The notes beneath the pieces were generated by a model. The model was not told where the DNA came from. It saw only the letters and a program-made list of their open reading frames with translations, and searched no databases. Positions 1 to 64,000 of a stretch of 64,000 nt of DNA are shown here, piece by piece. The stretch spans positions 124,001 through 188,000 of the forward strand of contig WIUZ02000003.1 in NCBI GenBank assembly GCA_015956445.1, given 5' to 3'. Made by a program: the position numbers and the translations under genes. Position 1 is the stretch's first letter. Each line of letters opens with the position of its first letter. This DNA comes from Thelephora terrestris (taxonomy: Eukaryota; Basidiomycota; Agaricomycetes; Thelephorales; Thelephoraceae).

Positions 1-106
1 ATGACCTCCATACGCTTCGTGCCATATACTCCTGTTTTCAATCGCCACCCCACGAGCCCTCTCTGCTAGCGACTCCTGGGCTTGGACGTTCTGAACAGGG
101 CCTGTT

Positions 107-2890
107 ATGGACATACAGCCCCTTTACGAGCTAGACAAGTCTTCGCCTCAATTTCCGGAGCAGTTGATACAACTGCTTCGTAATGAACAATGGATGGCGT
201 CCCTTCAATCATCTCCAGAGGGCGAGCTGGGGAAATTGATAGGCTACCTAGACAATGTGAGGATCACTCCAACATCAACTAAGCCCTGCTTATCATCCGC
301 AGATCCTCGATGGTCTGAATCCCGCAGAACAACCACAAGCGTTCGGAAGGTGCCTCCGAACATTGCGGAAGATTTGCGGCTCGAACAAGATTCTCCCCTT
401 GACTTATGAAATTTCCGGTAAACTTTCATTCAATTCCGACTACGCGGTTGCATTTGGCGGATTCTGTGACGCCTATACTGGGTCCCTTGGCCCCGATAAA
501 GTCTGCATAAAACGGCTTCGGGTATCCTCCACAGGCGATCAGGAGCTAGTCAAAAAAGTGTTTTATCTTCATTATCGTTGGTTATACCATCGCGTACTGA
601 CAAGCTCTGAAGTCACTCTGCAAGGAAGCGGTGGTTTGGAAACACCTCGATCACCCGAACATCGTGCCCTTCAAGGGGATCACCTTCGAGCCCCTCCAAC
701 TCGCGTCAGAATGGATACCTGGTGGAGAACTGAAAGAGTATATAAGGCGAAATCCTGACGCAAACTTGATCAGCCTTGTGGGTCTATTGGTCTGCACCTC
801 TGGCCTACATCTCATCCATTTTCAGCTGCTTGGCGTCGCCAAAGGCCTCGGCTATCTTCACTCGTGCAAGCTGATCCATGGAGATCTCAAAGGAGTGCGT
901 GCAACCCGCGCAATATCCACTACCTATGCTGATGCCGCGATTGACCCAGGCTAATATATTAGTCGATGCTGTCGGAAACCCACGAATTGTGGACTTTGGT
1001 CTTGCGACGATCGCGCGAGATTCAAAGTCGCTTGAAACTACGAACGACCATCAGGCAACCACACTCCGGTTCACTGCGCCTGAGCTACTGCAAGCCCGTG
1101 CACCCCATAGCAATGAATCCGACATATTCGCATTCGGGATGGTTGTGATCGAGGTAGGGGTTGATTGATCCTCCTCACAAAATAAACTCACCGGTTGATC
1201 AAGGTCTTCACCGGAAAGGTCCCGTTCAGTAAATTTATCTCTTACGCAGCCATGGCGAACATCATGAATGGGGTGCGTCCGGAGCGGCCCCTTCACCCCG
1301 GTCTCACGGATGACTTGTGGACATTGACCCGGAAGTGCTGGGAGGAGAATCCGCAGGACCGGCCACAGATTGATTCGGTGGTTACACACCTGTTAGTTTC
1401 TTCATCAATCAACCGACCATCTCTCATTTATTGATAACTACAGAAGTGCTTGCCAAGTTCCACAATCGACTTGGACACAAACTGCAGGACTGCCAAGGGG
1501 CGAAATGTCGCAAGCGAGCTCTCCCACCCTAAGCCCTAGCGGCGTGACTCCTTTCTTTCTATTTCCACCCTCCCCATCATCTCCTACATATTTCTTCGGT
1601 CGCGACACTATTTTCGAGGACCTATTGAGTTTTGCCGAACGGTCCGTGTCCGTCACACTGTACGGGGCGGGAGGCATGGGGAAAACAGCTATTGCGCTTA
1701 AACTCCTTCACCACAGCCGCATCATCAACAGGTTTGGTGCGCGCCGCTACTTCATGCGCTGTGGCGACCTCGAGGATTCACTAGAAAGTTTCCTTGGACG
1801 TTTATCCGAAACATTAGGCGTTCCCCTGGCCATGGACGTGGCGCAACTCCGATCAAATGTAGAGGCTTCTCCGTGTGTACTGGTGTTGGACGGCATGGAT
1901 TCTATCATCGACCCACGAGCTCATGGAGCAGCTGAAATTGCCAAGGCGATTGAAGAACTCGGTCAGTGTCCAAAAGTCTGTCTGCTCGCTACCAGCAGGA
2001 TGGATGCTAAGGTTCCAGACTTCCGCCGCATGGAAGTATCAACGTTCCCTGAAGAAGCTGCAAGAGACACCTTCCACAGTCACTGTTCCCTGGAGAGATC
2101 ACCTGCCGTCTACAACATCCTCGCGGAACTCGACTTTCACCCGCTTTCGATCGTGCTCCTCGCCAATGCCGTTAGCGAGAATAGGTGGGACGAGTCGGCC
2201 TTGTTGAAGGCGTGGGTCGGTAGAAAGACGTGTATACTCATGGCATCCGGTTACGGGAGCTTGGAGACCTACATCGAGTCGGCCCTTCGTACTTCAACTA
2301 TCCAAGCACTCGGGACCGCCGCACGCGAAACACTCGAGGCGATCTCGAATCACCCGGACGGTGTCCAAGAGTTTCAGCTATCGAAAATTTACCCAGAAAA
2401 AGATAGAATGGGGGATGCAGTCAATGCGCTATGCAAGTTCTCCTTGATGTATCGCCAAGATGGTTTTGTAAAGATGCATTCGCCATTCCGGCTTTATTTC
2501 CAAGATACTCGACTTACTACCAATTTAGGTCTGTCCCTTTCATTCCATCTGTTTTTTTGTCACGGGATAACGTTTCTCAATGGGTTTCCAGTAGTTCCAG
2601 AAGTCCAACCAAGCGAGGTCCACTCGGTTACGCCTGATGGAGAAAACCCAGCAAAATCGTGTTCGTGTCTCTTAATTCATCCTTTCGTGGCCGTACGTTG
2701 ACATCGCTTTCAAGCTGGTATTTCATTTACCCTCAGAAGAATACGATTAAGGCTTGGATCCATCATCAACACCGGCTCACGAAAAGTAAGTGCCGCAAAG
2801 TCTACACCGGTGAACAAATTTTTGATCGTCTCTGGAACCCTTGCGGCTCTAGAAGTCCTTGACCCCCTTCGCACCCCAGGAATCGACTAA
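107..2890 (+). CDS. NLR1: TKL kinase - STAND NTPase fusion, short form
   Basis: Predicted cytosolic signalling protein. Exons read as 107-256, 303-557, 613-777, 826-894, 950-1153, 1204-1391, 1444-2528, then one or two small 3-prime exons whose joints are unclear (stop near 2890). Kinase motifs in order: VCIK lysine, HGDLKG|ANILV catalytic loop (split by an intron), DFGLA, APE, WEENPQDRP. The NTPase part has the entry motif FFGRD, Walker A GAGGMGKTA, Walker B VLVLDGMD, CLLATSR and a GLPL-like FHPLSI. No LRR, WD or TPR repeats follow, so it is a minimal STAND protein. The kinase and NTPase frames differ in genomic DNA and are brought into phase by a 52-nt intron (1392-1443). The start ATG at 107 follows a leader shared with NLR2. 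Unlike NLR3-5 there is no upstream module in view, although the window begins only 106 bases earlier. Family seen; biological role inferred. Confidence 0.8.
1392..1443 (+). other. Frame-setting intron between kinase and NTPase of NLR1
   Basis: GTTAGT donor and ACAG acceptor, 52 nt. The kinase frame runs into a stop inside this stretch, while removing it joins codon CT|A and continues directly into the NTPase frame. The homologous stretch is 53 nt in NLR2 and NLR5 and 48 nt, read as exon, in NLR3 and NLR4. Confidence 0.7.
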
Positions 2891-3390
2891 TCCCACAACA
2901 CGTAAGGTAGACGTGCGAACATCTAGCCCGCCGCCGTCAACATTCGCTGCCCCAACCGGTTTCGCCAAATGATATTTGATACAGAAGCATCTGGAAGGTC
3001 CTCCTCCAAACCACGCGCTCACTGTCATTTCGTGTACGATTATAAATGATGTTTCGCGCCCCTTCACCTGTCTGCGTTTGCTGGCGCACGCCGCATCCAT
3101 AACGCATCTTTCTCTCCGTTCCGATTGGCCGGAGTGATTCATGTAGCTTAGCCTCCCCAGATCTCCTACGAAGATTCATCCGCCCATTACGCCATTCGGA
3201 CTACCCAAGGCCCGTAGGGGGCGTTGGTTTTCGAGTGGTCAAATTTCGCAATCGCGGAATCACGGAAGTCCCACTGTGAACCTGCTGAAGCCAATCCAGC
3301 CAGGTGGGTTTTACCGCGTCAAGCTAGGTCTATGTGGCCATCGGGGTAGATATGGTTTATCCAGGGAGAGCTACGTACACCAGGGAAATA
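2891..3390. other. Intergenic spacer after NLR1
   Basis: No coding stretch with recognisable motifs. The first part resembles the 3-prime flank of the other NLR copies (a spaced match to the sequence after 7209 around the 'gatacggaagca' string), consistent with tandem duplication. Nothing else seen. Confidence 0.4.
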
Positions 3391-4272
3391 TCAAGGGAGA
3401 TCTCCGCTCCGGGTAGGGCAATTGCCAACTGGTGTTGCGACAAGTTCAGTGGGCACGCGGTTTTTTACTATACGTGAGCCGGCGGCTGCGGCCGAAGGAT
3501 TCTGAGCCTCAGTCCACTGCCAGCAATTTTTGATCTCATCGTTGATTCCTAAGATCATTAGAACCATTTCCCAAGTTACAGGCACGGCATAGAAGTCGCA
3601 AGGCCATACTCTCTGATATCGTCGTTCCAACCCAACTTCAATCTCCGGCCGTCCTGTGGTTCGTAGGCTAGTGTGCGCTACTCGGTGAGTGTGCTCCTTC
3701 ATGAGCCAAAACTCCCCTGGGCTAACGCACAGGACGCAATATCGGCCCCACATTACTAGGACGCCGGGGAAGTCGGACATCACTCGTTTGCTTCCAGTTT
3801 GGTACAGATTGATCACCATCTTATGAGACGCTCCAACTCATGTGATTCGACACCTCTGCTGACGACTCTCCTTCATCTAACATCGGGTTCAAAGTTGGCT
3901 ACTTGTCCGCGATTTTCGGGACTCTCGCATACGGACAGTGGGCATGCAGGGGGTGAGGAAGGAGGACGATGATAAGGTTACGAGAATGGGCGCCTTCTCG
4001 GTCAGGTGGAGATCCGCAGCCTCTAACTTAATCGTAGACCGCAGGTGTGGACTTCGTGTGTCTGTGTTTGGCTGACGGACGGCCATATGCGAAGTAGGAA
4101 TAGGACGCCCGTGCGTCCGGAAGACTTCTGTCCCGGTAGAAAGATCGAATCCTATGATCTCCTTCCCCTGGTAATTACAGACGCTAGCGGGCAGCTTGCT
4201 GGGGGCGTATACTGACAAACTATTGGCCATGAGTCCGACAGTTGTATTCAAGATGGAGCTCCTCGAGGTCAT
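3391..4272 (-). CDS. Hypothetical protein, two open stretches
   Basis: A minus-strand open stretch 4272-3889 starts with a genuine ATG (MTSRSS) and is followed by a second one, 3819-3391. A candidate short intron could join them but I cannot confirm it. The first part contains QGKEIIGFDLSTGTEVF, which has the look of a beta-propeller blade. The second (GVLVMWGRYCVL) also looks strand-like. This could be a remnant of a propeller-type F-box protein like the one at 60551-62621, but no F-box is visible. I do not recognise it with confidence. Confidence 0.35.
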
Positions 4273-4504
4273 ATATCGTAATCGTGATCAATCTACTAGT
4301 GAGTTCCAAGTTCAGTTACGCTATCCGCCTCATCCGGTCGCGTGTTTTCCATGCTCGAAATATATGGAGTTTCATCGCGGGCTCGTAAATAGGACCATCC
4401 TGCCACCTCGCGTTTGATGTCATGTACTTCTGTTTTAAATGGCCATCCCTAGGGCCCTCTCCGCTAGCAACTCCTGGACTTGGGCGGTCTGACCAGGGCC
4501 GGTC

Positions 4505-7209
4505 ATGTCCACACAGCGTTTTGACGGGTTGGACAGGTTGTCGACTCAATTTCCAGAGCAGCTGAACCGACTACTCCATGATAGACAGTGGGTGGCGACG
4601 CTGGAGCTTGCCCCGGGAAATGAGCTGGAGGAACTGATAAGCCACCTAGACAGTGTAAGGTCAATTCTGACCCCCCAAAAAACACTACTTATCCTTCGTA
4701 GATCCTCGAAGGCCTGGATTCCGCAGGACAACCGTTCAGAAAGTGCCTCCACATACTGCAGAAGATTTGCGGCTCAAAGCAGATTCTCCCATCAACGTAT
4801 GAAGTTTCCGGTCAACTTTCGCTCGATTCCATCCGCACGATTGCATTCGGTGGATTCTGCGACGCCTATAGCGGAACCCTTGATCAAGAAAAAGTTTGCA
4901 TAAAACGGCTTCGGATATCCCTCACAGGTGATCAGGCGCTGGTTAAACAGGTATTTCATCCCCATTTGCTTCGTTTAGACTGTCATTTCCTGACAAGCTC
5001 TTGAGTCACTGTGCAAGGAAGCTGTGGTGTGGAAACACCTCGATCACCCAAATATCGTCCCCTTCAGGGGTGTGACCTTCGACCCCCTCCAACTCGTCTC
5101 AGAGTGGATACCTGGTGGGGAATTGAAAGAACATATACTAAGGGGAAATACCCACCCAAACCTGATTAACCTTGTGAGTCCATCACATTCCACCTCCAAC
5201 CGGCACCTCATCCTGCCTTCAGCTGCTTGGTGTTGCCAACGGTCTCGGTTATCTTCACTCACGCAACGTGATCCACGGAGATCTCAAAGGAGTACGCCCA
5301 ACTCGCCCAACTCCCACTGCGTATTCTGATGCCGTGATCGGCATAGGCTAACATACTGGTCGATGCGGCCGGCAACCCACGAATAGGGGACTTTGGCCTT
5401 GCCACGATCGCGCGAGATTCTAATTCTCTTTCAAGCACTGGCGATCATCGGGGTACCACACCCCGATTCACTGCGCCTGAAATTCTGAAAGACATTGCCC
5501 GCCACAGCAAGGAATCTGACATATTCGCATTCGGAATGGTTGTGATCGAGGTATGAGGCGATTGACCCACTCCCTACAAAATAAACTCACCGGTTTACTA
5601 AGGTTTTCACCGGCAGTGTTCCGTTCAGGGATTGCATTGTCTCTACAGCCATGCTAAACATCATGATGGGGTTGCGCCCGGAGCGACCCACTCACCCTGG
5701 GTTCACGGATGACTTGTGGACGTTGACACAGCAGTGCTGGGAGGAAGATCCGCAGAAACGTCCACAGATCGATTCGGTGATAGAACAAGTGTTAGTTTCT
5801 TCCTCAATCAACCGAAGAGACGTTCATTGATCAACGACTGCAGAAGCGCTTACCGAGTTCACCACTCGATTTGGAAACAACCCATCGATTCGCATTGGTG
5901 TGGAATCTCGCAAGCGAACCCACCGGCCTCACCACTGCCAGATCTTGGCGAAGCTACCCTCTTTTTTCTATTTCCACCCTTTCCAAAAGCCCCCGCACAT
6001 TTCTTCGGCCGCGAGAGTATTCTTGAGGACCTTTTGAGTCTTGTCGAACGATCCGCATCTTTCGCGCTGTATGGAGCGCGGGGCATGGGGAAAACTGCGA
6101 TTGCGCTTAAACTCCTCCACCACCGCAAAATCGTGAGCAATTTTGGCATACACCGCTACTTCGTACGCTGCGACAACTCCATCGATTCGCTGGACGACCT
6201 CCTTGGGCGTTTATCGGATGTAATAGGCTTTCCTCAACCCAGGAACCTGGCCCAACTCCTATCACATCTGGAGGCTTCTCTTCCTTCTATACTGGTGTTG
6301 GACGGCATAGATTTTATCATCGACCCACTATCTTCTGGGGCAGCCGAAATCGCAACAACCATCAAAGAACTCGGTCTGTGTCCAAGAGTCTGTCTACTCT
6401 CCACCAGTGGGATGGACCCCAAGATTCCAGGCTTCCGCAGCATGCAAGTATCAAACCTCTCTGAAGAAGCCGCACGAAACACCTTCTACAATTATTGTTC
6501 TCTACAGAGATCAGATGAAATCGACGACGTCCTCGCAGAACTCGACTTCCACCCACTTTCGATCGTGCTTCTCGCCAGTGCCGTAAACGAGAAGGAGTGG
6601 ACCGAGCCGGAGTTGCTGGAGGCATGGGATAATGGAACCGTGTATATACTCGAGGCGTCCGGTCGGGAGAGCCTGGAGGACAACATCGAGTCGATCCTCC
6701 GTACTCCTACCATTCAAGAACTCGGGAACGCCGCACGCGAAACCCTCGAGGCCATCGCAAATCACCCGGACGGCGTCCAAGAGATTCATTTGTTGAACCT
6801 TTTCCCAGAAATAAAAGAATTAGGGCGTGCAGTCAATGCACTGTGCAAGTTCTCCCTGATGTATCGCGAAGACGGTTTCATAAAGATGCATTCGCCATTC
6901 AGGCTCCATTTCCAATATCGTCTGCCCGCTACCCAAGGAGTGGAGCACGCACTGGTCAGACTTGATGGCGTAAACAGGGTGAAACTGTGTTTGTCTCCTA
7001 TTCTATCCCTTCGTTGCTTCATGGTAACAATGATTTGAAGTCGCTATCAAATCCGCTGTCAAAAAAATCTCGAATTCCGCGAAAAGTAAGTACCCAAAGT
7101 CTGTATGCCATGGACACTTCGTCAACCATCTCTAGGATTCCTCGATCTCCTTCTGATCCCCCGAACCAACCAGCGCAATCGCGCGCGGGACAGGCCAACA
7201 AACACGTAG
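4505..7209 (+). CDS. NLR2: TKL kinase - STAND NTPase fusion, short form
   Basis: Second copy of the fusion. Exons 4505-4654, 4702-4950, 5006-5173, 5223-5291, 5347-5550, 5603-5790, 5844 onward, with small 3-prime exons ending at a TAG at 7207-7209 (tail motif RFLDLL, matching the other copies). Kinase residues look intact: VCIKRLR, VIHGDLKG|ANILV, DFGLA, APE. The NTPase has Walker A GARGMGKTA (an R where paralogues have G), Walker B ILVLDGID and FHPLSIVLLA. The 53-nt intron 5791-5843 brings the NTPase into frame. The first exon (MSTQRF...) replaces the upstream module of NLR3-5, so this is a two-domain form. The leader 4440-4504 is shared with NLR1, showing that the two were duplicated together or from one another. 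The joints in the last 300 nt are uncertain. Confidence 0.8.
5791..5843 (+). other. Frame-setting intron between kinase and NTPase of NLR2
   Basis: GTTAGT donor, GCAG acceptor, 53 nt. Homologous in place to the NLR1 intron. Without splicing the kinase frame stops within it. Confidence 0.65.
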
Positions 7210-7669
7210 CCTCGCCGCCGCCAACGGTCGTTTACCCCGTCGGCGGCGTCAAGTAACACTTGATACGGAAGCACTTGGAAAGCCGTCCTTTGGCTCCATC
7301 GTTCACTAGCTCGTATACAAATTACAATATACCGCGTCCCGTTATCTTTCACACCGATAATATTGCTGATGTGTTGACATTCGCATAGCTCCTGCAGCTA
7401 CCAAAGTTTGTCTCAGCGGCAGGCGACGTTCAGGGGGCCATTCCAGGTTTGAAGCTCGGATCAGAATCTGACGGTTGCAGAGAGGTGCATTGTATGGGTA
7501 GTTTTGTACCTGCAGTCCACATCTCAAACAGGACTCAAAAAGATTTCCCCGGACAGTTCATGACAACTACAGAACTGAAGCCTGAGAACCTACAACGCTC
7601 GAAAATTAGAACCACTTACCAGAGATTCACCTTAAATAATAAACCTCCCCCCTTGATCTGCCGATCCGC
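7210..7669. other. Spacer between NLR2 and F-box remnant
   Basis: No gene recognised. A string around 7495-7515 (gggtagttttgtacctgc) recurs near 9600 and 40857 in front of the 3-prime ends of the antisense F-box copies, so this spacer belongs to the same duplicated unit. Confidence 0.4.
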
Positions 7670-8060
7670 CGACCACGAGCATAGAAGAATCGAGTTTCGT
7701 AGCTCTCGACCCCCTCGCTTTCCTCACCCCGTCACAGTCTCGGCGTGAGATCCTTTCACTCTGTGGGGTCCAGGGATAAGAACTTTCAATTGGGGCAGGC
7801 TGGCGCGTTCTTCAAGTTCGTGGCTGGTTCAAAGCACTGACGAAGAGGGGATTTACATCCAGAAGTTGCGAGAGCATTGAGAAGCGACAGGTGCGCGGTA
7901 CTCTTGGTGATTTCATGCCGTTCTGCCGTAGATGTGTCAAACCGGTCGAGCTGAATCTTCGTACTGGGCTGCAGATACCCAGGAGCAAACGATGATCTTC
8001 TGCGATGGCTGTCGTAACATCCGGTATCACAGGTCCATTACAACTCATGCTCATAGTGTA
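7670..8060 (-). pseudogene. Decayed 3-prime end of an F-box gene
   Basis: On the minus strand the stretch 7780-7870 resembles the C-terminal coding end and flank of the whole F-box genes: compare 'ggggcaggctggcgcgttct' here with matching strings at about 9890 and 41160. No long open frame of that family survives. The stretch 8138-8443 (minus) is open but I could not match it securely. Best read as a dead duplicate of the gene at 11360-9754. Confidence 0.4.
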
Positions 8061-9660
8061 AGCGTCAAAGTAAAGCCGTCATAACTTATTTCATCCACGG
8101 TCGAGAGAGTTGTAGCGTTCGCTTCCGGATCCGTCATCTATGCGCGCGAAAGGTCAGGGACTCTCCGAACGAATCCGTCCATTGAAAGAATACGTACATT
8201 CACGCCACCCTGAGCTAGCCAGATAGAAGCTATACTGTCTAACGGGATTGCCGGGGAGGAACGCGAGCTCCCGATCATGAGCCATGTGTGGCTGATAGGG
8301 AGCGCAATGGGGTTCTGGGCCGAGGGTGTCGAGTTTAACCCCGTCTGGGACTCGAGGATGACGACCCAATCGTGAAAAGATAGAAGGGTCCTGGGGAAAA
8401 CGTTAACGACAACCTCAGCGGTCAATGACAGAAGCGAACGCACATCTTATACCTGCAGAGCTGCACAGTACCCCGCTTCAAACAGACGTCACAAGGGGCG
8501 CGTCTGTCGCACCGAATTCTCCTCCAGCGGCACTGATACAGATTGTACGATGAGTCCTCTGTCGGATACCATCACAACTAAAACGAAATCACCGGACCTC
8601 TGTGCAACCTGAAACCACACCGCGTGGACGGACGTGCCTATGTGACACGTCGAATTGAGTGGGAGGGTGCTAGGAGCTGAACACACCGTTTAGTGGTCAG
8701 GGTTGTTGACTGCTGTGATTGCTGCTGCCCTCGCGCCGGTCCCGAGGATTCCATGCGAAGATTGGCACACGGCCGGGTGGGGCAAGCGTGGAACAGTAAC
8801 GCTCCCGCCTGCTAACTTGGAATTAAGACTCGTTGCAAGGGGCCGATCGCTTCTGAGGACGCCTACGGGATAATGGCGAGGTCGAGGTGGGGGAGGGCAA
8901 AAGCGATGGTGAGGTGAGATTTATCACTTGTTGATGCTGGAATGATGGGCGCTGGGGAAGTCGATCGTGATTTTTACTCTATGTCCAGGTCAAAAACCTC
9001 CTCAAAAGCGTCTGGCGTTGGTAGATTGTACGTAGAAGAAGCAGTCGCTAAGGAAAGCTTGGTAAAATCCGCACCCAGTGCTCTCAAGCATCTCGGCCGC
9101 CGAGGCATCACACCAGGGCCGTTGGGTCAACCAGAGGGCGAGGTGAAGTGAGAAGACTCTGCCGGACCGTTGGGATGATTTTGTCCTATGAAATCTTTCG
9201 AAAGTCTCAGTAGCCTCAATAGATCTGACATCTATTCAGATTTCGCCAACCAGCTAAAGCCAGTTCAGAACACAGCGTCGTCATGCGGAGGGCGGTGCCC
9301 TTCAAGTTGGAAAACCCCTCGAGGTCTGGATTAGGACGCCCGAGTCCTGTCGTGATTAGTACGCCTCTACGATGAAGCTGTTGGCTCCTACGCCAAGGAG
9401 ATTGTCACTGATTCCTTTTTGCGTGGCTCCTGCCTCCACAAAAGTCGGTCACAGCAGCAAGCGAGGTCCAGATCGCCAAATCCCCCAACTACGAGTCCAG
9501 CATTCGTGAATCCTTTTGCTCGCCGGCTCCCCTTCTTCGACTCCTCAACTCGTCTCTGTCCGATGGTCCAATCTCTAGAAATACAACGACTTCTCTACGG
9601 GTAGCTTTATACCTGTGCACAGTACCCAACAAACAGTTGCCTGAGACGGCTACAGGGCAA
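8061..9660. other. Long stretch without a recognised gene
   Basis: Only short open stretches. One minus-strand piece (8443-8138, with ISHTWLMIGSS) could be an unrelated decayed coding region. The 9420-9600 part matches the flank of other F-box copies. I see no RNA gene or terminal-repeat element. Confidence 0.3.
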
Positions 9661-9753
9661 AAAGCGTGAGGACTGACAGCGCTCAAAAATGCCAATTTAC
9701 AACAACTCACCAGATGTCCACCACAATATAACTCTCTTTGGTCTCCTTCATTG

Positions 9754-11360
9754 CTATCCACCACCGACGATCCGGACAGACTCGAGTTTTGCCCCTCTCC
9801 GCGCCCTCGCTACCCTCATCCTCATCACATTATCAACATTCAATCCCTTCTCCCCGTTGGTTCGAATCACAAGTTCCTTCAGTCTGGGGCAGACCGGCGT
9901 GTTCTGTGGATTCATGTCTGGGTCCAGAGCGCTAATGAAGGGAGCCAAGGTTTCGCGCCCGGCAATTGTGAGAGTGCGTAGGGCCCTCATGGGTAGAAGC
10001 AACTGGAAAATAACGTTCCGGGCCAGATTGGTAGTATTGGTGACCTCGAGCCGGTCGATCGTGGATGTTTTGAACCAGATAAGGAATTCTGGCACCAAGA
10101 CCGACATGAAAACTAGGGAGTTATTAGAAGCGATGTGGGCGTGGCCGTTCGGTCCGGTGAGTTGGATCTCCCAGCTCCACTTTTCAACGTGAAAAAGAAC
10201 TTGACTGAAGTTGAGGAAGTTCTGGAGGTTTTCGAGCGATCTAGGGAGATGGTCCTCGATCCGGGAGTGTTGTTCAATCCGGGTTTCTAAACTGGCGCCG
10301 ACTGGTATGGAAAGGTGACCGATCAGGGGGGAGGTCTGTTGACTCCCACGTACGATAAACTTCTTGAGAGATGTCAGGGACAATACTCGTTCATTTCGCT
10401 CGCCGTGGACCAAGGGTACAGAACTGAGGCCGATTTCACGGAGGTGAGGTGCAGATTCGAAGAAGTCGAGGAGTTGCGTAACTGAGATGAATCCCGGTGG
10501 CACGAACATCAGCGCAAACGAAGTAAGGTTGACCATGTTTCTCCAAGGCAACTTTGTGCGGACATATCGTAGATCCAGTTCGCGCAGGGAAGAGAGGTCT
10601 CCATCAAAGAGGGTGGTTGGAATCTCAGGGCAAAGCAGCGGTCGATTTAAGTTGAATTCCATCGTCAGGCTTTCGAGAAGAGGTGCAGGATGAGAAAGTT
10701 GTAGGGTGATGTCTTCGATGCTGTTCGGCGATAACTGAATTTCGAGGGATCTAAGGCGGCTGACAGCACGAAGGTCGATTTTGAAGAAGGGATCATTGGG
10801 AAGTAAACGCCGGTCCCGGGACATAGTCAAGTCAAGGGGGGAGGATTTGGATCGTTCGAGGTATGCACGCGTTTGCTCTGGGTACTTGCAATCGAGATGA
10901 GTCCACAGAGAGGAGCGCGATGTGAACACCTCCCTCCAAGTGCGGCACACGTGGGTCAATGCGATTGGCCCTGGACGTTCAAAGTTGTACCAGTAGTAGT
11001 CTGGGATGAGGGCAAGGATTTCATCGGGGATCTTGTTGATCGGAGCCAGCGTGTTCCTCAAGGAACGAATCAAGAGGAGGACTTCCGAAGCATCCCGCTC
11101 AAGGACGGCGACCTAAAACCCGGAACGATCTGGTCACTATCCAAGAAGCGTTCATTGCGACGATTCCTTTCACCTCATCGTGGGTCAATCCGATAGGAGC
11201 GCTGTGGACCAAGATTTCAGTTATCCGTATGATGCTCGTGGTAATCGTGGTACCTTCGGCTCAGAAATAGATTCTGTAACTCTTTCTTAGTCGTGCATAG
11301 GAGAGATGATATCAAAGATCCCGGGCTGATATTGCACTCTGTATCAACGGAGGCAGACAT
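9754..11360 (-). CDS. F-box protein (lineage 1), looks whole
   Basis: Predicted SCF ubiquitin-ligase substrate adaptor. The first exon starts at ATG 11360 (MSASVDTE...), followed by two short introns and a tiny exon (APIGLTHDE), then a long last exon to 9754. The F-box reads NKIPDEILALIP ... ALTHVCRTWREVFTSRSSLW, followed by about 300 residues with a leucine-rich, strand-helix look typical of Agaricomycete F-box/LRR-like proteins. A longer open reading upstream would start at a non-ATG codon; the spliced ATG start is chosen because the same three-exon layout occurs in the paralogue at 33512. It lies antisense between NLR2 and NLR3, so its 3-prime end faces NLR2. Target of the adaptor is unknown. 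Confidence 0.8.
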
Positions 11361-12879
11361 ATGATGGGTGTTCACGTTCAGTGGCAAAAGAGCCGACTCG
11401 TTGCTTGCCAACGGGCCATAGGCGCCCACTATAAGAAATCTTCCAATCATCGGTGACCCGAGCCCACCGACTCATGGGCCTTCGACCCTCTCGCATTCCG
11501 TATTCCAGCGGCACGCAGCGATTTTCTTCCAAGAAGATTCGTTTAATCGTGCTTTTTCGCGCAACGCAGAATTCCCGTCCACTTCTACCCAATTCCAGCC
11601 TGACTCAAGTGATAATCAAAGCACGGTCGAACGATTCAGAGCATTCCCCCCACAGCAGTTCCTACGCCAAGTCTATTCAGAGATTGAGAGCGGGTGTGCG
11701 ACTTCTTCCAGATTCCCGACGGACTTGTTCAATCCAAACACTGTCGATTGAGCTTTTGAGAGTTTGTTTATTGCCTTCGTTGAGAGACGGACAGGCCAAA
11801 TACCCCACGACTTCTACTAGGCCTGAAGCTGTCGCGTCTTGGTTTATCCATCTCGGAGGCTCGCATGCGGGGATCCTCCTGAAATCATGCCAGGGCTTGG
11901 CGTACGGTTTGACGAGGCTCGTGAGAGGTCGGCTTCTCAATACCCAAGAAAAAATCCAGGGAGAATTTCCCTACCGAGAACCGTCGGAGAGAAAAGGCTC
12001 CGGCTCGAAGGTGCGCATCCCTTAGACCACGACGTCAAAACTCAGGCTCGAAAGAACTGTGGTACGCACTGCCGGTCAGCTTTCGATGGAACCCTTCGGT
12101 ACACTGGCAAGTTTTGGTATGTTCGTAAAGAAGCGTTGTTGAGCAATACATGGCTTCGTGCCGAGACGACAGAGAAGGAAACAACCGGTCTGACAGCTCA
12201 ACTCTCCCTACTGTACTTGTTTCGTCCCATTTTGGGAGCTCAAGCTCATTGGAACACTTGGAAGTCGTCTCTTGAATGTCGCGAGTAGGCTGAACCGGGT
12301 GTTCCGAGTACCCTCAGCACAACCTGGGCGACATCATCAAATCCCTGAGGGACATTCGCATCAGCTCACGAGGGCGAAGAGATGGAGGAAATACCTCGTA
12401 ACCCGAGAGGGCCCGGACTTCAATCCGTCACAGCTGGACGTAACGAACGAAATGTTGAGCCTTGGCTCGTTCGGAGAGCGGGGATCATACGGTTCTGGTT
12501 GATGGCCGGCTTCTGGTATTTGGCAGAGCTGAAGGCTTTCGTTGAGCGTTCGGGCGTCTTCACGGAATGAAGGATAACCTTATGCCCAGCAGTTCGACGA
12601 CTTCAAGGCCTTGGGCGCCAAAATGAGGGCGGGCTGGGCGTGCGGGTAGGTCAGATGCAGTTTCGACGAACGGCCCCAAGAAGAAACCATATTTCTTGTT
12701 GTCGGTGAGAACCTTTGTAGAAGAGTTGGTTGTCAGAAGTGGTGGTAACATCAGACTCGGAGTCAACGAAGGCCGCGCCTAGAGGACCACCAGCAAACGC
12801 ACGAGTCTGTCGCAATCGGGTGGGCTATCAAGCTCAAGTTTCGGCCGTGGGAGATCCACAGAGAGAGAAAAACGCAAAA
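11361..12879. other. Unrecognised stretch with fragmented open frames
   Basis: Plus-strand open stretches (11453-12025, 11839-12288, 12382-12570) overlap in different frames and none shows a domain I know. In several frames the text looks like decayed coding DNA of an F-box/LRR type gene, but there is no clear F-box. Codon use does not favour one frame throughout. Left as unassigned. Confidence 0.3.
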
Positions 12880-13250
12880 GAGAGGTGACCAGCATGAGAT
12901 GCAATCCTCCTCCGGACGGAAGAATTTCCAGCGTCTAGTATTTGCCCAGAACGGAAGGAGGCCACGAGGCTAGGCTGGAATCCAGCCTCGAATTCAGAGC
13001 GAATTTGGAGGAGGATGCGAGGGAGGGGACTGCTGTGGGGGGGAACGCTCTGAATCACGAGGCCATCTATCTCTTATCAGCTCATCGTGGCTCGGATGTA
13101 ATGTCGGCTTCGTGAGTGCGCACCTCAAGCGGCAAAGCGCAGGTCTTACCGCGCTCTCCCAGCATCTGCAATCGTAATGACCTCCGGACGGCGAACCGAT
13201 AGGGCGTGGATATAATGCGCGGGAGAATTAGTAAGTGTTCATGATATCGT
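12880..13250 (-). pseudogene. Remnant of lineage-2 F-box gene start
   Basis: On the minus strand the stretch reads ...SEFEAGFQPSLVASF, close to SEFETGFQPSVTAMLPYL found just upstream of and into the lineage-2 F-box gene at 48988. The string 'ggatataatgcgcgggagaatt' near 13210 resembles 'gggtataatgagcaggcgaatt' in that gene. The F-box itself is not readable. A decayed copy far from the main lineage-2 cluster. Confidence 0.4.
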
Positions 13251-14269
13251 TTCCACAACTCAAGGTGGGTTAGCCCCGGGGGAACCGAACCCGATGCCGG
13301 AAAAAGGTTCTGAGCGAGATTCGTGATTTAGAGTCAAGGCAGCACTGCTCGAGAAACTCTCTGCTCCTACGTCGGTGCGGTCAAACATATTCGATGGGAA
13401 GTAGGATCATCAACGTCGACACCGCAGGAGGTTTGCTTCCGGTTTGGCGCTAACTCGCGTCGAGTCCGAGTCGATCGCTGACCGCTCTCCTTCCGTTGTC
13501 GCTTTGCTCGCTGGCAATCAAGTCCGTCTGCTTGACAGGGTGTGGCCTATTTATGATACTCCCCCTGGGCTAGCACTTTCTGTTCCCTTTGCTACGCAGG
13601 CTCCTTTCTTTCCCCTCTCCCTCATCACGATGTCACTCTTCACAGGCAAGGACGACCTGCGACGGGGCTGAAGACCGATGACAGGACTTGGATAATGAAC
13701 AAGCATTGCACACAAAAGGTTGAAAGCGAAACTCCGGATACCTCACTGGCAAAAGAAGAGACTTCAAGAAGATTACGGGTGACGTAATGAGCCTGGTTTG
13801 TCTAGTGAACACGTCCGTGAATGGGTGCTAACTTGAGTAGGCAGGTACTCAATGGTCTCGCTATCATCCGTCACGCCTGGCTGCGGAAGGATTGTCAGCC
13901 AGGTCACACCTTGGCACCGTCATATGACGTACCCGTACCATTAACCCCCAGCTACGTACCTTACTGCCAAGGCTTTCGGGACTTTGGTGAGATATAGTTA
14001 AGGATTGAGTTTGATTTGCCTCAACTAACTCCCGATAGGTATCGATCGTTGATGCCACGCGGTCGTGCGTTTAAATTCCTCGAAGGATAAGCTGAACGCC
14101 TGGCGGGTTGAGTATGGCGGAAGGGGAAAATTGGGGTAGAGGATCAGCCAGATGCTAGTCCGGCGGCCTTCCAAGGGGCTAGATTATCTATCCCCCGCAA
14201 CGGCCCCGGGATCTGATAGACCGAGTTCACCCAGCGCCTCACATAATCCATCCGATGGGGCCGGTGCTA
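13251..14269. other. Spacer with conserved NLR upstream region
   Basis: No gene recognised. From about 13960 (ccaaggctttcgggac) the sequence is alignable with the region in front of the other module-bearing genes (about 19740, 26060, 35455), showing that several hundred bases upstream were copied with each gene. Confidence 0.5.
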
Positions 14270-14389
14270 CCCTCAACCCAGGCCACGTTACAAAGACCAC
14301 ATGATGCGACGTTACCGTATATAAAACGGGAATAGTGGGCGCCTTTCCCTTTGTGCGTCCCATCATTTACCCTACAAACGAGACTTTCG
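14270..14389 (+). promoter_or_regulatory. Conserved promoter of NLR3
   Basis: Contains CCCAGGCCACGTT, then about 40 nt later a TATA-type box (TATATAAAACGGGAA) followed by GTGGGCGCC, and the ATG about 70 nt further on. The same block occurs before 20227, 26467 and 35842. Confidence 0.6.
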
Positions 14390-17300
14390 ATGGCACCCAA
14401 AGTCCAACCAGCATGGAAGATATACGAAGAGTGAGCTTCTGAATTCGCTGTTTAGATATCGTGCTCATCACACTTTCCGGGGTTTCCCTCACAGACAGAT
14501 GGAATCCCTTTGTTACGGTCATGCGCTATGGTAACTCCCCTTTTCCAATAGTCGTACATGAGGTCTGAGGAGGCCGCAACTCCAGGGAACCAACACCCAC
14601 AAGTAAATACACCCGGGTCAGCATAGGAGACGTGGGTTTCATCCGACAAGGCCGATTTCATTTGTTGTTCTCCGCTGGTCTCCCCTTGGGAAAACGCAAA
14701 TTGGGAGTCGATGTACCCAACACGTTTGAACATTTGCGAATTGGAACAACAGAACCAGGAGGGCCTCGAGACCCTGGCTGCGTAGCAGCAAAGACTTCTC
14801 GACATGCTGAAACCAAAATAGATGTCACCGTGGCTACTGCAAAGTGCGTTCCACCCCTCAGAAAATCTCCCCCATAACCCCAATTGCGCATCACCCAGGC
14901 CCCTGCAACTCGACGCGGACTTCTCGTACGAGTTCACCGGGCATAGTGGCGCCGCGCTGACAACGACGCACTCAACATATAACGAGGATTCTCAAATGGA
15001 CACCGAGTTCAGAGACTACACTAAACGGTACTACAAGTCTTGGGTTAAATTCGCTAAAGACAAGAAGTACGGAACAAACCTGCGACCCGTTCTCATATCC
15101 GGTTTCGACATGGCTAAAGATTTCTCAATGATGGCATATGCCACCTCCCATACGTCTGTTCAAGCCGGCGCAACTGTTTCTACCCCGATGTTTGGATCTG
15201 GTTCGTGGGTGTGGCGCACAGTATGTAAGCCCCATTCCAAACATGGGCCACAGGAAATTCCACCAGGTCTTCAGTCCTCGCCATCGGGATCCGCACAAAG
15301 CCCTTCCAATACTACTTCCACCGAATTCAATCAGTGTGTCTTTATCCGGTATTACACGCTCCGCGAGGGGCTCTTCCCCAAGGTTATTCGGGCAAGCGCG
15401 GGACCACACAGCCTTGGTTCTGGGGAAAATCAAGGGGACTACTTCCCCGAGCTTACCATGCAGTCTGAACCCGTATCTATGGGTGATGAAGAGGACACGA
15501 ACGACGCCGGCAACGAGTCACATAAGGTCACTCCGGTCCTTTGCACGTTCTGCAGTTTCCGCTCTGATACTTCACTCCAGGATGAAGGACACGACAGTTG
15601 GGATGCCATCGCAGAATACGTGTTCCGGGTAACTCCCCCCTCCTCATATCGTTGCTTGACCATCTAACCCCATGACGGAAGAATTCAAAAGCTAAAAGGG
15701 TTCTATTACACCATAAGGATCTAGTGGCGATTCGAGCGGTAGGCCATTCAACCTCAGTGATTTATGAACTCTCACACTTGAGCAGATGGGACGCGAGAGC
15801 GACATTTCATCCATATTGGCAACACATAAGCCACATATCGCTGTGGACGAGGACGGAGGTGAGCCTCCGCCGAGTTCATCGTTTGGCGAATCATGCCTCA
15901 TTCGTTTCAGTGGGAGGGATCACCTTTAAAAGTGATGCACTCCCATCCCCGACAGCCAAGATGGATCGAACACGGAATCAGTCTCATAATCAGGGCGGTA
16001 CGCTCCATTTTGTTACCTGCCTTTCTCGTCATCCCCTTGGAGAGTACTGACTATTCTTGTCAAGGATCATCTCACGACGATACTCGCGGTCGTTTCGTCG
16101 GCAAATCGCTTTCAACCCTCGACAAGTTAGACAGGTCGTCAACTAAATTTCCAGAGCTGCTGGTCCAATTACTGCACGAAGAAGAATGGACAGGGACCGT
16201 TATGCTTGCCTCAGAGGACGAGACGCAGGCAGTGATAGGTCGTTTAGATAATGTAAGGTTCATCTCAACTCCAACTGAACCCCCACTTATCGCCTGTAGA
16301 TCCTCGACGATCTAGATACCTCAGGACAACCGTTTGGAAAATGCCTCCAAGTATTACAGAAAATCTGCGGCGCAAAGAGGGTCCTCCCGTCGACTTATGA
16401 GATCTCTGGCAGACTTTCGCTGTCCTCCTCCACGCCGATTTTTGGCGCATTCTGTAACGTACACACTGGCTTCCTTGGTCCCCAGGAGGTTGGCATAAAA
16501 CGGTCCCGGATAACCCCCACAACCGACCACAGACCGGTTGAACAGGTATTCTTTCCTCGTTGTCTCTATTTATACTGTCGTGCGCCATGCCCTAACATGT
16601 TTTGAAGGCACTCTGTGAGGAGGCTGTGGTGTGGAAACACCTGAGTCACCCGAACATCGTGCCCTTCAAGGGTGTCACCTTCCGGCCCCTCCAACTTGTA
16701 TCAGAGTGGATTCCTTGCGGGGAAATAAAAGAATATATAAAGGAAAATCCCCAGGCAAACTTACTCGATCTTGTGAGACCTTTCGCCTTCCACCTCTGAC
16801 CGACATCTCACCCTGCATTAGCTGCTCGGCATCGCCAAAGGTCTCAATTATCTACACTCACGCAACATCATCCATGGTGATCTCAAAGGAGTGCGTTCCA
16901 ACTTGCGCAACTTCCACTGCCTATGCTGATCTTGTCATGGACACAGGCTAACATCGTAGTCGACACGACCGGCAACGCACAGATTTTGGACTTCAGTCTT
17001 GCGTCGATCACGCTAGATTCGCAATCGCTTGCAAGCACTACCGACCAACGAAATGCCACAGTCAGATTCACTCCGCCCGAAATACTGAAAGGTCTTGCAA
17101 ACTACAGTAAGGCATCCGACGTATTCGCGTTCGGGATGTTTGTGATCGAGGTAGGAGGTAATCAAAATACTCTCGTACAAAATAAACTCACTTGTTCGTG
17201 AAGGTTTTCACCGGCAGTGTTCCGTTCGGCGATGCCATTTCCAGTATAACGATGACAAAAATTCTGAAGGGGATGCGTCCGGAGCGGCCCACCCACCCGG

Positions 17301-18914
17301 GTTTCACGGATGACCTGTGGGCGTTGACACAACAGTGCTGGGAGGAGGAACCGCAAGACCGACCACCGATGGATTTGGTAGTAGAACGAATGTCAGTTCT
17401 GGAATCAACCGAAGAGTCTCCCATCATTGATGACTCCCGAAGCGCTTCTCAAGGTGTGGACCCGTTTTGGGTACAACAACCCGCCGATCCACGCTCGCGT
17501 GGAATGTCACAAGCAGGCCCGTCCACAGGGGCCTCACGCATGCAAACTGTCGAGGACGCTCTTCTTTCCTTCCCGAAGGCTCCCGCACATTTCTTCGGCC
17601 GCGATGATATTCTTGACGACCTGTTGGATCTCGCCGCACGGCCCGCGCCTGCCACACTCTATGCAGCAGGAGGCATGGGGAAAACTGCCATCGCGCTTAC
17701 GCTCCTCCATCACGAAGAGATCGCGATCAGGTTTGGCAAATACCGCTACTTCATACGCTGCGACGCTCTCGAGAATTCGGTGGATGACCTCCTCGGACGT
17801 TTATCCGAGGCAGGAGGCTTTCCGCGACCCAAGGACGTGGCCCAACTCGTATCTCATTTCGAGGCTTCTCCTACGTGTATACTGGTGTTGGATGGCATAG
17901 ATTCTATCATCGACCCACTTGTTCCTGGAGCAACAGAAATAACCACGACGATTGAAGAGCTCGGTCGGTGTCCGAAAGTCTGCCTTGTCGCTACGAGCAG
18001 GATAGATGTCAAGATTCCAGGCTTTTGGCGAATGAGAGTATCAAGGCTCTCGAAAGAAGCCGCACGAGCCACCTTCCACAGTCACTGTTCCCTGAAGGAG
18101 TCAGCCGGAATCGACGACATCCTTTCAGAACTCAGTTTCCACCCGCTTTCAATCGCGCTTCTCGCCAGTGCCGCAGAGGAGAACGAATGGGACCAACCGG
18201 CGTTGTTGGAGGCGTGGAGTGATGGAAAGACGAGTATCCTCAAAGCATCTGATCAGACGAGCCTGGAGGACAGCATCGAGTCGATCCTTCGTACTCCGAC
18301 CATACAAGCGTTCGGGGCCACCGCCCGGGAAACTCTCGAGGCGATCGCAAAATCCCCTGGCGATGTCCAAGAGGCTGAACTGTCGAACCTTTTCCCGGAA
18401 ATCAATGGAGTAGAAGATGCAGTCCGTGCCTTGCGCAAGTTCTCCCTGTTGTATCGTGAAGACGGGTTGGTAAAGATGGTTTCGCCATTCCGACTTTATT
18501 TCCAACACTTCCGACGCCTTGCCAAGTCAGGTTTGTTTATTATGTCCCTTCTTCTCTTCTGCCACGGAATGACAATCCTTGACGGGTTCTTAGCAGAGCG
18601 CCCATTCCTCAGAATTGATAGTGTGAGCACGGTGGAGCTGTGTTCGTCTCCCTCGTTCGTTTCCTCGTAGCTTGACAATGACATCGATCTGTAGCTGATC
18701 CGTCCGCCACCAAAAAATCTCGAACCAAGAAGACACGATTCAAGAGTGAGTAGTCCAAATGCTGGCCCCCGTGTGCGCTTCGTTTATCGTCTCTAGATCT
18801 CTTCCGTCGCTAGAGCTCCTTGACCTCCTTCCCATTTCCGGTGACGATCAACCCAATCCCACGTCGGATGGGCGTCCGCAAATGTTCCCTGCCTCCGTGA
18901 GCACCCGACGGTGA
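14390..18914 (+). CDS. NLR3: N-terminal module - TKL kinase - STAND NTPase
   Basis: Three-part protein of roughly 1,200 residues. Module exons: 14390-14430, 14495-14530, 14586-14843, 14899-15526, 15581-15628, 15682-15738, 15786-15858, 15911-15997. Phase is kept across the next intron into the kinase exon 16065-16252, which is why I treat this as one gene. The module starts MAPKVQPAWKIYEEQME and includes GDVGFIRQGRFHLLF, SWVKFA and VLISGFDM; family known to me only from Agaricomycetes, function unknown. The kinase keeps the VGIK lysine and HGDLKG|AN but has DFS in place of DFG and PPE in place of APE. The NTPase has Walker A AAGGMGKTA and ILVLDGID. The kinase-NTPase junction is read through as 48 nt of exon. 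The tail exon ends KKLLDLLPISG... with TGA at 18912-18914. Confidence 0.78.
17392..17439 (+). other. Exonised former intron in NLR3
   Basis: Homologous to the 52-53 nt introns of NLR1, NLR2 and NLR5. The donor-like GTCAGT remains but the acceptor TACAG is changed to TCCCG, and the length is 48 nt (a multiple of three) with no stop, so the protein reads through it. Confidence 0.65.
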
Positions 18915-20090
18915 CTCTTTTGTCCCAGTGCTGGCCAGTACGTGTACATATTTTCCTGATTACAGTCAATGCACCGCATCGCACCACCTGCCTGCTCTTG
19001 TTAGCGCAGCCCCACCTTCATCTCCGAGCACACTTCGTCTTTCTCTCTATTCTCCGCCGAATGTTCTACGAAGTTTCGCCTAAATATCCGTCAGCGCACT
19101 CGCATGCTATACGCTATTGTGTTGAAAGCTAACAGGGTTATCGTTTATCAGAAATTCTTGGTTTTTTTCCGTATCTGTTCGTGATCTTGTTCCCTATGTT
19201 GTATCATACGATCCATGTGTTACTATGCAGTCTGAGGTCAACTCACTCCGTTGAGCCGCGCTTTGGCGACGAGTAAGTGAAGGACCGACATCCGGCTCAG
19301 GGGCGGTGAGCTGAAATGCGGTGCACCCCGGCGACTATCCATGAGGCCTTCATCGCATCGTTTCTTTTCGTCTCGTCCTGGGCTAACCCAAAGCTATGGA
19401 CCCAGACTCGGCTATCGATGATAACGCGTATGAAGTCCGATGTAATCGTACCTTCCGTTGGAAGACACATGTACATCCTATGTCTCTCTCATAGCATTTG
19501 CTGACAAAAGCTCCAGGCGGCAATTCGTTTGTGGTCTAACGACCGATGACAAGGACTCAGTACTCGGATGTCATCCCGAGAAATACACACGAAGGTTCAA
19601 ACCGGAGCTCGGGCAGACAACACTTCTCTCAGCCTGTGGGAAGGCCATGGGACTTCGAGGAAGGATTGCGGTGTCGGCGTTTACATACGAGACCTGGTAA
19701 GTTACGTCTAATAGAAACGTCCGTAAATAAACACCACCCACTGCCAAGGCTTCCGGGACATTGGAGAAGTGTACGTAGTTCATTTTGAAGATGAGAGTCA
19801 CGCAAAGAGCCCCGTGCCGAGACGAGATGAGTTGTCTCAAGTGGCTGCCCATAGGTATCGATCATCGATCTCAGGCATTCGTCCATTGACATTGCTTCAC
19901 ATTCCTCCAAGGATGAAGCTGAACGACGGCTAAACTGCTTCAGGTGAAAAGGAAGAGCGGGGGATAGAGCGAATGCTCGTCCGGCAGTCCTCCCGAACTA
20001 ACGTATAATCATCCTTCGCTGCAGCATATGTCTGGGAACTTGGCACACAGGCTACCACAGCATCCTTATCCAGCGATTCGCAAATTTCAC
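18915..20090. other. Spacer after NLR3
   Basis: No gene recognised. The last part (from about 19600) aligns with the upstream flank at about 35340-35470 and so belongs to the promoter side of the next duplicated copy. Short open stretches at 19316-19852 lack known motifs. Confidence 0.4.
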
Positions 20091-20092
20091 TA

Positions 20093-20226
20093 TGACCCAA
20101 ATTTTGCCCTCAGCCCAGGCCACGTTTTAAGGTGCACATGACGTGCGGTTCCCATATATAAAACGGGAATAGTGGGCGCCTTTCCCTCTCTACATCCTAC
20201 TGATTGCCCCGCAATCGAGTCTCCCG
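20093..20226 (+). promoter_or_regulatory. Conserved promoter of module-only gene
   Basis: CCCAGGCCACGTT, then TATATAAAACGGGAATAGTG and GGGCGCC, as at NLR3. Spacing to the ATG at 20227 is similar. Confidence 0.6.
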
Positions 20227-21815
20227 ATGGCACCAAGAGCCCAACCAGCATGGAAGATATACGAAGAGTGAGCCTTTGAATCCGCTGCCAACATATCGTG
20301 CCTGTCTCACTTCTGGGATTTCCCTTCAAAGCCAAATGGAATCTCTCCTTTACGGTCATGCTCTATGGTAGCATCCATTTTTAAAGCCGCAGATGATATC
20401 TGAAGAGATTGGAATCTAGGGAACCGACACCCACCAGCAAATACAACCGGGTCAGCATAGGAGACGTGGGCTTCATCCGTCAAGGACGATTTCACTTATT
20501 GTTCTCCGCTGGCCTCCCCTTGGGAGAACGGAGGCCGGGAGTCGACGTTCCCAATGCGTTCGAACAATTGCGAGTTGGAACAATGGAACCAGGAGGGCAG
20601 CGAGACCCCTGCTGTGTAGCGGCAAGGTCTTCTCGACAGCCTGGAACCAATATTGCTATCACCGTACCTTCTACGCAGTGCGTTCCATCTCTCAGATCAT
20701 CCCCGCTATTTTCAATCGAACATCATCCAGACCCCTGCAACCCGGTGTCAGCTTTTCATACGAGCTTACCGGGGATCGTGGTGCGGCGCTGACAACGAGG
20801 CACCCAACATACACCGAAGATTCTCGATCGGAATCTGAATTCAAACGATACACCAAACGGCACTATAAATCTTGGGTAAAGTTCGCCAGAGACAAGAAGT
20901 ACGGGACAAACCTGCGACCCGTTCTCGTATCCGGTTTCGACATGGCCAAAGATTTCGCAATAATGGCATACTCCAACGTGGAAACCTCTGTCCACTCCGG
21001 CGCGACGTTTTCTACTCCGATGTTCGGTTCCACTCCTGCATCCTCTTCGTGGAGGTGGCGCACATCATGTAGTCCCCATGTAAAACACGGGCCACAGGAA
21101 CTCCTACCCCCTGAACTTCGGTCCTCGCGACCTAGACCCGCAGGAAATCCTTCCACCGAATTCAACCAGTGTGTCTTCGTTCGGTATTACACTATGCGTG
21201 AGGAGACCAACGACGCCGGCTCTATCCTAGATACGGTTATCCGTAACGTGCCATATGTACGACCCTTTTTGCGTTCTTCTATTTCTACTTTGACGATCGC
21301 CTTCAGGATGAAGGCCGTGACAGTTGGGATATCATCGCAGACTACGTGTTCCGGGTAACTTCCCTTTCCCGTATCGTCGCTGAACCATCTGACCTTCGTA
21401 ACGAAAGAACTCAAATGCCAAAAGAGTCTTGTTGCACCATAATGATCTAGCGGGGCTTCGTGCGGTAGGCTATACAACCTTGGCAAAATTCCAACTCTCA
21501 CACTTTAGCAGATGGGACATGGGAGCGACATCTCATCTCTATTGGCGATACACAAGCCACGTGTAGTTGTAGGCGAAGACGGAGGTGAATTTCTGCCGAG
21601 TCTCTCATTTGGTGGATCATGCCTGATCTTTCTCAGTGGGGTCAATCACTCGTAGAGAGGATGCCCTCTCATCCCAGCCCACCACAGTGAATTCAATACC
21701 GGGTGCGTCTCGCGCTAAGAGCGGTACGCCTTCGTTGTCACTTCCCTCTCGTGGAGCGCTGACTATTTATATCAACTGCCCATCGATCGCAACGATACTC
21801 ACGGTCATTCCGATT
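20227..21815 (+). CDS. Stand-alone N-terminal module (NLR truncated before kinase)
   Basis: Same exon pattern as the first part of NLR3: MAPRAQPAWKIYE, QMESLLYGHALW, then GDVGFIRQGRFHLLF, SWVKFA, VLVSGFDM, the short DEGRDSWDIIADYVF exon, and the exons equivalent to 15682-15997. It is shorter than its paralogues in the middle: the stretch corresponding to FPKVIRA..GDYFPEL is missing, so the reading passes from YYTMREE to TNDAGS. Similarity to NLR3 continues to about 21815 (ACGATACTCACGGTCATTCC, the beginning of the kinase exon) and then stops; no kinase or NTPase of this type follows. Translation would probably run past the lost acceptor for some residues. It may be a decoy or regulator, or simply a dying fragment. 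Confidence 0.6.
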
Positions 21816-21863
21816 CACCTTACCCAATTTTCCCTCCCTTCATTTTTCTTCCCCACCCACAAT

Positions 21864-24298
21864 ATGACGACTCTGGACAGTTTGCAACACACCCCCGAAT
21901 GCCGATTACCATTGGGCAACACCTGTCACGTTGGACGCCGACATAAAATCCTTCACCACCTCGAAGGATACGATCGTGGCCGCCCCTTTGAAGGACGTGT
22001 TCGAGTCGGTCATCAATATCCTGTGTCTTGTCAAGGCGAGTTTTCCTGTTAGATTCCCGTTTTTGGATTCACTTATCAATGGGACGATCAGGAAAAGATG
22101 GCAGAGGAGAGTTCGTTTGTAGAGCTGGCCAGACTCTGTTCCAGAGCATGCCACGCGTTGCAGGCCGTGGATGGTCTGGCCGGTTTCGGTGAACATATCG
22201 AGGGCCTGAGAAGGTGCGTTAGTCCAGCTTAGCCCTTTCTGGCGGTGATACTTAGTGAACTCAGAATCGTGAGCGAAATCGAGTCTGCAGTCACAACACG
22301 TGCGAACCGTTCAGGTGATTTCCAAGAGCCTCTCCCCGCATCCACCGAAGAATCCGTGAACACGTGGCAGAAGGAGTTGCGGGGGATTCTGAGTTTTTTC
22401 GACGTACGTCACTGCCAACTCATGGTACCTGTACCGGAGCCCAGGCTCAACCAAGCTTCTCAGGAAAACTCAAAAAGGGGCGGTTTGCTTGGATCCGAAT
22501 CTGGATCAACGCCTGCTCTAGCTATGGCACGTTGTTGCTTCGTTGTCTCTGCGCTACAGGTCTTGATAACTGTCCGATGTAGCGTTCGTCAAGGTCGTCC
22601 ATTGCGCTATACCACCCAGTGGATGTGAATCACACTCCTGAACCACCGCTGGTCCTCATCTCCGACTCTGATAAGCAAGCCCTGCAACGCTTGGCCAGCT
22701 CGAACGTATCCCAGGATGAGCTTCCCGCCCTCATTGAGTCAATTGTCACAAACGTGGAGCCCACGGTCGCGGCCAAATCTCTCGAAAGGAACGAAGATGC
22801 TCAAAGATTTATCGACGTCATTGACCAGGTGTGTGACATCTTCTATACCCCGAACGACACGGTCTATCGCTGACCTCTCTTTGCTCAGGCTCTAGAAACA
22901 ATCGATTTCGCACCGCTTGTCCGCAGCAAATGTGTACGATCGCTGTACAAGATGTGCGCCAGACACAGCCTGCTTCCAAAATCTCTGCAGTTTGAGTTAC
23001 CCGGGGGTAAGACGGGTGATGTGCGACACTACGGCGGATATGCGGATGTCTTGAAACGCGGATGCGGTGAAAGAGAGGTCGCAATCAAGGCTTTGCGGGC
23101 ACGGGATCCCAAACTGGAGGCTTTGACGAACGTGAGCCACCATTGGTCAGATGTTATGCATGCCCACGTCAACGTACTGACCGTACGCTTCGTAGAGGTT
23201 CTACAAGGAGGTTATAGCCTGGAAATCTCTGCGGCATCCCAACATATTGCCGCTCCTGGGGGTGATAATGTCTGAGAATCAATTCGCCATGGTGTCCGAG
23301 TGGATGACGAACGGCAACATCAAGGAGTTTACTGCGGCAAATCAGCATGCGAACCGATATCAACTCGTAAGTTTGATTTTTTTTTCGTTCAAGATCGTGG
23401 ACTAATCGGTTGTCGATGACTCTCTCTATGGCTCCAACAGTTGGCGGAGGTCGCGAATGGCTTGAAGCATATGCATAACCAAGAAATGGTCCATGGGAAT
23501 CTAACAGGAGTATGTCTTCGAAAGCCCGCATCTTACTCTTTCTTACCGGTTCTGTTTACAAAGGCCAATATCCTGATTGACGCAACGGGTCGCGCCCGTT
23601 TAGCCGGCTTTGGTCTACTCACAATTGCTTCGGATGGCGCGAACACGAACTCGTACCTGGAAGGTGGAACGTCCCGGTGGATGAGCCCGGAGCTCTTCGA
23701 CCCGGAGAAGTTCGGCCTCAAGGACTGCCGCCCCACGAAAAGCTCGGACCGTTACGCGTTCGGGATGGTGATGTACGAGGTCCTGAGCGGAGAGATTCCG
23801 TTTTCGGGGCAGCATGGTTTCGCCTTTGTTGTGAAGGTACTGAATGGTGAACGTCCAACGAGACCTGAAGGAGTGAAAGGGATGTGGTTCACGGACGGGA
23901 TTTGGAGCATTTTAGAGGGACTCTGGAAGCCCAATCCAGGCGATCGCTCGTTGATCAAAGAGGCGCTGGACCTTTTGGAGGAGGCCTCAAGGGTTTGGAC
24001 GCCACCCCCTCCCCAGAGTACAGCCGGCCCACCATCGATTGCTCCATCCACACGGAACTCAGAGTCGAGCACAGAGGAAAGCATAGACGAGAGTGAAGAC
24101 TCTGCATCTCAGATGATATTGCCTCAGCCGTCACAGAGGTCCAGGTCGGAAGGTAACCCAAAGCGAACAACGGTGTCTGCCCTCCCGCTTACCATCTTTC
24201 AGAACTTCTCTATGGCGTCCGTGATCACGATCTTCTGGGAACAGCTGCAAAAAATCTGGGTGGATCGGGGGAATTGGAACGAATATCGGATAGGGTGA
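21864..24298 (+). CDS. MLKL-like helical domain - pseudokinase
   Basis: Multi-exon gene. The N-terminal part (TLDADIKSFTTSKDTIVAAPLK..., then EESSFVELARLCSRACHALQ..., then EIESAVTT...) is helical and looks like the MLKL/HeLo-like N-terminal domain often found before TKL kinases in Agaricomycetes. The kinase part has GGYADV, the VAIK lysine, MVSEWM, then HGNLTG|AN where the family has HGDLKGAN, and LAGFGLL where it has LADFGLL: both catalytic aspartates and the catalytic-loop lysine are gone. It ends with a Ser/Pro-rich tail and a TGA at 24298. The ATG at 21864 is in a different frame from the next conserved codons (NTPPNADYHWATPVT), so either a small exon/intron is missed or there is a 2-nt slip. 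One intron (about 22036-22091) appears to use a GC donor. By analogy with MLKL a membrane-acting death effector is possible, but unproven. Confidence 0.65.
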
Positions 24299-26340
24299 GT
24301 CAGCTAAAATCCCTTCGACAGTGCCTGGTTGTAACGTGAGGACTCTTCAGGCGCCATCCAGTAGCGCCCGCTCAGCGGGAAATTCAGCAAGGAACTTCTT
24401 GCGCGATTTTCTGGGAAATAAGCGCATGTAATCGGAATGTGTAATCTAGAGGTCATGATTTTATCATATCGTGGGAGGCCCTGTTGGTCGTAAACAAAGT
24501 CAGATGCAGGAGACGGGGGTGAACGTACCAGGAGTGAGAGCGACAGACAGGTATGATCTCGTTCATGTCTCCCGAGGCAGGGAAGATACACACGGTGAGG
24601 CGGGAGGAGCACGAATCCTACAAGAGTGGCAAAAAATAGACATGGGGATTTATACCTCGCCCCGCTATAGGAGGCAATTGAGGATATGTACCTGGAGTCA
24701 TGCCGGGTGACACCAAGCGCTTAACGAGTAAGCAATAATTGGTAAACACGAGAGGGAGGCGCTAAGCCCCAGCTCTACCCTGCGTTACTTGCAGTAATGG
24801 GGCGAAGGAGGGAATCCAGTGCGCGCGCGTGTGGCGTTCGATGCCCTTGTATAGGGTGGTATTGATTTTGTACGTGTTTTCAAAAGGCAGGTAAAGGATC
24901 GTGGTGTAAACCAGATAGAAAGAAAGAATATGGGACCGTATGCAGGTACCCGGGAGGCTGGAGAAGGGGTTTTCTGAAAACGAGCATTCAGACGATATTG
25001 GTGGAGGAAGGCGCTCAAAGAAGCCCGAAGGAAGGCGCATGATGGCGGGAATTCCCACGATCTCACCATCTGATGGCGGGAGAGGAGGCAGCACTCGATC
25101 ACTCTCCTGAGGCACTCCAGACTTCAGCTCTCACGGGCACGATCAAAGTGCACAGGCTGTTTACCGACTCTAGTAGGCCAGAAGAACTCGGGTGAGGGAA
25201 CGTTTTATATCTGCAAGCCATTTACGAAGGCGACGAGACCGTTTTGCCACAGCTTGTCACGCCTGTCGCAGGCGCCAAGGTGTTTATGTCGCTGTGGGGC
25301 AAGTCACGGGTTCGACTCAGGAGAACCTGCATTCGTTTGCTATCCGTTGTGTTTACTTCCGAAGCCCGGTAGTGAAGTGCGAATGACCTCCGACCAAGGT
25401 GTCACTCTAGCCGATGTCTGAAAATATCTCTTTGGAGTGGCCACGAAGTTCAAAAAATTGGGGTTTTTTTACCAAGATTACACTGAAAAGTAGCTACGTA
25501 TGGTGATTTAACTCTCTTGTCGCTTTGGATTTTTGGCTAGAGGACGATTTTGGCACGTTTTAGATGATGTGATCCCTTTAGATCTAGTGCTGGCTGTGCA
25601 ATAAGAGGACGTGACCATTAATGGTGTGACCTGTGACAAACGAACCGAGAAACCCTGTCGCAGCTGACCGCTGGCGTGGCACTTGAAGTTTTCTGTTTTC
25701 GAAAACCCGGGAGTAATAGGTCTCGCCAAACCCGAAAAACGAAAATTTCCGCCTATTTTCCAATTACTTGCTCCAAGCCCAAGCGCGCCTAGCTGAGTCG
25801 CGGACTCCTATATACCCCCGCCACATCCTGTACATCGATATCAGGGGGCACCCATGACCGCACCTGCTCATCCATGTTGATCTCTATTAAGATTTTTGCT
25901 GACAAATCATTCCTGGGACGCTTTGCTTCGGACATTGCCGGTTCTAGGCCTTATCCCAATATGGGAAGTGTCATACAAACATCAAACCACAGCTGACCTG
26001 CAGATCTTGGCGTTTAGGTAATGCAGCAAAGCGCAGAAACGTTCCGGCCAGGCCTATCAAGGCTTTCAGGATAAGTATTGGAGAAATATTGTAGTGGATG
26101 AGTTGCCTCAACGATCTGTTGATAGGCATCGGTAATTGATATCAGTTAGCTTTCCACCTATACCCCCCAAGGTCGAGCTGAGCGGCTGGCAGGATGCGTA
26201 TGCTGAAAGGGAAGCACGGGAAATAAACGGGACGTGCTCGTCTGACGGCCCTCCGGGGGGCCAACGTATATCTCAAGTATCCTGGAAAACGGCAGACGAA
26301 GCTTGCCATTCATATTCCAATGCCTCATTCGCCCATTGAC
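24299..26340. other. Intergenic region
   Basis: Two kilobases without a recognised gene. Minus-strand open stretches at 24762-25115 overlap in different frames and show no domain. From about 26060 the sequence aligns with the upstream flanks of the other module-bearing genes. A 'ggttcgactc' string near 25310 is B-box-like but no tRNA fold surrounds it. Confidence 0.4.
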
Positions 26341-26466
26341 GCCGATTTTGCCCTCAACCCAGGCCACGTTCCGACCTCATGCTGTGCGATTTGAATACAT
26401 AAAACGCATAGAGCGGGCGCTCTTCCCCTTCGCGTTCCACTATCCATCCCACAATCGGGACTTCCG
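26341..26466 (+). promoter_or_regulatory. Conserved promoter of NLR4
   Basis: CCCAGGCCACGTT followed by a weaker TATA-type box (TACATAAAACGCATA) and GCGGGCGC, then ATG at 26467. The most diverged of the four blocks. Confidence 0.55.
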
Positions 26467-29400
26467 ATGGCACCAAAAATCCAGCCAGCATGGAAGATAT
26501 ACGAAGAGTGAGTTTCTGAGTACACTGTTCACTCTCGTACCTACCTCACTTCTCGGGATTCCCTTCACAGCCAAATGGAATGTCTTCGTTACGGTCATGC
26601 TCTCTGGTAGCACCTCTTTTTCGATGGTGGCAAATGATATCTAAGGTTGGAACTTTAGGGAACCGACACCGACGAGCAAATACAACCGTATCAGCATAGG
26701 AGACGTGGGCTTCATCCGTCAAGGTCGATTCCACCTGTTGTTCTCCGCTGCTCTCCCCCTGGGAAAACGCAAACCGGGAGTCGACGTTCCCAACACATTT
26801 GAACAACTGCGAGTTGGAACAACGGAACCGGGCGGACCTCGACCCGCTGGCTGCGTCGCGGCAAGGACTTCTCGACGAGGGCAAGCGAGTGCTGAGAACA
26901 CAGAAACCACCGTGCTGTGCGTTCTATCTCCCACACTATCCCCCATTTTTTCCTACTCAGATATCACTCAGGCCCCTGCTACCTGGCACAGATTTCACAT
27001 ACGAGGGTACCGGGAACAGTGGCGCAGCGCTGATAACGAGACACTCAACTTACAACGAAGATTCTCAATTGGACTCCGAGTTTAGGCAATACACTAAACG
27101 GCACTACAAGTCTTGGATCACGTTCGCTAAAGAGAAGAAGTACGGAACAAACTTGCGACCCGTCCTCGTATCCGGTTTCGACATGGCTAAAGACTTCGCG
27201 ATGATGGCATATCATAACATGGATCCCTCTGCTCAAGCCCGCACGACTATCGCTACTCCGATGTTCGGTTCCGCCACCGGATCTGGTTCGTGGGTTTGGC
27301 GTACAACGTGTAGTCCCCACGTCAAACATGGCCCGCAGGAACTATTACCCCCGGATATGCAGTCCTTGCCATCTGGATCTAAATCCGCGCAAAGCCCGTC
27401 CAAAAGCCCTTCCACCGAGTTCAATCAGTGCGTCTTCGTTCGGTACTACACGATGCGGGAGGGCTTCTTCCCAAAAGTTATTCGGGCCACCGCGGGGCCA
27501 CACGAGCTGGGTTCTGGGGATAATAAAGGGGACTACTTCCCTGAGCTGGTAACGCAGTCTGAACCTGAAGCCATGAGCGGTGACGAGGAACGAAGAGACG
27601 CCGGCTCTGGATCAGATATGGTCATTCGATTCTTTTCACGTTCTTCAGTGTCCGCGCTTACACTTGCCTCCAGGATGAAGGACCTGACAGCTGGGATGCC
27701 ATCGCAGACTACGTGTTCCAGGTAATTCCCCTCTCACATATCGTCGCTGGACCGCCTAACCCCCGTAATGAAAGAACTCGAAGGCTAAAAGGGTATTGTT
27801 GCACCACCAGGATCTAGCGGGGCTTCGCGCGGTAGGCTGTTTAGCCCTAGTGATTTACCGATTCTCACATCTCAGCAGTTGGGACCTGAGAGCGACATGG
27901 CATCTTTGTTGACAACACACAGGCCGCGTATCGTTGTGGACGGGGACGGAGGTGAACTTCCGCAAAGTTCGTTGTTTGGTGAACCGTGCCTCATTTTCTT
28001 CAGTGGGGGGGATCACCGGTGGAGGGGCTTTAGCTTCACCCCAGGTTTCCAGGATTGGTTCACCACGGAGTGAATCCCATGCGAGCGGTACGCCCCATTT
28101 TGTTACCCGCCTTTCTCATTACCGGAGTGGGGAGCACTGAATATTTTCGTCAAGGATCGCCCCGCGGCGAAATTCGTTACATCAACCCATCGATCGCGGC
28201 CCTTGAAAAATTAGACAAGTCATCACCCAAGTTTCCGGACCGGCTGGACCAATTACTCAACAACGGACGATGGATAACGAACCTTATGACTGCCCCAGAG
28301 GATGAGATGGGGAAACTGATAGATAACCTAGACGAGGTAAAGTCTGTTCCAAAACGGACCGAAGCCGCACTTATCGCTCGTAGATTCTTGATGATCTAGA
28401 ACCGACAGGACGACCGTTCGGAAAGTGCATTCAAACGCTGCAGAAAGTCTGTGGCGCAAAGAGGACCCTCCCGTCGAGTTACCAAATTTCTGGCAGGCTT
28501 TCGCTTTCTTCCTCCCCGCCGATTTTTGGCGCATTTTGTAACGTCCATACCGGTTTCCTCGGCCCCGAAGAGGTTGGCATAAAGCGGTTCCGGGTAACTG
28601 CCGCAGGCGACCCGGCGCCGGTTGAACAGGTATTCCTTCTTCGTTACCTTTATTCGTCCTGTCACGCGTCACGCCCTAACATGTTTTGAAAGGCCCTCTG
28701 CGAGGAGGCTGTGGTGTGGAAACACCTGAGTCACCCGAACATCGTTCCCTTCAAGGGTGTCACCTTCCGGCCTCTCCAACTTGTGTCAGAGTGGATGCCT
28801 TGCGGAGAAATAAAAGAATATATAAAGGAAAATCCCCAAGCAAACTTACTCAGCCTTGTGAGACCTTTTGTCTTCCACCTCCGACCGACATTTCACCCTG
28901 CATTAGCTGCTCGGCATCGCCAAAGGTCTCAATTATCTCCACTCACGCAACATCATACATGGAGATCTCAAAGGAGTGCGTTCCAACTCGCGCAACTCAC
29001 ACTGCCTATGCTGATCCTGTTGTGGGCGCAGGCTAATATAGTAGTCGACACGACCGGCAACGCACAGATTTTGGACTTCAGTCTTGCGTCGATCACGCTA
29101 GATTCGCAATCGCTTGCAAGCATTACTGACCAACGAGCTGCCTCACCCCGGTTCACTCCACCCGAAATACTGAAAGGCCTTGCAGACTACAGCAAGGCAT
29201 CCGACGTGTTCACGTTCGGGATGTTTATAATCGAGGTAGGAGGCGATCGACCCGCTCCCCATCAAATGAGACTCACTGGTCAATCAAGGTTTTCACCGGC
29301 AGTGTTCCGTTCGGTGATGCCATTTCAAGTATAACGATGACAAAAATTCTAAACGGGATGCGCCCGGAGCGGCCCACTCACCCTGGTTTCACGGATGACC

Positions 29401-31218
29401 TGTGGGCGTTGACACAGCAGTGTTGGGAGGAGGAACCACAAGACCGTCCATCGATGGATGTGGTGGTAGAACGAATGTTAGTTCTGCAACCAGCCGAAGA
29501 GTCTCCAATCATTGATGGCTCCCGAAGCACTTCCCAAGGTGTGGACCTGTTCTGGGCACAACAACCCGCCGATCCACGCTCGCATGGGATGTCACGAGCG
29601 GTCCCATCGAGGGGACCCACGCGGATGCAAACCCTTGCTGCAGACGTTCCTCCTTCCATCCCGAAAGCTCCCGCACAGTTTTTCAACCGCGATGATATAC
29701 TTGAAGACCTGTTGGATCTCGCCGCACGGTCCGCGCCTGTTGCACTGTATGGAGCGGGGGGAATGGGGAAAACCGCGATTGCGCTTACGCTCCTCCACCA
29801 TCAAGAGATCGCGAACAGGTTCGGCAAATATCGCTACTTCATACGCTGCGACAACCTCGAGAATTCGGTGGACGACCTCCTCGGGAGTTTATCCAAGGCG
29901 GTAGGCTTCCCGCGACCGAAGACCGTGGCCCAACTCGTTTCGCATTTCGAGGCAGCTCCTCATTGTATACTGGTGTTGGATGGCATAGATCTTATCCTCG
30001 ACCCACGAGCTTCCAGAGCGGCAGAAATCGCCACGACGATCGGAGAGTTTGGTCGGTGTCCGAAAGTCTGTCTTGTCGCTACCAGCAGGGTGGATTTCGA
30101 GATTCCAGGCTTCTGGCGTATGAAAGTATCAAGACTTCCCGAGGAAGCCGCGCGACGCACCTTCCACAGTTACTGTTCCCTGGAGGAGTCTGCCATGATC
30201 GACGGCATTCTTTCCGAACTCGACTTTCATCCGCTTTCGATCGTGCTTCTCGCCAGTGCCGTAGAGGAGAACGGGTGGGACGAGCCGGCGTTGGTGGAGG
30301 AGTGGAATGATGGGAAGACGAGTATGCTGAAGGCATCCGGCCACCAGAGCCTGGAGGACAACATTGAGTCGATCCTTCTCACTCCGGCCATTCGGGAGTT
30401 AGGGCCTACCGCTCGGAAAACGCTCGAGGCGATCGCAAACGCCCCGACCGACGTCCAAGAGTCTGAACTATCGAAAAAATTCCCGGGAATAAACGGAGTA
30501 GAGGATGCCGTCGAAGTGCTGTGCAAGTCCTTCTTGATGTATCGCCAGGATGGGCTGGTGAAGATGCACTCACCGTTCCGACTTTATTTCAAACATACTC
30601 GCCGCGCTGGCAATCCAGGTTTGTCCCTTTCCTTCGTTCTGTGTTTTTTTTTAGTCACGAGATGACAGTTCTCGGTGGGTTTTCAGGAGTCCCAGACGTC
30701 CAACCTCCGAAACCAGACGTTCAACCCCAGCAAAAAGACGTCCGACCTCCGCCACCGGATGTTCAACCTTCGGAACCGGGTGTCCAACCTCTACGAGCAG
30801 ACGCCAAACAGCCGCAAACTTCTGGCAAGCGCCCTCTTCCGACAAGGTGATTGACTGGATTTGAATGTATCTTTAGTCTAAGCGTTGACCTCCCTCCAAC
30901 TCGGCAGACCGAGTGCTGATGCACCAAGGGAACATCCTCCCACCACAGTTGATGGCGGAGGTACGCCGGTGCCTTCCTGTCCGTGTCTCTCATCTCATCC
31001 TTTCGTGCCTTGACGGTAACGCCTATTTGCAGCTAGGGCATCATCCTTGTCTAAAACATTTGGATCCGTGAAGAACCGAGTCAAGAGCGGGTTCAAGAGT
31101 GAGTACCATGAGGTTAAACCCCCATGTGCACTTCATTGATTGTTTTTAGAATTATCTTGTTTTTAGAATTCCTTGACCAGCTTCCCGTATCTGGGATCAT
31201 TCGTCCGCATCGCACGTA
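26467..31218 (+). CDS. NLR4: N-terminal module - TKL kinase - STAND NTPase, PDVQP tail
   Basis: Closest relative of NLR3. Module: MAPKIQPAWKIYEE, GDVGFIRQGRFHLLF, SWITFA, VLVSGFDM. The linker exon ends ESHASG and continues in phase into the kinase exon beginning SPRGEIRY at about 28162. Kinase: VGIK lysine kept, HGDLKG|ANIVV, DFSLAS instead of DFGLA, PPE instead of APE. NTPase: FFNRDD (family FFGRD), Walker A GAGGMGKTA, ILVLDGID, FHPLSIVLLA. The kinase-NTPase junction is read through (48 nt at 29477). After the NTPase, a splice at 30619 leads in phase to an extra exon (about 30689-30849) made of PDVQPxx-like heptads, absent from NLR3 and NLR5. The last exon ends KKFLDQLPVSG... with TAG at 31216. 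Probably functional on sequence grounds. Confidence 0.76.
29477..29524 (+). other. Exonised former intron in NLR4
   Basis: 48 nt, GTTAGT at the left, CTCCCG where the acceptor would be. In frame and stop-free, as in NLR3. Confidence 0.65.
30689..30830 (+). repeat. 21-bp coding repeat (PDVQPxx heptads) in NLR4 tail
   Basis: About six degenerate copies of a unit such as GACGTCCAACCTCCGAAACCA, translated as PDVQPPK, PDVQPQQ, KDVRPPP, PDVQPSE, PGVQPLR, ADAKQPQ. NLR1 has one partial unit (PEVQPSE) at the matching place, so the array probably expanded from a single copy. Confidence 0.7.
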
Positions 31219-31890
31219 GAATGAGCGTCCACACATGTAACCTGCCGTCGTTAACGGTCCTTAACACCAACAGCGGCGTCAAATGATCCCAGTCTCGGCC
31301 AGTTTGTGCACGCGTTTGCACGATTCCAATTAACGCTTTGCATTTCATCCACCTGCCCCTCTCTTGCGCCCGCCCTCCATCTCGCACTTGGTCTTTCGAA
31401 TCCCTATTCCCACCAACCAGAGTCATCTATAGATCGCATTCATCGGCATATCGACACGTTACATACTATTTTGTGTAAATAACAGGCTTATCATATCTTG
31501 GATATCCTTGATGTTTTTCCTTAACTCCGTGCGGAAGCAATGCCAACTCAGCTGGTGCAACGAAGGGAGGTCTTCGTCAAACCGGCTCTAAATTCCGAAC
31601 GCCTGTTCTATGGAACACGAGATACAACCTGCGCAACGCACTTTCACGCAATGACAGTGGTTAGATCTGCAAAATTACATTCACGTATGACTCGAAAGTA
31701 GGCCCATGTCAAGACCGTCTCATACAAAACCGCATACAAGCCCAATCGTCCAAGTTCTAACAGTAATGAAAAGACATTGCGCAAGTAGGTGCGCGCCCAG
31801 TGCACCCACCCGCCCATAAGTCACCCTGGAAGAGATAAAGATTGGGCTGAGACAACCACCAACACACCCCCACCACAGTCTTCTCCATCG
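31219..31890. other. Spacer between NLR4 and F-box
   Basis: No gene recognised. The stretch 31800-31890 is the 3-prime flank of the antisense F-box gene. Confidence 0.4.
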
Positions 31891-33512
31891 CTAACCCTCT
31901 ACGATCTGGACCGACTTGATTTTCGCCCCCCTAAGTTCTCTCGCGGCCTCCATAATCTCGATATCGGGTCCCACCGTGACCCTCCCATATATGGGAAGAA
32001 TGATTGTCTCCGATCTGGGAAGAACGAGTGTCTCCAATCTGGGGCACACCAGCACGCTCTCGGAATTCAGGTCTGGATTCAGAGCCTGAATGAATGGGCA
32101 TGGTGTAATGCATGGAGAGATGGTGAGAGTGCGTAGGAGATTCATGGGGGAAAGTAACCGATGAGCGAGCTCGTGGGGAAGACGTTCACGGCTGGTGATT
32201 TTGAGGATCAATTCGACCGTTGAGGCGGTTGAGGTGTTGACCCAGTCCAGGAATCCCAGTAGCAGGCGAGTTGGGCCACCTCGGAGAGTCGAATTCATAT
32301 TGACTTCGCCGCTTGGCCCAATCATCTCAATTTGCCAATCCAGATCTTGAACGTATAGGAGAAGTTTGGTGAAATTGAGAAGGTTCCTGAGGTTGTTGAT
32401 GGATATGGGTAGGTGATCGTCGACCCCCGAGTCCGGGTTTATGTTAATAGACAAGTTGGCACCGACAGGGATCAAAAGGTGACAGATAAAGGGGGAGACC
32501 GGTTGGTCGTCGTATATTTCTAAACATTTTAGACATGCGAGGGAAACCAGCCGTTCATCTTGGTCGATGGAAGTCGGGGATACGTAAAGAAGCGTGACTT
32601 CCTGCAGGCGTGGGGCACTTTCAAAGAAGTCAAGAAGTTGCGTGGTGGAAATCTCTCCCGGTGGCGTGTGAGCCAGCTCAAAAATAGTGAGGTTGACCAT
32701 GTTCCTCCAAGGTAACTCCGTGCGGATACGAGTCAAATCCAAGCCTTTCAGGGAGGAAAGGTCTCCGCCAAAAAGAGTAGCCGTCAACGCATGGTGGGGT
32801 TCTTCCCGGGGTATGTATATTGACAGATTTTCAAGAAGAGGCGCAGGATGGAATAGTCGTGGGGTTATGCATCGGAGATATTTTTCTGCCGTTACATCGA
32901 TGTGTAGGGATACGAGGCGTTTGACAGCACGGTGGTCGATTTGGAAAAAGGGATCGTCGGGGGGCAAAGGCCCACCCCGAGATAGAGACACGTTGATGGG
33001 GGAGGATTTCGAGCGTTCGAGGAAAACTCGAGTTTTGTCCGCGTTATTGCAATCGACACGGGTCCACAAGGAGGAGCGGGACGTGAACATCTCCCTCCAG
33101 GTACGGCACACGTGGGTTAATGCGATCAGTTGTGAATCTATCCAGTAATACCAGAGATCTGGGATGAGGGTAAGGATCTCTGGAGGCATTTTGTTTATCG
33201 GAGCGAGCGCGTTCCTCAAGGACCGAATCAAGCGAAAGACTTCTGCCGCATCCTGTTCGATGACTGCGATCTAGGGTGCAACACACTTTGTTCACTACCC
33301 ATGAAGTATACCTTTGATCTATCGGTCTCACCTCATCCTGGTTCAAGTCGATGGCAGTCCTGTGGGTTCAAATTTCAGCCACCTTCCATAAGTCGCATCC
33401 CCTCACGAGCGTACCTTCCGCTAAGTGCCACGTCCTGTAATGCTTTCTTAGTTGCGCGTAGGAGAGAAGATGCTTGGCTGAGATGGCAATCGTTGTTGAC
33501 AGGGGTCGACAT
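31891..33512 (-). CDS. F-box protein (lineage 1), looks whole
   Basis: Paralogue of the gene at 11360-9754, with the same layout: exon 1 33512-33415 (MSTPVNNDCHLSQASS...), a tiny exon 33359-33332 (TAIDLNQDE), then a long exon starting IAVIEQDAAEV and ending at 31891. Phase is kept at both introns. F-box: NKMPPEILTLIPD ... ALTHVCRTWREMFTSRSSLW; the remaining roughly 350 residues look LRR-like. Predicted SCF adaptor with unknown target. It lies tail-to-tail with NLR4 and head-to-head with the remnant at 33730. No internal stop seen. Confidence 0.8.
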
Positions 33513-33726
33513 GTTATGGGTATCGGTTGGTAAAGATCGCAACGGCAGCTTGGGCAATCAAATTTTAAACTCCGAATCGCGCCCTGTCACGTCTGGGACT
33601 GGAATCTGGAATCACAGCATGCGCGCCTCATCTCGTGCTGTACGGTATCCACGTCCCCGAGGTCATGCTATCAAGAAGTTGGGAATTTCCCAAGACACTC
33701 AGTCTTTGAAGTTCAAACGTTCCAGC

Positions 33727-34769
33727 TCGTGATCATACGTCGACCCCCACTCAAAATCTTCTACCCGACTCTGATGGTCCTGCTGGATGCTGAAAAGGCT
33801 CAGAATGTCGTCGTGAGTGTCTCTTTCCCGCTGCGTTTCTATCATCCAGAGACGCAAAAAGTGGCAGTCCTCCAACGCTCACCTCGATCTTACAGTACTT
33901 CTACCGTGGGTCCCCGTCCCCGCAAATCCTGACTGCGGACGAAATCTGTACTCCTCAAGTGTCCATTTCGACGCTCACTGTGAGCCCCTCCATCTGCTTG
34001 CGCTTGTGGAGCCTCTTCAACTTCAACCATCTCCCCCTAGATGCATCAGTGGCTCATCCTCCTCGATTGCGAAATTCAGTATATTTGACGAACGGAGTCG
34101 GGCGTTGGCGAGATACTCTATGACGTATTGCACGGTATGCGCCATTCTCGCCAATCACGATCACCGGCAAGACATCCTTTTCCCTCGTATCGCTAGCACA
34201 ATGTCAGGGAGGGAACTTGCTGGGCTTCCATTGTTATATAGCGCGCGCGGCGCCCTATGGGGCGATAGATCTCGATGTAGGTGTAGATGTTGTAAGCCGA
34301 CCCCTGCAGGCTGACCGACTGGGATTCGACTTCTCTAATGTGACCACACTTGCAGAGGTAGCATTCCGGTCCAATAGATTCTATATCAGAAGATAATACG
34401 GTGCTCAAAATCATTACATCCAAGCATCCAGATCTCCGGCAGAATTCAATCTACATCCCCCTTTCCTTCCCACCAAAAGACGAACCCGTCAACGTCAGGA
34501 TCTGCTCGCAACAGATGGACTCTGATCACACTCTCGTTCAACTTTGGGAGCCACCCCAAATTTGCACGAAGGCGGCATTCGGCGTGGCGGAGAGGAAAGT
34601 TGTGTGCATGATGAGTGTGATATCTGAGGTGGCAAAAAGGACGCCGGAAAGTGCACTGGATAGTACCCATGTCAGACTTTACCAAAAACTCTACCGAGCT
34701 ACGTATCCTCCCTTAGTCACCTCCGGCAATGTATTGGTACATTTCTCTTCATCGGCGAATAGTGGTTAA
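33727..34769 (+). pseudogene. Decayed F-box/LRR-like gene, plus strand
   Basis: Open stretch 34401-34769 carries LKIITSKHPDLRQNSIYIPL and later HTLVQLWEP, matching the C-terminal signature of lineage-2 F-box proteins (ITSKYLRQITI ... LDRLLIKLW). Upstream pieces (33727-34314) are in several frames and probably are its decayed front part. No F-box is readable. The only such copy on the plus strand. Confidence 0.45.
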
Positions 34770-35707
34770 TGCATAATGCTTAGGCAAGTCGAGCGAGAAT
34801 CTCAGAGGTGGCCGGGAAGACGGTCAAGTTACAGCCACCAATTCCGAACCGCGTCTGCCATGAACTGCCCAACGCCGAAACCGAAACCGTCTAGGATTAG
34901 ACCGTGAGGGACGTCGAAGGAGATTTATCAGGGTCGAGTATTATGTTTTGTTTGTTTTTTTCTTCCGTTCGCATTGCCCAGTATTGTAGGGATTACCCTT
35001 GCGCCCAAAAACACTTGCGCGAGTCTTGTCGCTTCCGAGAGGTCGATATAAAGCGGACTGGCGTGATCTCGATCCGCGCAATATCCATCCACTTGAGACC
35101 TGCTTCGTGGTACCGTCCCCACTCCAATTGCCGCAACTTGGTTTTGCGCAATCACGCATACCTTTTCTTGAGCAAGTGCCTCCCGCTACTCTTCGCATAC
35201 GTTGCTTCCGTTCCCACCCTCGTCCTAGCCCATATTTCATGACGCCACGGGACAAGGGAAATGAGGGCTGCCGAGCGCCGACAGGACTGAAATATCAATC
35301 CCAGCAAGACACGTGAGGCATTTGAACCGAAGTCCAGGGACACCACGTCTTTTGCCGCTGGAACAAGGTTGGCCAAAGAAGGACCGTGGGTGACAGCGTT
35401 TTGATATTAGACCTGGTATGTGTGATAGGACCGTCTGTAAATGTTGCTAACTACCAAGGCTTTCGAGGCATCGGAGAATGGAGAGGTTCCTCAACCAACT
35501 CCCAATAGGTATCGACCACGAATGTCAGCATCTACCCACTTCCATTTCTCCAAGATGAGCCAAATGACTGGTAGATTGCGCAAGGCGAAATGGAAGGACG
35601 GTGGGTAGAGGGATCAGGGACTATCGGATCATCGCCCTGCGGTGCTCCCGGGACTTACTGTAGCAAGAAAAGTCTACTAGTAACTTACTTCACGAAATTC
35701 ACACAGT
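34770..35707. other. Spacer before NLR5
   Basis: No gene recognised. From about 35330 on it aligns with the upstream flank of the gene at 20227. Confidence 0.4.
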
Positions 35708-35841
35708 GGCGCTAGTTTTGCCCAAAACCCAGGTCACGTTCCAAGGGCCACATGATGCACGATTCGCATATATAAAACGGGAAGGGTGGGCGCCCTCTCT
35801 TATCTTCGCCCCATCGTTACTCCCATACGTGAGACTTCCTT
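35708..35841 (+). promoter_or_regulatory. Conserved promoter of NLR5
   Basis: ACCCAGGTCACGTT, then TATATAAAACGGGAAGGGTG and GGGCGCC, ATG at 35842. Same order and similar spacing as at the other three genes. Confidence 0.6.
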
Positions 35842-38800
35842 ATGGCACAACCGGCATGGAAGATATACGAAGAGTGAGTTTTCTGGTCAAATGTCGTGCC
35901 CACCTTCTCATTCTGGGGGCTTTCTTTCACAGACGGATGGAACGCCTTCGTTACGGTCATGCTCTATGGTAGCATATCCCTTCATCGATAGTTACGGATG
36001 GCATCTGATGTTGAAACTCCAGGGAACCCTCACCCACGAGCCAACACACCCGTATCCGCATAGGAGATGTGGGCTTCATTCGTGAAGGGCGATTCCATTT
36101 CATGTTCTCCGCTGCTCTCCCTCGAGGAAATCGCACCCTAGGGGTCGACGTCCCCAGCACATTCGTGGAATTGACCGTTAGAGATGGAGAAACGCAACAG
36201 GATCAGCCTCGAGCCCCTGGGTGTGTTGGAGCGATGACCTATCGGCGGGTCGTCGCAGGCCTTCGTCTTTCTTTCACAGAGCCTGTTATCAAGTGCGTCT
36301 ATCTCTCGAACCGTCATCCATTGGTTTTAAGCGATGGTCACTCAGGTCCCTGGAACCTGGCCTAAACTTCTCAGTTGAGCACACAGGCGAGAGTGGTGCA
36401 GCGCTTACAACCAGGCACGAATCATACAACGAAGATGCTCAACTGGACATGAGGTTTAGAAAATACACTAAGCTCCACTACGAGTCCTGGGTTGAGTTCG
36501 CCCGTTTAAAGGAATACGGAGAAAACTTGCGACCCGTTCTCGTATCCGGTTTTGACATGACTAAGGACTTCGCAATGATGGCATACTCTAACAGCAATAC
36601 CTCTGTTCAAGCCGGCGCAGATTGTCATACCCCAATGTTTGGTTCCGCTTCTGTCTCTGCCGAGTTCACATGGCGCACAGTGTGTACCCCCCACTTCAAA
36701 GACGGGCCAAAGGAACGCAGACCCCCTGGCCTTCGGCCCTCGCAAGCGGGTGCAGGAACGCCTCCCACCGAATACAACCAATGTATCTTCGTCCGGTACT
36801 ACACTATGCGTTCAGAGTTTGGGATATTCCCCAGAGTAATTCGGGCAGCCGCGGGACCAAAGGACCTTGGTTCGGGGGAAAACAGGGGGGAAACCTTCCC
36901 TGAGTTGACCGTGCGGTCTGGTGCTGGACCCGTGAGTGCTGAGAGGGACCCCGGGGAACAGTGGAGTCTCGCCACCGACGATACTGGTCCCGAGCCAGAT
37001 ATGGTTATCCGCAACGAACCATATGTATGGTTTTTTGCATGTCCTTGTGTCTCCGCTCTGACGCTTCCTTCCAGGATGAAGATCGTGACAGTTGGGATAT
37101 CGTCGCAGACTACGTGTTCCAGGTAACTCCCCGTACCCACATCGCCGCTGGGCCACCTGACCCTCGTAATCGTAGAACTCAAATGCCAAAAGAGTTTTGA
37201 TGCACCATAAGGATCTAGCGGGGATTCTTGTGGTAGGTGATATAACCTCAGCGGATTCTAACTTTCACGCTTTGGCAGATGGGAGATGAGACCGACATCT
37301 CGTCTCTATTGGCAAAACACAAGCCAACGATCGTCGTGGACGAGGACGGAGGTGAACTTTAGCTAAGCTTCATCGTTTGGTGAATTATACCTCATTTTTC
37401 TCAGTGGGGGGGATCATTTCCGGAGAGGGTGCACTCTCATCTCAGGCCGCCACAATGGGTTCACCGCCGGATGAGTCTCGTGATGAGAGCGGTGTGTTCT
37501 GTTTTGTTACTTACCGCTCTCATTACAAGTACTGACTGTGTTTATCACTCAATAGTTCCTGGCGATGATACTCGCAGTCCTTACGCCGATCGATCGCTCA
37601 TAGCTCCTGACGATTCAGAAAGGACATCTACTAAATTCCCGGAGGAGCTATACGAACTACTCCACGATACACAACGACTAGCCGCCCTTGAGGTTGCCCC
37701 GGAGGGCGAGCTGACGTTACTGATAGGTCATCTCGACAATGTAAGGCCCACTCCCAACACCAATTAGGTCCCACTCATTGCTCGTAGATGCTTGATGGTC
37801 TAGATCCTGCAGGACAACCATTCAGAAAGTGTCTCCATATATTGCAAAAACTTTGCGCCTCAAAGATGATGCTCCCATCAAGTTATGAAGTTTCTGGTAA
37901 ACTTTCGTTCAATTCCACCGACGCGATTGCATATGGTGGATTCTGTGACGTCTATGATGGGTCCCTTGATCTCGAAAGAGTTTGCGTAAAGCGGCTCCGG
38001 GTATCTGCCGCAGGAGACCGGGCGCTAACTAAACGGGTATTTCATCCTCATTTGCTTCGGTCGGACTCTCGCGCCCTGACAAGCTCTCGAGTCACTCTGC
38101 AAGGAGGCTGTGGTGTGGAAACACCTCGATCATCCAAATATTGTCCCCTTCAAGGGTGTAACCTTCGACCCCCTCCAGCTCGTGTCAAAGTGGATACCTG
38201 GTGGGGAATTGAAAGAATATGTAGTAAGGGGATCTTCTCAAGCAAACCTAATCAGCCTTGTGAGCCCATCACTTTGCATCCCCAACCGACACCTCATCCC
38301 GCCTTCAGCTGCTCGGTGTTGCCAAAGGTCTCGGTTATCTTCATTCACGCAACGTGATCCATGGAGATCTTAAAGGGGTGCGTGCAACCCGCACAACTCC
38401 CACTACCTATTCTGATGCCGTGATCGGCGCAGGCTAACATACTAATCGATGCGAACGACAACCCACGAATTGTGGACTTTGGTCTTGCAACGGTCGCGCG
38501 GGATTCAGATTCGCTCGCTTCCACTAGCGGCCAAATGGGTACCACAGCCCGGTTTACTGCACCTGAAATCCTGAAAGGCCTTGGCCGCCCCAGCAAGGCA
38601 TCCGACGTGTTCGCATTCGGGATGGTTGTGATCGAGGTATGAGGCAATCGACCGACTTCCTACAAAATAACTCACCGGTTGATCAAGGCCTTCACCGGTA
38701 GAGTTCCGTTCAGTGGTTGCATTGGCTTTAAAGCCATGACAAATATCCTCGCCGGAATCCACCCAGAGCGACCTATTCATCCCGGTCTCACGGATCAGTT

Positions 38801-40318
38801 GTGGACATTGACACAGCAATGTTGGGAGGAGGAACCATATGACCGGCCGAGTATTGATTCGGTAATAGAACAACTGTCAGTTCCTTCTTCCATCAGCCGA
38901 TGGGTCTCTTATTCGTCGATGACTACAGAAATGCTTGCCCGGTACAGCACTCGACTTGTACGCAACCAGCTGAGCCGCACGGGTTTGAAATTTCGCAAGC
39001 GAGCCTCTCCTCGCTAAGCCTTCCTTTTGACGAAGTGACTTCCTCATCGCTACTTCCATCCCTCCCGCAAGCTCCCGCATATCTTTTTGGCCGTGACGCT
39101 ACTCTCGAGGACCTTTTGAACCTTGCTGAACGGTCCGCGTCCGTCCTGCTTCACGGAGCGGGAGGCATGGGGAAAACTACCATTGCGCTTACACTTCTCT
39201 ACCACAATCAAATCCTGAACAGGTTTGGCAACCACCGCTACTTCGTGCGCTGTGGCAACCTCGAGGATTCGTTGGACGGTTTCCTTGGGCGTTTATCTGA
39301 TGCAATAGGCGCTCCCGAGCCCATGGACTTGGCACAACTACGATCACGGTTCGAGGCTTCTCCCTGTCTACTGGTGTTGGATGGCATAGATTCTATCATC
39401 GACCCACGATCCTCTGGAGCAGCCGAAATTGCCACAACGATCGAAGAATTCGGTCGGTGTCCAACAGTCTGTCTGCTCGCTACCAGCAGGATAAAGGCCA
39501 AGATTCCAGGCTTCCGCCGGATAAAAGTATCAACGCTCTCTGAAGACGCTGCAAGAAGTACATTCCACAGTCACTGTTCCCTAGGGAGATCAGTTGTAGT
39601 CGACAAGATCCTCGAAGAACTCGACTTTCACCCGCTTTCGATCACGCTTCTCGCCAGTGCTGTGAGCGAGAACGGGTGGAGCGAGTCGGCGCTTGAAGAG
39701 GCGTGGAACAATGGAAAGACATCTATGCTCAGTGCATCCGCTCGCGAGAGTCTGGAGGACACGATCGAGTCGACCCTTCGAACTCCGACCATTCGAGAAC
39801 TCGGAACCACCGCCCGGGAAACACTCGAGGCGATTGCAGATTACCCAAAAGGTGTCAAAGAGGTTTATCTGTTGACCATCTTCCCAGAAATAAAGGGAAT
39901 AGGGGATACAGTCAATGCGCTGTGCAAGTTCTCCCTGATGTACCGCGAAGAAGGTTTCATAAAGATGATTGCACCATTCCGACTTTATTTCCAGTACACT
40001 CGACACCACTCTACCAATTCAGGTTCGTCCCTACTGATTTCGTTACGGGGCGGAATCTCTAACTATTCTGTGGCTTGACGAAAACATTAATTTGCAGGTG
40101 ATGATGCATCCGTCATCAAAAAAGTTCGATCCGTGAAGGTTCTACTAGAGAGTAAGCACCACGAAGGCTGCACATTGTATACACTTCACTAATCGCCCCT
40201 CGAACTCTTTTTGGCTGTAGAACTCTCTGACTTCCTCCACGTCACCGGAACGAATCGACCCAATCGCGCCAGGATGGGCCTACAGCCCCGTAGCCTGCCT
40301 GCCGTCAAAGGCCGCTGA
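35842..40318 (+). CDS. NLR5: N-terminal module - TKL kinase - STAND NTPase
   Basis: Three-part gene. Module: MAQPAWKIYEE, GDVGFIREGRFHFMF, SWVEFA, VLVSGFDM, NEPY|DEDRDSWDIVADYVFQ. The linker exon SPPDESRDES continues in phase into VPGDDTRSPYADRS of the kinase exon. Kinase residues are intact: VCVKRLR, VIHGDLKG|ANILID, DFGLA, APE. Exon 38688-38875 is followed by a 53-nt intron (38876-38928) and the NTPase exon 38929-40022: FGRDA, Walker A GAGGMGKTT, LLVLDGID, FHPLSI. Then small exons 40098-40151 and 40221-40318 (KLSDFLHVTG...; TGA at 40316). Unlike NLR3/4 it has both a canonical DFG and the junction intron, so it combines the module with the NLR1/2 type of kinase-NTPase part. All exon joints I checked keep phase. 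Confidence 0.82.
38876..38928 (+). other. Frame-setting intron between kinase and NTPase of NLR5
   Basis: GTCAGT donor, ACAG acceptor, 53 nt. The donor hexamer equals that retained in the exonised NLR3 stretch, which supports loss of the acceptor as the cause of exonisation there. Confidence 0.68.
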
Positions 40319-41149
40319 TTCTGACAGTTGCGCATATAATACCTGGTACGGAAGTACCTAGATAGTTCCCTTTGGCCCCGGCCCTCACCGATTTGCCAAC
40401 AGATTTACCCGATTACTTCGCAGTCCGTCACCTGTCTGTTCTTGCTGTTGTCTAGTATTTGTTCGGGGATTTTTTTCTTTCTGCGGCAAATTAAAAAAAA
40501 ATCTGTCCATGTCTCTCTTGATGTTCCTATGTTGTATGATACGGTTTATTATTTATGTAGTCTCATTAAACCTGACGTCACCTTAGATTCCGTCGAACTG
40601 AAATTTGTTCAAAACGCAGCGTTGTACAGAGGACCGTGCTTTTGCGAACCTCCTTAAAACGGGCTTGACACTCCCAAGTCATGCCATGATCCACGCCTCG
40701 ACAATAGGGCTGTTGATTATCATACCGACAAGATTTTCACTGGTGCCCCTTCGCGCGACTAGCCCCAGGATTCATTTACTCATTGCCTCCCATTTCGACT
40801 TCTCTTCCCGCACGAAACCGTACGAGGCCGATAATCCAATCCAAGGGATACAACAGGTAGTTTTATACCTGCGTCCGTTCCGCAGCTTATACAAAGCTAA
40901 GCAAGAACTGCTGAGACAGCATATCACGCCTGCAGAATTGAAACTATGAGAACCGATGAGGCCCGAAATCCCAATTGAGGGCGGCTCGCCAGAGGTGAGC
41001 GGCAACGAAAAACCCCCTTCGGTCTTCTTCATTACTATCCGCCACCCACAATCCGGACAGACTCAGGTTCCTGTCGAAGCCCTCCCTTCTCTCATTCCAA
41101 TCTCACTCTCGCCATTGTATCAATTCCACCCATTGGTCTAAACGATTTT
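40319..41149. other. Spacer after NLR5
   Basis: No gene recognised. Around 40857 a string shared with 7495 and 9600 marks the flank of the antisense F-box remnant that follows. Confidence 0.4.
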
Positions 41150-41975
41150 TTTCAGTTTGGGGCAGACCGGCGCGTTCTCAGAGTTCACGACTGAAGTCGA
41201 GATACTGATGAAGCAAGGGAACTTGAAGGCGTCGACAATTGCGAGAGTGTGGAGGGCTCTCAAGGGGAAAAGCATCAAATAAGCGACGACTTGGGGTAGA
41301 GTATTGCTGTTGGTGGCTTCGAGATGTCCGTTGATGTGTCAAATCAGACGAGGAGTTCGGACACTAAGTCAGTCATGTTAACTTGAGAATCGATTAAGGT
41401 GATGCGAACCTTGCCATTCACCGCGCGGTGGAAATATCGGCCAGTGGCGCGTGAGCCAGGGGAAAAAAGTGGGGTAACTCCGTGCGGATGATCTGACAAT
41501 CCCCGAACATCTCGAGGCTTGAGGCGGTTGATTGCCCGAGCTTTAATTTTGAGAGATGGTTCATTGGGTGGCAAGCAGTGTCCCCCCACTTATCCACAGG
41601 CGGATGAGAGAGGTCTTCGAGCGTTCGAGGTAAGCGCGAGCCTCGTTGCCGTCGCGCTCTCGCAATCTAGACGAGTTCAAAAAGAGGAGCGAGACGTGAA
41701 CATCTCCCTCTAACTGCGGCACAGATGGGTTCATGCGGTGGGAGGCAAATTATCCTTGCTGCACCGAGGTCCAGAATGAGTGTAAGGATATCTGGCGGTG
41801 TCTTATTTGTCGGAGCGAGCGTGTTGCCCAAGGACCGGGTCAATCTACCATGATGTGCATCAAGACTTTCGCTAGCGCACTTTCTGCCACGAGCCACGTG
41901 TCGTGTCTTTCTCTTACTTGCGCGTAAGAGAGACGATACTTGGCTGAGATGGAACTTGCTGGCAGGGGTCGACAT
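41150..41975 (-). pseudogene. Broken F-box gene (lineage 1)
   Basis: Starts at ATG 41975 with MSTPASKFHLSQVSSLLRAS, clearly paralogous to the start of the gene at 33512. F-box text NTLAPTNKTPPDILTLIL is still readable, but the 5-prime introns are not intact, the frame breaks soon after, and the LRR-like part is much shortened. The 3-prime end (gtttggggcagaccggcgcg at about 41155) still matches the whole genes. A dead copy of the F-box that accompanies each NLR. Confidence 0.6.
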
Positions 41976-42009
41976 GACATGGGTATCCGTTGGTAAGATC
42001 GCGGGTGTT

Positions 42010-43550
42010 GGCACGTTCGACGCTTAAATAAGCGCCTGTCGTCCGTGGCATTTAGACTTCAAACTAGCTTAAACTCCGAAATTCGTCCGTCCATCCAGTC
42101 TGGGACGGTAAGCACCTCACATCTGCGATTCAGGAGACGCACCTATGACATCGGAGGTGGATTGTGGTGGCTGAGCCAATATCCTGTCGTTGTCAGTGCA
42201 AAGCATGTAAGAGGCGGTGAATAGACACCGACTGGTTTTCAGCAGCCTGAAGATTAGCTGCAACGGTAAACTGTGGCGCGGGGGTTCACAGCAGGGATCG
42301 ATCTGCACCTGCGACCGCTAGGATGGTTCCAACGGTTCGCATTTTTGGCAGGGTGGAATTGTGGGAGACGGTAAGAGGTCACATCGCATCGATAAGCGAC
42401 CAGGCTCAGAAAAGTGTGGCTGTTTGCGGTTGTTTGTCCGTCGCCCCCAGCCTCACGTCCAGTCTCGTCGCGCGTGGCTGAGGGGACTTTTACTGATCCC
42501 TCGCCTTCCTGCGAGGTGGGGGACGCTGTGAACAAAGTGATGATCAACGACTTTGTGGACCTTGGTCGAAAGGCCAAAGGAAAAACCATCTTCAACGTGA
42601 GCAGAACATATTTCAAGCTCTCGCGCTACAGTTCTGACAAAGGTTTGGTGACCATGATGAACCGCGAAATCGACATGAATCCAGTGCCCAAGAGAACAAA
42701 CTGAGGAAGCATTTTAAGCCCCGCGAGTTGATCGAGTTTAACCCGTTCTCTCACTTACCTTATTCAAGCTCCGCGTCATCCGCGCAAGTCGGGTGTCGAG
42801 AAAGGGAGCTTACACAACTTCGGAAGCACATCCCCCGCATGGCACCTAAGCCTGACGGGTTCTCCTTTAACCCAGATCCCATGATTGATCACGGACTAGC
42901 GAGGGGTTGCTAGGGTGGAGTTGCAGGTATGCATTTTGCAGTAAGGTGAGTGCTGCCACTCTTGTGTCGGCAAAGAACAGACAAAGGCATTGATGAAGGT
43001 GATGGGGCCTTCTGGTTAATGCACGGAGTTTCATACGCGATCTCTCCGGCCAAAGACACGAACTGGGAACGGGCAGACTGCCACTACCACGAGGCTCTTC
43101 GCAATCCTGGTAAGTAGCCGCCATCTTGACGTGTTTTTGCCCTCCATTTCCCAAGGTTCTCAAATCATTCCATTAGCTTACCATTTGATCTGATATCCAT
43201 TCTGACGATCTCCTCGTTGCGTTTCTAGTCCCCCATCATCGCTTTGTACGCAAACCCTTGAGACCGCAGTCCCGGTGTATGTCAGCAGAGGATCGATCTT
43301 GGTTCCTGGAGCGTTGGTTTTTTATTGCCGCTCAAGCCACGCGGGAAGGCCTCGTTCTCGATAAGGCCTTGTTTCCCGTGTCGTCCTTGGATTTGCGGCT
43401 GGACGCACGCGTACAGTTACCGCCAATGGTTCCCTTACTGGCATGCTCGCCAACGATGAATGCAGGTTGGTTCGCTTCGTTGATCTGGTTGTACGTTTTG
43501 CAATTAGATCAGTCAAATTGGGACAACTAACGACAATATTGTGTGCAGAC
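42010..43550. other. Stretch without a recognised gene
   Basis: Plus-strand open stretches at 42414-42704 (VMINDFVDLGRKAKGK) and 42728-42913, and minus-strand 43163-42867, show no motif I know. One may be a small hypothetical gene but I cannot choose. Confidence 0.3.
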
Positions 43551-43554
43551 AGCA

Positions 43555-43755
43555 ACGATCTCTGCCACATCAGAATAGGTGGCAGCGACATTATTTGTCG
43601 ATTATTTCACCTTATTCACCTTTTCGTCGGTTATTTCGTGATTATTTGATGTAGGTCAAAAAGTTAGGTAAGGAATAACCTCAAATAACTTCAAATAACC
43701 TCACATAACTTCGATAATCTTGTGCCACCTTTTCTGATGCACAGTGGCCGTGAAT
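43555..43755. mobile_element. Short inverted-repeat (MITE-like) element
   Basis: Left side CATCAGAATAGGTGGCA and right side (reverse complement) CATCAGAAAAGGTGGCA face each other about 150 nt apart, with A/T-rich subrepeats (TTATTT / AAATAA) between. The exact ends and target duplication are not certain. No coding capacity. Not related by sequence to the palindrome at 49239. Confidence 0.45.
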
Positions 43756-45229
43756 ATTTGGACAGAATTCTGCTCAGTCATGCACTGAAGTTTCCTGACC
43801 AAAAACTTAGCCATTAACTACAATAGGTAAAGACGGTCACAAACTCACAGGATTTTACTTCGGGTGGCCCAGCCAAAACTTGCTTGAACACAACACAAGA
43901 TCCCCGCTGTATGGCCGTGAGGTCACTTTTCATTCCCATACTCCAACGACAACACCCTTGCTTGTAAGCTCTGGCAATAGGCTTGACACAAGGCCCCCGA
44001 CATCATCCTCATATCTGATTTTCGGAAGAATCGAACGAGAGGCCCACAATTTGATCAATAGGCGATCAAGGTCCTCCCACTCCCGATGAATCACCTCCCC
44101 CACCGGGTCATCAAAGGTGGAAGACAGGTCGATTATGATTGTGATCTGTCGGAGATATTTAGACGTGATAGTTTGAAGAGACATGGTGATCCATTGGATG
44201 TCTGGCTTCCCCCATCGGAACTCCACATTTTGAGTTTTGCAACCTTTGAGAAGTCGAGTGGAGGTATTGCTATAGACATGAATAGTAGTAAGTATTAAAA
44301 TATTGACGGGTGCCAAGAGCTGAGCGAGACAAACCTGAGAGTCCACAATCAAGGGAGAAAGATTCCAGGGTGTGGGAGCAACCCGATATCAGACTCGCCA
44401 TCAACTCGAAATTTACGCAGCCCATGGTGATCTGGGAGAAGTGGAGGCCGCCTGGGAGAGCCAGCAAATGATGTATCATAGGGGCCATCTTCCCTTTCAA
44501 CAGAAGAAACCCAGTGAATTTTGGCGAAGTCAAAGGGGTGCTCTCTGGATCGCGGCTCAGGACCGTCAGGGGGGAAGAACGGAATGCCAAGTCTTCAAGG
44601 AGAGGAAATGAGCAGGCGAGATTGATGACTTCTGAAAGAGGGATGGAGGAACGGTCCATGCAGATGGATTTGAGAGTAGGCGAAAATCCGTGCAGTCGGA
44701 CGAGGGAGACGTCAACGTCATCCCACAAGCGGGTGTCCACTACCAATTTTTCAATGCAGTTGAACGAGCGGACCCAGGCGTGTGCACGGTTGGTTGCAGC
44801 CGTTGTCGTGCTCGTGGGTGGTGTAGTGTTATGTTCTATACAGAAGATAACTAGACCCAGTTGGTTCGCTTAGAGACTAAGTGTATAGAAGCTAAGCAGG
44901 CTGGTTGAGTAGTCTATGAACGCGACTAACAACTCCACAGGGTGAGCGGGGTTCCTCTTTCCGGCTCTCGGACCTGATGAGTTCGCTGAGGGATCTACTC
45001 TGTGAGTGTGTCCTTCAGTATTATTCCAAGGGAATCAGACGTACTATATCACTCAGTTGTTCCTGTTCCTTGATTAGACGCTTATCTGGTGTGTGGGGGT
45101 TTGGTGGTGATTTGATGGGAATGGAGTTCCTGATCTAAGGGGAGATCGAGAGTGGAGGGGATGATCTACTGGGGTAGACCAAAGGGGAGGGGAAAAGAGG
45201 GGGATGCTCAAAGGGTGTGTTTGAGGCTG

Positions 45230-45375
45230 AATTCCTAAGGCTGTGCTTTGATGCTGTGCTTTGATGCTGTGCTTAGGGCTGTGCTTAGGGCTGTGCCTAA
45301 GGCTGTGTATTGAGGCTGTGTATTGATGCTGTGCTTAGGGCTATGCCTAAGCCTGTGTTGAGGCTGTGTCGTGTG
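45230..45375 (+). repeat. Minisatellite of (GGCTGTGCTTAG)-like units
   Basis: About ten degenerate units of 11-13 nt around GCTGTGCTTAGG / GCTGTGTATTGA in tandem. Inside the outer insertion, in no gene. Confidence 0.7.
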
Positions 45376-46014
45376 ACTAGACCTAAAAGGGAAGGTGTAC
45401 ACTTACACCTGGGGCTGTGCTAGATATGTTGTAAAGGTGACAAGATATGTCATAAAACTGGGAGGGTATAACTGATACCCTAAACTTTGCTGCAGATGAC
45501 GTCTAGTACGTCTAACTGATATGTCTTCAATAATCTTCAGATGATAAACCTATGTCGAAAAATATGTCGTGAGTCCTTGTGGTACTGCTAAATCTGGCTG
45601 TCACTCAGTCAGTCACTTCTCTGAGGTGGGGTTATCTGCCTAAAGTTTCAGACTTTAGTACTACAGATACCAAGATTCCAACGTCTCAAGTGTACTAAGC
45701 TTATTCAGTTCTTCTGACTTAGAACTTCTTCTCACAGAGGGTAGGGCTAAAATATGGTATGTGATTGCTCAAATCACTCAACCAATCAGTCCTAAGGGAA
45801 TTGAGGTAGATACTTTAGAGGGTAGATGTAGAGAGAGAGGGGGTAGATGTAAAGTGGGGGGGGGAAAGAGACACTGAGCAAAAGGATGCTCAGCTGATGT
45901 GAGGATAGAGCAAACTGTGCTTTTTCCTGAGCAGTAGGTACCTGTTTTTCTCTTAGAAGTGGGGTTGAGGTCTATATATACTATTTTACACAAGAATGTT
46001 CCAGAACATTCCAG

Positions 46015-48375
46015 TGTGATGATTTCGCCGTTTACCCCCTTTCATTTCCTTTATTTAACGCCTCATCACCACTAAGTCAGTTGGTGCCCTGCCCTAAACA
46101 CGGCGGTAAACTGTTTATTATGCAATATGCCCTATGCTTAACGACTCAAAGTCCAATACGTGGAACGTGCTACTAGTCAAGATACCCCAGAAGACCCGAG
46201 GTATAATACGTGAACATGTACCGGCGGACCTTCATAGAAGATCCCCCCTACCTGGCCCTCCGTTGCCCCTGGACGACTAGTAGATATTCAGGCTACCGAC
46301 AACAAGGGATGTATTAATAAGCGTCGCGCGCTGACCTCTCGCAGAAGTCAACCGGCTTATTAATCTGACCCTTGGATTGGACTTATGAAAACCATTATGC
46401 TTTACGACTCATGGATCACACGTAATAGACAATATAGAAGATTCATTGGAAGCCAACAGTACAAAAGAGTTATCTAATCAATATCTCTTCGGATCCTTTG
46501 TACTACTTCCAATGCCGACCTCACCAACTCCTCATTCAGCCAGTTCTGCTCCCGGATCTCGTTCGGGTCCACGTCCGACAAGTCATCATAATCTGGAAGC
46601 TCCGTATCAGAGTTTGGTTCACTATCGGGAACAAACTCGGCGTACGGATCGTACTCCAGAGTAGGCCATTGACGGCGACTACCCCAAGGAGTAGAAACGA
46701 ACTCAGGACGAGGAGTGTCCCTACGGACGACTCCTACGTTCTGGTAGAATTCGTCGCTCCCAATCTCAATGACCTCATCGTCGACAGGAACCAACCTGTT
46801 CTCGTGACGGACCAGCAAACGAGCGGGTGGCGACTCAGCCCGGTTAGGGATGATCGGCGACCCGGCCCGATACGGAACCTCCGGCTCCTCTTCTTCGACT
46901 TGGACCTCCGGCTCGTTGCACTTCCTCTGGAGATCCCGGACTTCTCCGGTCAACTCGGAAACACGACGAGTAAGGCGAACCTAACAGGAACAGGGTTAGA
47001 AGATGACAACTATCTTCGATCCCAGTCCCAGTACCTTATCGTCCTCCAATTCTCCGGTCTTCGCCACGAGACTCCGGACCAAGTCCTTCAACGTGATCAC
47101 CTCTCCCTTCAACCTGTCGATCGCCATACCGTGCTGCTCCTGCTCATCTTCAATCTGCAAGATGCCCTCATGACATCCGAGGAACTCCTTCTCCAGCTTC
47201 TCGATCTCTTCTCGACGACCATCAACTCGCTCATTTACATGAGCAATCTCATCCATCAACATGGACCCAACGTTACCCGTATGGATAACGCTGGCCTCCA
47301 ACACAGAGTTGAAGGTCTCGTTGGTCTCCGTGACGAACTCGACACCCCTGTTAAGGAGTTCGGTCGCATAGGGGTTCGTCTCGATACGCGCCAACTTGCG
47401 CCGAGACACCCTACGAGAAGCCTGGATAAAATCCCTAAAACCTAAAGCGGAACGTCAGTAGACACGCCAAATATGTCAACCGGCATCCCGAACCTAAGTC
47501 GGTGAAACCCTCATTAGGGTCGGCAGTGGCGGTCCGGTCCATGACGCTTCCCAAAGTGGGATAAGGGCGGGAACTATCACGGCGGGCATGAGAGAAGCGG
47601 TCGATGTTGAAGTTGTTCTCCTGAACAGGAGAATAGGAAGAAGAACGGTGGGTGGGAACACGAGTAGAAGCACGAGGCATGTTGGCTGTGTGTAACAAAG
47701 GTGGGTTTGTTGAGAGACCCAGTCATCCAACCCCCTTTGGTTATATACCAAATGCCACGCCCCTTCCACAACTCAGGAGTTGAGTCATCATTTCTATTGT
47801 TTACTGCGCATGACCCACATGATATCATATGCCCCTATTTCTTAGTCATATGCTCCCCTTTTGCCATTGGCCGTTAGTCAGTCATACCCACATTCCTTCC
47901 GAACATTCCCAGGCTACGTCATGCTTTGTAATTGCTCTGTAATGCTCTCAAATTGCTATTGGCCGCCACACTTTCGTTTATCAGCTGATAATTTGTAGCA
48001 TTAGTCACCACGTAACGCACAGACCATGCAGTGCTGTGCACGGACCATGTTTGTCTGTGTTTGTATCCATAGTGTAGTTACATGTAACGGTCACATCACA
48101 AATCTAAGTAGTATATATACTCAGAGTAGTTTAGCCTGTACTCCTTAGATTTGTTATCATCAGACTCTCCGTGACCTCTACTGCTGTGTGCTTAGAGCAA
48201 GAGTGCCTGAAGACCCTTGTCTCCTTCTTTCTCCTCTTCTCCAATCTAGTCTGTGAAGAGACTTCCGATATCCCTGGGTTTGCAACAGGGTTATAACTGT
48301 GTGTTTGACCCCTGCGTGTGATAGGTTTGGATAGCAAGAGTGCTATTGAACTGTAGAGGTCACGTCGGCCTGACA
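46015..48375 (+). mobile_element. Solo LTR, copy 1 (long-LTR family, fossil)
   Basis: Begins TGTGATGATTTCGCC and ends GTCGGCCTGACA, with the 5-bp target duplication TCCAG on both sides (46010-46014, 48376-48380). A TATA box (AGTATATATACTC) near 48110 lies in the plus orientation, giving the LTR direction. No internal region with pol is attached. Unusually long (about 2.4 kb). An antisense coding-like region with several open stretches lies in its U3 side, with its own TATA-like sequence before the ATG at about 47680. Copy looks structurally complete as an LTR. By eye very similar to copies 2 and 3, so probably young. Confidence 0.78.
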
Positions 48376-49238
48376 TCCAGCACTTTCCACAATGTTCCAT
48401 CTGCTTCCACAGCATTCTTGGTGTGACAAGTTATCACATTTGTGACGTTCCGTCACCTTCTAGAATGTTCCAGCACTTTCCAGCATGTTCCAGGAAGTTC
48501 CATGATGTTCTAGGGCTTTCCATGGCTATCTGATCTCTTGATCTAATCTGTAGGATCCTTATCTTATCTTATCTAGAATGGATTATAATTAGACTTTCTG
48601 TTATCTAATCTCATCAGGCTTAAATAATTCTTTAATCATTTAAATAATCCATTGTTCAACTTGTTGACTATAAATTGTGTGTAAAATTGTAACTAAATAA
48701 TGATAATCCTGGGTCTGACACCGTGACTGCGTCGAGACCGTAGATGATGAGATTGCGGGTATAATGAGCAGGCGAATTTGAGGGATCCGGAAAGGTCTCT
48801 GCCCAGCAGTCGAGGGTAGTCGTTGATTCATTCGGGTCTGAATCAAGCAAGACAGAAGCGAAGAGGTGTCTCCTGGTACGTGGAACCCATGATTTGGAAA
48901 CGAGGCAACAAGCTTTGAGCGTGCTTGGTTCATCGGATAGATTGTCGGTGACGAGGTCGAGGATTTCCGGTGGGAGGTAAGGCAACATTGCGGTTACACT
49001 AGGCTGAAATCCAGTCTCGAATTCAGAGGCGAGGAGGACACGATATAGAAGGGGACAACACCTAGGTGGACGACGCCTCTGAAGGTTACACAAGAATTGA
49101 AGAAGTCAGGAATTTTCGATCCTCTCAACCAAAACGGAAGAATCCAATGATCGGGGAGTGCCAGCTGACCTGAATGGACATCTCCCACCACACAGACACG
49201 CGAACCGATGTGTGCTCATCCACATCCACATCGCCTTT

Positions 49239-50247
49239 CACTGGGGGCAAGGGATGGTGTTCTGGTCTGGAACACTGCAAGTTCTTCGCAAGGAAATGGA
49301 TAATGTAACTGGCCAAAACCTACCCAGTACATCGCAAACACATTATCAATTTCCCAGGCCAATTTCCTTGCAGTGTTCCAGCACAGAGAATCTTTGGTAC
49401 ATTCTCAGTGTTCCAAGTGGTGTGATCTCAGTGTTCCCATTAGGTAATCCATGGGTACATTCTAAATTTTCCCAAAGAAAGTACCCTCAGTGTTCCCAAG
49501 TGGCTCACTCAAAGAAAATTCTCAGTGAACCCTCAGTTTTCCAGATCATGTGACTGCAGTGTTCCAATTAGGTAAACCATGGGAACATCTTGAATTTTCC
49601 CAAAGAAAGTACCTGTGATGTTCCTGAGTGGCTCATTTGCAGTGTACTTTGTAGTGTTCCCAAAGTGTGATCACAGTGTTCCTGGTCAGGAAAACTGCAG
49701 GAACACTGGAAGAACACCAGAAAAAATGGGAACACCACAAGTTCATTCAAAATGTTCCCAATTTTCCAGTGTTCTTCCAGTGTTCCTGCAGTTTTCCTGA
49801 CCAGGAACACTGTGATCACACTTTGGGAACACTACAAAGTACACTGCAAATGAGCCACTCAGGAACATCACAGGTACTTTCTTTGGGAAAATTCAAGATG
49901 TTCCCATGGTTTACCTAATTGGAACACTGCAGTCACATGATCTGGAAAACTGAGGGTTCACTGAGAATTTTCTTTGAGTGAGCCACTTGGGAACACTGAG
50001 GGTACTTTCTTTGGGAAAATTTAGAATGTACCCATGGATTACCTAATGGGAACACTGAGATCACACCACTTGGAACACTGAGAATGTACCAAAGATTCTC
50101 TGTGCTGGAACACTGCAAGGAAATTGGCCTGGGAAATTGATAATGTGTTTGCGATGTACTGGGTAGGTTTTGGCCAGTTACATTATCCATTTCCTTGCGA
50201 AGAACTTGCAGTGTTCCAGACCAGAACACCACCCTTTGCCCCCAGTG
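49239..50247. mobile_element. Near-perfect 1-kb palindrome, CACTG-ended fold-back element
   Basis: Arms of about 490 nt are inverted copies centred on 49743: the 99-residue translation from 49254 on the plus strand equals that from 50232 on the minus strand residue for residue. Ends are CACTGGGGGCAA and its complement, flanked by TTT on both sides. CACTA/CACTG ends plus a 3-bp target duplication are hallmarks of the CACTA (EnSpm/CMC) superfamily. The arms are full of GTGTTCC / GGAACAC subrepeats, as in the subterminal regions of that group. No transposase is present: non-autonomous. The central spacer is a few tens of bases. It sits in the spacer between F-box genes A and B. Confidence 0.7.
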
Positions 50248-50960
50248 TTTCTAACTACGTTTGTTTGTTTAGTGAGTTTGGGTAAGATCGATCCCTTTTG
50301 AGCATGCTCTTCACACAAAAACACAAAGTACTGGTAGGGTTGCCTACACATCATGGGTAGCCACGGCGTTGATATCATTCTGGTTTTGGTTTTTCAACGA
50401 CACCCCTACTGCAGAGCTGTGGCACCAGCTCCTCCAGAGTGTTCCCCTCATACTCTTTGTGGAATCTAAGTTTCAGAACGATCGAACGTGAGGTCCACAA
50501 GTCGACCAGTAGACGATTGAGGTCCTGCCACTCCCGATAGATCGTCTCCCCCACCTGGGTGAAAAAGGAGGGGAGCGGGTTGATTGTGATTGTGATCTGT
50601 CAAAGGCATTTGGACTTTGCAGTTTGTAGTGATGTGGTGATCCACTGGATGTCCCACCTGCGCCAGAGAAACTCCACATGTTTGAGTTTTGCAAGCTTGG
50701 AGAGGTCAAGCAGAGCTGGTGTGTTGAGCGTGTCTGGGGAGTTGAGTAGCGGTGAGTGTTGTGCAATCACAGGAGCAGGGTAAAACACACTTATGAAAAA
50801 GAGGGAAAGAGATTCCAGGGTATGAGAACACCTTGATATCAGACCCGTCACCCACCCAACATCCACACAGGCCATCCTGATATTAGAGAAGTGGAGGCCA
50901 CCTGGGAGTTCTAACAATCGACTGGTGATGGATCTGTACTCCCCACACAGCACGAGGGAC

Positions 50961-53376
50961 TGTGATGATTTCGCCGTTTACCCCCTTTCAATTCCTATAT
51001 TTAACGCCTCATCACCACTAAGTCAGTTGGTGCCCTGCCCTAAACACGGCGGTAAACTGTTTATTATGCAATATGCCCTATGCTTAACGACTCAAAGTCC
51101 AATACGTGGAACGTGCTACTAGTCAAGATACCCCAGAAGACCCGAGGTATAATACGTGAACATGTACCGACAGACCTTCATAGAAGATCCCCCCTACCTG
51201 GCCCTCCGTTGCCCCTGGACGACTAGTAGATATTCAGGCTACCGACAACAAGGGATGTATTAATAAGCGACGCGCGTTGACCTCTCGCAGAAGTCAACCG
51301 GTTTATTAATCTGACCCTTGGATTGGACTTATGAAAACCATTATGCTTTACGACTCATGGATCACGCGCAATAGACAAGAGAGAAGATTCATTGGAAGTC
51401 AACAGTACAAAAGAGTTATCTAATCAATATCTCTTCGGATCCTTTGTACTACTTCCAATGCCGATCTCACCAACTCCTCGTTCAACCAGTTCTGCTCCCG
51501 GATCTCGTTTGGATCCACGTCCGACAAGTCATCGTAATCTGGAAGCTCCGTATCAGAGTTAGGTTCACTATCGGGAACAAACTCGGCGTACGGATCATAC
51601 TCCAGAGCAGGCCATTGACGGCGACTACCCCAAGGAGTAGAAACGAACTCAGGACGAGGAGTGTCCCTACGAACAACTCCTACGTTCTGATAGAATTCGT
51701 CGCTCCCGATCTCAATGACCTCATCATCAATGGGAACCAACCTGTTCTCGTGACGAACCAACAAACGAGCGGGCGGCGACTCAGCCCGATTAGGGATGAT
51801 CGGCGACCTGGCCCGATACGGAACCTCCGGCTCCTCTTCTTCGACTTGGACCTCCGGCTCGTTGCACTTCCTCTGGAGATCCCAGACTTCTCCGGTCAAC
51901 TCGGAGACACGACGAGTAAGGCGGACCTAAAAGGAACAGGGTTAGAAGACGACAATTATCTTTGATCCCAGTCCCAGTACCTTATCGTCTTCCAATTCTC
52001 CGGTCTTCGCAACAAGACTCCGGACCAAGTCCTTCAGAGTAACCACTTCTCCCTAAAAGGAAATGTTGGGTTAGAGATGTCCAATATCTCCCGACCCCAC
52101 ATTTACCTTCAACCTGTCGATCGCCATACCATGTTGCTCCTGCTCATCCTCAATCTTCAAGATGCCCTCGTGACATCCAAGGAATTCCTTCTCCAGCTTC
52201 TCGATCTCTTCACGACGACCATCAACTCGCTCATTGACATGAGCAATCTCATCCATCAACATGGACCCAACATTACCCGTATGGATAATGCTGGCCTCCA
52301 ACATGGAGTTGAAGGTCTCATTGGTCTCGGTGACGAACTCGACACCCCTGTTAAGGAGTTCGGTCGCATAAGGATTTGTCTCGATGCGCGCCAACTTGCG
52401 CCGAGACACTCTACGAGAAGCCTGGATAAAGTCCCTAAATCCTAAAAGCGGAACGTCAGTAGACATGCCAAATATGTCAACCGGCATCCTGAACCTAAGT
52501 CGGTAAAACCCTCATTAGGGTCGGCGGTGGCGGTCCGGTCCATGATGTTTCCCAAAGTGGGATAAGGACGAGAAGCATCACAACGAGCGTGAGAGAAGCG
52601 GTCGATGTTGAAGTTGTTCTCCTGAACAGGAGAGTAAGAGGAAGAGCGGCAGGTAGGAACACGAGTTTGAGCACAAGGCATGTTGGCTGTGTGTAACAAA
52701 GGTGGGTTTGTTGAGAGACCCAGTCATCCAACCCCCTTTGGTTATATACCAAACGCCACGCCCCTTCCACAACTCAGGAGTTGAGTCATCATTTCTATTG
52801 TTTACTGCGCATGACCCACATGATATCATATGCCCCTATTTCTTAGTCATATGCTCCCCTTTTGCCATTGGCTGTTAGTCAGTCATACCCACATTCCTTC
52901 CGAACATTCCCAGGCTACGTCATGCTTTGTAACTGCTTTGTAATGCTCTCAAATTGCTATTGGCCGCCACACTTTCGTTTATCAGCTGATAATTTGTAAC
53001 ATTAGTCACCACGTAACGCACAGACCATGCAGTGCTGTGCACGGACCATGTTTGTCTGTGTTTGTATCTTTAGGATAGTTACAAGTCACTGTCACGTCAC
53101 AAATCTAAGTAGTATATATACTCAGAGTAGTTTAGCCTGTACTCCTTAGATTTGTTATCATCAGACTCTCCGTGACCTCTACTGCTGTGTGCTTAGAGCA
53201 AGAGTGCCTGAAGACCCTTGTCTCCTTCTTTCTCCTCTTTTCCAATCTAGTCTGTGAAGAGACTTCCAATATCCCTGGGTTTGCAACAGGGTTATAACTG
53301 TGTGTTTGATCCTTGTGTGCGACAGGTTTGGATAGCAAGAGTGCTATTGAACTGTAGAGGTCGCGTCGGCCTGACA
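50961..53376 (+). mobile_element. Solo LTR, copy 2 (long-LTR family, fossil)
   Basis: Same ends as copy 1 and the 5-bp duplication GGGAC (50956-50960, 53377-53381). Inserted in F-box gene B. About 2.4 kb, structurally complete as a solo LTR, with the same antisense coding-like region and plus-strand TATA box near 53113. Confidence 0.8.
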
Positions 53377-53642
53377 GGGACCCAGTGAATTTTGGTGAGG
53401 TTGATGGAATTTCGTGTGGATCGCAGATGGGGCTCTTCGAAGTACGAAAATAACACGACAAGTCTTCGAGAAAAGGGAAGGAGCAGGCGAGGTCGATGAC
53501 TTCTGAAAGAGGGAGGAAGTCACTGACCACGTTGAGAGATTTGAGGGTAGGCGACAACCCATGTAACCGAATGAGGGTGACATCAGAAATATCCCACCGC
53601 ATGCCCACCACCAATCGTACAATCATGTTAAAAGGGCGGACC

Positions 53643-56600
53643 TGTCAGGAACATGGTATTTTTAAACTTTTTATAACACGCTCTTTCTTCGAACTCTTCT
53701 TACCATTCTTATGTTTGAATGCTTCACATTCCTTATCCTTCACACCATTCATTCAAAAACACACAAACGCACATACATTCACGGCAATACGGAACAACAT
53801 GGCTATACGAATGCTTATACAACGTCCTCAAAAGTCGACTCTATCTGCGGCAGGCCTGAAGGTCATCAACTGTCCATCCCGGAGATCGTAGTGCTGGCCC
53901 CTCCTCACAAGGACCTCCCCGAACATGGCGTCACCATCTTCGGCACTCAGCTGAACGACTAGTTCAAGCTGATAGGAAGAGATGCCTTCGAGTGGACCGA
54001 TCAGCCTCCCAGATGTCACCGAACTGCTGAACACCTGGTCCCACATCTCCATCACCGGGTGACTGCTCGACAGCACTATCGACGTAGTCGGCAAGCGACC
54101 CTCCGTCTCCCTCATCGGACCCCTGGGTGGGATCCTGTCTTGCAAGGCGAAGCTGGTGTCGGAGTTGGATCTCGGACTCGACCTGCCGGTAAGGACGGTG
54201 GACCCGATAGCGGAATCCTCGCTCCTCACCTCGACCAGATTGGTCACCATCCAACTCAACTGGTCGAGGGTAAGGATTAGCCGATGCGGTCATACGATGA
54301 GCAGGACAGCGTCGAGAGCGTTTGCATCGCTGCCCCTTAGTCACCGGACGTACCTCGGCGACCCTCGGAGCATCTTCGGCTCGGTCAACCTCCATGACCT
54401 CATCTTTGATCTTCACCAACTGTCGGATCGGCTGCAAGACGCAGTGCCCACAGTTCTCCTTGTCAGAGGGGGCCAAAGTCGAAGCCGGACCCGGAGTTGG
54501 AACGGGAACCGAGTTCTCGATCGGGGGTGTCGCATAGGACGATGGGTTAGGAGATGGGAGTACCACCTCGTCGGCGTACTCCAACTCGAACGGAACATCG
54601 GCTGTCCCCTGACCAACCAATTTGGGACCCTCCTTACAGTTACAGGTCTTGTCCTGCAAGGACTCAACCTGCGCTGTCAACACAGCCACCACGTTCTCGA
54701 GTTCTTCCGTCTAGATGAAGGTCTTTCAGTTATTGCACAAACTGCAAAGGCTGAAAGACGACCTTTTCATCCCTCCTGGCCAACGCCCCCTTGATGTTGT
54801 TGTCCCGAACCTTCAACCCGGCGATCAACTCTTGATGGTTGGCGACCATTGCCTCCAACGCCTCGTTCGTTCCCTGCTGGAAGGCAGCCAAGGTCTCCTT
54901 CATTTGAAGACCCTCCGCTGATAGACGAAGGACGTCTGCCTTCTGTGATGATTTCGCCGTTTACCCCCTTTCATTTCCTTTATTTAACGCCTCATCACCA
55001 CTAAGTCAGTTGGTGCCTTGCCCTAAACACGGCGGTAAACTGTTTATTATGCAGTATGCCCTATGCTTAACGACTCAAAGTCCAATACGTGGAACGTGCT
55101 ACTAGTCAAGATACCCCAGAAGACCCGAGGTATAATACGTGAACATGTACCGGCGGACCTTCATATGAAGATCCCCCCTACCTGGCCCTCCGTTGCCCCT
55201 GGACGACTAGTAGATATTCAGGCTACCGACAACAAGGGATGTATTAATAAGCGTCGCGCGCTGACCTCTCGCAGAAGTCAACCGGCTTATTAATCTGACC
55301 CTTGGATTGGACTTATGAAAACCATTATGCTTTACGACTCATGGATCACGCGCAATAGACAAAATAGAAAGAAGATTAATTGGAAGCCGACAGTACAAAA
55401 GAGTTATTTAATCAATATCTCTTCGAATCCTTTGTACTACTTCCAACGCCGATCTCACCAACTCCTCATTCACCCAGTTCTGCTCCCGGATCTCGTTCGG
55501 GTCTACGTCCGACAGGTCGTCGTAATCTGGAAGCTCTGTGTCAGAGTTCGGTTCGCTATCAGGAACGAACTCAGCATACGGATCGTACTCCAGAGCAGGC
55601 CATTGACGGCGACTACCCCAAGGAGTAGATACGAAACCAGGACGAGGGGTGTCCCTACGAACAACTCCCAAGTTCTGATAGAACTCGTCGCTCCCGATCT
55701 CGATGACCTCATCATCAACAGGAACCAACCTGTTCTCGTGACGAACCAACAAACGAGCAGGTGGCGATTCAGCCCGGTTAGGGATGATCGGCGACCCGGC
55801 CCGATGCAGAACTTCCTCTCCCTCCTCTTCTTCGACTCGGACCTCCGGCTCGTTACACCTCCTCTGGAGATCCCGGACTTCTCCGGTCAACTCGGAGACA
55901 CGACGAGTAAGGCGAACCTAAAGGAATAGGGTTAGAAGAGATCAATTATCTTCAACCCCTACCCCTTACCTTATCGTCCTCCAACTCTCCGGTCTTAGTA
56001 ACCAGAGCCCGGACCAAGTCCTTGAGAGTAGTCACCTCTCCCTAAAAAGAAAGTTTGAGTTAGAAAGGTCAATTACTCCTGACCCAAACTTTCTTACCTT
56101 CAACAAATCGATGTCGGCACCCTGCCGAACAACGGTATCTTCCTGTCCGTGAATAACACCCTGCATGTCTTCCTTCCAATTCTCCAAGGCTTCGATCTCC
56201 TCACGACGTCCATCGATACGCTCATTAACATGAGCCACTTCATCCATCAACATGGACCCAACGTTCCCCGTATGGAGAACGCTGGCCTCCAACACGGAGT
56301 TGAAGGTCTCGTTGGACTCCGTCACAAACTCAACACCCCTGTTGAGGAGTTCATTCGCATACGGATTAGTCTCGATACGCGCCAACTTGCGCCGAGACAC
56401 CCTACGAGCGGCTTGGAGAAAGTCCCTAAAACCTAAAAGGAGTTAGCTTGGATTCCTAAATCGGAATGCGCAAGCAGGGCCCCCACCTAAATCAGAGAAC
56501 CCCTCATTAGGGTCGGCGGTGGCGGTCCTATCCATAACAGCTCCCAAGGTGGGATAAGGGCGAGTTGGATCGCGGCGGGCATGGGAGAAGCGGTCGATGT

Positions 56601-59373
56601 TGAAGTTGTTCTCCTGTACAGGAGAGTAAGAAGAAGAGCGGCGGGTGGGATTGCGAGTAGAAGCACGAGGCATGTTGGCTGTGTAACAAAGGTGGGTTTG
56701 TTGGAAGACCAGTCATCCAACCCCCTTTGGTTATATACCAAATGCTACGCCCCTTCCACGACTCAGGAGTTGAGTCATCATTTCTATTGTTTACTGCGCA
56801 TGACCCACATGACATCATATGCCCCTATCTTTAGTCATATGCTCCCCTTTTGCTATTGGCTGTTAGTCAGCCATACCCACATTCCTTCCGAACATTCTCA
56901 AGATACGTCATGCTTTGTAATTGCTCTGTAATGCTCTCAAATTGCTATTGGCCGCCACACTTTCGTTTATCAGCTGATAATTTGTAGCATTAGTCACCAC
57001 GTAACGCACAGACCATGCAGTGCTGCGCACGGACCATGTTTGTCTGTGTTTGTATCCATAGTGTAGTTACATGTCACTGTCACGTCACAAATCTAAGTAG
57101 TATATATACTCAGAGTAGTTTAGCCTGTACTCCTTAGATTTGTTATCATCAGACTCTCCGTGACCTCTACTGCTGTGTGCTTAGAGCAAGAGTGCCTGAA
57201 GACCCTTGTCTCCTTCTTTCTCCTCTTCTCCAATCTAGTCCGTGAAGAGACTTCCAATATCCCTGGGTTTGCAACAGGGTTATAACTGTGTGTTTGCCCC
57301 CTGCGTGTGTAAGGTTTGGATAGCAAGAGTGCTATTGAACTGTAGAGGTCGCGTCGGCCTGACACCTTCGCCTCCTTCACTTCGCGCTCCAATCGTTCAA
57401 CCTAGGCAGTCTGATTAGTCGAGAGTCATACTCGAATATTCAGACAGAAAACCTACCCGGCTTTCTCCTTCCCGAACGAGCGACCACAAGAGACTAGTGG
57501 AAGCGGTGGCGTGGCGGACGGCCCGAGGAACGGTTGCTCCATGCTCCAACAGATCCTGATCGTAGATTCCCCTCTGCAGGGTATACCAGAGCTCCTTCTT
57601 GATCGGATGCTCCAACTCCCCAAACCTACCCCTCATCTGGAAGGCTACCTTCTCCGCAATAATTGTACGGACCCAGAGCTCATCGTCCCAGGTCAACCCC
57701 ATCAAATGAGGCATCGTTTCCCTGAGACGTTCGGCGTCCACCGACGTAACGACCTCCAAGATCTAGAAGCCGTTAGTTTGACATCAACGCCAAAAGAACG
57801 TTCCTCTACCTAGAGGAAGGCGTTAGTGCGAACACACGAAGCTCTAGGTCTCCCCCATACCTGGTCATCCGTGGAATAGGGAGTCCCCGCCGCACAGGCG
57901 TAGGTCTTGCGAGCAGCGGCACGACGGTCGATGCGAGAGATGGTGGAGATGCCGTTGGCAACCTTGTAGGTATGGTTGTTGGGGAAGGACATGTTTTGGT
58001 AAGATGATGGGGAAGTTGCTGGTGTTGCTGATCAAGGATGGCTCCAAGAAGACGTCCTTCTTATAGCCTAGATCGGTGATCCTTCACGTGACCTACCTCG
58101 ACGAACCTCATTGGTCCGGGTCACATCAACTTCCGCCCCTGTACCATCATCGTCGGCTTACTACATCAAGCTGACACCTCGGCCCGCGGGACGGCCTTAG
58201 AAGAACTTCATTCCGGAACACCTAGAATGCGCGCGCACTAAAAATAGGTCTCAAGACCCTGATGACCCCTTTATGACATCACGAACCCCTTTTACGACCC
58301 CCCCCATGACTTTACGATTACGATCAACCCTGGACCCTGATCACACACGTGGACAGTCACATCACAGTCTCCTAACCGGAGGAAGGAATCGCCGTTATTC
58401 GGAAGGAGTGCCTTAGACTCCTTTTGTTTAGCTCAGCGAATGTGGAGTAGCCGTTAGCGTGAAATGCTGGCGAATCTGTAATCCCTCATGTCCCATGAGT
58501 CTAGGCCTGCGCTCCTCATGTTCGGACGTACGTTGAGGTTGCCACTAGTTCGTGATGCTGTTACCGCCTACAGACAACAAGGGATGCTGCATGGTCCCTT
58601 ATCCTGGAGCCGCTCGAAAATTGCACAAAGCAATGGGAGGTTTCCACCTGACCCTTGGGTGTGATCCCCAGGTACGAACTTTCATGACCCCATGCCCCTA
58701 TTTCTTTTAGGACTAGTGTTATCTTGACCCCTATGTTTCATGCGGACATTTCTTATCTCTTATGCAATCCTTCACACGCTAGTAAGGCCCTTTGTCCTTT
58801 ATTCTCCCACGCGTCATATTTGTTCGCTTCCCTTACTTAGCGTTCTCACACTCCTTATCTCCCTTTGTTCGGACTTGATAAGGGTATATTAGGGTATTGA
58901 CGTCATGGCCACTCCTTTAGTATAAGTAGCAACTGTGGCTGTATCGTAGTACCTTAGTTTTGTTACCTCAGGAAATCCTCTGCCCTTCTCAGCCCAGTTG
59001 CAGTTAAGGACAAGTCAGAGTTTCTTGTTTGATCCAAGACATCCCCATCTGCTCTCCCTCCCGCTCTGCGCGTCAACTGCGCCTCGTAACTATAGACTCC
59101 CAGCAGTCATATTAGAACACCTCGAGCGTCCAGTCGATCAACTGGTGGAGTCATCAATCCCGCTGTAGGGATCAACCCTTGCTTGTTAAACCGAACGAAG
59201 TGCGGTTTAGGTTGGGTTTCTCTTTGGGATTTCGACCTGACTTGTAGTGACCTCGGACAACCTACCGGAAGAATAGAGACGTGATCATTCTCTCACAAGC
59301 TAGTTGGACTAGTGAGTACTCTGCGGAGTTGGCTCAGTGCACTGGTAGTAGTTGGGGTAGAGTGGCCCTGACA
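53643..59373. mobile_element. LTR-type element of a second family (fossil) with a nested solo LTR
   Basis: Ends TGTCAGG...CCTGACA, with a perfect 5-bp duplication GGACC (53638-53642, 59374-59378). Net of the nested copy 3 it is about 3.3 kb. It contains antisense open stretches (about 54692-53964, 57759-57415, 57992-57810) that are acidic/proline-rich and matched to no domain I know, and a TATA-like AGTATAAGTAG near 58920 in plus orientation. No pol text seen, so it is either a long solo LTR or a non-autonomous element. Its antisense region is interrupted by copy 3, so it is broken at least there. Confidence 0.65.
54954..57364 (+). mobile_element. Solo LTR, copy 3 (long-LTR family, fossil), nested
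   Basis: Same ends as copies 1 and 2, with the 5-bp duplication CCTTC (54949-54953, 57365-57369). It lies inside element 53643-59373 and is therefore younger than it. Same antisense coding-like region and TATA box; structurally complete as a solo LTR. Confidence 0.8.
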
Positions 59374-59779
59374 GGACCCAGGCATGCGCGTGAGTGGTTG
59401 CGGCTTCAACTGCGGCGGAGCCGGAAATTTTGAGGTTGCGGGTGTAATGAACCGGTGAATCGGAAGGATCTGGGAAGGCCTTCATCCATGATTCCAGGGT
59501 GTTTTTCGCTCCATCCGATGTGAACTTGACGCAAGCGAAGAGATGCCGTCGGGTACGCGGAACCCAAGATTTGGAAACGAGGCAACACGCTTTGAGGGTA
59601 GTTGGTTCATCTTGTAAAACGTCTATGACAAGGTCAAAGATCTCTGGTGGGAAGGAGGGCGACATCACGGTTCGACAAAGACCCTTGAAGCTCAATCGAC
59701 GCTCGGTTCTTGACTGGACACGGAAAAATCCGATGATTGGGGGATTGCCAGCTGATAAGAACATGACCTGTGCCCCCTA

Positions 59780-60250
59780 CTTTGGGGTTACGTCTCGTAC
59801 ATCATGACTTCAATATTCCTGGTCTGCTGAACTGACTGGAATATACTTGGTCCGTATAGGATGACGTTCTTTTGCATGATTCGCATTGAATCAAGAACCC
59901 AAAAGACCTCGCAACGAAAAGTGTTCCATGAGTTTTGGAGCAACGGAATGTGTGCATGAAGCCCACAGTGATGCGCTATAGCTCTCGTGCGCCAAGTATA
60001 TCGTAAGACAAGTTTCCGCATTGCTCACTGTACAATCTGTCAATCCGTCCTCAGCTGCCAGTGCTACAAGGGTTGACGTTGAGTCGTCGAGCACGGAGGG
60101 ATCAAGATATATTTCATTACAAAAGGTCTGTATGTCCCCAAACACGACGCCGCGGTCACACTACACCGATACAACCTTCAAAGTTATCCCCATTCCCCGC
60201 TTGGAAGCCCGTGGCGTTGAGTGGAAGCATATGCTTTTCCTTCCAGCAAA
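59780..60250. other. Spacer upstream of F-box B
   Basis: A minus-strand open stretch (60145-59891) has no recognised domain. The sequence at about 59705-59765 (aaaaatccgatgattgggg...gccagctga) is shared with the upstream regions of genes A (about 49135) and C (about 63975), a conserved leader of the lineage-2 family. Confidence 0.4.
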
Positions 60251-60254
60251 AAGT

Positions 60255-60524
60255 TCACACGAACAGCGGAGGCGGCGCAAAATCGTAGAACCACATATCA
60301 TCGCCCCACCGATTGGCCCTGTATCCCTCAAGGAACACAGAGAGGTAAAGTTTCATTTCCACCAGCTGCAGACATGGAACAAGTTGGAGAGTGAAGAGGC
60401 GCTTTCGGGTTTGCGGAACAACCCAGGATCTTTTAACGAGCCAAGGTGTTTCAAGCGCAGTCGTCTCATCGCGTAAATGGCCCATGACGAGTTCGTGGGT
60501 ATCTGTGGGCGGTCGGGGCAACAT
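60255..60524 (-). pseudogene. Chimeric F-box fragment
   Basis: The first half reads LPRPPTDTHELVMGHLRDE...LVKRSWVVPQTRKRLF, a degenerate lineage-2 F-box. The second half reads VPCLQLVEMKLYLSVF...MWFYDFAPPP, which equals the C-terminal text of the neighbouring propeller-like gene (VPCLQLTETKLYLSVF...MWCYDFASPP). Two unrelated gene families are thus joined head to tail. Too short to be a working protein; probably left by an unequal exchange between neighbouring genes. Confidence 0.6.
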
Positions 60525-60550
60525 CGCAGCTTTGATCAGACCTTTTCAAG

Positions 60551-62621
60551 CTAGGAAAGAAATCCGATAACCAGGAAACGCCGATTCACTGTGAAAAAAA
60601 CAAAGTAGGCAACTGGGGTAAGAACGCGCTCTGTGATTTCCATCTCAAAAACACGTATGATTCCTGATCCCGACGGGGGCGATGCAAAATCGTAGCACCA
60701 CATATTCTCACCCCGCTTGTCCCGAAAGTATTTGGGGAACACGGAGAGGTAAAGTTTCGTCTCCGTGAGCTGCAGACACGGAACATTATCTGTGCTGAAT
60801 ATTTTCCCAAACGACACTTTGCAGACCCGAAGATCAGGCCAAGACGGGTCACATTCTGCTGAATTTGGTGGGTTCTCCAGCAAATCATCCTTTGTAGGCA
60901 GAGCAATCTCCCCCAACTGGTCCAGAATGGAGTCCAGATTTAAGACGTATATGCCATAGGTTCTTACGACGGCGACCCTCCCACGATGGTAGGCAAGGAG
61001 TCCATCCCTTTGAACGAGCGGTGGTTCAATGTAAAAGTCAATTTGCTTCGAGATATCTTTAAGTAGCGGCAGGGATGGAACCGAGGTTGGTGAGGAAGAA
61101 GGCGACACAGGGAGTAGCCTCCAAAAATCCTGGATGAGGATGACCCTGAAGCTCAACGTCAAGATCACCAAGTGCTTTCCACAAGAGGAGAGATGAGCCT
61201 TATGTAAGGAAGTTAGACAAAAAGGAACATCGACCATGCGCGAAATGCTAGACCACCCACTGACGTTGAAATCATCCCTATCGTTCAAATTCGGACGGAC
61301 GGCTTGCCGAAAGCTTAGCTCACCACGTCGCTCTATGAATTCCCACTGGTTTTCTGGACGCGCATACAAGTCCCAGGGCCGCTCCTTCGCAGGGATTCTC
61401 AACACAAGCAACCCAGTTTCCCAGTCATACACGTAAAGTCGGAGAGCGCGGACGACAAGGATGTGTTGGTCGCTAAAATCGACGTATCGGACTTCATCAG
61501 CAACATGGAATTTTACTTTTTTCAGACTTTTTTCAGCCTTTTCCGACTTTTTTTGCCTTTTCCGTAACCTTTAGACTTATTTTCTAACTTCTATAAGTTT
61601 ATGTCTTAAGCGCCCTGCCATTTATACCGCAAAATCTGTCAGATTTGGCTGGTGGGAAAAATAAGTTGATTTCCCTTTTGCTGATGTTGCCCGACGTGGG
61701 TGGCGTCCACCTCAATAGTTTGTTGAAGTTCCGCTTTTTCGATATCGTAAATGAACGCCGTAAAACCGCTGGATACTAATAATGTCCCCTGCGCGAGTTT
61801 GAATATCCGGCTTTGATCAGGAAGTACGAGGCTGGCCCAGGGAGCAAATTGGCCACGGAGATGGTTGGGGTCCCTACTGCGGCTAGCGTCGAGGTATCGG
61901 CCTTCGGCAATGCGGTTGCCCTTGACCATTTCATCATCTGGTCCGTTCTGAGATCTTGATGGACGTGCTTTGTCCGGAATGTCGAGAACATCGATCCTCC
62001 GCCTCCAAACCTTGCAGTGGTCATAAAGGTTGAGTACGAGATATCCGTCGTCATAATCACAGTGAACATAATCCGGGCGGAACTCCTGATGTATAGCACT
62101 GATTATGCGGAGTGAGGCAAGGTGCAGGTTGGAGATACCTCTTCGAGAGACCACAATATTCGATGGTCACTAATATCCGAAACGACGAGTCCACCTTCGA
62201 TGAATGTGTTGATCACATATCCAGCCTCTTCGTCCAGCTTGATTCCGTAAAAGTTCCCCATGTCTTCCAAGAGCGTGACCATGTAGGGATTTCCAGGGAG
62301 TTTCCCAACCCACCGGAGTTCGGTTTGGAATTTTCGGATGGCTAAAGGGTCGTCATTGGAAACCAAACAGAGTGTTTCCCCAAGAGCCACTCACACCAAG
62401 CTTTCCACCCTCCTGGAGGACCAGCGGAGTCTTCACCATCTTCTGAGGTACACCCATATCGCTTCGATATGCTGCGATATATCGAGAATTCTTTCGTGGT
62501 CATGAACACCAACCATGATTTGGATAGGGTGGACAACGATGCAACCAGATGCAACTGTCGATAAGGATAGATATTGAAGGATTCCGAACAAGGTCTCAAC
62601 TGGGAGTGAGGAGAGCATCAT
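60551..62621 (-). pseudogene. F-box / beta-propeller-like gene with frame lesion
   Basis: Starts ATGATG at 62621: MMLSSLPVETLFGILQYLSLSTVAS, an F-box start. A 10-nt tandem duplication (GTTGCATCTG then GTTGCATCGT) then throws the reading off; the expected LSTVASLSTLSKSW continues in the other frame. Downstream exons are joined by consensus introns (GTGAGT donor at about 62395; GTATCT...CAG around 62105-62155) through LPGNPYMVTLLEDMG, EFRPDYVHCDYDDGYLVLNLYDH, then, after an A/T-rich gap near 61500-61640, ADEVRYVDFSDQHILVVRALRLYVYDWETG to ...FLVIGFLS. The strand-turn repeats (YVYDWETG, FIYDIEKAEL) suggest a WD-like propeller. Either a recent pseudogene or the duplication is an assembly slip. Known role of such proteins: SCF adaptors; target unknown. 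Confidence 0.6.
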
Positions 62622-62770
62622 CCGCGTTCGACATGGGTCACACAAGCAAGGAAAGTTTGTGCATTTAAATTTTAAACCCAGCACTCAACCAAGTTGTCAG
62701 TTGTGAGTAGTACTCGTAAATCGCACTGCGCCATCTGACTACAGAAACACGGAGTGTGGTGGGTGCACGT

Positions 62771-63922
62771 TCATTTCGTTCTAAAACTCCAAGAGACCCG
62801 TTTGGTGAGCTCTGGCAAAAATATAGGCGCAATTTCTCCCAGGTCCAGAACATAACCCGCACCGTAATACTTGATTTTCGGAAGAACCGAACGGGAAATC
62901 CACAATTCGCTTGACAGGCGATTGAGGTCCTCCCACTCCGGCAGAAGCACATCGATTTGCGGAAGATAAAAGCGGGCCGAACAGACTTCGATGGTGATTT
63001 GTCGGAGGTACTTGGACTTGACGGTCTGAAGCGACGCGGTGATCCACCAGACGTTCCTCAGGGACCAACTAAACTCCACATTCTCGAGCTGCTCGGCATC
63101 GGAGAAGTCAAGCGGTGGCAACCTTGATTCGACTTGGCATATTGATAACGGTAAGTGTTGACCCACAATAGGTGTCGAACAGAACGCACGTTGGAAAGAG
63201 CAATCAAGGGAAAGTGATTCCAGGGTGTGAGAACATCTTGAGACCAAGTTAACCACCGACTCCATAGGTTTTCGAACTTGCATCGTGATCTTGGCAAAGT
63301 GGAGGCCGCCTGGAAGGTCCAGCAATCGACGTGTGATAAAAGCAGACTGCCCTCTCAGCACAAGGGACCTGGTGAGTTTTGGTGAAGTTGGAGGAGTGCT
63401 TGTGGCATCGCCAAGGTCTCTCGCTAGATCAGAAGGGATGTTGAACAGGAAGTCTTCGAGGAGGGGAAAGGAGCAGGCAAGACTGATGACCTGTATGAGA
63501 TTGAACGAGGGATGGTTGAAGCAGAGGGATTTGAGATTGGCCGACAATCTGTGCAATCGAACAAGGGACACATCAAATCCACCCCACGGTTCAGTGTTCA
63601 CCTCCAATGTTACGATGCTGTTGAACGAGCGGACCCAGGCGTTTCTGTGAGTAGTTGCGGCTTTGACTGCTGTGAGAGTGGAAATCTCGAGGGTACAAGT
63701 GTAATGTGCGGGTGAATTGGAAGGATCCGGAAAGGTCGTCATCCACCATTCGAGAGAGGTCGTCTCTTGGAACGGGCCGAACTTGACATGAGCGAAGAGG
63801 TGTCTTCGGGTACGTGGGACCCAGGATTTGGAAACGAGGCAACAGGCTTCGAGAGTGGTCGGTTCATCGCGTAAATGGTCGGTGATGAGGTCGAGGATCT
63901 CTGGTGGGAGGTAAGGCAACAT
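62771..63922 (-). CDS. F-box protein (lineage 2, gene C), looks whole
   Basis: Single open frame from ATG 63922 to the stop at 62771, 383 residues. F-box: MLPYLPPEILDLITDHLRDEPTTLEACCLVSKSW; then VPRTRRHLFAHVKF, AATTHRNAWVRSFN, LVRLHRLSANLKSL, LDLPGGLHFAKITM, CSHTLESLSLDC, KSKYLRQITIEV, WEDLNRLSSELWISRSVLPKIKY. The middle part has the regular leucine pattern of an LRR-like fold. Used here as the intact reference for the split genes A and B. Probable SCF substrate adaptor. No intron needed. Confidence 0.85.
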   Translation of the reverse strand: MLPYLPPEILDLITDHLRDEPTTLEACCLVSKSWVPRTRRHLFAHVKFGPFQETTSLEWWMTTFPDPSNSPAHYTCTLEISTLTAVKAATTHRNAWVRSFNSIVTLEVNTEPWGGFDVSLVRLHRLSANLKSLCFNHPSFNLIQVISLACSFPLLEDFLFNIPSDLARDLGDATSTPPTSPKLTRSLVLRGQSAFITRRLLDLPGGLHFAKITMQVRKPMESVVNLVSRCSHTLESLSLDCSFQRAFCSTPIVGQHLPLSICQVESRLPPLDFSDAEQLENVEFSWSLRNVWWITASLQTVKSKYLRQITIEVCSARFYLPQIDVLLPEWEDLNRLSSELWISRSVLPKIKYYGAGYVLDLGEIAPIFLPELTKRVSWSFRTK

Positions 63923-64000
63923 TGCGGTTCCGCGCGCGACGATGACCTTTCGAGCCCAGTCGACGCTCAACTATACGGAAAAACCCGGCAATCAGGCAGC
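63923..64000 (-). other. Upstream flank of gene C
   Basis: Contains a stretch (acggaaaaacccggcaatcagg) similar to the leaders of genes A and B. The window ends here. Confidence 0.4.

Follow-up and report, generated by a model that had tools for sequence, protein, structure and literature searches.

A tandem array of kinase-STAND genes in Thelephora terrestris and a sister gene set with a diversifying, probably dead kinase

The 64,000-nucleotide stretch of Thelephora terrestris DNA analyzed here (contig WIUZ02000003.1, positions 124,001 to 188,000), referred to as the window, contains five genes, A to E, in which a predicted kinase precedes a STAND NTPase (Table 1). All five lie where a sequence-only reading of this DNA had placed them, from the ATG of gene A at position 107 to the modelled stop of gene E at 40318. 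The same reading described a tandem array, and the genes are indeed local and duplicated, but its count was too low, as it missed a sixth copy, F, located directly upstream of the window at approximately C23:119989-122791. Models for genes A to F, and for the sister genes described below, were computed in this analysis from sequence alone. The modelled core exons are free of stops in all six genes, and four kinase introns are common to the whole array. A single open frame runs from the last kinase exon through the STAND domain in C and D, while A, B, E, and F require a short linker intron to join the two domains; the joins at the 41-base intron of B and the 38-base intron of E, which has a GC donor, are the least certain. 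In every model, a putative TKL-type kinase leads through a variable linker to a STAND NTPase, and the protein ends in a short tail instead of the TPR repeats that its relatives carry. The STAND domain of E is 61-69% identical to those of the other five copies and 45-47% identical to its next relatives in the genome, indicating that the array is not a chance assembly, and the STAND domains of all six genes form one clade. A telomere-repeat search, run to see if the array might be subtelomeric, returned 45 sites, none apparently at a contig end, and tblastn against a plasmid collection gave no match.

Table 1 Features of the array region, in window positions
Feature	Position	Strand	Comment
Kinase-STAND gene A	107..2890	+	Spliced model; N-terminal helical piece, kinase, linker, STAND, short tail (tentative); kinase motifs VCIK, HGD, DFG, APE intact; PK_Tyr_Ser-Thr E 3.7e-44
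Kinase-STAND gene B	4505..7209	+	Spliced model; kinase motifs intact; STSG replaces ATSR; linker intron and tail tentative
F-box-like neighbour gene inside array	9754..11112	-	PF12937 E 0.0033, 17.6 bits (cut-off 24.3)
FDM gene upstream of C, core only	14623..15535	+	SGFDMAKDFAMMAY family
Kinase-STAND gene C	16109..18914	+	Spliced model; DFS for DFG, GAF for GGF (P-loop), PPE for APE; start codon unsettled, tail tentative
FDM gene upstream of pseudokinase gene, core only	20457..21235	+	Without a stretch found in other FDM genes
Pseudokinase gene without STAND	22892..23983	+	HGN and GFG; Pfam; no STAND match listed there
FDM gene upstream of D, core only	26696..27629	+	
Kinase-STAND gene D	28196..31219	+	Spliced model; DFS for DFG as in C; start codon and tail tentative
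F-box-like neighbour gene inside array	31891..33270	-	PF12937 24.2 bits (cut-off 24.3)
FDM gene upstream of E, core only	36063..37012	+	
Kinase-STAND gene E	37606..40318	+	Kinase motifs intact; linker intron with GC donor; start codon unsettled, tail tentative
STAND domain of E	39059..40003	+	First profile row; passes Pfam NACHT, AAA, and AAA_16 cut-offs

Several other genes are interspersed with the array. Two candidates were found for the interleaved F-box genes previously described, but both score below the Pfam cut-off, so that their F-box identity is no more than likely. The kinase gene at 22.9-24.0 kb, which lacks a STAND, had been labelled a pseudokinase gene, correctly so, since HGN replaces HGD and GFG replaces DFG. 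Also interspersed, though overlooked in the earlier reading, are members of the conserved FDM family (SGFDMAKDFAMMAY), one each upstream of the pseudokinase gene and of C, D, and E; for the co-location of FDM and kinase genes, the null was built from strand-aware circular shifts. AlphaFold modelled the FDM main exon too poorly (pLDDT 34) for a fold search.

The N-terminal kinase assigned to the array genes was upheld by PF07714, which scored 151 bits for gene A against a cut-off of 23.1; the scan covered this kinase whole and those of the other copies in pieces. The TKL label is a putative one from profile scores, PF07714 scoring above PF00069 (142 bits) in gene A. The catalytic residues K, E, D, N, and D are kept in all six kinases, even though C and D read DFS; the other four, A, B, E, and F, have the complete motifs.

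In the NTPase, Walker A, Walker B, and the HPLS motif were found in every copy as expected, while the ATSR motif, expected of all of them, is present in five of the six, B having STSG in its place. Residues G36, G38, K39, and D108 are invariant across 20 aligned STAND sequences. The sequence KM-x-x-PFRL occurs at the expected place of the winged helix in all six genes, with MHS in A, B, and D only, a putative equivalent of the MHD motif; since the AlphaFold model of the STAND domain was too poor for a fold search (pLDDT 54), the winged-helix part is a putative assignment from position in the sequence. A single STAND sequence searched against the PDB gave a best E value of only 0.093. A profile of the NTPase, by contrast, had NLRs of animals and plants as its best six matches, led by NLRP1 (7crw, 1.6e-5), ZAR1 (6j5t, 2.3e-4), and NRC1 (6s2p, 4.3e-4), with ClpC behind at 0.0056. 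This supports the STAND/NLR class originally proposed, and a housekeeping NTPase, the outcome named beforehand as speaking against it, is not what the search returned. The STAND domain of E scores above the Pfam NACHT cut-off and those of the remaining four window copies below it. An HMM for the C-terminal TPR tail found no match in the window, in locus L042, or in eight compact loci, while detecting all three controls, and no WD40 or ankyrin repeat showed in the STAND frames when these were scanned with Pfam, the one search covering such repeats.

These genes belong to a large NLR-type repertoire, as had been supposed. At least 129 STAND places were found in the genome, 106 of them TPR-type (where checked) and 23 compact. 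A kinase lies upstream of 17 of the 23 compact places listed, whereas none of the 106 listed TPR-type places has a kinase match within 3 kb upstream, as judged against 60 listed kinase places. In a tree of 14 compact and 16 TPR-type sequences, the two types are split by a branch with 100/100 support; on this evidence, compact STANDs are a clade apart from the TPR-type and without a TPR tail. The predicted kinases that stand before compact STANDs come from more than one lineage. The AU test rejected one shared origin for all fused kinases (p = 9e-5), a result resting on the two C6 kinases, and did not reject a single clade of the array kinases with those of a sister set, C1/C12 (p = 0.065).

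The array had also been described as fast-evolving, a claim that the codon data do not support. A site test on the six paralogues found no positive selection in either the kinase (p = 0.37) or the STAND domain (p = 0.26), and pairwise dN/dS was 0.17-0.42 and 0.28-0.49, respectively. Both domains are under constraint, and no diversifying surface was found among the paralogues. Pairwise dN/dS in the linker was 0.43-1.28, measured on 41-66 codons. This variable linker, together with the tandem duplication of an NLR-type gene and the known incompatibility role of NLRs elsewhere in fungi (PMC4986451), would fit an incompatibility (het-like) locus at which strain-differing kinase-STAND alleles cause cell death at hyphal fusion; with no positive selection among the six paralogues, we regard this as unlikely. 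A search for the HET domain found no match in this genome but was uninformative, as the control genomes were equally silent. Constraint would also be expected of duplicated signalling kinases that borrowed an oligomerising NTPase for a non-immune purpose, such as development or mating, in a genome with many kinase-domain matches (171 at exon level to PF07714, some certainly from other kinase groups), as reported for the TKL kinases of Laccaria (PMC2838846). Against this, the STAND profile matches immune NLRs first and the sister genes diversify like receptors, making a non-immune family doubtful.

The strong diversifying signal sits in these sister genes, outside the window, and not in the array. 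In all seven C1/C12 kinase models, the Asp of DFG is replaced by Glu (EYG in five, EYS in L022, and EYC in L065), while the free kinases nearest to the set keep DFG in six of six cases. The C1/C12 kinases are probably catalytically dead, a prediction, as all seven models keep the catalytic-loop Asp and most keep the beta-3 Lys. Approximately 16% of the codons of this pseudokinase have an omega near 6 (2dl = 97.7, compared to a maximum of 10.0 in 20 null simulations), and the selected codons, of which 21 were singled out, cluster around helix C and within the activation segment. The STAND domain of the same genes, unlike the pseudokinase, is conserved. When eight TPR-type genes were put through the same test, the TPR tail was positive (p = 2e-9) and the STAND domain negative.

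Errors in splicing, frame, or alignment, or gene conversion, could in principle mimic such a signal. The models are computed, L067 was given an extra short intron, and L022 carries an in-frame stop and was dropped from the test. Small gaps occur at codons 201-204, the helix-C patch crosses an exon junction, the two halves give differing trees, and gene conversion is suspected in the STAND domains of L020 and L029, with a dS of 0.06 compared to 0.21 for the kinases of these two genes. However, codons 172-198 align in frame and without gaps, and the patches show more changes at codon positions 1 and 2 than at position 3. The signal persists in all six jackknifes, without L067, in both halves when each is analyzed with a separate tree, and when one patch or both are removed, and we consider an artefact very unlikely.

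The C1/C12 genes carry an extra, host-like domain that has lost a catalytic residue, as integrated decoys do. The array kinase might be an integrated bait of the same kind, merely without recent diversification. The C-D kinase pair has the lowest kinase dN/dS (0.17) despite its altered DFG and P-loop, and kinase domains of Sordariales NLRs have been proposed as integrated decoys (PMC12258605). With the five catalytic residues kept throughout, full motifs in four of the six, and no selected sites in the array kinases, this seems improbable.

The explanation that we favour, and to which we give about an even chance, is that the array comprises tandem NLR-type switches of the compact STAND branch in which the kinase is the effector end, the C1/C12 pseudokinase being a recognition or bait surface. 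The nucleotide-loaded STAND domain would oligomerise and draw the kinase domains together, which might then trans-phosphorylate and signal. Judged by its motifs, this signalling end would be competent in all array genes but C and D, where it may be altered. Because the C1/C12 kinase is probably dead and diversifies near helix C and the activation segment, it would most likely serve as the recognition or bait surface, the role of the TPR tail in the ordinary family. On our reading, recognition in the C1/C12 set would have passed from the TPR tail to the pseudokinase, with the array as a catalytically competent signalling branch whose members may be candidate partners of C1/C12 sensors. A bolder version, which we regard as rather unlikely, is a kinase-based sensor/helper NLR system, in which the TPR sensor was lost, the N-terminal pseudokinase became the diversifying bait, and the array supplies conserved signalling partners. 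The array's role in non-self recognition or incompatibility, proposed in the earlier reading, is a putative one. Among the points against the favoured explanation, the fast evolution of the pseudokinase could stem from something besides recognition, and the array itself shows no diversifying surface. If correct, it would tie a compact NLR branch to the numerous kinases of putative TKL type encoded here, so that their expansion could be linked, in a testable way, to the sensing of non-self, and the sister genes point to a concrete candidate recognition surface, the pseudokinase activation segment.

Fungal NLRs with an N-terminal kinase form the PKinase class of Dyrka et al. 2014 (PMC4986451), and PK_Tyr_Ser-Thr is also in the profile list of PMC9815663. 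As in that class, the kinase here precedes a STAND/NACHT-type NTPase and N-terminal domains are swapped between NLR lineages; unlike that class, there is no TPR tail, the genes form a six-gene array, and a sister set has a fast-evolving pseudokinase. Basidiomycete NLR N-termini are poorly annotated (~15% annotated in the 2014 survey, PMC4986451), and no published description of such a kinase-STAND system was found in the literature covered, which included only a minority of subscription papers. The Sordariales decoys share with these genes an NLR kinase domain proposed as bait, but 9 of 12 are C-terminal and resemble PRD-4/CHK2 (PMC12258605), whereas the kinase here is N-terminal and putatively TKL-type and, in the sister set, degenerate and under measured diversifying selection. 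The NB-TPR NLRs of this genome share the same NTPase family, and their TPR tail is positively selected, matching published fungal repeats, while the array and sister genes are a separate clade without that tail. In plants, pseudokinases such as ZED1 act as baits for NLRs such as ZAR1, the two being separate proteins. The C1/C12 set resembles this pair in having a dead kinase as the proposed recognition surface, and differs from it in that the pseudokinase is fused to the NLR-type switch.

Gene models were built with a purpose-written spliced protein-to-DNA aligner, and the genome searched comprised 40.6 Mb in 60 contigs, with the window at C23:124001-188000; its gene content suggests an agaricomycete. 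Spliced alignment placed five kinase-STAND genes, A to E, in the window, with the ATG of gene A at position 107 and the modelled stop of gene E at position 40318, matching the number and the bounds given by the sequence-only reading. A sixth copy, F, lies directly upstream of the window, and A to F are referred to here as the array. Four kinase introns are common to all six copies, the STAND is encoded by one exon in each, and no stop codon was present in the modelled core of any of the six. A single open frame runs from the last kinase exon through the STAND in genes C and D, and in A, B, E, and F the two parts are connected via a short linker intron, the details of which are doubtful for B and E. 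The gene tails and some of the starts are tentative.

Of the five window copies, four fall short of the Pfam cut-off for NACHT, and the STAND of gene E is above the cut-offs for NACHT, AAA, and AAA_16. With an E limit of 0.1, a PDB search using a profile of 20 sequences gave matches to 24 distinct sequences, and the six best were all NLRs (NLRP1, best 1.6e-5; ZAR1, 2.3e-4; NRC1, 4.3e-4), followed by ClpC and other ATPases from 0.0056. Because the NLRs precede the other ATPases, the array NTPase is best read, on this profile ranking, as an NLR-type STAND, which bears out the earlier description of these genes as NLR-like.

A whole-genome search with a compact query, that is, a STAND without a TPR tail, listed at least 130 STAND matches, or at least 129 places after one merge, a lower bound. 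By similarity, 106 of the 129 places listed are TPR-type, the ordinary fungal NB-TPR kin; Pfam found TPRs in four of four examples, and the class of several places with shorter frames is by similarity only. Among the 60 kinase places listed, not one lies within 3 kb upstream of any of these 106 STANDs. Upstream kinases were found for 17 of the 23 compact STANDs listed: six in the array, nine on contigs C1 and C12 (four of these modelled with the spliced aligner for this count), and two on contig C6, where the join is plausible in gene L021 and unclear in gene L034. Two compact STANDs on contig C5 have an upstream MSP-type (VAP-like) domain in place of the kinase, joined by adjacency and scoring above the Pfam cut-off in C5a and below it in C5b; four others have no adjacent kinase match, one of them having kinase matches 3.5 kb off. 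The TPR-tail HMM gave no match in the window, at locus L042, or at eight compact loci, and matched all three controls. A tree of 30 STAND sequences, 14 of them compact and 16 TPR-type, has a 100/100 branch between the types, and the array STANDs form one clade in it. The array thus belongs to the NLR-type repertoire as a genuine branch, and its kinases would probably be the signalling ends. Separately, pairs of matches with equal scores lie on different contigs, one pair being identical in the STAND tree; these are perhaps haplotigs or recent segmental duplicates.

The catalytic motifs are complete in the kinases of A, B, E, and F, and those of C and D have DFS in place of DFG. In all seven modelled C1/C12 kinases the DFG Asp is changed to Glu (EYG in five, EYS in L022, EYC in L065); the C6 kinases carry DYG (L021) and DFG (L034), and DFG is kept in all six free kinases, which were picked as near matches. 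The C1/C12 kinases are predicted to be inactive, and this is a prediction only, since they retain the catalytic-loop Asp. The modelled kinase part of L022 contains an in-frame stop, and intact relatives are present. In a kinase tree of 19 sequences, a single clade of fused kinases was rejected (AU p 9e-5), indicating that a single STAND lineage is preceded by kinases of at least two lineages; array and C1/C12 kinases alone as one clade were not rejected (p 0.065), and the case for separate kinase-STAND fusions hinges on the two C6 genes. Published work describes exchange of N-terminal domains among fungal NLRs (PMC4986451).

The array had been described as fast-evolving, a description that the codon analyses do not support. 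Pairwise dN/dS is 0.17-0.42 in the kinase and 0.28-0.49 in the STAND, with 0.43-1.28 in the poorly aligning linker, and the M1a/M2a site test, in our own implementation, was negative for positive selection in the six array kinases (p 0.37) and STANDs (p 0.26). Negative results were likewise obtained for the STAND of the C1/C12 set, where four genes gave the test little power, and for the STAND of eight TPR-type genes. The TPR tail of the same eight genes, one of which is short, was positive (p 2e-9). This agrees with the selection on fungal NLR repeats reported in PMC4986451.

In the C1/C12 pseudokinase, tested with six of the seven models (L022 was left out as it carries the stop), M0 omega was 0.98 and M1a/M2a gave 2dl 97.7, with omega 6.1 at 16% of codons. 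All six jackknifes were significant (2dl 46-98), as were both halves with their own, disagreeing trees (2dl 32 and 54.5), and the maximum in 20 null simulations was 10.0, with one over the nominal 5% line. By naive posteriors, 21 codons exceeded 0.9, and 11 of these fall within codons 76-84 or 180-189, two windows picked post hoc that together make up 19 of the 283 codons (p 1e-9). These patches are termed helix C and activation segment by position relative to kinase motifs, not from a structure. Removal of the helix-C patch left 2dl 76.6, of the activation segment 46.5, and of both 22.1. Codons 172-198 are gap-free, and the patches have more changes at codon positions 1 and 2 than 3. Between L020 and L029, dS is 0.06 in the STANDs against 0.21 in the kinases, which suggests STAND conversion between these two C1/C12 genes. 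Since every kinase put through the site test was a fused one, the signal may have no particular tie to the fusion.

In the codon tests, the pseudokinase of the C1/C12 genes, sisters of the array genes, takes the role of the TPR tail in the ordinary family; this kinase, judged from its sequence to be probably dead, is the diversifying part. Kinases already appear on lists of NLR N-termini, in PMC4986451 and PMC9815663. In Sordariales NLRs, kinase domains have been proposed as integrated decoys, most of them C-terminal and similar to PRD-4/CHK2 (PMC12258605); the C1/C12 pseudokinase is N-terminal. The combination of an N-terminal pseudokinase, a STAND without a TPR tail, and measured diversifying selection was not found in the literature searched, the scope of which excluded most subscription papers.

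All four genes found in the window of FDM, a family with no credible Pfam match, lie on the same strand upstream of C, D, E, and a STAND-less pseudokinase gene; among the matches listed, no FDM gene precedes A, B, or F. At least 49 exon-level FDM matches were listed in the genome, some directly upstream of a kinase gene. Outside the window, 5 of 30 FDM genes are followed on the same strand by a kinase no more than 3 kb away, where 0.36 would be expected (p 2e-4, with a partial kinase list and guessed lengths for some contigs), and the other 25 have none among the kinases listed. A functional pair of FDM and kinase gene is possible, if weakly supported. The window also contains a small repeated gene whose copies resemble each other closely, with no Pfam match above cut-off in the one piece scanned.

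Coordinates of features in the window and elsewhere in the genome
Feature	Location	Remark
FDM gene	window 14623-15535	family SGFDMAKDFAMMAY
FDM gene	window 20457-21235	family SGFDMAKDFAMMAY
FDM gene	window 26696-27629	family SGFDMAKDFAMMAY
FDM gene	window 36063-37012	family SGFDMAKDFAMMAY
STAND-less pseudokinase gene	window 22892-23983 (+)	
Small repeated gene	window 46474-47454, 51420-52511, 55408-56442 (minus strand), perhaps 53964-54710	
MSP-associated compact STANDs	C5:398307-405440	L015, L016, L045, L046
Kinase-STAND gene with in-frame stop	C1:636544-638825	L022
Equal-score match pair	C39:28096/C58:1781332	
Equal-score match pair	C42:18081/C12:2760058	
Equal-score match pair	C18:349364/C5:1193657	
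(TTAGGG)4 inverted pair	C1:3383656-3385342	example
(TTAGGG)4 inverted pair	C3:214487-216144	example
(TTAGGG)4 inverted pair	C60:1504699-1506394	example

Exact (TTAGGG)4 sites number 45 in the genome, and apparently no contig end carries one. Many of the sites are arranged as inverted pairs that face outward, approximately 1.5-1.9 kb apart with some wider, and by sequence these pairs resemble an inserted element with telomere repeats as caps.
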